From Oryzias latipes (lineage: Eukaryota; Chordata; Actinopteri; Beloniformes; Adrianichthyidae), in contig NC_019871.2 in assembly GCF_002234675.1 (NCBI RefSeq), positions 22,539,466 to 22,603,465 on the forward strand: a stretch of 64,000 bases of DNA. The letters run 5' to 3'. Positions 1 through 64,000 of the stretch are shown here, piece by piece (position 1 is the stretch's first letter; every line of letters starts with the position of its first letter). The notes under the pieces are model-generated. The model was not told the DNA's origin and searched no databases. It saw only the letters and a list, made by a program, of their open reading frames with translations. Made by a program: the position numbers and the translations under genes.

Positions 1-43
1 TTGTGATTGAATCTCCTTCTTGCTGAGTTGCTTGTTAGCACAT

Positions 44-70
44 GTTTGTTTGTTTGTTTGTTTGTTTTGT
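44..70. repeat. (TTTG)n microsatellite
   Basis: Short uninterrupted TTTG repeat, followed by TTTTG. No gene is visible in the flanking 370 bases. Confidence 0.8.
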
Positions 71-373
71 TTCATACCTGTGTGCACTTTACAGTACAAT
101 GTTGTTTTTCAAGAACCTATTACATAAAATGTGGACACCAAACATGTTTAAATGTCAAGGTGTGGTGTGGCGCTAAATAGCAGTCAGCGGTTTTAGTGGA
201 AAACAACATGACGATTTATTGAAATATCATCTTGGCAGCATTTTAAATCTATACAAGTATCACCAAATTGAGTATTGTGATATTGCACTGAATCAATGTT
301 TTCCCACAGCCCTCATAAATTGCCACATTTACTGTTGTAATATCCAGAAGAGGTCGAGTGCCTTGAAGAAACC

Positions 374-831
374 TTGATTCTGTCCGAGTTCCCACCCTAA
401 CCCCTAACTACTAAAAAATTATATAGTGTGGGACTATGTAGTGCCCTGAATTTTAGAAAGCAATTCAGACACCATGCACACTACTTTTCTTTTTTTTCTT
501 CTAAACCGGATATTACGTAATCAATTTTACAAAGTTAAATTTTATTAATATGAGCATTTTGCGACAATCATTTATGAATTCACTGTCTTCTGAAGATAAA
601 AACGTTGATGGTTTATAAAAAAATACATTTAAATAAATTTTCTTTGCAATGCATTGTGGTCTGTATTTGCAGATCTAGTGATCATCGACGCGCACTTGTT
701 TTTTGCAGAGACTTCTGGGAAATTTCCAGGACAATTGTAGATTCGGACAGCACTACAAAATGGCACACGCACTAGATAGTGCACTATACAGTGAGTAGTG
801 AAGGAATTCAGACACAACCCTTAACTCAAGC
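374..831. repeat. MITE-like repeat with GTCCGAATTC-type inverted ends
   Basis: The left end reads TCTGTCCGAGTTCCCACCC and the right end, inverted, TTGTGTCTGAATTCC. The right half (660-815) closely matches 49505-49650: both carry a 'gcgcac..gttttt.gcagagacttct' block and an 'attcggacagcactac' block. No coding potential is seen. Confidence 0.55.
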
Positions 832-1941
832 ATGTCCAAAGTCTGGCCTGTGGGCCAGACTCCTTTTACAAAATCAATATTATGCTGCCTTCAGCACTTA
901 CAAAAACTGTGTATGATTTCTTTAATGTGATTAAATGATGTCTTAAATTGTTGTAAACCTGTGACAACACTGTTGAGCGATCCTTCTGTGACGCTTTCTA
1001 GCTCATTTAAAAAAAAAGTCAACTGGTAATAAAAAAAGAGCGATGGCCACCGCTTCCTGGACAAGTGGAAATTGGGACATTTTTCAGTGAAATATGAATA
1101 TGCTTGAGGAGACTGTTACTGTTTCCAAAGTGTCCAATAACTAGAGGCACTACCAGATGAGACATGTTAACTATGACAAGCTAACTGGGAATAAACTATG
1201 CAAAAAAATTCTCGAATTGACAGTAATTTGGGTACAAATGTAGTTAGATATGTTCTTTGTGAAGAAATAAAAAGTAAGCCATGTTCAGTAAAAAACATGC
1301 TACATGTTCTTGTAGCATTTTTTTCATAATGGAGGACATGTATTTAAAATATTTAAAGATTAAAACTGTGTTTCTGAGGATTTATTTATTCAAACCGTGA
1401 TGGATCAGAAGCAGATACAAATGTATCGTTTGAAAAAGTTCAGGTTTGTGATGGAGCGACTGAAATGGGCGGTCCAAAGTCTCACTGCTCTACTCCGCTC
1501 TTCCTCCTCACCCCCCTTATGTACGTGTTTGCTTTCCTCATGTGAGCTGCCATCTGGCTAGAAATTATTCGGCCGGATAGCTCCAACATTGCTAATGTTG
1601 TTAGCTCTCAGCGATGGGGAGGGGAAGGGGGCGGTGTAGCCAACTGTCCTGTCCACAATTCAGGGGCAAATTTCTAATGAGCTACTGCCAATTTGCAGTC
1701 TTAAAAAAAAATGTAAATTAAAAAGCTTTTTATTTTTGGCTAAAAATTGCGTAATCATGATATAAGCCCACTGAGAACAAAATTAAAACAAAAAATAAAA
1801 TGGAGTTGCACTTTAAATAGTTAATTTGCATTTAATAGTATTAAAATTGTTCAAAAGAATGACAGGCTGAATGATTGACCTTCACACATTTTCACCTCAC
1901 CAAATCTGGCCTTCTTGCAAAAAGCTTGGACACCCCTGCTC
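826..1941. mobile_element. Noncoding hAT-like element (degenerate)
   Basis: The left end CATGTCCAAAGTCTGGCC and the right end GCTTGGACACCCCTG form imperfect inverted termini of the common fish type CAGGGGTGTCCAA. Material between is AT-rich and noncoding, with a part near 1324-1640 resembling the repeat at 24337. Target duplications are not clear. Confidence 0.45.
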
Positions 1942-4900
1942 TAAGTGCTCATGTTCTAGAAAACTATCTATACTGTATATTAGAGGTAGGAGAAAGCCTG
2001 AAAACAAAGATCCAACAGTGTGTTGCTCATTCTTCACTTGTCACTTGAGTTGGCTCCGGCCTGCTCCTGTGGCCCCTCACTGGTGCACAAACCCACACAT
2101 GTGCACACACAGCCATGAAAGCGTCACGAAGCCCACAGGGAGTCAAACTACTCTCACCTGTTGTCTCTGGCAGCCTAAGAGGAGATGATTAGCACCGTGC
2201 AAAGACAGTCTGCTCTTTGTTCCCGTCTTTCTGTTCTCCTGCTATTTTATCCATACAGTCTGTCGCTTCTGCTCCGTTTACCCTCTGCTCCTGTTTTCAC
2301 CTCTCAGCGTCTCTCTGTCACTCATTGTCTATGTGTTCATTTGGCCCCTGACTATTTCTGTCTGCCTCATTCCTCTGCCTGCCTCAGTCCATCTCTGATG
2401 TCCTTGTGGCTGTGAGGCCAGCATGTGGAAAACAGTTGAGCGCTGTGAAACAGGTCACCAGCCTAATCCCTTGCAGACCTTTTGTGAGTGCGCTGCACAC
2501 GTGTGTGGCCGTGGCCTTGTCACTGGACGTGTCACAAACTCCAAACCAAGATGTAACCAGCAATCTTTGACCATGAGGAGACCAGCATGGACTGTTTTAA
2601 ACATTTGCATGGATGTGTCTTGCCAGAGGTACAGGATATGTTTTACACTGACTGCATTTAAATGTATTAGTGAGGGTAGATCATCCCTTCCTGGAATCTG
2701 TTTGTGGAGTTAAGCAGTGCATGCGCTTTTTTTAACATTGGAGAGCTAACAAGCATCTAAATGGTAAGTTTTTACAGGCTGGGTCATAAAATAACAATCA
2801 CGATTAAAGGTCTTTGATGTGAACGTTCAGAACTAGTTCAACACTTTATGTTAGTTTTAAATAGGCTAATGGGTCAACTGACTTTAGAGCTGGACCGAAA
2901 CAAGAAGATGCTTAATCAAAAAATTAAATTCATGAATTTGTTTTCTTTGAAAGCAATTTTAAGTTTCTCAGAAAAAAAATCTATTTCTTTTAATGTTAGG
3001 GTCAATATTTATAATAGAGAATGTTCCACATCAGGTCAGTTTAAATCGATAGATTTTGAATTTTTTGAAAAATAAAAAGTTGACAATTAATTTGTTAGTG
3101 AATAAAATTTTAAATTCAAATAAATTGCAATTAGATTCCAGAGCTTTTCATCAGTAAAGCAGAACTTTACTGTAAAAAATGTGATTACAGTACAACCAAA
3201 TGAAACTTTGAAACATCTTTTGTTTATCCTTAGTCTAAAGTAAATGGGAAATAGATTTTAATGAAAGCATACACAACACCCTTTAGCACACTTTCATTAC
3301 ACGCTTAACTTTGCTGATGCTGTTTGATCACGTCAGCTGTTTTTTTATGCAGGCTCCTGGCCAAGACAAACATTGTGGCATAAATACTTCACGCTGAGTT
3401 TTGTCAAAAAAGTTTCTATAAAGTTGTGCAAACAAGGCGAAATTATTGGTTTGTAAAATAAACTGCATCCACTGCTGCCCTCCCACACACACAGAATTTT
3501 TTAGCATTTAAATTAATCCACAACAGTTTTCTTCAAAGCATCAGCACAGGCATGCATTTCTTTTTATAAGGCTGAGAGAACCAACAAGAAAGAACATCAA
3601 AGGTTCAAAAACCGTCTGGAGTAAAAGCCAAATCAGAATGAATTCATTTTGGGAAGTGGGGGAAGAAAAAGTTGTGTTTAAACATACTTAATCAGAAAAA
3701 ATGAAATAAAAAAAATACATGTAATCAATTAAAGTAGCATCAAAAAATGCAGTTCAAGTTCTGATTAAGATTTCTGTGTATACAAGTAGTGTTTACGATA
3801 CCTTTACAAAAGTTTAGTGTATTGTAAAAAGTATAAAATGTTTTTGTGAATGGGTAAAACACAGTCATGTATGAACACTAAAAGTTAAAAAGACAAAAAA
3901 CACTAATTGATTTGAATGAGTGAGGTGGTTTGAGTTGGCAAGGTGCAGCTGGAGCACAAATAGTTCTTGTCAGGTTTCAGAGGCTCAGATGTGATCCTTT
4001 TTCCCAGAAAAGTCCTGGCAGGCCGAGTCTCCTCACTGCATTATGCCTGCATGAAGCTGCACTGAATGAATCTGCTGTGTGAACATAGAAAACCTTTTCA
4101 ATCACTCCTTAAAACAAAACACTTTTCAGCATTTTACTGAAAGACAAGCTAAAAAAGAATGCTTTAAAATTTTCCTCATCTAAACTTATTTACTGTAAAA
4201 AAAAATGTTAAATACGTTTTAATTTCAGTAATGTCGGTTATGAATAACCCATTATCTTTTTTTTAAATAGATGCGAAAACCTTTTGTATAAAAAATGATA
4301 CGCCACATGTCCTATGGAATGAGCACATTGATTATCACACAAGAAATATCCCCCCCGCCATGAAATCCAACAAGAAACCCTTAAAAATACTTAATAACTA
4401 ATAAGAGACATCACCTAAAAATTCAGGATAAAAATTGAGTTTTGCAGATAAGTTTAGGAAACTAAACCTGTTAAAATTAAGAACAAAAAAAAAAGTTAAA
4501 AATGATGTAAAAATAATTTCGATTTACAAATAACTGTTGCGAAAAGGGGCTACCCAAAAGAACCAAGGAAGAAAAAAATTAAAAATAAAATATTTAGTTT
4601 CTTCAGTCTGAATCTGGAAACAATGAGGTCAGAAACTTCATGGTCCTGAAAAAAAGAAAGAAACTGTCCACAATTTAGTTTTTCAGTATTAAATAATCAA
4701 CAGAAATTTAAAGAAGCAGTAAACTCTTAGGGTTTAATGTGACACCTTTTAAAAACGAATTTCCTCTGACTACTGAACAAATGTGACTTACCAGGGTCTT
4801 TGAATGGCCCATGTCAGAGTCAGGAATGGCCCAAAATGCAGGAGACCAGGCCTGACTGCAGACACTTCAAAATCTAAGAAACTTCAACAAAAGACATACT

Positions 4901-5300
4901 TAAGGAACAAAAAAGGGGAGAAAGGAGATCTCCTGCAAACGAGACACTTAAATATACAGAGGGTCAATTATTTGTTTAATCAATATAGCTCGACAATTGT
5001 TAATTGACAATCTGAACCTGATGTGACTGTGATGGCTGGAACGTACCAAACCTGAAAACAGAACAAGACAAGAGTCAAGAAAACTGAACTGCAATCAAAT
5101 AACCAAAATCTTCACGGTCAGTATGCGGACCATCCACCTGTCGTCTGTTTTCACTTCCCCTCACCACGGCTTTGTCACATTAAGATCTTGATCTTCCTGG
5201 GTCTTGAACTGGTCAAGTATTCCTGTCTCCAGAACACCTGGATCTAACATGCAAAAGGATTTCATTGTGGTCTGAAACAAAACACTTTCCCTGACCTTGA
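1942..5300. other. No recognisable gene or element
   Basis: AT-rich sequence with many stops in all frames. The open frames between 1871 and 3075 show no family motif or splice structure I can recognise. Confidence 0.5.
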
Positions 5301-5310
5301 AACAGGAAAA

Positions 5311-5342
5311 AACAACACACACACACACATATATATATATAT
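5311..5342. repeat. (CA)n(TA)n microsatellite
   Basis: A CA run passes directly into a TA run at the left target site of the Tc1-like element, a typical TA-rich landing site. Confidence 0.8.
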
Positions 5343-5759
5343 AGCTACAGTACAGACCAAAAGTTTGGACAAATCTTCTCATTCAAAGAGTTTTCTTTAT
5401 TTTCATGACTATGAAAATTGTAGATTCACACTGAAGGCATCAAAACTATGAATTAACACATGTGGAATTATATACATAACAAAAACGTGTGAAACAACTG
5501 AAAATACGTCATATTGTGGGTCCTTCAAAGTAGCCACCTTTTGCTTTGATTACTGCTTTGCACACTCTTGGCATTCTCTTGATGAGCTTCAACAGGTAGT
5601 CACCTGAAATGTTTTTCACTTCACAGGTGTGCCCTGTCAGGTTTAAAAGTGTGATTTCTTGCCTTATAAATGGGGTTGGGACCATCAGTTGTGTTGTGCA
5701 GAAGTCAGGTGGAGACACAGACGTTAGTCCTACTAATTAGACTGTTAGAATTTGTATTA

Positions 5760-6410
5760 CAATCAGAATCAGAATCAGAAATACTTTCTTGATCCCACAC
5801 GTGGGAAATTTGTTTGTCACCATAGCAACTGACCGCAGAGGGAAAAAAAGACTTAGAATTAAATAAAAAAAGCAAGAACAAGAAAATGTAGCATAAATGC
5901 AGACATCAAGTTATTATAATTTAAAAAGCTATTTACAGAACAGTGCAGGTAAAAAGATGTGCAAAAGAAATGTGCAAAATACAAAAAAACTAAATAAATA
6001 GATAATAAAAATGTGCAAAGGTTATCTTTTGCATTGTGTGTTGTTGTACAGGGTTATTGCATAGGGTATGAATGACTTTTGGTACAGGGCAATTTTGGAG
6101 TGGAGCTGTCTGAGCCTCCTAGAGAAGGAGCTCCGCTGTTTGTCCAGAACAGGGTGGAGAGGATGGTCCGGGTTGTCCATGATTGAAAGCAGTCTGTTCA
6201 GTGACCTCCTCTCCATCACTGTTTCAAATGTGTCCTGTTTGCAGCCAATGACAGAACCCGCCTTCCTGATCAGCTTGTTCAGTCTGTTGGTGTCAATGAC
6301 TGCAATACTGCTTCCCCAGCAGACCACAGAGGAGAACAAGGTGCTGGCTACCACAGACTGGTAGAAGATCCCCAGGATCTTTCTGCACACATTGAAAGAC
6401 CTCAGCTTCC
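5760..6410 (-). mobile_element. LINE fragment nested in the Tc1-like element (5-bp TSD TATTA)
   Basis: TATTA occurs at 5755-5759 and 6411-6415, and the transposon reads through cleanly without the insert. The minus strand has an open frame (6022-6390) with the reverse-transcriptase C-terminal pattern FYQSVVASTLFSSVVCWG ... IRKAGSVIGC ... SFIPYAITLYN. The 3' end is a short ATTCTG tandem tail. It is 5'-truncated. The clade (CR1/L2/Rex-like) is not settled. Confidence 0.85.
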
Positions 6411-6414
6411 TATT

Positions 6415-7459
6415 ATGCCAAGAATAAAGCAGCTAAATACAGAAAAACGAGTGGCCATCATTACTTTAAAAATAGGAAGGTCAGTCAGTCCGAAAAATTG
6501 GGAAAACTTTGAAAGTGACCCCAAGTGCAGACACAAAAACCATCAAGCGCTACAAAGAAACTGGCTTACATGAGGACCAACCCAGGAAAGGAAGTCCAAG
6601 AGTCACCTCTGCTGCAGAGGATAAGTTCATCTGAGTCACCAGCCTCAGAAATCACAGGTTAACAGCAGCGCAGATTAGAGAGCAGGTCAATGGTACACAG
6701 AGTTCTAGCAGCAGACACATCTCTACAACAACTGTTAAAAGGAGACTGTGTGAATCAGGCCTTCATGGTAGAATATCTGCTAGGAAACCACTGCTAAAGA
6801 AAGGCAACAAGCAGAAGAGACTTGTTTGGGCTAAAGAACACAAGGAATGGACATTAGACCAGTGGAAGTCTGTGCTTTGGTCTGATGAGTCCAAATATCA
6901 GATTTTTGGTTCCAACCACTGTGTCTTTGTGTGACGCAGAAAAGGTGAACGGATGGACTTTACATGCCTGGTTCCCACCATGAAGCATGGAGGAAGAGGT
7001 GTGATGGTGTGGGGGTGCTTTGATGGTGACACTGTTGGGGATTTATTCCAAATTGAAGGAATACTGAACCAGCATGGCTACCACAGCATCTTGCAGCAGC
7101 ATGCTATTCCATCCGGTTTGCGTTTAGTTGGACCATCATGTATTTTTCAACAGGACAAAGACCCCAAACACACCTCCAGGCTGTGTGAGGGCTATTTGAC
7201 CAAGAAGGGGAGTGATGGGGTGCTGCATCAGATGACCTGGCCTCCACAGTCACCAGACCTGAACCCAATAAAGATGGTTTGGGGTGAGCTGGACCACAGA
7301 GTGAAGGCAAAAGGGCCAACAAGTGCTAAGCATCTCTGGGAACTCCTTCAAGACTGTTGGAAGACCATCTACCTCTTGAAGCTCATCAAGAGAATGCCAA
7401 GAGTGTGCAAAGCAGTAATCAAAGCAAAATGTGGCTACTATAAGGAATCTACAATATGA
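6415..7459 (+). pseudogene. Tc1-like transposase pseudogene
   Basis: The N-terminal frame starts MPRIKQLNTEKR at 6415 and soon shifts; a stop interrupts at about 6930 (CVFV-stop-RRKGER). The longest intact part, 6953-7459, holds the second half of the DDE catalytic domain: GVMVWGCF, FQQDKDPKHTS, and WPPQSPDLNPIKMVWGELD, the family's usual final catalytic motif. The ancestral frame would have been about 340 codons, as usual for Tc1. Confidence 0.9.
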
Positions 7460-7931
7460 CATATTTTCAGTTGTTTCACACGTTTTTGTTATGTATGTAA
7501 TTCCACATGTGTTAATTCACAGTTTTGATGCCTTCAGTGTGAATCTACAATTTTCATAGTCATGAAAATAAAGAAAACCCTTTGAATGAGAAGGTGTGTC
7601 CAACCTTTTGGTCTGAACTGTATATATTGTAACAAAACCTCAGTTAAATTGTTGAATCAAGTCATCAATCAGCCTCATTACATTCTATCAGTATACATGA
7701 ATATATAGATTTCATTAACTTTTGGTTTTTTAAGCAGCTCAAATGTTCGACTCCCACAAAAGGTTTACTTTTGGCTCCAACAAAATTATGTCAATTCAGT
7801 CGCCATTTTAGTGCAACATGGAAACCATCAATATTGGAGCCCGACATCACTAGGCAGTGATTAGTCCAAGATAATCTGAGTCGACGCTTCTATGGCAACC
7901 TTTTTGCCAATCAGGTTTGAGCCTATTAGAA

Positions 7932-8601
7932 CAGTGTTTTTCAACCAGTGTGCCGCGGCACACTAGTGTGCCGTGTGAGATGGTCAAGTGCGCCGTGGAG
8001 AAATTGCCCTCATTAACTGATCTAAAACATTTTCCATCTCCAGGAAATCAGCTCTTTGTTCATCCAAACAGGCCCTGATAAAACACTGAGTAGTTAGGAA
8101 TATAAAAGATCTTAAAATTACTTTTTCTTTGTGTTTATTTAATTCTATCAAAGACATTTGGATAAGAATCACGGTACCGCGATTTAACTGCAGCTATAAC
8201 TGTGTAAGGAAAAGTCCCGCCCCTTTAACTGTCTCCGCCAATCATTCTTCAAGACTTAATCACATGTCATCAGTCTGACCAATCAGAAGTGGTTAAAGTC
8301 TCCACTTCCTTGTTCTTAATTCTGCTGATAAAGTCGCTCAGTTCTAACAAAAATACCAGCTAGAGCTCGTCTTTAGCTGGTGGTTCATCTCTTAGAAAAA
8401 AACAGCCGCAACTTCCTGCTTTTTCTGCCACAATTATCACAAAAATCCACGTGAGATTGCGCGCGGGGGGGGGGGGGGGGGCTGTCGATCAATACAGACC
8501 ATGAATTTCTGCTTTTTTTTTTTTTTTTGGATGCTGGTGTGCCGCGGGATTTTTGTCAAGGTTAAAGTGTGCCGTGGCTCAAAAAAGGTGGAAAAACACT
8601 G
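7932..8601. mobile_element. Nonautonomous hAT-like element, copy 1, with 8-bp TSD TATTAGAA
   Basis: Ends CAGTGTTTTTCAACC... and ...GGTGGAAAAACACTG, flanked on both sides by TATTAGAA (7924-7931 and 8602-8609), the length expected for hAT. It shares its interior with the copy at 43257-44157 in opposite orientation, and lacks about 230 bases present there. It contains a poly-G tract at 8465-8481. Confidence 0.88.
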
Positions 8602-8934
8602 TATTAGAAGTCCACACCCCCACCACTTAAAAGGGGGCTACACAAAATCTGTCAAGCAAATTTTTTAAATATTGGACGTGGGGGCAGCGGGATCCACCTG
8701 CTTTTATTCAGGCATTTTATAATTGATTGGTCATTTTATAACTTAAATAACTTGCACTACACAAAAATACAGTGAAAAACAATGAGGATTACAAGAACAT
8801 TTTAAAAAATGTTGTAGAGCAAGAATGGTTATTCTGACAAATAAAATGACAGAATTATAGCTGTTAATTACTCTAAAGGAGTCTATGGGATTTTGGCTTC
8901 TTGGAGCCAGCGGGTACTTCCTGTTTGGAACACC

Positions 8935-8955
8935 GGGGGGGGGGGGGGGGGGGGG
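8935..8955. repeat. Poly-G tract
   Basis: A 21-base G run inside repeat X. The same place in the 58-59 kb copy is only mildly G-rich. Confidence 0.85.
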
Positions 8956-9000
8956 TGTCACTCAGTCCAATTCTCGTTTACAGTCAATGGTGACTAGAGA

Positions 9001-10120
9001 AAAGCTGCTGAGAACCGTTAACTTTGCTCATGAATGCAGCAGTAAATACATGTTCTGCAGTTGCAGGTGAAGTGAACAGAGAAACATCTGGGTTGAATGT
9101 GCACATCTTGATGTTGGCCTGTTTGCGTGTCTGTGTGCATTTCTGTCTGGAGATCTGCAAACCACAGCCTCTTGATCATCACAAGATAAAGCCCGACCCT
9201 GTAATCCACCGCGCATGCTAGTGTAAAACGACATTCACCAAAGATAAAAATAAGGGAGGTAAGGTTACAGCGGGGAGTTTTTAGATGAAAGGGGGTGTTA
9301 CCACTGAAAGTATTCTCAGAGCGTGCTAGTGCCACCGCGGGTGCATTGGCAACGTGAGCAGAGTTTGATTTTTTTTAATACCGAAAGCTGGCCTGAAGCA
9401 GGGAAAAGCCCAAAGCTGCACCCCTGAATTAGCCTGTCTGTTAAAAGTAAAAGAAGAGCCTATAAACACGCCTTCAGACACGTGTGCAAACATTTATTTT
9501 TGGTTTAATAGTTTAAAATATTTGCTACAATTGGACATTTCAGTTGATTCTTCACAGTGACCATAATTTGCCAGTAGTTTTATAGATGGACTCTTTTGAA
9601 AGCCTTTCATTCAAATATGAATGCAACTTTGTGTCCCATGTTTCTTCCTAAAATCCTGTTATAAAAGTGAAAAACCGTCATTTCACTCCAGAGCAGTTTT
9701 GAGCAACCTTGTTTGGAGTGAATATGATGGTATGCTTGAATGTGTTTGACATTCAAACACAATAGTCAGTGATACCATGCACTTTTTTCTTTCTTTATTG
9801 TCATAATTATTTTTCTCTTTTATTATTGCATCATTTTATTAATTTATGAATGATGCACTGACCAAAGAACATGACAATGAAGCATGAAGTACTGTTTATT
9901 TAGTAACGAATAAAAAAAAAAGGTAGTTAAATGTGTCAAAGAATAGATAAAAAGAATATGGAGTAAAAGTTGATAAAGAAATGACATTCTTTTGCAAGAA
10001 ATTCTAAATAATAAACTATTAAAAATGCAGTCAGTCACTGAAAGTAACCCAAAAGGATACTGAGTTCTGTCTGGTAAAAGTTACTGCAACGTAATAATTT
10101 TTGTCACCATCCATCCAATC
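9001..10120. other. No recognisable gene
   Basis: Mixed, mostly AT-rich sequence. Overlapping frames near 9018-9335 on both strands show no family motif. Confidence 0.5.
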
Positions 10121-10156
10121 GTCCGTCAGTCTGTCCATCTGTCCGTCCGTCTGTCC

Positions 10157-10266
10157 GTCCATCCATCCATCCATCCATCCATCCATCCATCCATCCATCC
10201 ATCCATCCATCCATCCATCCATCCATCCATCCATCCATCCATCCATCCATCCATCCATCCATCCAT
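10157..10266. repeat. (ATCC)n microsatellite
   Basis: About 27 tandem ATCC units, with degenerate GTCC units before it (10120-10156). On the minus strand it reads as a repetitive W-M-D-G peptide, which is only a by-product. Confidence 0.95.
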
Positions 10267-10269
10267 TCA

Positions 10270-10350
10270 ACTGAACTGAGTGATCCCTCCCCCCTAAAAT
10301 TTCAAACAGGAAGTACCTGCTGGCCCTCATAAGCCAAAATCCGGTAGACG
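10270..10350. repeat. Scrap of repeat X
   Basis: Inverted segment with 'caaacaggaagtacctgctgg' and 'aagccaaaatcc', matching the 8885-8935 part of repeat X. Confidence 0.4.
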
Positions 10351-10619
10351 TTTATAGAGAAATAATCAACTATTACTCAGTCATACCGTTTGTCAAAAAT
10401 AACCTTCTTGCTCTCCGACTTCCATGTAAATTTTAGGTTGGACACAATTCCTGTGACATGCATCAAATTTGCTCCTCGACGCTGGTCCAAAAAGGTGTTT
10501 ATAAACCTGACACGTCTGATGTGTGTGGGAGGAACTTCTGTCACAGGTTTTTAGCCTCATCGCTACATGGATGCATTGACTGTATATCTCATTAACAGTC
10601 AAAGCATTGAAGACAGGGA

Positions 10620-11060
10620 GGATGTTGAAAGGTCAGGTTTGTTTATTGTAAAACAGTTCGACAAAAGCTTTTCATCATCTCTCCGTGTGTGGTGTTATGA
10701 GATAGTTTAGAGACTCTCTTAGTACGTTGAGGAGGTTCACAGTCTCCTGCAGGAGCTGCATCAGAATGACGACCGCTTTCAGCAGTACTTCCGTCTCTCT
10801 GTGACCCAGTTTGATGACTTACTGTCCCGCATTAGTCCAAAGAGGAAAAAAAGGAATATAATGACGTGAAATTTTATCATTGTTCCGATGCAAAAAACAA
10901 ACAAAAAAAACTTAAAGTTAAATAGGAGATCAATCAGATTCTCTTCTATGTTGTTTATTTTAAACTCCACGCACTGATCATGCCATCAACACATCACAAG
11001 CCAAAGCTGAATCCCTGATTGGTTGATGTGACGTGTCTTCTTCGCCAAAGTTCTGATTTA
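10620..11060 (+). mobile_element. PIF/Harbinger-type transposon remnant
   Basis: Bases 10739-10843 read, in one frame, LLQELHQNDDRFQQYFRLS then VTQFDDLLSRISPK. This is the characteristic start of Harbinger transposases (FxxYFRMSxxxFDxLL), with upstream Glu/Leu residues as usual. The catalytic domain is missing. Downstream, 'ccctgattggttgatgtgacg' resembles Harbinger MITE ends. Confidence 0.6.
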
Positions 11061-11274
11061 ACTATGGACATTAGACCAATACGCCATGCCCGACATTCAA
11101 AATGCACCGCAGGACCTCTTATCGCATCTGTACATTGACCTGACGTTGAATCTGGATGCCCCTGAAACGCAAATTGAGTTAGGTCTGAAGGTAGCTTTAT
11201 GCAGTCAATGGTTACACCTGGACAGGTTGCAAGTCTGTTGGAGGGCTAAACAACCACACTCACATTCACATTTA

Positions 11275-11440
11275 GGGACAACTGAGTCATCAATCAACCT
11301 GTGAACCATGTTTTTGGACTGTGAGAGGAAACTGGAGTGCCCAGAGAAAACCCACACATGCAAACTCCACAAAGGAAAGGACACAGTTGGGTTTTGAACT
11401 AGGGCAATGTGACTTTGAGGTGGGATTTCCAACCACCACC
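11275..11440 (-). repeat. tRNA-like SINE repeat fragment, copy 1
   Basis: Inverted partial copy of the common fish repeat with 'tgtgagaggaaactggagtg', 'aaacccacacatgcaaactcc' and 'gggttttgaac', the last being the B-box side. Confidence 0.6.
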
Positions 11441-11907
11441 CCACTGCGCAATGCTGTTGTTTGCATTTGTACCTTCAATAATTATTTTTTTTATTTTTTG
11501 TGTGAGGGCCTGTCGGCCTTCAAAGAGGCTGAATTTTACTGCCCCCTCAGCACCTTTCTTCATTAAAGCTACAGCAATGCCTCAATTAGCATCATGGACG
11601 CACTGCAGATGTCAGAGGACGATGTGTCAAACACACACTCACTTCGTAACACTGCCAGACATCAGGAGGTGGGTTACAGCCTGAGGCTGGATGAATTTGG
11701 ACTGTGTCCAGACTTCTTCCCTCACCAACTGTCAGTCACATTACACCGCTGACAAAGAATGCAATAAGTACCAGCTAATTAAATCAAACTGGAGGCGCTC
11801 ATATCCTCTCACAGCTTGTATTTCTGTTTTGCTGACCTGTCATCCAACACTGGAATCGATTGCTTTTATACATCCACACCCTCTTTCTTTCTGCTTCCCT
11901 GCTGACA

Positions 11908-11964
11908 ACACATACACATACACACACACACACGCACACACAAGCACACACACACACACACACA
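11908..11964. repeat. (CA)n microsatellite
   Basis: CA run with a few G interruptions. Confidence 0.9.
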
Positions 11965-12457
11965 TAGGCAAACACAGATGTCTCACACTCTGCCTGTGAC
12001 CTTGAAGTAACCACGCCGTATGGTGATTAAAGTACATTAACACATGCGACACAACTGGTTTTTCCTTCACTGCCCAGGATGAGAAGTAATAAAGTGTTTC
12101 CCTGGAACAGTATTCGATATCATTATTGCTCTCCTCTCCGTTTGATGTGTTGATCTTCAATCAGGGCCAAGGACATCAGAGCGCTTTGCACTCAGGCTAA
12201 CTCTGGATCAGGATGCTCTAACTTTTTGAACTTTAAGCTGTGTCCGTGAGATTTTCTTCTTGGGGGGGAATACTTCATTCCTGGCGACAGGTGACCAGAG
12301 AGATGATGGAGCTCAGATTTATGCAGGAGCTGTAAAAAGCTCAGATCAAGAATAATTGGTGTGCATCTCAGCACGGAGTTTAAGGCAGAATTCTTGTGTT
12401 TTTTTTATGATACTAAAAATGGATTTACACCTACAGCCATGTTGTTGATTTCTAACC

Positions 12458-12640
12458 TTAAAAGACCCACTCCAATCATCTTTTGATCTATTTTCAAAGT
12501 GTTCCCAGTGTTCTTTTAATTATGATTAGGCAGTTTTTAGCCAAAATCCAAAAACCTCTGTTGTTTTCTATGACATAATTTCTGTGGAGTGGCAGCAGTT
12601 ATTAGAAATTCGTTTTGTTGAATCAGCGGAAAATTTGCCC
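12458..12640. repeat. Repeat W (GACCCACTCCAATCATC-type MITE), copy 1, left half
   Basis: Starts AAGACCCACTCCAATCATC and continues with 'ttttgatctattttcaaag' and 'gttgttttctatgacata', matching 21735, 28778, 47568 and 50766. The inverted right end (GAGTGGGTCTTT) is missing here. Confidence 0.6.
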
Positions 12641-12699
12641 ATGCATGTGGTTGTTTAACCCTCCAGTTTATTAAAATGCGATTTCATGTACCCTCACAA

Positions 12700-14160
12700 A
12701 AACCAAATAAAATGACTTTCTAAACTGTAATTTAATTTTTTAGCTATTTTTGAACAAAAATAACATCACACCATGTCTGATCAACTTTAGACAAAAAATC
12801 CAACATTTTATTCATGTTTATAATTTCTGGGACAACAATAAAAAAAAAAGCGATCACATTTTTCTTTTGTCTACATCAAAAATGTTTAATTTCTTTTTGG
12901 CTGATTAAATTGTTTCATTTTAGTTGAATTTGTCTGTGGGAACTTAACCTTAATGCTTTTTAATTTTTTTTAATTTTGTTATTACTTGAATTTAAACTTA
13001 ACTTCAAGTTTCTCTAAACTGAATAAAGTCTGAAATTGGATCCGTCCTTTAAACAGATATTAGAAGCAGTTCTTTTATACAAATAACTTTGTGTTATGCC
13101 CCTTTTTATGTCTAGGGGCACCTAGAGGAACATAACATAAAAGTTTCTCACACACATCCAGCTTTCCATCAGCAGAGCCTGTTAACTCTTAATCATTATT
13201 TTTTAACTTGTGCTAAATATAAACCTCCTCCCTCAGATATTCCCACCAAGGTGGAACTAAAACACCAATGCAGGGTTTGTGTTGATGGTTTTTGAAGCCT
13301 GCAGACAAAAACCTTTTGCTCTGACTCATAAATGGATACTAAGAGCCAAATGGGAGGAAAGCAGCAACATCAGTGGTGTGAAACCATGGTGAGGATGCCA
13401 AGGCAGAACTGAAGTGTGGCACATGCCTTTGATGTGAATCCAGAGCACGGGAATGTAACAAACGTAGATACCAAATTACATTCTGTCCTGCTTTGATCTC
13501 CAAAACCGCACGCCTGATTCTACAGAGGTAATGAGTTCGAATGTGCGTGCAGTGTGCTGCAGAGCGTACACATTTTCCTGCAAGTGACAAAGCAGAATTA
13601 TACATGCATTCCTGCGTGTGTTTACGCCTGAGCATGACTGAGTTGCAGGCATTGTGGCATGTTTATGCGCTGCTGCATGCAGGGAACCGAACCCTGGCGG
13701 GGTCTTGTAAGTGCCTACCAAAAACGTGTTCCTGGAGACCTTCTGCTGAGTTTGTCATGTTGTTGCATAGTCCACAGTCAACTCCCTTCTCTGCCTTCAC
13801 AGCCGATGATGATCATGTTGCGTCTTGGATTTCCATCTGAGCAGCCCTTTAATCTCAAGACTGTCAACCGTGAATGTAACCACTTTGCAGCCGTGTAAGG
13901 TCGCCCCCTTTGCAGGATTTAACACAAAAGACATTTATTTGCTCCTCATTACCTGGGTATGTCAGAGGGTTTGTGGTGTTACAGCGACAAATTAATAAGT
14001 GTGCCTGTAATGTTGTGTCGACACCATGTTGTAATTAGACACACGTTCTTCCTCTCAGACAGAAACTGTTTGTCAGGACGATTAACAAGGATATCAAAAC
14101 AAGACCTGTGTAACTTTACACAGGTCAAAAGTCCATTGCAGGGCCAAGAATGATTTTTTG
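12700..14160. other. No recognisable gene
   Basis: AT-rich sequence, with less AT-rich DNA at 13340-13900 where overlapping open frames occur on both strands without motifs or splice pattern. Confidence 0.5.
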
Positions 14161-14165
14161 TTTTG

Positions 14166-14420
14166 TTTATTTGAAGACCCACTCTGATTGAAAAAATGTT
14201 TTGGGGTTTTTAACATGTTCTTGTGGCATTTAGATCGTGATAGAGGTAATATATTAAGGAAATTACGCTAAAAATGGCATTTCTGTGTATTTATTTATTT
14301 AAATCATTGCAAACTTTGCAGCTATGATTTCAGCAGGACACGAGCATCCTGCTCTGCTCCGTTCTGATGCATCCACTTAATTTCACTTTTCAAGATTTGA
14401 GGTCTCTTTGTTGTCAAATG
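14166..14420. repeat. Repeat Z, copy 1
   Basis: Reads 'gacccactctgattgaaaa', 'ttaacatgttcttgtgg' and 'aaaatggcatttctg'. It shares order and wording with 24337 and 26435. Confidence 0.55.
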
Positions 14421-14940
14421 TGCAATACATTTTAACATTTGGCACAGATGAAATTTCCTTCGTCTCAGACCTCAATGCAAACATGCAGAAAAATAAATAA
14501 CAAAAAAATGACAAGAAAATAGTAAAGATAAAATTGCAATGTACACCAATAAGAACACATTTTCTTTTATTTTTTAAAACGTGTGAGAGAAAAAATCTAA
14601 AATGTAGAAAAGGTCTATATAAAACATGGAATTATTGTTTACCAAAGCTTAAGCGATCCTTATGAAAAGTATATAAAATAAAATGTTGGCACTCACAGAG
14701 TAAAAACTGACATTTATGCATTAAGCTTGTATTTATGAAGAACAATTATTTCACGTCATCACGTCTATTTTTACGGAAGTCAAGTCAAACACAGATTCAA
14801 GTTTGATGTCGTTGCTTCTGCACTTACACCTATCAGATAGAATTATGTAAACCTTAGTACACTAGTTATTATTTCAGTTATTGAGTAGATAAACAAGGAA
14901 CAGGAAGTTGTGTAAACTGATCCAAAAGTATTGAAATAAA

Positions 14941-15180
14941 GCATCCATCCATTCGTTTTCAGAGCCTGCCGAATTCCTTTTCAGGGTCACAGGGTTGCTG
15001 GAGCCTATCCCAGCTGCTACTGGACTTTTATTTGACTGTGGGAGGAAGCCGGAGAATCCCCAAAAAAACCCATGCATGCATCAGGGGAACACGCAAACTC
15101 CACACAAAAAGGTCCCAGTCGGGATTTGAACCAAGGCCTTTTTCTTGCCTGTGAGGAAATAGCACGAACCACTAACCCAC
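14941..15180 (-). repeat. tRNA-like SINE repeat, copy 2
   Basis: Inverted copy: 'gcatccatccattcg' tail, 'ctggagcctatcccagctg', 'actgtgggaggaagccgga', 'cacgcaaactccacac', 'gggatttgaacc' (B-box side) and 'aaccactaacccact' (A-box side). It has internal deletions. Confidence 0.75.
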
Positions 15181-15189
15181 TGATTTGAA

Positions 15190-16600
15190 GCAATTAAAGC
15201 GAAACCTGAACAGATCACACTTTAAAGGGGACAAAATAACCAAAAACCTGCTCAATTAATCATAGAGGATGCAGCTTTGTAATAATTTAGCTGATGGTGC
15301 TTAAAAACATGACATAGTTTTTATGTACAAACTAGAATTTCAGTGGAGATGCAGACATAAACAGGTGCTCTTATTAGCTACAAACTGTGAGCTAGATAAA
15401 CCGCTAACTCTGTCAGCTAACAATAGAAATTTAGTTAGCAATCAATAATAAAAGCATTGTTGAATATTTATTTTTAAGCTTGCAAACAAATGTTTACAAT
15501 TGAATGTGCTGTTTTCTTTCCTACAAACTGGTTCAAATTGTCCTATTAGCAAAAAAGAGTCTATTTGAGTGTACTACAAGTATACTATACTAAAAGTGAG
15601 GTAGTATAGTTGAAGTTGACTTTTTGTATACTATCAATATATTGTAAGCTTAAAATGTTCAGATTTAGACTGAATATTTATTAAGTATACGTCCTACACT
15701 TGGTACACTTGACCATACTTATACTCAATTACACTTAATAAATTAAACTTCAGGAGTACTGCTTCTTATAAGGGTAAAACTGTTGCACTTCCTGTAAACA
15801 CAGTCAGAAGAAAGAGTCGTGTCTCTGAAGGTTCCACCTGCAAAACGTTCTGGTTTATTGGAGCTGATGTGAACACAGGTGAAAACACTGATGGAGACCA
15901 GCTGACAGGAACAGCAGAGTGACCCTCCCACCTGTCTTTTTGTGATTCAACAGGTTCTACTTCATAAACAGCTTTTTTGCAGCTGGTTTCTCATCTCTTA
16001 ATATCTCCATTCTTGTAGTTTTATTGGCTGTGCTCAGACTTTTGAAGATTTTTAGAGGAGACTGGCATTTTTTAAGTATATAAACACCATGTGTGGAAGA
16101 TAATGAACGCTAATAAATGCCTGATGAATGCTGTCAGGATGATAAGGAAGGGTGAAAGAGGCTGAAGGCACATAAGTGGTGTCTGGCGGCACTTAGTGGT
16201 ACATTTCTGTAACTGACAGATCAGTGAGGTTGCAATTGGCCTGCTGAACTTTTTTAAAGTTATGACACTTCACTTATTAGAATGCCAAGTGCTGAAATAT
16301 AACCACATCTTACGAGGGGCTACAATCTTTATGCAGCAAAGAAAAATAAAAAATGTCTGCATGATGGAGGCTATGAAAGCACCTGCAGTTTCTGTCTATT
16401 AGGTACGGCTGCACAATAGATTGAAAATCTATTGCGATGTCAGCCTGTGCAGTAGGCGTATCGTAAACTGTGATAACTCGTTACCTTAAATGTTTATGCA
16501 CAAGATAGAACATTCTCAGCTTGTAATATTTAACAAATCAAATACAGCCCCAAAAACATTTACACATGACTGGTCCACCGGGGAAAATAAATATGGGGCA
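15190..16600. other. No recognisable gene
   Basis: AT-rich sequence with several internal short direct repeats ('actatac', 'tagctaa'). No element boundaries were found. Confidence 0.45.
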
Positions 16601-16609
16601 TAGTGAATT

Positions 16610-17110
16610 TACTTTAGTTTGAGTGATCTTTATGAAATTTCCCACTCACGCCACCGGATTAAGTCTACAACCACAACCAAAGTTTTGTTGACCTTTGACC
16701 TTTAACCCTTGTGCTATCTTAGATGACCCCACCCTTACAGTGATGTGTTTTCCCTACCATGACAAAGGTGGATAAATGTGGAAAGATTTCAGTTAATCCA
16801 TGGACACCAGTGAGGTTCACAAATCATTTAAGAAAAAAGGTTTAGCGCACTGTCTAGTGGGTCTAGATGACCCAACTCCCAATGTTAAAGTGCCTAGGAT
16901 AGCACAAGGGTTAACTCCTCGAGCCTCATTGAGAAGCTACTTGATGTAAAACTGAGTTGTAGATTTTGATTGGCATTAGCGTGGAGAGCTTGCAAAAGTG
17001 GCGTTTCCCTGAGCTTGCATAATTTTTACAAGAGGGCATCTTAGATGGAGGCGGGAAGGGCGGGTACCATACAATGCCGCTCGCAGCTTTAATTTAAGTT
17101 ATGTTTGCTT
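16610..17110. repeat. Unclassified repeat Y, copy 1 (interrupted by a TTAA MITE)
   Basis: Shares 'gacctttgacct', 'gagaagctactt', 'ttggc.tt.gcgtgga' and 'cgcagctttaatttaag' with 17680-18240 and 40330-41480. The MITE at 16702-16914 splits it. Confidence 0.6.
16702..16914 (+). mobile_element. TTAA-flanked piggyBac-type MITE, copy 1
   Basis: TTAA, CCCTTGTGCTATCTTAG at the left, CTAGGATAGCACAAGGG at the right, TTAA. The 13-bp terminal core CCCTTGTGCTATC is inverted at the other end. The interior carries a conserved 'atccatggacaccagtgagg' block. No coding capacity. The TTAA target and CCC start are piggyBac traits. Confidence 0.9.
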
Positions 17111-17212
17111 TACTTACTCATTTAGAAGAGAGACTTTAGCAATGCAATTCAAACAGGCACGTGTTTTTCCAACAAAAACTTTCAAGAACCTCAACTTCCA
17201 GCTTAGTTTAGC

Positions 17213-20200
17213 TCACAAAATGATGCACATCCTAGAAATCCAAACAGTTTTGTGGCAATTCCCGTTCATTTGGGAGTTGTTCAGTTCATCAAACAATCCA
17301 CTGTCAATGATTTCCCTTTGCCATCGGATGGGAACAGCACCCGTGCTGAACTCCTTAAAGAACTTCTCGTCCTTGCAGTTCAGTTCTACATCCCTCACAT
17401 CAGAGTTGTCCCGACAGTCCTCGATGTTTTTGGCGTAGACCACGTTGGCCTTCGGCACCCAGGGGGGCTCCACCAGCCCTGCTTCCAGCCGGTGGAAGTT
17501 GATGTTCTTGAAAAATGAGTGGTTTCGTGGGTCGTCCCCCTTGCTGTGGAAGCAACATACGCAGGTCACACGTCAGAGAACTTCAGAAAAACTTTTTGTA
17601 GATTTAGTGAACATTTGCTTTCATAAAACAGGTGTAGAGATGAAAGAAAAAGGTCATGAAACTTGAAGCAAAATTAAAATTTTGCTGACCTTTGACCTCG
17701 GGAAGAGGTCCAAGAATATCACCTTTAGTACCTTCTACAAACGTAATCTCCTCATGTAATCGCCCCATAACTCCATCATTAGGAAGCTACTTGGTGTGAT
17801 TGGCGTTGGCGTGGAGGCCTTACAAAAGTACCATTCCTTTATTACTCTCACATTTGTTTTACAGAAATGTTGTGAAAATGAATGAACATGAATTGTTGGG
17901 TCAAGCTGAGGGAAACAAAATAAGATATGAACATATTAAGAATGTGGGTGTGGTTGATAAAAAATGTTTACTTTTGCCAATTCTTCCCAAAAAATACATA
18001 GACCTGTTCGTCTTCCCAAAGCAGCCCAAAACTGAAATGGTTACTATGGAGATAAAACCAATTGGAGTGATTATTTTGTGTAAAAAGACCAACATCCACT
18101 GTTTCGAAGTCCTTCAGAAGATGCTTTTAACACAACAAACCTCTCCATTGCAATCACAAACGGAAAACAGCATTTGGTGGGAGGTTTTAAGCAAGGGGAT
18201 CATAACGCTACCATCAACGCTATAAAGTTCTTGACACGAAAGGAAGAAGACATTGTTTGCATGAGCTTCTGCTCGATTGGCCTGCCCTCAGTCTAAAATC
18301 ATACAGATTGATATCAAACAGTAAAAACTGTGTTCTTTTTTTTGTGTCATTGGACAAAAAAATCCCTTTTCAAACTTTTTTTTTACTGCAAAAACTGGCT
18401 TCAAACTGAGTTTAGCTTCACCAATCTTAATCTAATTCTTCCCAATCTTAAAACATTTGAAAAATAATCTTATCGAGAAAGCTTTTCAACAGAAAATGTC
18501 TTAGTGACGACATTTTTTTTCTTAAATTAAGAATTTTTGGTGAAACCATTTTTCTTACCACATTGGCAGATTTTTAAAGAAATTATTTAAATAAAATCTG
18601 CCAGTGTTGTAAGGCGTTTAGACTTATATGTTTGCAGTGTACTACCATTCGATCTGAAATCTTTATTTTTGTTTGTCCGTATTCATAATTATGTGATAAT
18701 TGTTGTAATTTCCTGTTTCTGTTTGATTTCATGCTCCCTTTTACTATTATCAAGCACTTTATGATTTTATCTGAGAAAGCTGCCACAGAAATAAACATTT
18801 ACTTAATTAATATGAAAGAAGTATTATTTCAATCTTATGTTTGAAGCTTCTGTTGGTTTATTTCTTTCATCTTTTTTGATTCTTGTCTTTTCTGGACTAG
18901 TTGTCAGAGTGCTGTGAAGAGATCCACCCTTGACTCTCAGACTTTAATCTTTTTGGCACTGTTGAACCCAAAGGGACAGATTTTCTCACCGGCACCCGAG
19001 GCGATGTGCAACCTTCTTCCTGAGGAACTGGACAATGATTTCCTTCGTTGGAGAATCAAATCGTTTGTCTTCAAACTTGCAGTCGTCCTCCAGAGTACGA
19101 CGAGTAACCTCAGTGTTCTGGACTTTTTCCCTGAAGTCTCTGAAAGGCAAGCGAGCGGCAACCATCTCATAAATGCTGCAGCCCAGAGCCCACCAGTCCA
19201 CAGACGTGCGGTAGTACTCCTGCTTGAGAACCTCAGGAGCCATGTAACCTGTTGTTCCAGCCTGCAGATACCCACAGAGGGGGTAAAAAAAGAACACTTT
19301 CAGATTAACTTAAAAAGATGAGTCAGAATTTCTTTGTTTATGCATTGAGTTGCATTTTATTATAACCTTCTTTCTAAAAATTTTTTTTAAATCTTCTAAC
19401 CTAGGGGTCTGTGACTCGAGGCTCGGGAGCCACATGCTGCTCCTTCCTCCCTCCATTGTGGCTTTGAAGAAAAACGCTGATAAGTTTAAATTGATCATAG
19501 GTTTGTAGTTTTGATTCATTTGCTAATTAAGTTTTGTCAGTTATGTTTAGATGTCCAATAACTCAGCAAAATGATGGTTTACATTAAGAGTGGTTCAGTA
19601 TTTTATACATACCATTTTTTCTATTATGTAAAAACATGTATCAGTAATGGACTCTACACCAATGGCGTGATGTTTTTTTATTGATAGGAAAAGGATCAAA
19701 AAGATAAAGGCACACTAAAGTCATGTTCATAGAAAAATGTTATGTTTCACCTTATTGTATTTTTGATTCAAGTAAATCTGCTGAAGCATGAGGATCCTAT
19801 TTGACACAGGATGTGTTTTATTTTGAAATGAACTTGTAAGTGCTGCTGTCATAAGTAAAAGAAGTTCAAATTGTTATACAGAGAACATTTTAACTTTGTT
19901 GCAATTCAATTATTCTAAATATAAAAAAAGCTACATTTTATAAATAAACTAACAAAAACATAGAGATCATGTTTCTAAATCGCAAAGTGGCTCTTTCTGG
20001 GTTTGAGTCAGTAAGAAACCAGCCCAAATGGTTATCTTAAGGTTGCAGACGCTTTTTATTTACCTTGTCTCAATATTTATTTATATTCAGAAATCTAATT
20101 TGTTCTCAGATTCTGCTTGGCTATGAGACCAGAAAACCTCTGAACGCCTTCATTGTGGAGGAATTTTTAAATCATGTATTTTCAGTCAGAGGTTTATAAG

Positions 20201-23111
20201 CCGCAGGCTCATTAATATATATTTAGGATGTCCACTTTAACAGTAAATTTATATATATTGTTTAACTTAAACCAAATTAAAAAAAATCATCAATAATACT
20301 TCAGTCATTCTAAATATTTCTGAAAGTTTTTTTTGGAAATAATAGAAACCATTTTCTCCTTTCCTTTTATTTTAAATAAATAAATAAATACAGTCCCTGG
20401 TTTTTAATATGTTAACATCTAATTTAAACAATTCAAGATACAGAGAAAACGTTAGCAAGATCTATGGTTTAAGTTCTTTATACATTTTAAGAAAATTGTT
20501 TTTATCTTCAAGCTATCTGGCACATTTTTCTCACTTAATAGCACGTCTTCTTTTTAAAAATATGTTTACTACAGTGATGTTTTATTTGCCTTAGAAAAAA
20601 AAGATATATTGACAATCTGTCATGTCCTGGATTTACTATAATGATGTAAATATGTGTATTTCTATTGGATATTATAATGTCCTTCAAAATAACATTTGGC
20701 AATTATACATTTGGCCAAATGTCACTACAGTCTATATATTTCATTTCTACTGCTATTATGTTTTGTAAACTTTCTTCCAGTGGTAAACAGAGTAAAGTTT
20801 GACATTTTCCTATGATGTTGAGATGTTTTCCATCAAATTCCAGCACATCCGGGAAGGTCTGGGTGGACAGTCCTTTGGACCATAACCTGTCTGCACTCTG
20901 CAGGGGATCTCCAGGCTCGTCTACTCCTACAGACACTTCCATCGTGCAAAGATTAGAGAGCTAACACTAACAAGCTCTGGTTGGTCAAGCATGCGCTTCA
21001 AAGTCCAACCGAGCATGAGGTCAGGCACTCTTCAAATCAGATTAATCCCAATCCCACTGGGTCTCTTCTTTTCTCCCGTTAATCTGATGAAATGTTTATG
21101 TGACGATGAGGATAGAAAGTTGTGTGATTTCTACAAGACGTGTGCAACATGTGTGTGCAGAACCCACTTGATGGAGTGCGTTTTGACTATTTTTCAGTGA
21201 AAATGTGTAATAATCTGTGTGTTCAGATTATTCCACTAACCCTCTGGCAGATCATTTTCCCGTTCGGCAGCTCCACAGCCAATCCGAGGTCGGACACTCG
21301 GCACTGTCCTTTGCCGTCCAGCAGCACATTCTCCGGCTTCATATCCCGGTACACAATGTCCATGGAGTGCAGGTGGAGGATGCCGGAGATTATCTGTGCG
21401 GTGTAGTAAACTACACGCTCCATGCGGATGCCTCTCTCCCCCAACTCATAGATGTGAAACTTGAGGTCTCCTCCAGACATCAGGTCCATGACCAGGCACA
21501 GGTGAGTCCTGCTTTCGTAGGCGTAAGCCAGGTTTACGATGAAGGGGCTGTTAACCTTTTCCAGGATCTGCTTTTCCTGAAGGGCCAGCCTCTCCCCGCT
21601 TTTCTTTTTCAGACGTCTCTTGTCCAGCTTCTTGCAGGCGTACATGTGGCCTGTGTACTTCACCTGCACAACACAAACCTGCCAAACCAGAACAGCAAAA
21701 AACCATAACAGACATTGTGTAGGTCATCTACATTTTAAAGTCCCACTCCAATCATCTTTTATGCTATTTTAATAGTAATAATAATATTAATGAATTGGAT
21801 TTATCTGAGCTTTTCAGACACACAAAGCACTTACAATGTGTCCATTATTCATCCACTCCTCATTCATACTTGGTGATGGTAAGCTACTGATGTAGCCACA
21901 GCTGCCCTGGGGCAAACTGACAGAGGCGTACGTGGCTGCCAGTTTGCGCCTACGACCCCTCTGACCATCCTCGAGACATTCATGTGCATTCACACATCAG
22001 TGGAGTAACACTGGAGGCAGGGAAGGTGAAGTGTCTTGCCCAAGGACACAGCGACAGTTGACTGGCCGACCCTTCGATCATTGGACTCAACCACCTGAGC
22101 CACTGCCGTTGATTAGTCTTTTAATTATGATGAAGCCAAAACCACAAAACTTGTGTCGTTTTCTAGTTTCTGCACTGTTGGAACGTAAACCTGGCCTTAT
22201 TTCCCATCCTCCCGTTGACTTATAACCCCTCACACCCTCAACCTAACATCTTCGGTGTAACAAAAATGGCTGTCCTGTCGTACAGTTTTGAGCTAGATGC
22301 CAGCTCGGACGAGCTCTCAGACTCCATCAGCAGAAAAGGCCACTAATGTGAATTTCGCCTGAGTGGGTCTTTCAAGAATTATAGTAAATGATGTAGACTT
22401 TGACTTTGTTTGCACAAAGGAGGACAATTTGCAACACACTTCAGTGCCAAGGCATGAATTTAGTTTGTAGATGTTGAAATTTTGGGTGCGTACCTCACCA
22501 AAGCCTCCTCTTCCCAAAGTCCTGAACTCATAAAAGTACTTGTCAGTAATCTTCTGCCTCTCACACTCCTTCCACTGCAGAAACCTGTAGAAATGGGGGC
22601 TCTTCAAGTATTCCAGGAAAGGTTTACCCTTCAGGAAGTCCTTTGTTGCATTTGTTATCTTCTGAACTGTTTCCTCATCAAGGCTTTTGACTGACAAGGT
22701 CCTGCACAGGTTTGAGTCTTCTGTGAGGTAAGACAGAAACGTCTGAGACTGAGGATGACAGAACTTGGCAAGTATCCTTTGTCTGACCTTCTCTTTTGTT
22801 GCGTCCTCAGCAAAGCTCCAGTCGTCTAGCTCCTGCAGGAACACTGCAGCGGCTGCCCTCTGGGGGTCAGAGGTCATGAGGAACTGCAGGAAAAGCTTCC
22901 TCCCGATGGGCTGCAGCTCACACAGCCACTCGTAGCTTTTCTCGGCCCCTGCCCGGGGAGCAGTCGATTTCTTTGGGTTGGGCAGCGTCAGGGATTCTCT
23001 TCGCATCCTCTGCTCATTGCGGCCGGCCTGTTGTCCCTTGAGGTAAGCCGTGTTCACCACCAGACTCTCCAGCCCTGCCGGGTCAGCCTTAGGGGGTGAA
23101 TCATGTGGCAT
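17213..23111 (-). CDS. grk7: grk7: cone-opsin G protein-coupled receptor kinase 7 (4 coding exons, 552 aa)
   Basis: Serine/threonine kinase that phosphorylates light-activated cone opsins so that arrestin can bind, acting at photoreceptor outer-segment membranes. Coding exons: 22494-23111, 21241-21678, 18990-19261 and 17543 down to the stop at 17213. All junctions are GT...AG (donors GTACGC, GTTAGT, GTGAGA) and phases agree. The sum is 552 residues; human GRK7 is about 553. Visible: an N-terminal NTAYLKG helix, an RGS-homology region (about 50-170), P-loop GRGGFGEV (200-207), catalytic Lys222, YRDMKPEN with Asp318, SDLGLA (DLG in place of DFG, normal for GRKs), [10 protein letters not shown], and a C-terminal CIIL box predicted to be geranylgeranylated. 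[11 protein letters not shown] and HLCLVM...GGDLKFHIY fit GRK7 better than GRK1. The start at 23111 (AACATGC context) was chosen because it gives the family length; an in-frame ATG at 23150 adds 13 hydrophobic residues. Which teleost co-orthologue (a or b) is not resolved. Confidence 0.95.
17680..18240. repeat. Unclassified repeat Y, copy 2 (in grk7 intron 3)
   Basis: Contains 'tgacctttgacctcggg', 'accttctacaaac', 'aggaagctacttgg', 'gcgttggcgtggagg', 'gaacatattaagaatgtggg' and 'tatggagataaaacca'. The same blocks occur in the same order at 40500-41330. An open frame of 141 codons on the plus strand is a by-product of this repeat. Confidence 0.65.
19394..19995. mobile_element. Degenerate hAT-like repeat in grk7 intron 2
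   Basis: Left part 'aggggtctgtgactcgagg' then 'gggagccacatgctgctcc'; right part 'aaagtggctctttctgggtt'. This is the layout of fish elements with CAGGGGTCTGCAAC ends. A related scrap lies at 53400-53495. Confidence 0.4.
20703..20942 (-). other. Unrecognised 79-codon open frame inside grk7 intron 2
   Basis: An ATG-started frame begins [20 protein letters not shown] and ends SDIWPNV before TAA. An in-frame TAG lies 18 bases upstream of the ATG, so the frame starts at this ATG. Composition is protein-like: mixed, not low complexity, without the CA/TA bias of nearby noncoding DNA. It lies in a grk7 intron on the same strand, and no clear donor or acceptor would turn it into a grk7 exon. I do not recognise the protein. 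It could be a small independent gene, a retrocopy or transposon scrap, or chance. Confidence 0.25.
21735..22375. repeat. Repeat W, copy 2, with a nested SINE-like insertion (grk7 intron 1)
   Basis: Begins AAAGTCCCACTCCAATCATC and ends GAGTGGGTCTTTC inverted. The interior from 22140 ('cttgtgtcgttttctag', 'ttttgagctagatgccagc') matches the other copies. Between about 21775 and 22112 lies a separate fish repeat with 'gtcttgcccaaggacacag' and 'caaccacctgagccactgcc'. Confidence 0.6.
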
Positions 23112-23516
23112 GTTGAAAGGCAGCAGACAAATGACAAGACTTGAGGACATCCATCTTGCAAATCATTGGGCACAAGTGAGCGCTGGCAGCACCTGCTTGG
23201 TGAACATCCTCCATGTCCACACGCCGCTCAGGGATTTGGCTCCTGCTAAGTGCCTTTGCACGTTTGTGCAAAGATGGGCACGCAGGGAAAGCAACTTATG
23301 TGGTCTGTGGTTAAGAGGCTTTGGGCCAATCTATTCTTAGAAGACACAGGGAGCCGTGCTGTGATTGGACAGCAGCTAACAAAGTGGCAGGCCATACCTG
23401 AAAAGTTAAAGCAAGAACAACTTTTTTTAAACGCACCTACACTTGATCAAACCTACACACTTAGAAGCTCAGAAGCTGAGGGAGTTTTGTCTAGTTAAAA
23501 CTAAACGTTTCTTTTC

Positions 23517-23909
23517 TTAACCCTTGTGCTATCTTAGATGACCCCACCCTCACATTGATGTGTTCTCCCTACCATGACAAAGGTGGATGAAAGTGGAAAG
23601 ATTTCATGTAATCCATGGACACCAGTGAAGATCACAAATCATTGAAGAAAAAAGGTTCAGCGCACTGTCTAGTGCAGGGGTGGGCAAGTCCAGGCCTCGA
23701 GGGCCGGTGTGTCTGCATGATTTCCAGATACTCTTCCCCTACTCATGGCTGATTACCTGGTTCAGGTGTGTCCAGCCAATCAGAACATGCCAGAGCAGGG
23801 TATGCTGGAAAACATGCAGGACTGCGGCCCTCAGTGCCCACCTCTGGTCTAGTGGGTCTAGATGACCCCACTCCCAATGTTAAAGTGTCTAGGATAGCAC
23901 AAGGGTTAC
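23517..23909 (+). mobile_element. TTAA MITE, copy 2, interrupted by a hAT MITE
   Basis: Left end TTAACCCTTGTGCTATC; right end GATAGCACAAGGGTTAC, so the second TTAA is mutated. Without the insert at 23675-23846 and one target copy it has the normal family length. Confidence 0.9.
23675..23846. mobile_element. Short hAT MITE with 8-bp TSD GTCTAGTG
   Basis: 172 bp, ends CAGGGGTGGGCAAGTCCAGG and inverted CAGAGGTGGGCACTGAGG. GTCTAGTG flanks it at 23667-23674 and 23847-23854, and the host MITE carries that octamer once in other copies. Confidence 0.9.
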
Positions 23910-24336
23910 TCCAGGTTTTGGTGAAAGGTGGCTACAGAAGAGCATAAATGGATGGATTTGCTTGGTGGATTTGCCTGAAACAGCTTTATGGCATAAAAGC
24001 TCACATGTCAAACAAGGACAATCAGTCCAGCCATCATTAGCCTCATGACTAAGTCAATTACGCCGGTAATTCTTCCTCTCTCAATTCTCCAAGTTTGTGC
24101 GTTTTGTGTGCACAAGCAAAGGCAGAAAACACAATGAACTCATCTAAAACTAAAAATACACAAAGAACAAAATGAACCCACTTCTAAGATTTTCCTGGTT
24201 TTGTTGGGTTAATGTCGTGCTGCTTAGTGGTGTAAGAACACCAGCTTAAGCTCTATGTGATCCAGCGCTCACAGCACAGAGTGCAGCCTCTTCCCAATCA
24301 AATTACTCTCATTAGTGAGTTTATCTGCGCATTAAC

Positions 24337-24600
24337 ATTAAAGAACCACTGATGAAAATGGTGGTTTTGGTGTTTTTAACATCTTATTTTGGCCTTTTTT
24401 CTGATGATAGAGGACATATATAAAGAAAATCAAGCTTAAAATTGCATTTCTGAGTTTTTCTTTATTCAAATAGTTGTGAATCAGGAGCAGACCAAAAATG
24501 CAGTTTAAAAAAAAGCTTTTTGAGACATGCACAAGCTCCCTGCTCTTCTCCATTCTGATACACCCACTTACAACCATGTGAAGCCATGGCGCAATTTCAA
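24337..24600. repeat. Repeat Z, copy 2
   Basis: 'aagaaccactgatgaaaatgg', 'ggtgtttttaacat', 'atgatagaggacatat', 'aaattgcatttctgag' and 'tgtgaatcaggagcaga', matching 1320-1430 and 14166. Confidence 0.55.
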
Positions 24601-24834
24601 TACGGGAGAGCTATCTCATCTTCTGGTACACCAAGTTCTTCATACTACATGCCACTCATCAGTTAGTCTTCAGTCTTAGCCAATAGCTAAAATGCTCACT
24701 TTCTTCACAGCCAATCACAATCAAATTCCTGCCTTTGAATTCATGGAAGTTAGTTTATCTGCATTCTAGACACTTCACCGGCCCACCTCCGCCCTGTTCT
24801 CCTCCTGGCTCTTTGATTCGGAGCGGTCTGGGGC

Positions 24835-25045
24835 TTAACCCTTGTGCTATCTTATATGACCCAACCCTTACTTACGTGTTATTCCTACCATGATAAAGGT
24901 GGATAAAGGTGGAAAGATTTCATGTAATCCATGGACACCAGTGAGGTTCACAAATCATTGAAGAAAAAAGGTTCAGAGCACTGTCTAGTGGGTCTATATG
25001 ACCCAACTCTCAATGTTAAAGTGCCTAGGATAGCCCAAAGGTTAA
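24835..25045 (+). mobile_element. TTAA MITE, copy 3
   Basis: TTAACCCTTGTGCTATCTTA ... AGGATAGCCCAAAGGTTAA. Termini are mutated but TTAA is kept on both sides; the interior block 'atccatggacaccagtgagg' is conserved. Confidence 0.88.
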
Positions 25046-25860
25046 TCACCATCAGCGTCCAGGCTCTGGGGTCTCTTCTCACACGGTCCGAGGTCATCCC
25101 AAGTATGCAAGAAGTCTCCCGCCCAGAACCTAACCGCCAAAGACTACAGACCATTTCATGCACAAATTCCTGTTTCACTAGTAAATCTCAGAACTAAAAT
25201 CTTTTTGTTTAACCTCATAAAGGCTACAACATCAAGGAACTGACAGAAATTTTGTTTTTTACATGTATAAAAATACAGCCAAATCATGTTGTAATGATAT
25301 AGATATAATCAATTACGGTATGTCGGGTGTTTTGGTAAGTTTTATCTCACAACAATGTAATTTTAAGATGCAAAAAAATTGACATTAGTTCTTAGGGAAA
25401 AAAAAATTAGTGTTTAGGGGAAAATAAAATCACCTTATTTATCCACTCTCACATTTGACCCATGGGTAAATGTGACCACATTGGGTCAATGTGTTATAAA
25501 AAGTTAATTATCAAAGACTTGTGTGTTTTTTCAGTAGTCATTTAGAAAAGTGTAAAACAATAGATGAGTTATTCTCAGCATAAAATTTAGAAAATTAGCT
25601 AAACGTTTCCCGTCAAGTGTTTTTGAGATTTCATGGAAACAGCCATTTTGAAATCAGCAGGAAAAGTCATTCTACTGCCCCTAGTGGAATGATGATGAAT
25701 TACAGGACAGAAAACATGGACCAATGGTTTTTAAAGAAAGTTTGGATCATGTTAATAATATTGGGGTCTCAGGAAGGCATGTATAAAATATGATGCAAAT
25801 GGTTATATAGGATTAATGGAAACTATTCAAATGAAAACAGACCTGCAGCTTTCACAATTC
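25046..25860. other. Intergenic, no recognisable element
   Basis: Between grk7 and rnf7. AT-rich with no coding pattern. Confidence 0.5.
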
Positions 25861-25861
25861 T

Positions 25862-25867
25862 TTTATT
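25862..25867 (-). terminator. Candidate rnf7 polyadenylation signal
   Basis: The minus strand reads AATAAA about 250 bases past the rnf7 stop codon, a normal distance for a short vertebrate 3' UTR. The region is AT-rich, so the motif alone is weak evidence. Confidence 0.4.
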
Positions 25868-26115
25868 TCTAAAATAAAAACCACTTCTTGTGCCAAACAT
25901 CGCAACATACATCAAAGTTAATCTTAAATGTCAAACACTGTAAATTGTCATCCATCCCTCCATGAGGCTTCTAAAGGGGTAGAGCAGCTGATCTGTACGC
26001 GTTTTTGTTCCCCGCCCTCCTTTTACGCTGTGACTACAGGAAACATGCGATGGCGAGCAGGAAGACGGCACAGGAGAAGGCCGGGACGGCTCTGAAGAAA
26101 ACACGGGCTCAGTCC

Positions 26116-27300
26116 TCATTTGCCGATTCTCTGCACCACCCAGTCTTGTTGGCAGAGGGGGCAACGGTTGTTCTGCTTCACCCAGAGGGACATGCAGCAG
26201 TTGTGGAAGGAGTGGTTGCACTCCCCCCAAACAACTGGAAGATGGAGGCAGACAAACAGGTTAAAAACTGAATGACAAACATGTTCAAAGACAATATATT
26301 GTATGAAACATGTACGTTTTCATTAGTACTCTTATTTTCACAAACACAGCAGGACTTCTGTGACAGATTATAGAGAAATCTTCACATGAAGAAGGGAAGA
26401 ACATTAAAGTTCGTTTGATTGTGTCTCAAACTATTAAAGACCACCTCCAATGAAAATCACGTTTTTGGCGTTCTTATCATGTTCTTGTGATTTTTTTTGT
26501 TTTTTGATGATGGAGGACATGTATAACGAACGATTGCTTTATTCAAATTATTAAAAAACATGAACTTGAACATAAAAGTGGCAATTCATCTCTTTATTAC
26601 AGGCTATTTGGTAAATTTAAAAAAATCACAAAACAGTTTTTTTGTTTTCAGTGTTTATTTTGTTGCCAATGTAAGAAAACTACAAAAACATTAAGAAAGC
26701 TGTCTATGGTTGGATGTTTTTAATGTATTACAATGTGTTTTGTAGTGTATGTGCCAAACTCTGGCATTCTCACTGTTATTGTTCTATGTTCTTTTGTTGT
26801 ATTTTACATAAAATAATAATAATAACTTTTTTCTTTCAATATCGTGAAAGCTGCGCGCCTGAGCTTTTATTGTGGTGGGACGCAGGGTTGATGATAACGC
26901 TCTTTAGCATATCCGGTTAACCGATTGTGCTGTTGATGCAACTTTTAGAGCTCGGGGCGTCTTACCGACACAGTCTTCCTGTTTGTTCTCCGCCTGACAT
27001 CGGAGGCACGCGTCTGTAAAAGTGTCAGAAATAAAGTTAAAGCACCAAGCAGCCTACATCCACCAAACACGTCCGTGTTAGCTAAGCTAGCACGGGTTAG
27101 CCGGGTATGCGTCCCAAGCTAGCTGTCAAACACTTACCCATTACTTGTACCCGACAAATCGCACACGTGTCGCATTCCACGTCCCAGCTCCACATGGCCA
27201 CAGCGTTCCATTTCTTCAGGGAAAACATCTTGTCACTCCCCGTCTTGGATCCCGAAGAGGTGTGAGAAAGCACCAAACCCGGCTCGTCCCCGTCGTCCAT
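26116..27300 (-). CDS. rnf7: rnf7 (RBX2/SAG): RING-H2 subunit of cullin-RING ubiquitin ligases (3 exons, 109 aa)
   Basis: RING protein that recruits the E2 enzyme to cullin-RING ligases, classically CUL5, and supports cullin neddylation in cytosol and nucleus. Exons: 27138-27300 (54 codons plus 1 base), 26966-27013 (48 bp) and 26116-26234 (ends TGA). Donors are GTAAGT and GTAAGA; acceptors are TTTTACAG and CTTCCAG, and phases fit. The protein runs from a variable acidic/Ser-rich start through the invariant KKWNAVAMWSWDVECDTCAI segment, which includes the cullin-binding strand, to the zinc ligands CAICR, CLRCQ, GECNHSFHNCC and CPLCQQDW, ending QRIGK. The total is 109 residues against about 113 in human, the difference being near the N terminus. 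The start at 27300 matches the family start; an upstream in-frame GTG is not plausible here. The gene lies 3 kb upstream of grk7 on the same strand and is divergent from the TMEM255-family gene. Confidence 0.96.
26435..26640. repeat. Repeat Z, copy 3 (in the rnf7 final intron)
   Basis: 'aaagaccacctccaatgaaa', 'ttggcgttcttatcatgttc' and 'gatgatggaggacatgtata'. Confidence 0.55.
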
Positions 27301-29336
27301 CTCTGCAGCTCCCACGTTAGCTTAGCTAAACAAGCTGGATGCTTGTTCTCACAGCGACGGCAGAGGGCGCTGTTTCTCTATTTTTAGTAAAAAGAAGAAA
27401 CCATCTTGAAGTTTGCACCTGTTTTATAGTGTATGCAATTTTTTTAAAATATGCTTCAAGACAATTTATTGTATTTTAGGAAATTATATAAAAACATCTA
27501 ACATGCTTTATATTTCAATAAAAAATGTAATGTCTTAATTTTAAAAACTAATTTTGTCTTGAAACTGTAATCTGTAGCATATAAACTACTCATTATTAAG
27601 GAATGCTCCACTGAAGATATGGACAAAGAAAAATCTAAAATGTAATCAGTCAGGAAAGGTTTCATTAGCTATTTTATTAAATGACATTTTAACACACCAG
27701 CTTATGTAAAAAATATACATCATTTGTTATGTAAACATGCTTCATATAAAGATGAACATCTAATTTGTATGTTTATATAAAAAACAAGCCATTAATATAA
27801 TTAACTACAGTGTAGTATTATAATTTAGGAAAAAACACAATATAAAGTTTTCTCTTTAATGCTGCTGTCTAACAACACCTTAATATTTATTACCTATTTA
27901 ACATAAATTATAGTATACAAGACAATAAAAAAATAAAAATAAATGCTACCTCATTTCATCAGATGTATTTAAACACAACCAAACAAATTTCCAGCTATAC
28001 ACAGAAATTCTTTTATACAGATATCAAATTTACTATCATAAAATACTTTTTTTTTCTAGAATGACATCAATGCTTTGCTTTTGTCATTTTTGTTAAAGGA
28101 GTCCATTTCTCAGGATGGACGGTCAACAGTAAGTTCAGAGGAGCGTTGCTTCCTTCAAAGCCTTCCATTTCGAAGCTGCTTTGTCCTTAAACGTGTTTCT
28201 GTTTAGAGATCCACAAAGGAAACTGTCAGTCTTCATCAGATGAAACAGAAACAGGCACAGAACATCATGGCGACGCCTCTGGAGTCTGAAACGAACTCTG
28301 ATTCTTTAGGACAAGCTTCTGAAAGTTTAATTTGGCTGGCGGCTCCTATCTTTTCACAGCAGCTGGATCCTCAAGTGTGTTGTGAGTTCACAGACCATCT
28401 GTTGCATCACAAAGCAGCACTCTTAACTGGAAAAGTGTCTTAATGAAAGAGGAGCCAAAGTGTTTGCTGAGAAATCGTTTAGGTCAGGAAGTCCAAACAG
28501 AACATCAGCATCCACAGAGAGAGACAATGTTTTCATGAGTAATATGCAGTGTTTTATCCTTTGGACAAATATGTGTTCAGTTTTTTTGGAATAAATGACT
28601 CACTTTTACCCGTAAATCAATTTTGTTTCCCACATTCTTAAGGGTTCCTTTTAATTTTTCTGTCAGACTTTAGTCTGAGTTAACTTTGTTGCGATTCTTT
28701 TGCCATGTCTACATTTTGCATCTCTTGATGAGTCTCGTCGAGAAACAGGAAAGAGAATCCACCTCAGGATCAAATCATTTAAAGTCCCACTCATCTTTTG
28801 ATCTTTTTTCAAATCATTCCCAGTGACGCTTTTTAAAGCAAAAAAACGTGTCGTTTTCCAGAACATAGTACAGTTTTGAGCTAGATATCAGCTCAGACTA
28901 GGAAAACAAAGACATACATGGATCTAGTCATCTACAAGTGGATGCAACAGACTGGAGTGGACCAGGGAGCTACATCATAAATACAATCTTCTTTAAAAAT
29001 GACATTTAAAAGGGCTTTAAATGTCATCTGGTTAAGAGTCCAACTGCTTTTCCCGATTGTCCGTTTTGCACTTTAGTGCCACAGAAACATAACTGCCCAA
29101 TTTTTTGTGTCCCTCTGTAGAAAAAAGAAAAGAAAAGAGGGAAGTCTGGTGTTTCCATCATTCCTTGAATGCAGCAGAGGCAGGATCACTTAACGCTGCC
29201 CTGCAACACTCAGTGGTTGTAGTCAGCACTCACACAGATTCCCAGCATTGAACCCTCATCAGAGCTGTGGTTCAGGAGACGGACGCTGCCTGAGGGAGAG
29301 GTGTGGCTCGTCTTCATTTCATCCACTGCTTCTGTC
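27301..29336. other. Divergent intergenic region between rnf7 and the TMEM255-family gene
   Basis: The first 60 bases upstream of rnf7 are comparatively CpG-rich; the rest is strongly AT-rich. A shortened repeat W copy lies at 28778-28910. No TATA box or other promoter element is convincing. Confidence 0.5.
28778..28910. repeat. Repeat W, copy 3 (shortened)
   Basis: 'aaagtcccactcatcttttg', 'aacgtgtcgttttccag' and 'agttttgagctagatatcagc'. Confidence 0.55.
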
Positions 29337-29403
29337 ATGACTGCAAGGATTCAAGCAGCGGCTGGAAAGTTACAAACTTCTGTGTTTCTCAGCAAAACAA
29401 CAG
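29337..29403 (+). CDS. Candidate first coding exon of the TMEM255-family gene
   Basis: ATG followed by 22 codons (MTARIQAAAGKLQTSVFLSK...) and a good donor, G|GTAAGC, in phase 1. The first certain exon at 32271 begins with two bases that complete the codon, reading ...TT-E-AMLRVRKALW. Mammalian TMEM255 proteins also have a hydrophilic N-terminal segment of this size before TM1. Nothing else supports it: the peptide shows no recognised similarity and no promoter motif is obvious, so this may be a chance match or a leader exon. Confidence 0.4.
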
Positions 29404-32270
29404 GTAAGCTGTCAGCTGAAAGAGGCTTCTGAAAGAAAGATTTACCCAGAAGGCATTTCTATTTCATCCATTCATGACGATGAAGGCTCAGCTGAAAATT
29501 GTGAGAATTCGTTCAGTAATATTTATGACACAATGACTTAATTTTAAACATTTGCTCAAACAATACTTTAATATTTTTAGGACTTTTTAACAACAAGAAT
29601 GCACATTTGCAAAGAATGAGTGGTAATATCTTTGACAAGATCTGAGTTAAGTAAGGAAATGTGTTTAAATTGATTTTTTTTAAATTGCTTTTCAGCAAAA
29701 ATAAGAATTTGCATGTGATGCAAACATAAACGCTAACAAAAATATTCTCAGTAACATGGCATTTCAGATGCACATTTTCTGCAAATATTTCATGCAAAAT
29801 TCAAAAGTAATATTGTTGTGTTGAGGTGAGAACTGCAGGTGATCACTAACCAGAGTCACGCATGAATCCAATAATGAACTGAAATAGCTTTTGTGGAGTC
29901 GATTACATGTTTTCACATTCTGGTGTAACAAAGTTATGCAGCAAAAAAGGCTGGAAGAAAACCAACCCCTGAGGAATGTAAAACTTAAAATGTCAATATG
30001 AAGGTTGCAAACCTCTTTCTTCCTTTTTTATTAAACTAATTCACACTTTAGCTGCATATCTGGATTACCATTTTTTCCACCAGTCTGAAAAATCCTTCTT
30101 CAATTGAAAAGTCTGGAGCAGAAAGGACCAAATTGAAAAAAATACGAAAACAACAATACTCTTATTGAAAAATCACTACAAAAGAAACAAAATTACCTGT
30201 CCATGCAGAAAGTCATCTTTAATTAACATTACATACTATAATAAAAGATCAACATCTAAAAAGAAGAAGTATTCCATTTTGAAGAAGCCTTCAAAAATGG
30301 AAAAACAGCTGTTTGATAGAATTACTTCAAATTGGCTATACAGCCCAAATAGAAGTATTGTTTTGTGAGTTATAAGCAGATGGTTTGTATTCTTTAAGAT
30401 TTTATTGACTTAATTGTTGTTTATTTTTAATAACAGTGACAATAAACTAGTGTAATAAGTGGAAATGACTCTTTTTTAAACAAAATTTGAATATCATCTT
30501 AAAGCAAGTTGGCCCTTTTAAAATCTAAAACAAGCGTTTACTCTTATGACACAAATCTGTTTTTTTCTTTCCAAAGTAATGATAACAAATGCATTTTTAC
30601 CATTATTGAACTTGAAAATAACACCTTTAAAATTGAACCAAAAATTCCAGTACGATTTTATTTATTTTTTTGTCCTAAATCATGTTTTTCTATTGTTAGG
30701 AGTATGAAGCAAAAATTTGATTTTGACTCATTTTAATAATAATTTCTAAATTCCAACTCTTAATGACACAAAACATTCTCCAGCGTGCTAATTTTGAGAA
30801 AAGCTTGGAAAAGTTTAGAGCAAAGAGAAGTTAAAACAACTAAAAACCTAGTAAAATGGATGTTTAAAAACAAGGTTTGAAATAGTTTGCAGTGCATTTG
30901 TCAGACTGTCTTTTATGCACTTGAGAAAAGGGGGGAATCAACAACCTGTGTTTATTTTCACACTGAGCTACGTGGAGTTAACTGTCCACAATGACAAATA
31001 AATGTCTTGCACTATGAAACTTAAACTCAGGTTACGTGTTTAAACATAATATCCTTGATGTGAAACTCCAGCTGTCAGATCTAGAACCGGCAGAGTCCGG
31101 TTAGGAGGACTGACTGGATCCAGAGTTGTACCCTGTAAATTCTATACACTGAAAGTAACACCATCCCCCTTATCCCATAGGGTCTCCATGGGTAATAACA
31201 GCATCCAGAATGATGGAATTTGGGAATATCTAACAGTGTTTCCTCTGTGGAACATCCTTGTAAGCAATTGAACATTTTAAATGTGTAAATCCTGAGCCTT
31301 GCTGCTCAGAAACTCTCATTTGTAAACCAAATGTTGGTGACAAATATGTTTTATCATATCACAATCAGTTATCTAGTCTGAACATACTTACAAAACAGAA
31401 CAGAAGTGCAATCAGATGAAAAGAAATTGAAAATGAAAACCATTAAAAGTTGGAGGCTGTCAGGTTTTTCACCGAACAGAGAAGCAGGTGAGGAGACCAA
31501 GTCTGAGAGGGGACGCTTCATCCAAAGATTCAAAGATTCTGTTTGATGAGCTGCATTCTGTCAAGGGTCATTGTTTTTGGAAATAGTGGTCTGTGAACGC
31601 AGCTCATTAACGTTTTATATGGGAAAGATGAAAGCTTGGTGGGTGTTTTTTTGTGTTGCTTGGTTTCTTTCCAACTTCGGACACATGAAGCAGCAAATTC
31701 ATCAAGGATGAGAGGAGACAGAATCACCGTCATGCTGGATGCTTCTTCTCATAGAATTTTCTTCTTTTTTTAAAGGTTTTGCACAGTTTCTTTCGGGACC
31801 TTAAATTGAAATGTTCTCAGAACATCTTGTACAGAATGAAGCAAAGCCTTTTGTTGTCCCCCTGTTCTATGTTTTTAACTTCATCTTTATCGGCAGGCAG
31901 TTCTTGCAAGAACTCCATAGATCTTCAGTGCTGAGGGAGTAAAGATGTGTGGGACTCATCCGGTGCATTTAGCCATTTTTTCCCCCCAGAAACATCTGTA
32001 TTGAAGCGTTGCCTTTTGTCATGGCTTTTCAAAGTTTAGAGAGATAGATGCAAAATATTTCTGTATTCATTTGGAATATTAAATTAGAGTGTTTTTCTGA
32101 GAAAACTGAGGCTAAACATCTTTAATCCAATAAAGCAAAATGGAGATGGAGATGAAATTCAATTGTGTGGTTTGTTTGGCTTCTCTTAAGAGCCCCGCAG
32201 ACAGATGTTTGATGTTTTTCCCTCATCCTCCTCCTGAGAATTTGACTGAAAGGTTTGTTCCTTCTGACAG

Positions 32271-35200
32271 AGGCGATGCTGAGGGTCAGGAAGGCCCTCT
32301 GGCTGGTACTGGGCATGCTCAGTCTGTCCCTGCTGCTGGTGGTGCTGGGGATCTACACAACGACCATCACAGAGAGCGTGGTTGTGACCGGCTACACTTC
32401 TGGAGTCATTGTGAGTCGTTTTTGTGTTCTCATGTCACTGATGTGTTCGTTTTTGTACGTCAGTGAGATGAGACGAGGTCTCGTGTGACTGCAGACAACC
32501 CTGAACATGCCTGGTTTGTGGCTCCCAGCGGGAAGTACTCAAACATTCCCAGCATGTGGTGTTCATTATGGAATTAAAGCGGCAATCCATGCTGATGTTA
32601 CAGCCATAAAATGCTCTCATTGTAGCCCTGCAGGTGTTAGCTTGGAAGAGTGTAACAGGAGTGATGGACAGTTATACAGTAGACATTTGTTGGACTTCCA
32701 ACCGTTTTTAACCTGAAGGAAAATATTGGATTTTTTGGGAAACTGTGATAGTTTTGCCTCAAAAATAGGAATTTGCATATAATTCAAAGTGTTTATCATT
32801 GCTTACTAGAAAAAATGATTTTACTTTGTTTATAAATACAGCAAAATCTCCCGATAAAGCTGGTAGGCACTCCCTTTACTCTCCCCTTCTCTCCAGCCAC
32901 CCTTGTCAGAGCTACACATGACAAATAAAAAAAATAAATGGCGGCTTTTCTGTTGGTTTATCTCCTTAGCCACCATTGCATTTTTTTGTTGCCTGAGGGT
33001 AACGAACAGGTCGATGTGATTTACAAAAAAATCTGCAAAAGTACATTTTTGGCTTTCCTTGGCAACACAGTTTTTGTTTTGTTTCATTCAGCTTGAGCGA
33101 TTGATTCATGTAATACATTTTCACAATTTTACAGTTACAAATGTGGGAGCAATAAAGGAACGCCACTGTAACCCTTGTGCTATCCTAGGCACTTTAACAT
33201 TGGGAGTTGGGTCATCTAGACCCACTAGACAGTGCTCTGAACCTTTTTTCTTCAATGATTTGTGATCTTCACTGGTGTCCATGGATTACATGAAATCTTT
33301 CCACCTTTATCCACCTTTGTCATGGTAGGGAGAACACATCAATGTGAGGGTGGTGTCATCTAAGATAGCACAAGGGCTAAGAGCTCGCAAGTGGGTCAAA
33401 ATTGACAAACCTTAAAATGAACTGTCTTCCCAGTGATGCTCTAGATATAATCTAAAGTAAAACTGAAATTACACTTTTAAAGATTAATTGTCCTTTAAAA
33501 TAATACATGTCTGCCAAAACTCTTGCTGAGCTGTTGTTAAATACATTTGTACTACGTTAGAAGTAAAAAAAAAACTTTTTTGTTAATTTTTTTAAATTAA
33601 AAATAAATAGATAAAAGAGAAGTACAAAAACAAAGTTCCAGTTTCCCTAAATCTGGCAAGTTTTTTTTCTTGAAAACATTCACTTATTTTTTCTGGAAAT
33701 GTTATAAAAAGTGAGAAAACAAAAGTACAACATTTGCTTAAAACAAGATCCCTTCAAGATCAAAAGAACAAGATTTATTGTCTTAAACATTCATAACATC
33801 TTAATTAAAAGTAACTAGTCTTATTTTAAGTGTAAAAACCAGAAGGCAGACACAAATACTTTGGTGAAATTTGATGTTTTTGGAGTCTATAAAATATCCA
33901 GTGTGTTAAGATCACAAAGGAAGTATTGATATTGCCTTTCCATTCATCATTGGGACGTGTTTGTTCCTGTAATATCCAACTAATCATAAAGTGTATGATG
34001 GTTTTAATTAAAAAGCAGTTTGTTTGTGGATTACATAACTCTCCCTTTATGATATTTCAAACTCTGCAGCTGACCCTTGGCTGTTTTCTGGGAATTCTGG
34101 GACTCCTCCTGGACGAGAACCGCCGGCAGCTGGTACAGTGTGAACGCACAGGCCTCCTCTCCACAAACACACCACACTGAGGCACACTTGCTGCATTTTT
34201 TTCATTGCATTGTGGTGTTGGTTTATGCATTAGCCCCAACTGCCCTTACGGGTGGATAAGGGCTGTCTGTGGGCTAAAAATGGGCACGCCTGTATTGCAT
34301 GCAGTTGGGCCATACAAAGTTTTAAGATCATAGACCACTCAGCGAGCCTGTAGAGAGAAAATGTCTATGCAAAAAATTTTTGAGGGCATGCCACGGGCAA
34401 CAGGTCATAGTGAATACTTATACAATACGTAAGGGAAGTAGGTGAGACGCAGGCGTGTTGCACAGACCTTTCCTGTTTTCAATCCTTCCGAACACTGCAC
34501 ATTGCACAAGGAGCCTTATAGGACTGTTCAAGTGATAAGTGCGTGCTCCTTGCTTGCTGCCTAACAGTTAGTAGTGTGGCGTAAGGACATCGACGGCACC
34601 ACCTGTGCGTCATAAGTGCGTGCAACTTCCATTACCTTAGAAAACCTTCACGATACACTTACCACACGCACAAAAATGGTACATTCCATTTTCATTATAT
34701 CCCTTGAGGATGCCGTATGAGCCTCAAGGGAAGTGCAACATCTCCCCTTGAGATGCGGCTCCTCCTCTCCGTAACCCTCCATTGGTCCGGACAACTCAAA
34801 AACCCAGAGAATCTATCCGGGTCAACCCAACTTTATGGGTGCATGCGCCTCAAGCCTCAGATGTACAGAAGGGATGCTGTTTGTGCAAGATTTACAACGT
34901 TTAAAAGCAGCTTAGCAAGAAACATTTTCATGAATTCATTGGGGTTATTTACATTTGTGAGTTCTTGTGCATGGTTTCTTTATGTTCTGAGATGAAGCTC
35001 AACATGGGAAAATAAAAATATGTCCCCTTTTGACCTGTATTTGAGCATAACAGAACATAATTTTGAAGTTTTTATACTCTGCTGCTGCCTAAAGTGTTTT
35101 TTGAATAATCTGTAAGGCCTTTCATGGTTTACCCGACAGAGATTCTTGCTTTCCGCCTCCGTTCGTTCTTCTTAGGAGCTTACTACTGAAAATAATTGAT

Positions 35201-38200
35201 GCCTAACTGCACTCATCATGATCCTATTTGTTAATCTCTTTTATTCATCTATTAAATAAATTAAAAAAAGGCAGCCTCATGTTCCAGGACTGTGCCAAGC
35301 TTTTCTCCTTCTTCCAGCTCCTCCAGCAAACATCTTCTTGATTAAATAAACTTTTGGGGTGAAAAAGAGGCTGTAGAGGTGTTATTGAGTAGAACTGCAT
35401 GCATCAGGCCTTTCATGACATCCTTTTCCGGTACTCAGATACAGTTGGACATGTTGATTGTGCCCTGATTATGTAAGAGCAGGTGGGGGCTTCTGTGTTT
35501 CATCAAATAAAGTGAAGTAAAGTATTTGCTTTTGACATCCTTGAAGAGACGTCCGTCCACTCTAATGCATGAGTGGATGGGGCTTAGAAAAATCCTGGGT
35601 TTTCTATGTAGCATTCTAATACTTTCTGTGTTTGATAAGTTTGATGGTAAAGTGCAAAGAAGGAGCTCAAGGGAAATATAATAGCCTTCATCGTTCTTCA
35701 GTTGGATGGGAACTTTTCAGGTTGTACATCATCATCAGCCAAAAAAATCCATCTAAGCCTCAATTTGAAATCTCACGGTATTTGATGTTTATCAGAAAAC
35801 AAACAACTGAAGCATTTTAAGAGATATTTTATAAGTGAAATTTGGAACATGTTTAAATTCTTGCAACATGACAGTGAGTTTGTGTGATCTGCAGGAGGAG
35901 AAACTCAGTAAACGTTTCCAGAGACTTTATAAAAGACTTTTTGTAATGTTATACTGAAGTTGCTGCCAGATGAGGTTCAACCTGATGTTTGTTTCTCAGA
36001 TCAGTAATCATTTGAAACCTAGAAAACTGTTGCAAACGGATCACAGACAGTCTGGCAAAAGGCAGCGTGTTGGTTTGATGCTGCAGCGGTGAACTGCTGA
36101 TAGTGGAGTCGAACCAGGTCGAGCGGAAAAACAAACAAGATGGAGTTTACAGTGGCAGAAAACCAGAACTGATGCAGTTTATGTTCCTCCTGCTGGTCTG
36201 GAATACTGTGAATGTGTGCAGCAAAGGATAGAAAAACAGAATGATATGTTGATCCACTCCTCAGTGTTTCAGCAGTCCTTTAATGTGCAGTGCTGCACCA
36301 GGCACTTGATTACACTGAAGAAACACATTTAGTGTTTTGTGGAATTTACTTCCACTTTGTTTTTTATGGCTCATCACCTCAACACCAACATTTTTTACAG
36401 TCATTTCCCTGATAAAAGCTCAATATAGGGACTACTAGTGGATAAACTCAGTAATGTTCCTCACTCTGCAAAAACATTTTATTGCACTTAATTTAATACA
36501 AACCTAAATGTTTTCTGTTTTCATTGAGCTTTAAGACAATACATACCTTGTTGAGTCATTTGGTCTTGAAAACATCATATTTGAACTTAATCTCTAAAAA
36601 AGTAATTTTTTTACATTGTTTTACATGCTTTACATTGTATTTTTAAGCACAAGTTTATTTTTTAGGGTCTTTTTTAAGAAGCAGACTTATCAGATTTAGA
36701 TTAACTTGGACATTTTTTGACTCATAGCAAAAACAGGAAAGAGTAAAAAGAAAATTCATAGACTTACGTATAATTTTTAGAACAATTTTATGTTAAAAAC
36801 TGTGATTCTAGTCCCATACACTGAGATAATTACTGTATTTTCGAAAAATCATACTGTTGAGATTCATATAATATAATATATCTTGAGTAAATATACCTAC
36901 TTTCACAATATAAAACTTTTTTTTAATTCTATTTAGCAATATAAGCTTATTTTATGGTACTTTCAAGATTTCTATTTGTGTAAAAAAGGCAGGACATCAC
37001 AACGTATTTTAAGAAATCTTACAGATACAAATTCTACTAGCTTTCTTGAGAAGTTTTTTTCCACTTGTAACAATTGAAAACACATCTTGTATTCTTTAGT
37101 TTTTCACTTTTTTTGAGAAGGATGTTGTAAAATTATATTTTTTTTAGTTTATTATAGTGCCACTGTTAAGTCTCGAATATCTTGAGTCATTTGACCCCAA
37201 AAATACATCTTATCAAATGACTCAAGATATTCGAGACTTGTTGTCCTAATACAACTTCTTAAATCTTAATGATAAGTTGCTATTAAGTTCATTTTGTCTC
37301 ATATCGACTAGGAAAAAGACACAAACAATCGGGGAAGTTTATTTTTTTGCAGCCCATCTTATGTGACTTTATAAAACAGTTTTCTATACGACTTTGCATT
37401 GACTACTTGTAGTTTAACTTACACTAATAGGATTTTCTGTGCTGTTGGTGTTTATCCTTTTTAGCTTTACCTTGTCTTTCTTGTTTTTTTCTCTCCGCCT
37501 CTTGCAGCTGACAGCCGCCATTGTTTTCCTGAGTTTAGGGATCATCACTTCCTTCTTCTGCCTCCTGATAGATGGCGTCAGCATCGTCCTGAACATGGTG
37601 GGTCACCCAATCTGTTTACCCATAGATGCATGCATTTGATGATGAAACTGCAGGAACAGCAGGTCTTTGAGCATTCATAAATAAACCATGGTGCCTGTGA
37701 CTGTCATCCAGCTGGACTGTGTTCCCTCCTCACTGCGAGCTTACATTACAGCGTTGGCAGATTTGACAGTGTGTACAATCGCGTCCATGAAAGGATATGT
37801 ACCCAGAATACATTTGGCAGCTTTGTTTTGCCACCCAGTTGCGAAACAGATCCATTAAGTACAATGTTTCATGATTTCTGTGAGTGCAGATATTCTGGAT
37901 TATTGCAGATTTTTACTGGAGGGAGGATTCCTCAGAGAAAACCAACAAAGTTTTCTAAACTTTTTGTTTTACCTTTCATGTAAAGCTACGTTCACACCGC
38001 CCTCAGCATAGTGCGTTTAAGTAACCACTTTCAATGAAAAGTCTACCCTTCTTCAGTGTTCAAAACTCTTGTCATTCACATGTAGCTAAACACACTTTTA
38101 AGTCAGTTTCCAGACTCTACATACAAAACATTTCATACACTGTATCGGCATTGAGCTGTGAAAGAAAAAGCATGGAGCGAGATTCACCAGTAAGTGGCAG

Positions 38201-41200
38201 GCAGTTTTGTTCATTTTTTAATGTTTTACTTTGCAGAGTTCTTAAAGTTTCTGCCAGACATGTTCACATTGATGAATCAGAAGTTGGAGTAGAAATTAAT
38301 CCTTAAATTAAAAAATATTGAGGCACACAAGTATTAAACAAAACCAGAGGTGGAAATATTCCTCTCAAAATTTTCTGGATGAGGTGCAGCCATTTGGTTT
38401 GCAGGGAGGGAAACTCTGAATGTGGTTTAAACATCAATCACTGGGGAATTTCCCACCGTGCAGGGGTGTCCAGGGGGATTTGTGTTTAAAATCAGGTCAA
38501 TTTGGTTGCAAGTTCAAGTTTAAATCAAACGTGTACCCTCCCAACAGTAACTGGGATAGGCTCCAGCAACCCCAAGACCCTGAAAGGGATACAGTGAGTT
38601 TTGAAGAAAGATGGATGGATGAATGGATTATTGTGATTTATTAGTATTGGTGCACGTTTTTGCAACAAAAATATCTGAAGGGAAGCTAGTCTGAGGGGAG
38701 ACCAACAATTATGCAGGCATAGCCCCCCCCCCCCCCTTTTGTTTTTAGAAGTTAAAAAAAAAGGCTGGAAATAATTAATTTTTTTTTTTCAAATTTACTG
38801 TCGCATGGCCACAGGAAAAGTATTTAGAAACTCAGAGGATGACTTTAAAGTTTTTTTCTTCCAAAACTTTCACTATTATTCAATTTTTTGGTTGACAGAA
38901 CAACGTCTGTTTTTACCTTAATACATAGTTTTACAAATCTCTCTACCTGAGGTAAAAGATGTACATTTTGCTTTATAAGAGGCTTTAAAAAGGTCACATT
39001 TACTTATACATTAATAAAAAACCATGGCTGAATCGATTTTTTGAATGTCTTCAGTGTCTTTTTTAATGCGACTTAAAGACGTTCCTGTTAATGTTGCACC
39101 TGCTACCATGAAGGAGGCCCATCCTTTTCCTCACATAGCAGGAGCTGCAGGACTGTTCTGTGCTAAAATGTCTCACAGGCCTCAAAGGTCGACATGGGTC
39201 TCCACAGTGAAAACTTTTACTGCCACTGATGGCGGTCAGGTCACTTTTTGTTTTTCTGCTCTTCACAGGACATGCGTCCACTGAACGCTGGGAGGTGCCA
39301 GTATTACAGCAGCGGCAGGAGCTACATCTATGAGAATTTCTTTGCCACAGTAAAAAAAAACAACACTTTTTTCAGAATAAATGATCAAATATTGCACATA
39401 TATATATATTTATTTTTTTTATATTTTGTTTCCTGTCTGAGGCTGAACGTTCCTGTTTCAGGTGTCATGTCAGAATCTGAAGGAGTCCTGCTCCCTAACA
39501 GTACGGAGTAGAACCTGTTACTGCTGCGACCTCTACGACTGTGCCAAGTGAGAGGAGACACACGTCAAAAACACACACATTTGAAAGAAATGCATCACAT
39601 CCTATGTTCACTCTTTGTGTTTCAGGCACTTTTGAATCTTAAAGAATAAGACAAATCACTATTTCATCACTTCCTGCTGTCTGTTGTGCTTTGCAGCGGA
39701 GGTTACCTCAGCAACTACTATGAGTTTGTTGGTGTTGAGAGCTGCGAGGATGTCTTCACGCTGTACGTGTTCATTTGGGTCCTCGCTGGTCTAAACCTGA
39801 TGGCCTTCTTCACGGGAATACTGACCACGGCAGTGCTGGGCAGCGTCAAGTCTGTGGTAAGATCTTGCAGAAACCATGTCTTCATACGTGTTCTTCACCT
39901 GGTAACATGTGAATCATCTGAGCTCATCACAAATCAAATCTACGGAAAGCAAAAAGTGACAGAAAAAATCAGAAAAATGGTTAAATAACAAATTAAACAT
40001 CAATGGATTTAATTTAGATACTGATAGCAGCAGTGAATTTTAGTTTCCTAATGCAACTTTCTTTAATACACTCGAATAAAGTAAATAGAATTAGACATAT
40101 TTGTTTTCTTAATTACATTTTAATAAATTATTTAAATGTTTGTTTTAACCAATTTTTATTGGTTTCTTAAACTTGTAATAAACCTTTGCTCAAATAAAAA
40201 AGCAAATGCTTGCAGCAAAACTTAGCAACTTCAAACCACTATTGTTCACTGCGAGGTTGTTTTGTATTTGTACTTGAATATTAGAATATTTTTGTAGTTT
40301 CTTCTGTATCATGAATGGGCCCAGAATCTCTTATGGGGCTCAAGAAAAATCCACTAGCAAAACAGAAAATAGTCAGGGATCTCTAAAAGAAGTTTTGAAA
40401 CTATTATGGGATGGCCACAGGACCTTTGGCATGGTAGCCTTTTTCTGAAATTGAGCAATTTTCACATTTTTTAAAACTTTTGACCCATCATCTTGACTAT
40501 TTCTTAAACCCCACATAGAGCCTTCTACAAATTTAAACTGCTCCCAAGGATTTTGGTCCATCGTCTCCTAACTCCTTGGAATCGTTGGGAAGCTACTTTG
40601 GAAAAAAATTGGTAACGTCTGTAGAATTTGTACGGCGTTTGTGTGACGAGATCGCAAAAGAGGTGTTCCCCTGTTGCTCGTATATTTTTTACTGGAATAT
40701 TTGTCATGATTTGAACTTGTCTTGTTTTTGGTCCTTGTTCTGTCTTGTTTCTGTTTCCTGTTTTATTTTGAAAGTCTCCTGTCTTGTCTGTTTTCTTGAG
40801 TTTTACTTCCTTTGGTCCCCATCAGCCCTGATCGTGTCCACCTGTGTCTTGTCTGCCCTGTCTGTATATAAGTCTGGTCTCTGCCTTCCTCCAGTGTTGG
40901 TCCATTAGTTATTCCTGTCCTGGTTGTCCTTGTCATGCCATGTTCCTCGTTTCTTGTTCCACGCCACAGTGAGTTTTGTTTAGTTTTGTCATCCTGCTCT
41001 GCAGCGCCTTTTGTTTGTTCATTAAACCCTCTAGACTCTGATCCTCATGCCTCCACCTCTGCGTCTGGGTCCAACCGGCTCTCGAGCCACCCTGCACCAT
41101 GACAATATTGTGAAAATTGAATACCTAAATCATTGGCTCAAGCTGAATGAAACGATATAACATAAATACGAACATATTAGGAATGTGGGCGTGGTTACCA

Positions 41201-44200
41201 AAAAACCTTTGTGGCTGACGTAATCAAAAAGTTTACTTTTGCAGCTTGATCTAAAAATGACACAGACCTGGTTATCAACCCCTTGGGACTAAAAAATAAA
41301 GTTGTTGCCATGGAGATAAAACCAACAGTAAAGCAGCGGTTTTGAAAACGTGTTGTTATGAGCAGCTCTGACGGAGGTGGCAGGGGCAGAAGGGGAGAGT
41401 GAGGGGCATGTAGCAGCCGCTCAGCCAGTAAACGGGCCACACAAAGCTGCTCACGGCTTTAATTTGCTTTGTTTTTGTTTTAATTATTCAGCTTCTGGAT
41501 ACCTAAAATAAACAAAACGTTTTTTTGGCTTAAAACATTTTCTTTTTTGTTTTTGTACGCACTGATGGACAAGTTGAATTTTTGGTGAGAGATCCTATCT
41601 TTCTTATGAAAAACAACCCACTTGTTTCCTTTTAATTTGTGATTTTTAGCATTTTTAGGGCATTTTTAAAAACAAGATCATTTATAGTCCTTTTGGCAAC
41701 TATTGAGCTGTTTTTGGTTTAACTGTGCAGAAAGTCTGAGTATAAATAATAAAAAGTGTGGTCACATGCGAGCTGAAGCCTTTTCTCATGCACTTTAATC
41801 ACAATCACAGGCCAAAGGTTTAGGATGTAAGCATTGAGCCAAATGTAACAAAGTGAGCATGGGAATGACAGTGTTGGGCAGTTCCTTCCCTCCACTCTAA
41901 GTGATTGCCACTTTTATGATGCTGGATATTTTCTGGAATGTAATTACATCCGATGTATCTTTAGGGATGAACGTGAGGTTTGAGTGTGTAGATGAGTTTG
42001 TTCAGGCTACTTGTTTTTCTTTTAGAGTTTTTGGACGCTAATCTTTCTGTTTTTAGGGGAAAAAAATAACATTTTTGAGGAGAATCATCAACTATGAAAT
42101 TGAAAAACACACTCCGGGTTTTGGATTCTCATATTTAGTGTTCTCTGGATGATCCGCTTCACTTTCCCCTTATCTCTTGTGGTCTCTGTTTTACGGTTCC
42201 CTATAAAAGTGAAATACACAGTCATAACATTAGCGGCATGAGGCCTTAAGTGCGTGTGACTTGTTGTAGTAGAAGCTGTGAAGTTGAGAGAGCGGGGGCC
42301 ATAAAAGCTGGAAAACAGCCGAATGTTGGGCCAGCGGGGTTGGCGGGGCTGTTTCCGCCTGCAGGGCGGCTGCACGTCAGCGAGATGTCTCAGAAACATT
42401 CCTTCACAGCTCCTCCTGCAGCTCCCACCTGGAAGACTATCTGTCAAACTGAGTCTTCTGCACTTTTCCCACCAAACTCACGTCAACAAGCAATTTGGTG
42501 GATCTGCTAGGTTGTGATTTGATTTTTTGTTTTTTTGCCCCTTTTGTTGCGTGAGAGGAGCTGATTACATTTACTTTCAGTCATAACCCAAAAGCTGGAT
42601 TGTAGAGAACACATTGACAGTTAGATGTTCCAGCTTGTTCAAAAACTAAAGAGGAAGAAGGTTTTTGTTTCTATATTCATTGTTCCTCCTTAGGAAGTTT
42701 AGCCTCAAAACGCAATCGAATGATAGCATCACCCATATGTTATAAGTGGGTTCTTGAACGCGCGTTCAGCTTATGGTGTTCACATTAGACAAGCAGGGAG
42801 GGGCTTCTCATTCTTCTTCTTCTTCTACTGTTTCCTTGCGCATGTTCGCCACCCACAGTTGGAAGAGGCTTGCTGCAAAATGTCAAAGTGTTGCAAATCT
42901 TGTTTCAGGCTATTTCTTTCACAGCTCTATTCCAATCTATGAAAGACTTAGTGTCATAGAATTCCAACTGGGCACAAACTCATTCAATCATTCATTTCTC
43001 CTCCATGATCCATTTTCAAATGGTTGCCGCTCCGGCGAATTGAAAGGGACGCCATCCATACGTCCCAACTAAATCTGAGTCCCTGATTGATCAAAGTTCA
43101 ACCTGGTTTAACTTTCAGCGTGCGCTCACTGGCCACTTGTTTTGTACGTATAGGCCAAAAAGGGTCGGCAAAACTAGTGTAGGGGAAGCCAGAAACGTGC
43201 ATGTAACCCTTGTGCTATCCTAGGCACTTTAACATTGGGAGTTGGGTCATCTATACCAGTGTTTTTCAACCTTTTTTGAGCCACGGCACACTTTAACCTT
43301 GACAAAAATCCCGCGGCACACCAGCATCCAAAAAAAAAGAAAAAAAAAAACAGAAATTCATGGTCTGTATTGATCGACAGCCCCCCCCCCCCCCCCCCCC
43401 CCCCCCCCGTCCGCCCGCCCGCAATCTCACGTGTATTTTTGTGATAATTGTGGCCGGAAAAGCAGGAAGTTGCGGCTGTTTTTTCTAAGAGATGAAATGA
43501 AAGTTAAATTAGAATAATTTAGAAACTGTTTGTTTGTTGGGGTTTCAAGGCGTTTCGCAAGGACAACTCATTGTGCGCTGGGACACTGGCTCTTTAAGCC
43601 AATGCATCATGGGAGATGTAGTGTGAAAAGTGCCGAAAACTTGCAGAAAGACTGGCGTCTCTGAGATTTATTGTATTGTCCACTTGTTTCACGGTCTGAC
43701 ACCGGACTCTGTGGAAAGCTACACCGCTAAAGAAGGGCTTTAGCCGGTATTTTTGTTAGAACTGAGCGACTTTATCAGCAGAATTAAGAACAAGGAAGTG
43801 AAGACTTTAAGCACTTCTTATTGGTCAGACTGATGACATGTGATTAAGCCTTCAAGAATGATTGGTGGAGACAGTTAAAGGGACGGGACTTTTCCGCAAA
43901 CTGTCATAGCTGCAGGTAAATCGCGGTAACGTAATCCTTATCAAAATTTCTTTAATAGAATTAAATAAACACAAAGAAAAAGTAATTTTAAGATCTTTCA
44001 TATTCCTAACTACTCAGTGTTTTATCAGGGCCTGTTTGGATGAACAAAGAGCTGATATCCTGGAGATGGGAAATGTTTTTAGATCAGTGAATGATTAATG
44101 AGGGCAATTTCTCCACGGCACACTAGTGTGCCGCGGCACACTGGTTGAAAAACCCTGATCTATACCCACTAGACAGTGTGCTGAACCATTTTTCTTCAAT

Positions 44201-47136
44201 GATTTGTGATCTTCACTGGTGTCCATGGATTACATGAAATCTTTCCACCTTTATTCACCTTTATCATGGTAGGGAGAACACGTCAATGTAAGGGTGGGGT
44301 CATTTAAGATAGCACAAGGGTTAAGTGCGTTTACGTAGACTTTTCATTCAAAGTGGCAGCTTGATTGCCGAGAGCGATGTAGACATAACTTTGGATGCAG
44401 CCACTCCTCTCAACGACCCTCCATGGACCCAGAAAACCCAAAAACCCACAGCACTCACTTGTAGCAACCATTTATACTGGGGCATGTGACTAAAGCCTAG
44501 GAAGTTTCTAGAGAAAAGAACACAGAAAAAGAAAACATTTACTTAAGGAAGGGATTTCTACTGAAGAATGCTATTAAACAGACTACCACAACTGTTTTTA
44601 AAAAACGACTTCTTTGTGTTTTCTCTTCATTTTTTGGTTTTCTTTCAGGTACAAAATATAAATATACAAAATATAAATCCCTTAGTAAATTGTTTGGTAA
44701 AATGACTAATATAAAACTCAGTGGAACTTTGGAAGACTCAGAAAATCCTTTGGGCTTTTTAGAAGATTACAACAGAGGTCTTTGGTAGAAAAGCACACAA
44801 AAATGTGTCTTTAGGTCTAGTGTTAACACACAGGTACAGTATGAACTTTTTCTGCATCGAGTTTGTCTTTTTCTTCAAAAATATTGCAGCTTTGTCTGTG
44901 AGCAGACCACACAGTCTTTCATCCTTCACTTTAGGGTTTCTTCTTCCTTCAGGAAGTAAATTTATCTGCTCTGTTTTATGGAAAACGCTCACAGGTCCTT
45001 CTGTTATCTTTCCTTTAGTGGTGTTGTCAGAGTTCCCCCCATGTTCTTTGATTTAATATAACCAAACACAGTTCCTTATCCTTCCCTCCCCCACATTCCA
45101 TGACATATACATTAAGGAAATTGCAGTTAAAGGAAAGTCTTTGATGGCGAGGTCTGATTTGGTTTTTTGTTCCTTATCAGGTCTACTGTTAAGATAAAAA
45201 TGACCTCACAAGAACAAAAACACACATTTGACAATCATTCCAGGAACTGAGCTCAACACATTTCCATCAAGCCTGAATCCTGTGTCAGTTTAAAAACTGT
45301 CCGTGTGGTGTAGCGGTTAGCTCACAGTAAAAAGGTCTGGTTTCAAATCCAGGATGGGTCCTTTCTATGTGGAGTTTTGCACGTTCTCCTTGTGCATGTT
45401 TGGGTTTTCTCCAAGCACTCCGGTTTGCTTCCACAGTCAAAGAACATGCTTCAAAGGTTAATTGGTGATTCTAAATTGTTTCATTAGGTGTGAATGTGAG
45501 TGTAGGTGTACCGCCCTTCAGCAGCATCCCTGTGACCCCGTACAAAGAACAAGCGGGTTTGAAAATGGCTGGATGGGCATTTAGCTATGAAAGGAGCCCA
45601 TATAATGACCCCTTCCGGCACCGTGCTTTAGAGTGATATTGTTCCAGACATCATGCAGTTATGTTAAAAACTCCAGATCAGCACATTAACAAGCACTGGC
45701 TATAGAACAGGAGGTAACAAATGACAGAACTTAAATGGAACGCAAAAAGATTTACTGATTTGTAGGCAGCAGTGCGCCACTCCATGTGAGTGACAGGTGA
45801 GGGGGCGGAGCCCTCAAGGAAAGTCACAGCCAACCTCTGCAGAAGACTAAAAACAGAAAACAAAACAAGAAAGTAACTGACCAACAGACTGTGAGAGCAG
45901 ATTGTTTAGAAGGAAAGCTGCAAACCCACAAAACCTTTCTTTTAACGTCCCTCATAGAAACTTGTGGATTCTTCTTTCAGCGCTAAACAAAATTCTAGCA
46001 GACCTGCACTCTGTGAGAATATGCTTTTCTAGCATTTTCATTATTTCTGATGTTAAGATTAATTTGCTGCAACATCCATCATTAAAAGGTTAGATATCTA
46101 AAATGTTTTCCTCCCAGAAATAATCATTTTGGAAAGAACCGTTATTTTAGACAGATAAGAAGCAGAAATTAGCTCTTGGGAGTCATTTATACTGAATTTT
46201 CAGTCGATTTGTCAAATGTTTGTGTTATTTGGAAGAATTTACTTGTTTCATTTGTCTTTTTTTAAGTTGCAAGAAAAGTGAATAATGTATCTTTGTAAAT
46301 GCATCCCAAATTACAACCCAATCAGAAAACTTTGATATTATTAAAAGGATATTTTTTTTATTTTTTTATTAAAACCACTCAAACTAAATCGTTTTTTACT
46401 AAAGTTTTGAGGGTGTGATTCGTTTTAGGAAGTTTAAAAAAATAAAATGAACAACCTAACATGTTTTGTGTTTTAACAGGAAAATTAAAATTAATAATAA
46501 AATGGAAAATTTAAAAAGTAAAAATAAATGTGATTTTTTTAATGATCTTTTGTGATGGCCTGAATTCTGCTCTAACAACTCCCCACTATCTTCTTATGTT
46601 GTATTGATGGTTTAAATTGTTTAATCATAAATCTAATTTATTCAAACAAAAAGAGCACATAAGTCTCTTTCTGCACGCAAACTGAAGTTTCAGACATTTC
46701 TAAAAAACTAAATCAAATTTTTACATCCCTCTTTATTTGAACATTTGAAAAATTAAAGCACCACAGCTGCTTTTTTTTCTTGTAATTTGTTTTTTTAATG
46801 ATCAAACAGAAACATATATAGATAAAGTCGCCAAACTTTAAATGATGTTCTGGTGTTTGATGATTACTGTACACTGAAACATCAGTAGATGTTGGAATTG
46901 GAATTTTATTTGATGTTAACAACTGACATACATTTGGTCAAATACAACATTTTTATGCTTTTTTATTCAATTATGCTGTGTTGAAAAAATTCACCATTCT
47001 TGTTGAATATTTTGACTTTTTTGTGTTTCAGAGGAGCTACCCTGTGACAGAATCCACGGAGAGCAGGAATTCTTCTCCCACAGCTCCTCTGTTGATGGAT
47101 GCCAACACCCCCCCCAATTACCCTGCAGTAGACTAA
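32271..47136 (+). CDS. TMEM255-family four-pass membrane protein (tmem255b-like; possible third paralogue)
   Basis: Function is unknown for the family. Certain exons: 32271-32410, 34070-34132, 37508-37597, 39269-39349, 39462-39547, 39697-39856 and 47032-47136 (TAA). All have GT...AG borders and compatible phases. Segments in order: TM1 (LVLGMLSLSLLLVVLGIY), TM2 (LTLGCFLGILGLLL) followed by DENRRQ, TM3 (AAIVFLSLGIITSFFCLLI), a Cys-rich loop with GRCQYYSSG, SCQNLKESC and TCYCCDLYDC, a YYEFVGVESCEDVF stretch, TM4 (WVLAGLNLMAFFTGILTTAV) and a short tail with a PPNY motif. NRRQ, GRCQ.YSSG and CYCCDLY.C closely match recalled human TMEM255B. The tail (34 residues) is much shorter than in mammalian TMEM255A/B. 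Translation could begin at the ATG in the first listed exon (239 aa) or in an upstream exon at 29337 (263 aa). The long last intron contains several nested repeats. Confidence 0.88.
33168..33380 (-). mobile_element. TTAA MITE, copy 4 (inverted)
   Basis: GTAACCCTTGTGCTATCCTAG ... GATAGCACAAGGGCTAA. Both TTAA flanks have drifted by one base. It lies in an intron of the TMEM255-family gene. Confidence 0.88.
34200..34900. repeat. Unclassified moderately GC-rich intronic stretch
   Basis: Less AT-rich than its surroundings, with scattered short inverted words ('cccttacgggtggataaggg', 'cccttgagg...cctcaaggg'). It looks like repeat debris; no boundaries or coding frame. Confidence 0.3.
35000..37500. 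other. Intronic, no recognisable element
   Basis: AT-rich intron of the TMEM255-family gene. A near-perfect inverted pair around 37170-37240 ('tctcgaatatcttgagtca' / 'tgactcaagatattcgaga') could form a hairpin. Confidence 0.45.
37983..38310. repeat. Repeat V ('GTTCACACCG' family), copy 1, partial
   Basis: 'gctacgttcacaccgccctc', 'agtaaccactttcaatgaaa' and 'agtctac', matching 48270-48340. Confidence 0.5.
38480..38625 (+). repeat. tRNA-like SINE repeat, copy 3 (3' tail only)
   Basis: 'aactgggataggctccagca', 'gaccctgaaagggatac' and 'gatggatggatgaatgga', the usual tail of the fish repeat also seen at 14941 and 45300. Confidence 0.6.
38723..38736. repeat. Poly-C tract
   Basis: A 14-base C run. 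Confidence 0.8.
40330..41480. repeat. Unclassified repeat Y, copy 3 (split by a solo LTR)
   Basis: Same block order as 17680-18240 ('ccttctacaaatttaaac', 'gggaagctactttgg', 'aacatattaggaatgtggg', 'ccatggagataaaacca'). It ends 'ctcacggctttaatttg', like copy 1. Confidence 0.65.
40702..41104 (+). mobile_element. Solo LTR with 5-bp TSD ATATT
   Basis: 403 bp, starts TGTCATG and ends CATGACA, flanked by ATATT (40697-40701 and 41105-41109). A TATA-like 'tctgtatataagtctgg' and a polyadenylation word ATTAAA lie in the expected order. No internal region remains. A Gypsy-type origin is a guess. Confidence 0.85.
43203..44324 (-). mobile_element. TTAA MITE, copy 5 (inverted), interrupted by a hAT-like element
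   Basis: GTAACCCTTGTGCTATCC at the left and GATAGCACAAGGGTTAA at the right; the interior is identical in layout to the 33168 copy apart from the 901-bp insert. Confidence 0.9.
43257..44157. mobile_element. Nonautonomous hAT-like element, copy 2, with 8-bp TSD ATCTATAC
   Basis: Starts CAGTGTTTTTCAACC and ends GGTTGAAAAACCCTG, flanked by ATCTATAC (43249-43256 and 44158-44165). A fuller version of the 7932 copy: it has an extra middle block around 43490-43740. A 28-base poly-C tract (43381-43408) lies beside 'gtctgtattgatcgacag', as the poly-G tract does in copy 1. No transposase. Confidence 0.9.
45300..45575 (+). repeat. tRNA-like SINE repeat, copy 4 (most complete)
   Basis: 'gtgtggtgtagcggttagct' resembles a tRNA A box and 'ggtttcaaatcc' a B box. 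Then 'tatgtggagttttgcacgtt', 'tccgg.ttgcttccacagtc', 'aaggttaattggtgattct', 'gtgtgaatgtgagtgt' and a GGATGG-like tail. It is a repeat, not a functional tRNA. Confidence 0.75.
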
Positions 47137-47364
47137 CTCCCATCCAGATCCCCACCCAGAGCACTTCCAGTGCACGAGTTCGTCCACAAGTGTCAGCATT
47201 CATCCAAAAAACTGTTAAGAGTGCCATTGAGCCAGACAGGTGCATTCTTTCTAACACCCACTCTTGGCACAGACTCGATGTAATCTCTCAGGATTTATGG
47301 ATTTTGAGGAGGATGGAGAGTCAAGATTAACAACACGTAGTTAAAGTTGAGGTTTTTTTTGGCA

Positions 47365-47370
47365 AATAAA
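47365..47370 (+). terminator. Candidate polyadenylation signal of the TMEM255-family gene
   Basis: The first AATAAA lies about 230 bases after the stop at 47136. Others at 47499-47504 and at 49308-49313 (the latter followed by a T-rich stretch) are equally possible, so the 3' UTR length is undecided. Confidence 0.35.
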
Positions 47371-47567
47371 CGCGGCTGACGGTGGTCCAAATGTCGACGG
47401 TGCCCTCAAAGAGATAAAGAATACTGTACTTTAAAGATGAGAAGGACGGTTTTATCTCGCTGCTAAAAATATTTTCCTTTTGATTTATTGAGGCTTTAAA
47501 TAAAGTGATAGAAGAATTAACAAAATAAAACAAAAGATAGGTCAAAGTTCCTTAAGTGATTACAACC

Positions 47568-48266
47568 TTGAAGACCCACTGCAATCATCGTTTGATCTAT
47601 TGTGAAATAGATGCTATTCTTAAGCCTTTGTGAGTAAACTATATCCATTTCTATGATCATATATTATCATTGGCACACTAAAGAACGGTTTTATAATTAA
47701 ATATTCATTTTTGTAGCTCCTTTTCTTACTCAGAAGTAAGATGTCAACAGCCATGAAATGGGCACAGACTCTTTCTAGAAGGGGCTGTTCCTCACTTTCA
47801 TACAAACGAATGTGAGTGGGATGGGGGCGGGGGCTGGTGCTCAGAGCTCAGGTTTTTAGAGGAATGCTCAGAAATGCGTGAATTGGTCAAAATACCACTT
47901 TGGGGTTGGGTTTTTTGAGAGCAATGAACATAATGATACACTTTAAAGGTTAAAAAAATTGATTTTGCATAACCCTGTGATCAGGATTATGTTTTTAGAC
48001 AAAATAAAAAAACCTGTGTCGTTTTCTAGGACATAGTTTCTGCAGAGCGGCAGTAGTTCATCAGCAATTCCCTTCTAAGGTGAAGACAGGACCGTTGGCA
48101 GAGAGCAACACCCCCCCTTCCAGTCCCTCATCTGTTTATACTCTCCTGCTATGGCTTAGAGCCCCCCAAATGCCCAACCTAACATTACTGGTGCAATAAA
48201 AACAGTTTTGAGCCAGAAACACACACAATACACAAAACACAATTTTCACTGGAGTGGGTCTTTAAA
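47568..48266. repeat. Repeat W, copy 4 (both inverted ends present)
   Basis: Left GAAGACCCACTGCAATCATC; right CACTGGAGTGGGTCTTTAA. The right half (47990-48230) carries the shared 'cctgtgtcgttttctagg' and 'acagttttgagcca' blocks. About 360 bases after the left end are unrelated and may be an insertion. Confidence 0.6.
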
Positions 48267-48267
48267 G

Positions 48268-48670
48268 CTAACCTCAAGCTATGTTCACACCACCCTTGCC
48301 AATGAGGATTCAAGCAACCACAACCATTGAAAAGTCTATATAAATGCACATAAATCCCCAATTTGGGCTTCCATGTTCAAAACATTTGCTCTTCAGCGGA
48401 GCTACGTAAGGTTCTCCAACTGTTTTAGGGCTCTACATTCAAAACGTGTGGCCATTGAACGCGCGCTGAAAGTCAAACCAGGTCAAATTTTGACCAGTCA
48501 GGGACTTGGATTTGGAAGCGACGTATTGATGGCGCCCCTTTGAATTTACAGAAGTGCCAACCGTTGATCATGAAAGAAAAATTAATAAAAATTGTGCGGG
48601 AATTCTATGACACAATATCCTTCACATACCGGAATAGAACTGTGAAACAAAAAGCTTGGAGCAAAACGTT
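48268..48670. repeat. Repeat V, copy 3
   Basis: 'gctatgttcacaccaccctt', 'accattgaaaagtctat', 'cattgaacgcgcgctgaaag', 'caaaccaggtcaaa' and 'ggaattctatgacacaatat'. Orientation is opposite to the 42690 copy. Confidence 0.6.
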
Positions 48671-49504
48671 TTGTTGTAGTTTTAAATAAAACATCTTTAG
48701 CTAGGTTCACACCGGTGCAAGATTTTAAGACCGCTTGATATGGTTCAGCTTCAAGACGACGTCACCTGGATGAATGAGAACCTTCACCAACATTCATTTT
48801 ATTGCATAGCAGCTTATTGTCAAATATTTGTTTCATCAAAACCCTCAAAACATTTGGGTTACAAGAAATGAATGCGGCGTTCCCCTAAACTGAAATGCCC
48901 CACTGCCGCTCAATACTGGGAGCTGTTTTTGAACACAGTCTTCACATCATCATACGGTCAACTGAAAAAAAAGGATCGACCACTCTGTAAGGATAATTCA
49001 GACATTTAACGACCAAGAGAGAAATCTGATTCAAACATCTCCTGGATTAATAAACGTATTCTCACAAATGTTTCTGTATTTTTACTTGTTTAACAATAAC
49101 TTGATACTTTTCTGTTTTTTTTTGCCTGAAAATGTACTGTATATACCTAATTTTAATGCTTTATATGTTATGTGTTTTTTTTCAGAAGGTATGTTTGGAT
49201 TTTAACTTTTCTTTTTTTCTTTCTTTCTTTTCTATTTTCGTTGGTGTCATGATTTGATTGGCTGGATATCGATGTGTTCTTCGATCGACTTGTTGTTCTA
49301 GTGAGACAATAAAAGTGACTTTTTTCCCATCAAATTTCTGGGCCATTAAGATGTTTATTCTCGAAATTAAAACACTGAAAGACTGAAGATAGTAAATGAT
49401 ATTTCAGGGCATAAGATTTTACTGTTTGAAAATCAAGGGTTTAAAAGAAAATTCAGAAAGAATATGCAAAGGTTTAAAAATTCAGAATCTGATGGAAAAT
49501 AAAA

Positions 49505-49735
49505 AATTCCATATTAGTGAGCATCGATGCGCACTGGTTTTTCGCAGAGACTTCTAGGATATTTCTAGGGCACTCGATCTTGGAATTGTTGATTCGGACA
49601 GCACTACTAAAATGGCGAACAGACTATATAGTGAGTGTTAAGAAATTCGGACCTAGCCCATATCTCTCCTCTTGGACGAATAAATGTAGGATAGGGAGAA
49701 GCTGGAGGGGTAGGGAATGAATTTGGATTTGGCCT
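49505..49735. repeat. Mixed repeat: partner of 374-831 joined to a partner of 58669-58830
   Basis: Left part matches 675-815. Right part 'tagggagaagctggagggg' then 'atgaatttggatttggcc' matches the short element at 58669-58830. Confidence 0.5.
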
Positions 49736-49739
49736 AAGT

Positions 49740-50940
49740 GTAGTGGTTCCCAGCAATGACAAAGATTTTTTTTTTTTTCTTATTTGATAAAGTTCTTGCA
49801 ACATAAATGGAATATATGCAGAATTCTTCCCTCCAGCAGTTGAATCAAAGACCTTTGGGACACAAACAACCACAGCTCACATTTCTCTGCATCTAAAACA
49901 GAGAAATTTATGATGCATCTTATATTATTTGTGACTCTGTTGCTGATGTTCAAAATCCAGCATTTTTCCAAACTTTTCTAAACCTCAAAGCTTGTTTGAC
50001 AATAGGATCATCAAATCAGAATCTACAAAAGAGTTTTGTGGACACTTTTAGCACAAAACTAGAACTAAAACTGAGATTCATAATTTTAGTGAAGATTTGT
50101 CAAACTTTATTTGCACATAAAAACTAGTAAGACTTGAGTGACTAAAGATAAAAGCAAAGAATTGAAAGCTCCCCCTTCATGGGAAACAAAACTCTTTCAT
50201 CTTTGTAACCAAACACTCATGAATGCATCCATAAACGCTGACAGGCTTTCCTCTCACTTCTAAGTTCATATTTTCATATTTTCCCATATTTACCCTCTAA
50301 ATGGGTCTTTTTTTACCTTAAAGCCACATGTGCTGTCATTACAAAAATGAATTTATGTCCTTCACTGAACCAAGCCTTTGTGTTTTTCTGAACTCGACTT
50401 TGTTCAGTGGCATCATCGCAGATCACAGATGTACACGAAACTGCTGTTAATGTGTCAACACAGTGTTTGGGCCGATTTGTCAAGGATTATATATTTAGTG
50501 GGACTTACCAAACAAAAATAACATAGGTCATATGTACAGCTGTTTTAGCATAACATTGAAAGCATATGTGACAAAGGAGAACATTAATAAGTCAGTAAAA
50601 AGACATCTGGGAGGGTGGGGCAAATGAGGCAGTGAGTGACTGGAAAAAGATCCTGATGATCTGTGCATCTGTGAATGTAAAGACACACTGGAATGGAGTT
50701 TAAAAAAAAATCAAAAGCATAAATGTGTTCCCGAGATAAACAGCTTAAAGCAATAAATAACAGTTGAAATCCCACACTGATCATCTTTTGATCTATCATT
50801 TTGGTCTTTAAAATATGATAATGCCGTTTTAAGTCAAACTAAATAAACGAATAAAAACAATTTTCTGCAGTTTCTGCAGAGCAGCAGAAAATTGTTCGAA
50901 ATTCACCTCTGAAATGGTTACATTTATCAAGTTAAGCCAA
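49740..50940. other. Intergenic, no recognisable gene
   Basis: AT-rich; a shortened repeat W copy is likely at 50766-50930 ('gatcatcttttgatctatc'). Confidence 0.45.
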
Positions 50941-50949
50941 TCAATGCCT

Positions 50950-51532
50950 CCTAACATGAATTTTGCAAACATAATCCTTCTTCTCAAGCCAGAGAAAAAT
51001 CCTACAACTCCTTCAAGCTATCGCCCCATTTCAAAAATCAATGCAGGCAGATAAAAAAACTATTTTCAAGGCACTAGTATAGTTAATAGAAAGAAAAAAA
51101 AAATCCCTCCTCACATAATTATCCGCAGACTTGTTAACATAATAGACTTTGCCACTGTTAAAAACCAGGAAATGACCATACTCTTATTGGATGCTGAAAA
51201 AGCTTTTGACAGAGTAAACTGGAATTTTCTCATCGCTGTCCTCCATGAATTTGGGTTTGGGGAATCATTCATTGATTGGATTAAAATATTCGATCACAAC
51301 CCCAATGTATCACTCAGAATTAACAAACAGACTTCCGACAGGTTTTCTCTTGGAAACAGATAGGGTTGCCCACTCCCCCACTCTCTTTATGCTATATTTA
51401 TTGAGCCTCTAGCTGCAGCAGTAAGACAGCATGAGAGCATTAGAGGAATTGAAACAAAACACGGCCATCATAAACTTAGTCTGTATGCAGATGACATTAC
51501 TATTTTAAATAATTCAAGTTCTGTGAGTGAAA
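50950..51532 (+). pseudogene. L1-like LINE reverse-transcriptase fragment
   Basis: In successive frames: PEKNPTTPSSYRPIS, then LLLDAEKAFDRVNWNFLIAV (51172-51363) with a stop and frame break, then GCP..HSLYAIFIEPLAAAV, and HKLSLYADDITIL. These are RT blocks from the SYRPIS motif through the YADD catalytic motif of L1/Tx1-clade LINEs. Many stops; truncated on both sides and cut by the element at 51533. Confidence 0.85.
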
Positions 51533-52431
51533 CAGTGTCAGAAGTCAGAGCTCTGTCTCCCCCTCTGGTCTCCAGCGGAACCATCTTCAGAATACTGATT
51601 GCACTTCATCTCCCAGCAATCCCAGTGTGCACTTCCTGGATGCCACACACCTGACTCTCATTCACTCAATCAACCACAGTCTACTTAACCCTTGTGCTAT
51701 CCCATGGGGTCAAGATGACCATTGATGTGTTATTCCTACGATGACAAAGGTGGATAAAGGGGAAGAGGATTTCATGTAATCCATTAACACCAGTGAAGAT
51801 CACAAATCACTGAAGAAAAAAGTTCAGCGCACTGTCTTGTGGAGTCTAGATGACCTCACTCTAAATGTTGAAGTGCCTAGGATAGCACAAGGGTTAAGCG
51901 CTGCACTGAGCCACACTTAATGCATATTATTGTTTGTGCCACTCTGCCTTCCTTACCGTTTTATTTGGACCTCATCTTCTGTCTCCTTACCCTGTAACTG
52001 ACTGTTTTCCCGCCCTGATTCTCACCTGGAGCCTGACTACCGCTGTGCTCCTCTGGTGATCTCATGCCTGCTTTTGACTCCTGCCTGTCTGACCATGATT
52101 TAGCTTTGATGACTTTTAGCTGAGCTTATAAACCTGCTGCATTTGGAACCAGCCATCTGCCTGTTCTTGTGACAGGCAGGCAGGGGTCAATAACAGGCAT
52201 AAGATCATCAGATGAGAGACTGGTAGTCAGGATCCAGGTGAGTTGCGGCAAGCAACTAGAGTCAGATACAGGGTCAGGGGACAGAAGCTCAGGTCCTAAT
52301 ACAACATTCGGTAAGCCAGGTGTGTGGCATCCAGGAAGTGCACGCTGAGGAGGTTGCTGGGAGATGAAGTGCACTCAGTACTCTGGAGACTGCTCCCACT
52401 GGGGTAGACAGAGCTCTGACTTCTGACACTG
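51533..52431. mobile_element. Inverted LTR-like structure with perfect 26-bp terminal inverted repeats
   Basis: CAGTGTCAGAAGTCAGAGCT... at 51533-51558 is exactly inverted at 52406-52431. Next to it, about 100 further bases are imperfectly inverted ('gcacttcatctcccagcaa', 'gtgcacttcctggatgccac'). The left arm runs to 'cttgtgaca' near 52173, with LTR-like composition starting TGTCAGAAG and ending TGTGACA. No clear target duplication. A TTAA MITE is nested at 51685-51897. Confidence 0.7.
51685..51897 (+). mobile_element. TTAA MITE, copy 6
   Basis: TTAACCCTTGTGCTATC ... GGATAGCACAAGGGTTAA with intact TTAA on both sides. It sits inside the left arm of the inverted LTR-like structure, so it is younger than that arm. 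Confidence 0.92.
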
Positions 52432-52499
52432 GCAAATGTTCTAAGTCTCTTAAAAATGTGTACATTTTTACTCCGAAATGCTTTAAACTGGGTGATCAC

Positions 52500-55300
52500 A
52501 TTTTTCCATTTCTCTCATTTAACTAAAGTCTGTTTTGTTTCTTTTAATTTCCACAGAGTTTAAGGCTGGAAAGTGGAGATGTTCCATGTAAAGAGTAAAG
52601 AAACACGTCCATCTTTTTCCTCCACAATGTGAACATTTAGACAAACTGGTTCTCAGAGAGCTGCTTCCATATTTTTGCCGAACAATAACCAGCAAAACAA
52701 TACCAGACTCCACAGTGAAGGACAATCGACGATGGGAAACAGCTGTGGTGATCACACATCAGAACAGGTGGGAACCATCAACAGGACCACCAAAAACCCA
52801 CAAGGGAAGAACTGGAGGAAAACAGTCAGATGGAAAAGTCAAAAGACATTTAATCCCACTTCCCATATTAAATCATTAAATTTTATTCATATTTTTGTAT
52901 TTTTATATATGCACAATAATTGAAATATAACTCACATTTTCCTTATTTTAATTAGTTTAACTGTTTTACTTTTTACAGCAGCACATACAAATAATTTTCA
53001 ACATAGAATACATCCTGTGTCAAAAAAGTTCCTCCTGCTACAAGAGATTAAGTTGAAATAAAAACACAAAGTCAAACATGACATTTTCTGTCATTATGGT
53101 GCTCCTGTCATCGTTTATTTTCCTTTTACTTTTTAATTTTAAAAAAATGGTGTAGCATTCAATTTCTTTACATAAATCACTAGGTTACATGTAAATGCAA
53201 TTATATCATTTCCCTCTGAACAGCAGGTAGACACTGTTGTGCAGCAAATAATAAGAAAATGTGCTTAAAGCTTATTTTAGCTCCGACAGTAGATTAAAGC
53301 TTTTTAGCATCGGTTTGATCCGTTATCTAACATTTAAAAAATCTAAACAAAAATGACAAAATGAATTCACTAAAACTATAAACCTGACATTTGTTCAGAC
53401 TGTTAGCATTTTTCTTCAAAGCCTAAGAGCCACGATGGGGGGATGTGAGAGCAACATGTGGCTCCAGAGCCTCACATTGCAGACCCCTGCATTCATGGGA
53501 GCCTTCAACGCCCACTAGTGATAGGGTTCAGGGCATGATCAGGAGGAACTGCCTGCTTTTCCCCTGAGGCGTTCACATTTTGTCCCAAATAAACACAAAT
53601 TTCTTACATCTGCATCAGTTCACCAGGGCAGGTGACGACTGATTGACTATAGTTGTGTCATCTGAACTCAAGCTGTGTGTGTTTGACACTCAGGTAAAGA
53701 AAAAGGGGCAGAACTTTGAACCCATCACCACCTAGTGGCGAGTTGGATTCATTGGCGTAGAGCCAGTAAGTCTAATCAGAACTGGAGGACTTGTCTTTGA
53801 TTGGACCGCTTTTGCCGCCACAACCAAGCTCCAGATTATTGGTTAATGATGGGAAATGTTTGTTAGAATACGTTTTTTTTATTACTCAATAAAATTTCTC
53901 TTTTTTTTTAAACACACATAGTTTAATGTTTACATGTTGCCTCAAGGCCACTCTTTTCTTTTAATTAGGTCTTAATTATGTCCATGAGTGAAAGCACACA
54001 ACCTCAAAGTAACGTGTGACGCTTTTACCGTTTTTGTGGTTCGATCCCTCAGCTGTAAGACATAGTTCTTGTTTTTTTCCATCAGCACCAATTTTCTCTT
54101 TATTAGACCTTCGAGAAAGAAAAAAAAAAAAGGCCGGTGCAGACAACTTTAGGGCTTCAGAGATCTGAACTCAGCATGTCTTTGAATAACGTCTGTATGT
54201 CTGCGATAAAAGTTTTCTTAACCACCCCAAACGCCTCAGCTCCCACATGGAGCCTCAGGCTCACGTAATGTGAAGACTTCAAGGTGAGAGCGTCTGTTTC
54301 ACCCTTTGAACACTAATATTTTCCTGTCAGGAGATCCTCTATACTTGATTCCTCATGGTAAACGTGAGGACTCACCACATCCTGGAGCACCAGAATGACC
54401 ACCAACAGATTAGACTTTAAGATGTGGCTGTGATCTTCCCCTGGATTCATGCTTTTAGCATTTTTTGCAATATTTTAGCAATATTTTGAAATTAAATCCC
54501 CCACTGCCATGAAGAGCTTTGGTTCGTTTTCTAAACTGCTGAGTATTTCTTTAGTGAAGGAAAAGGCTGTCGGCTCTTTGATCCAGGTTACAGTGTTTTG
54601 CTCAGCAGCTGGTAAAGATCCCGTCTCCAGGACCATGGGGGTGATGAGAACCTTTCTCAATGTCTCACTTTAAGTCATTTGTCTTATCTTTAATCAACAA
54701 AGGAAACCTCAAATCAGTAGAAACAATAGAAACTAAAGCATCAACAACAACAACAAAAAAGGCAAAAAAAGACTCCCTTAAAATCCAGCCAGGAGAAACG
54801 GTGAGAACAGTTTTTGGCAACTTTTACTTGGCCACAACAGTGTTAACTCTGATACTTTACACAGCCAGAAAACGTGATTTACGACGGACTGACATCTTTG
54901 TTTTCTCTCCATAAAATCTAATTAGAGATTAGAACAAAAGAATAAAAACTTCTTACGTTTTCAGATGCTTTTTGGTAACGATTACGGATGGAATCAGAAT
55001 CATCATTAACACAATAAACAAAAACATAAACACAACACTTTTGTTTCTGCTCTCATTTGTCATGAGATGACTCAAAGATCTAAAACATTACACTAAAAAA
55101 ATAGCCATTTCTCTCTAATATTTTTCATATTTGGGAGCAATTCCCGTTTGCAGAGATAATCCATCCCACCTCACAGGTTTGCCGTGTCAAGATGCTGATT
55201 AGACAACAAAATGAAAGCTTTACAATAAAAGGCCCCTCTGAAATGTGTTTTTGGTGGGGGGTAGGACTCCCTTGAGAAAGAGCTTTTAAATCTCAATGGA
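52500..55300. other. Intergenic, no recognisable gene
   Basis: AT-rich. A hAT-like scrap at 53400-53495 ('catgtggctccagagcctca', 'gcagacccctgc') is the only element noticed. Confidence 0.45.
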
Positions 55301-55301
55301 A

Positions 55302-55329
55302 CCCCCCCCCCCCCCCCCCCCCCCCCCCC
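55302..55329. repeat. Poly-C tract
   Basis: A 28-base C run. Confidence 0.9.
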
Positions 55330-55399
55330 AGGTTAAAGAAAATAAAGAAAAGAATCAGGTTTGGCCTTATGTGTTGCAACTCTTCTTCTTTTCATAGAG

Positions 55400-55540
55400 T
55401 TGATCAGGTTGTCGATTGGCCCATGGTGGCGGTGGGATTATGGTATGGGCAGGCGTATGTAAAAAACAACAACACACAGGTGAGTTTTATTGGTGGCATT
55501 TTGAACACACAGAGATACCAGGCTTTCATCGGTTACCAGC
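55400..55540 (+). pseudogene. Degenerate Tc1-like transposase scrap
   Basis: Frames combine to GGGGIMVWAGV then TQVSFIGGILNTQRYQ, the central strand pair of Tc1 transposases (GGGGVMVWG ... FI.G.LNAQRY). A frameshift separates the halves and no inverted repeats were found. Confidence 0.5.
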
Positions 55541-55639
55541 TGATCCAACAAGCTGAGGAGGACCCGTACCCATGTGAATACTCCTACTTCAGAGGCATCG
55601 TCTGAATCTCTCACTGAAAGTGCCTAAAGCAAGTGGTGA

Positions 55640-58010
55640 AATTATGTTTTGATGCCTTGTTCTTATGATTAAATAACCATGTTTCACGTTTGTTCCTTCC
55701 ATTTATCTGTGTTTACTTGAAATGATAAAAAGGGAGGGATGTTAGAATTATGTAATTATCATTTACTTACATGTTATTTTCACCATAATATGATTGTCTC
55801 AGTTCTATCTTTCAGTAAGAAAACAATGACCTGAAAAGTCCTGAGTATACAAAAATAAGATGTTCCTGTTGTTCCTGATTAAATGACCCACATGAATGTC
55901 TGCAACCTTCAGTGTTCAATAAAAAGAGACTGGATACACTGGCAGAACTCCTCTGACAGTTTGCGCTGTGACAGACCGATTTTCCTTCTGCAGAAGTCTA
56001 ACAAAAATTCTAATCTCCTGTGTGGTTCTTCCCTTTATTAAGGAAAAAGTCAGAACTCTGACAATGACAGCGTGTTCCGGTGCCTGCTGATATCCAGCAA
56101 CTTTGCACAGCCAATCAAGAGAAGTCCACCTCTTCTTTACCATTCAGTCCAACAAAAAACAGTCACAAATATAATCAAAAATAAATAGAAAATTTGCCTA
56201 AATTACAAAAGGGGTTTATCCAAATATACACTTTGTGTGTCAGAAAACAGTTAAATATGTCCAACACAAGAGGCCTTCAGCTCTCGTCTGTTTGCTCAGC
56301 TGTTGGACAGGACAAGTAAAAAAATAAAATAAAAAAAACTGGACCAACATTCCACAGGCCATAATCCACAACCTCATTATCTCTATGCCAAGGAGATGTG
56401 TTGCTATGCCTGAGGCAAATGGTCACACAATGTCACACAAGGCAAATGTCACACAAGGTATTAACCAGTGTGGATGAGCGGTAGATGGATGGACTTTTGA
56501 TGATCATGACCAATGCAGAAGAAGTGTAAAAACATGACAAATATGCTAAATGTTTGCAAAGGTTTTATTTTTTACTGACACAGCATGGAAAAAAACAGTT
56601 GTGGAGTATAAAACCAGACATTAAAAAGAGTCTGACACATTCAGAGAGAAGTTGGAGAAATGTAGATAATCTCTTTTACATTAGAAACTGGATTTAAACA
56701 AAAAAAAATTGGAAACTTTTAGCTTTTCTCATTTTTCTTGGGGACAAACAAACACATTTTTACACATTTTCGTTTACTTTTGGTGCTAATTATTCTTCCA
56801 GCTAAATAAACATTTTCATTATTTAAACAAAGTGCTTAAAAATCACATACGTCACATCCTACTTTAGTCTGAAAGCACACATTTTTCTCTCAGATGGATC
56901 AATTCAGGATGCAGGTTTGGTACCAAAGCACCAGGCTGCTGCAGGAGTTTCCTGGAGCAGATCAGAAAATATTAGGATGGAGATTAAAGGAACTATTTAA
57001 AAAATGCATTAATCAACTTCCACTGGCCTTTTTTAAAATTAGAAACAAAGCTGAAATTCCACTTCGTATACAGTGAATTTCTACAACTTCATCCTCACAT
57101 CTGGGGTTGAATTTAATTAAAAAAAAAAAAAGAGCTTTTTCTCCAAATTAAAATGAGCATTAAACTGTTTCACAGTTCAACAAGTGTCCTTCAGCTCATT
57201 AACCTGCAGCGATTCCTGTTGGAGTTTAACAGAGGAGGCGCCACACATTCACTTAAATAACCCCCCCCCCGCCGTTCATCTCCGAACTGAAGGTCCGCAA
57301 ACAAAAGGCAGCCCCGAAAAAAAAACACATGACAGACGAAGAACAAGGCTGGTACCAGCAGAGCAACACATCTACTCTGCAGAGGCAAGCAACAACAGAA
57401 ACAACAACACGGATACAAATACTTTTATCTTGAAAAATAAACCGTTAAATAAGAAATAACATGCACGTTAGAAATATAAGTGATGAATCAAAGACAAAAC
57501 AGATCATTTAATAAAAAAAATAAAATAATAATAATAATAAAAAAAGATGGCAGACCCTGTTTCACCAGAATGAATGTCCAACATGTTACATCAAGTTTCC
57601 CTTTCTTCATTGTTGGAAAAGGTGCAGGAGTGACCTTAGGGGGGTGGGGGCACAAAAAGGTTCAAGAAAATAAAAGTGTTTCAGCCCAAAACAGCTGAGG
57701 AGGAGTGAGTCAGTGACAACCACAGGAATCTGTTGGTTTCAGGAGGATTTGGCGGCTAAAAAACAAAATACTTCCATTTAGGAGAGTACATCTAATAAAT
57801 TTTAATCGCATTTTGGTGACGAACGACGCTACGATGAGTAAAGTTCTCTCATATTTCTCATGTTTTACTAAAAACGTCACCATACAGAGTTGTTTAAAAA
57901 TAGAAGCATTTTAGAAATGTGCATTTCTGACGCTCCGCTCCAGGCCGCCGAGTCTCGAAGAAAACTGTAAAAACCACGAAGCGGGACAGCTAGAGCTGTG
58001 GAGTGATGCT
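55640..58010. other. Intergenic region 3' of rasa2, no recognisable gene
   Basis: Mostly AT-rich with short homopolymers. Frames around 56894 and 57191 lack motifs. Confidence 0.45.
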
Positions 58011-58014
58011 GGTG

Positions 58015-59255
58015 AGGGACAATTGACTGTATATGAGAAGTGGACTGAGTGAGTGTGATGTCACTCGTAGAAAATGGGTTACTTTCAGCTTCAACGAAAC
58101 GAGGTCAAGTCAATCGCCATTTATTTTGCAACAGGGGCGCCACCATGCTGGAGCCAGACGTTGGTAAGCAGTGACTGGTCCGAGTTTGTTTGAGTTTCTA
58201 TGGGGACCACTCCTACCAATCAGAAGTGAGCTTGTTGAAGTCCACATCCCTACCACAAAATCGCTCAATAAAATGTTTTAAACGTGGTACATTGAGGCCC
58301 CGCAGGCTCCACCTACTTCATTGAGGCATCTGATTGGCCAGTTTATAACTTAAAGAACTTGCACCAATGAACAAAATATCACAAAGAAACGAGGATTAGC
58401 AAAAACATGTTAGCAAGAAATAGTTATTCTGATGCTACGTTCACACCGGGCATGTGACATGATCAAGAACAGACGCTAAACATGCATTCTTGAAATGTGC
58501 GTTTAGCGTGTGATGTTTACACTGGACTGTTGCTACCCAATAGTAGCACATGTGCAGACAGCTGGAAGAGGCTTGGTGTGAAATGTTGAATTGGTTCAAA
58601 TCTTGTGAATCTTGCTCCAGCTTTTTTCTGTCACAGCTTTATTCTGATATACCAAAGACTTGGGCTCAATTCGAATTCTTCCCCTACCTCACCGGCTTCT
58701 CCCTATTCCGAGTGGGAAGGATCTCCGAATTAGAAGACACTATTTTTCTATAACTCTCTGTTTGGAGGGCTACATGTCAGGGTAGGGAGAAGCTATACAG
58801 GGATTGGAAGAATTCGGATTCGGCCTTGGTGTCATATAATTCCGGCCGGGCACAAACTGCAAATATTAATTTCTTCTTAATGATCACTTAACAAAAAGTT
58901 GGGACTTCAGTGAAATTAAAAAGGACTCCACCCAAATCCGAGTCTCTGATTGGCCAAAGTTCAACTGGTTTAACTTTCAACGCACGTTCATTGGACAAGC
59001 GTTTTGTACACAGATCCCGGAATTGGTCCTAAAAGCTTAAGAAGCTACATGTGAACCTGATAGTTTTGAATTACAACGACTTTTTATTGGAAGTGGTAAC
59101 TAGACAGCGCGTTACCCGGCCAGTGTGAACACAGCAACTTCTCAATTGAAGTCTGTGAGATTCTGGCTTCTTTGAGCAAACCGTACTTCCTGCTTAAAAA
59201 CGCAAGTGGGGGGAGGGGACACTCAGTCCAGTTTTCATATACAGTCAATGTAAGG
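58015..59255. repeat. Unclassified repeat X, copy 2 (interrupted by repeat V)
   Basis: 'caagtcaatcgccattta', 'tggagccagacgttggtaag', 'tgaagtccacatccctacca', 'ggccagtttataactta', then after the insertion 'gagattctggcttcttt' and 'gacactcagtccagtttt', in the same order as 7720-8990. Confidence 0.6.
58434..59057. repeat. Repeat V, copy 4, inserted in repeat X and itself interrupted
   Basis: Begins 'tgctacgttcacaccgggc' and ends 'gctacatgtgaacctga', roughly inverted; CTGA occurs at both junctions with repeat X. A small MITE-like piece with 'aattcgaattcttcc' and 'ggaagaattcggattcgg' ends is nested at 58669-58830. Confidence 0.6.
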
Positions 59256-59775
59256 GACAGAAGCAAAGATGGCCCTGCGATTGTCAAACCCGGCTTAGAC
59301 GTGCCGGAGACAAAACGTGCCTGAACTCCGTTTAGACTCACGTAGGCCACTATAGGTGTGTCGGGAGGCTCTTCATATGACAGCACAGGTTCAGATGTAC
59401 GATTCACAATCACGAGGAAAAACAACTCTTCACCACAGTCGTGCTATCGGGCTTCAAAACTGAACACATGCAATATATTTCTGTTATTTTTTGGTCTCCA
59501 TTTTCAAAGGTTTATAGTCAAAATACATCAACATGTACGTCCTGCCTTTGGTCAAGAAAATATCTTAAAATCTACAGGCTATAGAAATCTTATTGTACAG
59601 AAACGAAACAGCAAAACTGTATTTGAGATCATGTAACTGATCAAAAAGAGGAAAGCTGATACCATGTATCTAATCGTTTTCATTTGGACATTTCCAAATA
59701 TGTAAAGTGCTTCTGCATTATTTCCTCAGCATTAAATGGGAAAGGAACATCCATCAAAGTAAGGCAGACTGGTTT

Positions 59776-59781
<6 letters not shown>

Positions 59782-59862
<81 letters not shown>

Positions 59863-59908
59863 CTATATATATATATCTATATATATATAGATATATATAT
59901 ATATTAAC
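59782..59908. repeat. (CA)n followed by (TA)n microsatellite
   Basis: About 40 CA units passing into TATATC/TATA repeats. Confidence 0.95.
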
Positions 59909-60190
59909 TGGAGGGACGTTTATGGAGCCAAGACAGAAAGAAACTCCAAGGTTCAAGGGGGGAGAGCAGGATGTTAGAAACCAAGGATTTTCACAGCTGT
60001 GGATGTCGAACAGAGTGAATAAAAACAGGTAATAGCAGCCTATTCACACACCATCAGACGACGCTTCCACCGTGCCCATGCTGAACCGCGGAGCGGACAC
60101 AAAAAAAGAGATCGGGAGCCGCCTCTGCCTGAGAGACGAGGAGCGACCGAGCCCTGCAGAGGCGTTCCTCTTCATGTCTGAAGGTTTCCG

Positions 60191-60221
60191 TCACGGAGAC
60201 GCCTTTTCCGATGGGTCGGGG
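60191..60221 (-). CDS. rasa2: rasa2 terminal coding exon (31 bp)
   Basis: Acceptor AG at 60222-60223, then one base completing the split codon and ten codons including TGA, giving YGSLPDPSEKASP as the protein end. Human RASA2, as I recall it, ends YGSKENPIVGKAS, so length and last residues agree. Another AG two bases upstream (60224-60225) would give an unrelated 17-residue tail. The 3' UTR extends to the left; its end was not located. Confidence 0.65.
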
Positions 60222-62659
60222 CTCTTCAAGGACAATAAAAATCCGCTGCATGGCCGTTTAAGCCACACCCACTCCACAGGTTAAGAGGTTTTCCCCACAA
60301 TAGGGTTGTCACTGCAACAAAGAAAGCAAATGCAGCTTTTTTAAAATAAAACAAAAAGAACAGCTGTTTTTCTACTAAATTGATTAAAATAAACCAAATA
60401 CAGTTTTAATTTGAAAGAAGTTACACATTTCTACTTTATTACGACTTGCTAAAGTAAAAAAAAAAATGGACCATTGGATCAGCAGAACAAAGAACTCTGC
60501 AGCAGATGATGGAACCCACTCCAGCAGGGAGATGGTCTCCAGAGCAGCTTTTTTTGTTCTGGATGGTTTAAAATGTTTTGATATCTTGTGCAATCGGAGC
60601 CTGAAGCTTCACCTGAGCACCTGCCATGACTCTGCACTTATGATTACAGTAAAAGGGATTTGCAGGAGCAGAACAAGATCATGATCTGAGGACTGAAGGC
60701 GTTTCTGCTTCTATGTTTTTAATCACTGGAACAAAGGTTAGTTAGAGGATTCAGACCCAATCATCTTTATACGTAGGTGACTATTTAAAGATTTCTGAAA
60801 CCCGCATTATTCTGTTTTTTACAGTACACACCGGGACGAATATTCGCCAGGCGTTATTCGCCAGCGTTTTTCGTCACGTTTTTTGTGTTCACACCCAGGC
60901 GATTTTCGCTGACGATGAGTGGAGTGAACATGCAATTTCATTCCCTGACATTAGATGGCGCTTAATGTAAAACAGAAATACTCCTGTACACAAGGTGGCG
61001 CTGCGCAACTTTACGCTTCTTAAAGTCGCTTTTCACTCAGAAGAAGAGAGCAAGTATTTACGCGCTTGTCAGAATCAAACAAAGAAAACATGAATATTTC
61101 AAGCACCAGTTGCTCCAACTGGTGCTTGATTCGGGGATATTTTAGAATGTCCGTCATTATTGCTTCGCGGCAGTGTAGACGCTACTTGGCGTATATCTTC
61201 TTCGCTGGTATGTGTGCTCAGCAAGGCAGTTTTGTGTTTGAGCGCCCCCAAGTTGTGTTTTACTGTAACTTCAGAAGCTCCAGACACGTGAGCAAAAGCG
61301 CCGTTCTCATTGGTCGAGTAGATTTCGACGCGACGCGTCGAAAAAAAAAAACGAACCCGAGGCGTTTTTTTTTTTCGACGCTTTAACGCCTGGCGTTTTT
61401 TCGCGTCGGTGTGCACACTCTCGTTGGTGCCCTTTGTTTAGTCACGAGGCGTTAAACGTCGGCGAAAATCGCCGGCGAAATTCGTCCCGGTGTGAACAGG
61501 CCTTAAGTCCTGATTTTTCTCTGCCAATTCTCTGACATTATTGGATTACTTTTTAAAAACTATAAATGACAAAGATCACACTGTAATTTAAAAAAAATTT
61601 GTACTAAAATGTATTTGGGTTTCAAAATTTAAAAAAAGAGCAGTTTTAAACTGCAAAGCTTTATATTTTACTGTAAAAAACAGAAATAAATAAACTAAAA
61701 TATACTTATTTTTAACAGAACGTATTCTCTTTTACTTTGTTATGAGCTGTGGCCCACATATACCAGTTTAACCTTATGTCTATTAATGAAAAGGAGCAAT
61801 TACATTGCCAAGAAAATTACTTTTTTTAATGTTCTAATGAATTTATGAATGAATATCTCAAATATGTTTGATATAATGAATCTATGTATTATTATGGGCT
61901 TTATTCCTTTGATTTTGAAATTGCATGTAATAACTTAACAAACCCAAACTTTCATTTCTCCGATATTGCGGATGGTCGTAGACTCACAGGCTGCCGTATT
62001 GTGCGGTGGTGTCGCTGCGGGTGTCGTGCTGCCTCTGCAGCTCCTCCATCACGTTCCGTAGCTGTTTGAGTGTCTGAAAGGTCTCTTTGGGTTCCTGGAT
62101 GGTGAACTTGGAGTACTCCTCTGGCTCTCGCTGGGGGCCCTGGTACACGGCCATGCTGGCACACGCATCTGAGGGGGGGAGACAAGCACCGTAAAGCTGG
62201 CTTCCATCAAGACTTCCCTGCAGTTAGTGATGCTTCACAACACCAGAGGATGTTCAGGAGGATAATGGGGAAGGTTGTTAACTTGAGGTGAACGTTGAGA
62301 GTTTAACAAATGTTTACAGGACTTCTAGCCTTTGTTCTGGTATTTATGGACTGGGAGAAGAAGTGAAAGTGCACACATGGGAACCTAAACCCACAAAGCA
62401 AGGAAAACCACCGCAGAGCTGTACAAAAGTCAGAGAACCGAACAATTAAAAACAGATGCAAGAGTCCTGTATGAGTTTCAGTGTTTTCACATGTTACAGC
62501 CATGGCTACAGGTCATATGTGTTCCATAAAGCGTGTTCTTCAATGTTTTACTGACCCTCCATGTTATGGAGCTTGACATCGTTTGAGGAGAGGAAGGAGA
62601 AAAGTCTCTCTGCCTCGCGGTCGCAGTCGATGTCCAGCTGCAGGTTGGCCAGCATGGTG
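60191..62659 (-). CDS. rasa2: rasa2 (GAP1 family RasGAP): last three coding exons, partial
   Basis: RASA2 stimulates GTP hydrolysis by Ras at the plasma membrane; only its C-terminal tail is here. Exons: 62556-62659 (34 codons, reads TMLANLQLDIDCDREAERLF...KLHNME), 61988-62168 (DACASMAVYQGPQREP...EEYSKFTIQEPKETFQTLKQ...AQYGS) and 60191-60221. Donors G|GTCAGT and CT|GTGAGT and acceptors GTTTCAG and CCCTCAG are clear. The pattern DREAER - ACASMAVYQGP - YSKFTI - TFQTLKQ - YGS matches my recollection of the RASA2/RASA3 C terminus, and the ending matches RASA2 better than RASA3. Position next to rnf7 and grk7 agrees with human RASA2-RNF7-GRK7 linkage. Upstream exons, including the GAP and PH domains, lie beyond the right edge. 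Identification is by recall and synteny, not by search. Confidence 0.8.
60820..61507. mobile_element. CpG-rich palindromic DNA element in the last rasa2 intron
   Basis: The left end 'acaccgggacgaatattcgcc' (60828 on) is inverted at the right end 'cgaaattcgtcccggtgtgaa' (61476 on). Inner inverted copies of GGCGTT/AACGCC words and CGACGCGTCG give a nested palindromic layout. The interior is noncoding in effect: open frames on both strands near 61066-61416 mirror each other. No target duplication identified; superfamily unknown. Confidence 0.6.
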
Positions 62660-62839
62660 CTGAAACGGGAGAAGGATGCATCAGATCGGCTCTCCGACGA
62701 GCCGGAGCGGAGAGGAACGTGTTTATTAGTTTACACTCAAAACCAACTAAACTCTGTAGTTTAGTACTTCAGCGTACTTCATTTCCTCAAACTTTAGGAT
62801 TTTTAGACAAAAATAACACAAGAACAATAAAACAAAATC

Positions 62840-64000
62840 TTTTTTTTTTTTTTTTTTTATTTACCAAGGCTGTGTCCCACCAAGGTGGGGTAGCCTAGAC
62901 AAGGCACACAATTTTAGCTCCCTCTGTCTCTTCCCCAAACCCTCCTCCTTCAGTGTGTGAGTGCGTGTGTGCGTATGTGCGTGCGACTGGTCTGAGGTCT
63001 GGTCTAAGCCACACCACACTGCACCAGGGTCAGCTGCACAGCCCAGTGTGGGCACCTCCACAGCAGGGCCTCAGCCAAGGCTGGTTTCCCCTTGCCGCTT
63101 CATCCCAAGACCAGACCTCTACCACACCCATCCATTCATCCATAGACAAACTCTCTCCACCCATCCCTGTCCTGAGCAGCCTCTCTCCCCTGCACCACAG
63201 TCATCCCTCTTGCACTCAACGCTCTTCTTACACCCTCTGTCCATCCCATTCGCGGTCTTCCTCTCATTCTCACTCCACTCACATCAGATTTGTATACCCT
63301 TTTCACCAATCGCTCCCTTTCCATTCTTTCAACATGTCCAAACCATCCCAGTGCCTTTTGCTCTGCTCTTTCAGCCAACTCTTGCGTCACACCAGTTCTC
63401 TCTCGGATAACTTCATTTCTCACACGATCCATACGCGTCACACCACACATACTCCTCAAACATCTCATCTCAACTACATTCAGCTTCCTCTTTTCCGCCA
63501 CTTTCAGACTCCATGTTTCAGCCCCATATAACGCTGCAGGCACCACCACACCCTCATACAATCTCCTTTTTGCATCCTTTCCCAGTGACCTACATTCAAA
63601 CACTCTCTTCATTACCCCCCATATCTTTCGTACTTCATTCATTCTAAACTCTACCTCTCCCCCCATTCCACCATCCACACAGACACACGACCCCAAATAC
63701 TGAAAACACTCTACCTCTTCCAACAGCTCCCCATTTAATGCCACATTCAATCTACGTTCACCCTTTAACCTCGTACACCTCATCACCTTACTCTTTTCCA
63801 CATTCACTCTCAACTTCCTTCTGTCGCACACCCTTCCAAACTCCTCAACCAGACGTGCCAAGCTCTCTTCTGAGTCAGCCACTAGTGCAGTATCATCTGC
63901 AAACAGCAACTGATTCACACTCCATTCGCTGCCGTCAGTATTTATCATGCTCACACCCGTACCCGACACCCTTTCATTCACCTCTTTTACCACACCATCC
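62840..64000 (-). mobile_element. RTE-like LINE, 3' part, in a rasa2 intron (continues past the window)
   Basis: The minus strand is open from the window edge to a stop at 63136 (about 285 codons). It has the RT active-site block LLFADDTALVAD, ECFQYLGSCV, then WSLKVAEKRKLNVVEMRCL and KALGWFGHVERM...R.RGRPRMGW, typical of RTE-type ORF ends. A 19-base T run at 62840-62858 is the poly(A) tail read from the other strand. No stop or shift is visible, so the copy is comparatively young; its 5' part is unseen. Confidence 0.88.

What the first reader, a model, noticed from the sequence alone, without database searches (positions are those of the whole stretch)
26116..62659. A TMEM255-family gene between rnf7 and rasa2: possible third 2R paralogue missing from mammals
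Seen: the order grk7(-), rnf7(-), TMEM255-like(+), rasa2(-). Known, from recall: human 3q23 has RASA2-RNF7-GRK7-ATP1B3 without a TMEM255; 13q34 has ATP4B-GRK1-TMEM255B-RASA3; Xq24 has ATP1B4-TMEM255A. These are three sister regions of one paralogon. Inference: this gene is the member belonging to the 3q23 branch, kept in this fish lineage. Its divergence from TMEM255B in TM1-TM2 and its very short tail would fit a separate paralogue.
Basis: partly seen in the sequence, partly recalled or inferred. Interest (0 to 1): 0.75.

Follow-up and report, generated by a model that had tools for sequence, protein, structure and literature searches.

The report
Third TMEM255 gene in a fish
This fish carries a third, apparently intact gene of a small membrane-protein family for which the mammalian literature counts two; it sits where an ancient whole-genome duplication would have left it, so it is most likely an old vertebrate gene that mammals lost.

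Summary
A FAM70/TMEM255 gene with seven exons found (+, 32271-47136; Pfam PF14967, 4.6e-76) lies between rnf7 and rasa2, with grk7 beyond rnf7.

The window's own genome could be searched (734 Mb, 25 contigs). All 14 PF14967 matches fall at three loci:
- C10, beside atp1b4 and lamp2: tmem255a.
- C3, in the order grk1a(+)-tmem255b(+)-rasa3(-), as in human 13q34 as recalled.
- This window on C13: grk7(-)-rnf7(-)-TMEM255(+)-rasa2(-).

So the would-be refutation, relocation of the only tmem255b, fails. The rasa2 C-terminal exon has one other match in the genome, on C3; TMEM255 and RASA converge in both blocks. A second grk7 lies on C17 beside an atp1b gene, so the teleost-duplication twin of this block is probably C17, not C3.

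A five-sequence tree rejects the TMEM255A clade under all five protein models but cannot tell 'outside A and B' from 'inside B'.

Verdict: very likely a 2R ohnologue on the 3q23 branch; a new member of a known family. Not tested: gar, shark and frog orthologues, and expression. Human sequences and gene orders were recalled.

The parts
32271..32410 (+). TMEM255-like exon (TM1; starts in phase 1)
   Evidence: AG acceptor, GT donor
34070..34132 (+). TMEM255-like exon (TM2)
   Evidence: 63 nt as in both paralogues
37508..37597 (+). TMEM255-like exon (TM3)
   Evidence: 90 nt as in both paralogues
39269..39349 (+). TMEM255-like exon (start of the Cys-rich loop)
   Evidence: 81 nt as in C3 tmem255b (66 in C10)
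39462..39547 (+). TMEM255-like exon (loop with CYCC motif)
   Evidence: 86 nt as in C10 (83 in C3); ends in phase 2 as in both
39697..39856 (+). TMEM255-like exon (end of loop and TM4)
   Evidence: (E 5.2e-12); 160 nt as in C3 (163 in C10)
47032..47136 (+). TMEM255-like last exon: 34-aa tail ending PPNYPAVD and stop
   Evidence: frame and acceptor fit, no transcript evidence
17213..23162 (-). grk7 (open pieces 17216-17572, 18989-19309, 21226-21723, 22320-23162 contain its exons)
26119..27321 (-). rnf7 (RING-H2 exon within 26119-26319; N-terminal exon within 27097-27321)
   Evidence: zf-rbx1 7.7e-12
61987..62730 (-). rasa2 C-terminal exons (within 61987-62223 and 62551-62730)
   Evidence: both match, in the same order, the RASA gene on C3

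Best explanation
The gene is a third FAM70/TMEM255 paralogue: the copy left on the GRK7-RASA2 (human 3q23) branch by the two rounds of early vertebrate genome duplication (2R), still intact in this fish and gone from the same place in mammals. Shown here: three loci in one genome; the GRK-TMEM255-RASA set present twice (C3, C13) with TMEM255 and RASA convergent in both; tmem255a beside atp1b4/lamp2; conserved intron phases, loop cysteines and open frame. Inferred: the 2R date, loss in mammals, retention in only one of the two teleost-duplicated copies. Protein mechanism (inferred, lower confidence, about 0.35): a four-pass membrane protein with a disulfide-rich loop that recruits or steadies membrane partners, and a short cytosolic tail whose single PPNY motif could bind WW domains of NEDD4-type ubiquitin ligases (recalled motif role); the loss of the long proline-rich tail suggests it kept the membrane and loop role and shed most tail contacts.
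For: 14 of 14 PF14967 matches fall at C10, C3 or C13. C3 order: grk1(+) 16470867-16477449, tmem255b(+), RASA C-terminus(-) about 16520600-16521000. The C3 GRK scores 236.9 bits to PDB GRK1 against 135.7 to GRK5, and its frame ends CCAS; PMC5795056 (passages) says that of the visual GRKs only GRK1As end in A, S or C. The window GRK is about equally far from GRK1 (102.7) and GRK4/5 (101.7/98.1), as GRK7 should be. The rasa2 C-terminal exon has 2 matches in the genome (3 candidates scored): itself and C3. Second grk7 at C17:5.680 Mb, 49%, 13 kb from an atp1b. C10 flanks: atp1b4, lamp2, nkap. Equal intron phases; invariant loop Cys and four hydrophobic regions. PMC5795056 (passages): gar regions around the visual GRKs and arrestins form a paralogon, with GRK7, GRK1A and GRK1B on different chromosomes. 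Random landing in the 38.8-kb interval in the right orientation is about 2.6e-5. Mechanism leads: TMEM255A co-precipitates with CTDNEP1 and raises its level (PMC11192845, passages); Fam70A binds Wnt5a (PMC7309945, passages).
Against: Site-homogeneous models prefer, not significantly, grouping with C3 tmem255b (AU 0.81-0.85) over the basal position (0.11-0.26); six sites are shared with C3 only, all conservative exchanges. Human sequences in the tree were typed from recall. grk7 is turned round relative to grk1a. No ATP1B match was found near C13 or C3. A RasGAP-domain search gave 21 matches, one at C3:16527240 and none next to the window on C13; exons are short and only 29 candidates were scored, so rasa2 rests on its two C-terminal exons. 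No outgroup or non-teleost orthologue was seen. No expression evidence; first exon not found. The PPNY role is motif reading only.
Confidence: 0.85

Rival explanations
1. A teleost-specific (3R or later) duplicate of tmem255b that moved next to rasa2.
For: Protein is nearer recalled human TMEM255B than A; the best tree under site-homogeneous models joins it to C3 tmem255b; e5 and e7 lengths match C3 (81 and 160 nt), although e6 (86 nt) matches C10.
Against: Neighbours are grk7, rnf7 and rasa2, not grk1 and rasa3; the second grk7 is on C17, so C17 rather than C3 is the likely twin of this block. Chance landing beside the paralogous RASA in the same orientation is about 2.6e-5. It is no closer to C3 (43.9%) than to recalled human B (48.1%). 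Under LG+C20 the preference vanishes and under Dayhoff-6 it reverses.
Confidence: 0.1
2. An older, pre-2R tandem TMEM255 copy that survived only on this block, so that it is a deeper paralogue than A and B.
For: Basal position is not rejected and is best under Dayhoff-6; PMC5795056 argues that GRK1 and GRK7 themselves arose by duplication before tunicates split off.
Against: Needs extra losses; one TMEM255 per block is simpler; e5/e7 lengths match C3 and four sites are shared with both B sequences.
Confidence: 0.04
3. A decaying pseudogene, not an expressed protein.
For: Long branch (0.78), one tail exon fewer than the paralogues, first exon not located, no transcript evidence.
Against: Seven open exons with six canonical introns, all loop cysteines, GC3 0.70, hard to keep by chance over the time implied.
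Confidence: 0.05

Closest known systems
TMEM255B (FAM70B), human 13q34 (recalled); here C3 tmem255b
   Same: FAM70 profile match, intron phases, loop cysteines, place between a GRK and a RASA gene, convergent with RASA, C-terminal PPxY
   Different: 44% (C3) and 48% (recalled human) identity; flanked by rasa2/rnf7/grk7 instead of rasa3/grk1a; tail 34 aa against 125 aa in C3
TMEM255A (FAM70A), human Xq24 (recalled); here C10 tmem255a
   Same: FAM70 profile match, intron phases, loop cysteines, C-terminal PPxY
   Different: 44% (C10) and 41% (recalled human) identity; flanked by atp1b4/lamp2; AU rejects this clade at p<0.01 under four protein models and p<0.05 under the fifth (Dayhoff-6 rejects one of two placements)

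Membership tests
FAM70/TMEM255 (PF14967) | Profile match above the curated cut-off | tested here: met
   256.8 bits against 27, E 4.6e-76, profile 19-236 of 323
FAM70/TMEM255 (PF14967) | Four membrane segments and Cys-rich loop with CYCC motif | tested here: met
   Eight hydropathy peaks over 1.6 falling in four regions; 8 loop cysteines invariant across five sequences
FAM70/TMEM255 (PF14967) | Family intron pattern | tested here: met
   Phases 1,0,0,0,0,2,0 as in C10 and C3 genes, which have one further tail exon
FAM70/TMEM255 (PF14967) | PPxY motif near the C-terminus (common to the three, not known to be defining) | tested here: met
   PPNY at 233 of 240; the long proline-rich tail of the other two is absent
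TMEM255B orthologue | Flanked by GRK1A and RASA3 | tested here: not met
   Flanks are grk7/rnf7 and rasa2; the C3 gene meets this (RASA2 against RASA3 naming by position and recall)
TMEM255B orthologue | Groups inside the TMEM255B clade | tested here: inconclusive
   Inside-B and basal trees all pass the AU test in all six analyses
TMEM255A orthologue | Groups inside the TMEM255A clade | tested here: not met
   AU p below 0.01 in LG, JTT, WAG, LG4X; 0.048 and 0.026 in LG+C20; Dayhoff-6 weaker, 0.118 and 0.02
2R ohnologue (3q23 branch) | Lies in the paralogous block with other duplicated families in matching order | tested here: met
   GRK-TMEM255-RASA on C3 and C13; C10 block has tmem255a-atp1b4-lamp2
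2R ohnologue (3q23 branch) | Orthologue present at the same place in non-teleost vertebrates | not testable with these tools
   Tool descriptions name no other vertebrate genome
2R ohnologue (3q23 branch) | Rooted tree with splits at 2R | not testable with these tools
   No outgroup sequence on hand

The most novel reading that the evidence does not exclude
A third, ancient jawed-vertebrate member of the FAM70/TMEM255 family ('TMEM255C'), created in 2R, lost from the mammalian 3q23 region, and specialised by shedding the proline-rich tail down to one PPxY motif.
Probability: 0.8. Interest if true: 0.42.

Novelty: new member of a known kind. Interest (0 to 1): 0.38.

Why it matters
It would turn a family described as having two members (PMC7309945, passages) into a three-gene vertebrate family, give the GRK/arrestin paralogon another retained gene family, and offer a natural short-tail variant to separate what the membrane/loop part of TMEM255 does (CTDNEP1 and Wnt5a links are reported for TMEM255A) from what the tail does. 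Ohnologues lost in mammals are a known kind of event, so it is a useful case rather than a startling one.

Tried and rejected
Relatives of the three proteins in viral contigs (70 pattern matches, none confirmed) and genome contigs (23, none confirmed): nothing, as expected. Rfam on the window: 0 matches at gathering score. Tail exon relics in the 7.2-kb last intron and downstream to 61.9 kb: no tblastn hit at E<=10, so which paralogous tail exon the last exon corresponds to stays open. First exon: two ORF candidates end in the right phase (29337-29403, 31433-31487), neither supported. Structure prediction was not run: a spliced protein is not a letter-for-letter translation of the window, so I did not send it. 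Papers: 6 searches, of which I saw listings (40 of 108; 20 of 183; 30 of 110; 2 of 2; 15 of 15; 15 of 17) and passages of 11 papers (plus section 7 of PMC5795056). None of the 30 papers listed held TMEM255C, tmem255ba, tmem255bb or TMEM255B-like, and nothing that I saw treats the family's duplication history; only open-licence PMC texts are held, and the unlisted papers were not seen. One lead, Gm364, is mentioned beside FAM70A but is described as an EMP70 protein, so it was dropped.
Full report
The observation. The first-stage reader saw grk7(-), rnf7(-), a TMEM255-like gene(+) and rasa2(-). All four are there on those strands. Stop-to-stop reading frames give the GRK pieces at 17.2-23.2 kb, the RNF7 pieces at 26.1-27.3 kb, the TMEM255 pieces from 32.3 kb and the RASA C-terminal pieces at 62.0-62.7 kb. 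Pfam confirms the RNF7 RING-H2 exon (zf-rbx1, 7.7e-12), the GRK RGS and kinase exons, and the spliced TMEM255-like product (FAM70, 4.6e-76, 256.8 bits against a cut-off of 27). The two RASA C-terminal pieces give no relevant Pfam hit; they are identified by their matches, in the same order, to a RASA gene on C3 and by recall of RASA2/RASA3.

The gene model. The seven exons found, with six GT-AG introns, form one open frame to a stop: 32271-32410, 34070-34132, 37508-37597, 39269-39349, 39462-39547, 39697-39856, 47032-47136. The intron phases are 1,0,0,0,0,2,0, the same as in the two other family members of this genome, which have one tail exon more. GC at third positions is 0.70 against 0.39 GC for the window. 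The eight cysteines of the large loop are invariant across the five sequences compared and the hydropathy peaks fall in four regions. The tail is 34 aa (96 in the C10 gene, 125 in the C3 gene, from exon lengths) and ends PPNYPAVD. An upstream first exon must exist or translation starts at the in-frame Met; two candidates were listed but neither is supported. There is no transcript evidence.

The rest of the family in the same genome. The window's assembly could be searched: 734,051,031 bases in 25 contigs, which fits the medaka Oryzias latipes (recalled, not tested). The window is C13:22539466-22603465. All 14 PF14967 matches at E<=0.001 (22 candidates scored) lie at three places: 5 on C10 near 9.76 Mb, 6 on C3 near 16.48-16.49 Mb and 3 in the window. 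The C10 gene ends EKPPPYSP, is 76% identical over the core to human TMEM255A typed from recall, and is flanked by atp1b4, lamp2 (Lamp2_2nd, 3.8e-20) and nkap, which is the lamp2-atp1b4-tmem255a cluster reported as conserved in the vertebrates examined by PMC11026864 (passages). So C10 is tmem255a. The C3 gene is 58% identical to recalled human TMEM255B and ends EKPPPYAC. So the fish has both canonical genes and the window gene is a third one. A still more diverged fourth copy below the search's threshold is not excluded.

Neighbourhoods. On C3, translated window exons hit a GRK on + at 16470867-16477449, before the TMEM255 gene, and a RASA C-terminus on - near 16520600-16521000, after it. The C3 GRK is nearest to GRK1 (236.9 bits against 135.7 for GRK5) and its frame ends in CCAS; PMC5795056 states that of the visual GRKs only the GRK1As end in Ala, Ser or Cys (passages). 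The window GRK is about equally far from GRK1 and GRK4/5 in the PDB (102.7, 101.7, 98.1 bits), as GRK7 should be. The rasa2 C-terminal exon of the window has one other match in the genome, on C3 (45%, 3 candidates scored). Hence the genome holds GRK-TMEM255-RASA twice: grk1a-tmem255b-rasa3 on C3, as in human 13q34 (recalled), and grk7-rnf7-TMEM255-rasa2 on C13, as in human 3q23 (recalled) plus the extra gene. TMEM255 and RASA converge in both. Points that do not fit neatly: the GRKs differ in orientation, which an inversion or descent from a tandem GRK1/GRK7 pair could explain; no ATP1B match lies near C13 or C3 (17 matches, 27 candidates scored); and a RasGAP-domain search (21 matches, 29 candidates scored) rings at C3:16527240 but not beside the window, so rasa2 rests on its two C-terminal exons. 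On the age of the GRK split two papers differ: PMC5795056 puts it before tunicates (section 7), PMC6170504 at 1R (passages).

Which duplication. Two vertebrate-wide rounds (2R) and a teleost round (3R) could be responsible. Four places match the window's large GRK exon (13 candidates scored): itself, a second grk7 on C17 at 5.680 Mb (49%), and two at 30%, the C3 grk1a and one on C21 that I take for grk1b without a test. The C17 grk7 lies about 13 kb from an ATP1B gene. The 3R twin of the window block is therefore probably C17, which has no PF14967 match, and not C3. Since mammals also have both blocks (cattle list for the GRK7-RASA2 block; otherwise recalled), the C3/C13 split is at least as old as 2R. 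PMC5795056 describes the gar regions around visual GRKs and arrestins as one paralogon, with GRK7, GRK1A and GRK1B on different chromosomes (passages). A stray copy of tmem255b landing at random in the 38.8-kb grk7-rasa2 interval in the right orientation has a chance near 2.6e-5 (simple area argument).

The tree. With three own-genome proteins and two human proteins typed from recall (201 ungapped core columns), placement inside the TMEM255A clade is rejected (AU 0.00065 and 0.00007 under LG+G4; below 0.01 under JTT, WAG and LG4X, 0.048 and 0.026 under LG+C20, but 0.118 and 0.02 under Dayhoff-6). Three placements pass in all six analyses: outside both clades, with C3 tmem255b, and with human TMEM255B. 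The site-homogeneous models lean to C3 tmem255b (AU 0.81-0.85; basal 0.11-0.26), LG+C20 is indifferent, Dayhoff-6 leans to the outside (0.861). Six sites support the C3 grouping, all conservative exchanges; three support grouping with human B; four unite the gene with both B sequences against both A. Exon lengths are mixed: e5 and e7 as in C3, e6 as in C10. Both this gene and C3 tmem255b are on long branches (0.78 and 0.46), so I read the tree as undecided. This is the main weakness; the case rests on position.

Absence from mammals. A cattle QTL table lists GRK7, RNF7, RASA2, U6, a microRNA, ZBTB38, PXYLP1 with no TMEM255 among them (PMC11172856, passages). PMC7309945 says the Fam70 family includes two proteins (passages). 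The human map is from recall. I did not test other mammals, birds, reptiles or amphibians.

Function. TMEM255A co-precipitates with CTDNEP1 and raises its level (PMC11192845, passages); Fam70A binds Wnt5a in mouse oocytes (PMC7309945, passages); TMEM255B is used as a pan-hair-cell marker in chicken (PMC12616014, passages). From the anatomy I propose a four-pass protein whose disulfide-rich loop and membrane part hold partners, with one PPxY motif left for WW-domain ligases. Only the anatomy is shown; the rest is inference.

Verdict. It is a new member of a known family and an example of an old gene apparently lost in mammals. A public annotation of this gene may well already exist under a tmem255b-like name; I could not check that.

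Noticed in passing
window 6635-7456 (+): Tc1-type transposon remnant (HTH_Tnp_Tc3_2 2e-13; DDE_3 4.5e-5, below its cut-off) left of grk7.
   Followed up: partly
window 51055-51360 (+) and 63139-63999 (-): Two reverse-transcriptase fragments (RVT_1 5.6e-7 and 2.1e-7); the second lies beside the rasa2 exons.
   Followed up: partly
window about 37170-37237: Inverted repeat (arms reading TCTCGAATATCTTGAGTCATTTGA and its complement) in a TMEM255-like intron, hairpin-like.
   Followed up: no
window about 55302-55331: Run of about 30 C within an ORF (55276-55602) with no family above its cut-off; the ORF recalls a Tc1 transposase piece by eye only.
   Followed up: no
G000 C17:5665210-5680589: Second grk7 (49% over the large exon) beside an ATP1B gene, the likely 3R twin of the window block, without a TMEM255 match.
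   Followed up: partly
G000 C13 window and C3:16.4 Mb: No ATP1B match near either block, unlike human 3q23 (ATP1B3) and 13q34 (ATP4B) as recalled; ATP1B matches are on C2, C4, C10, C14, C17.
   Followed up: no
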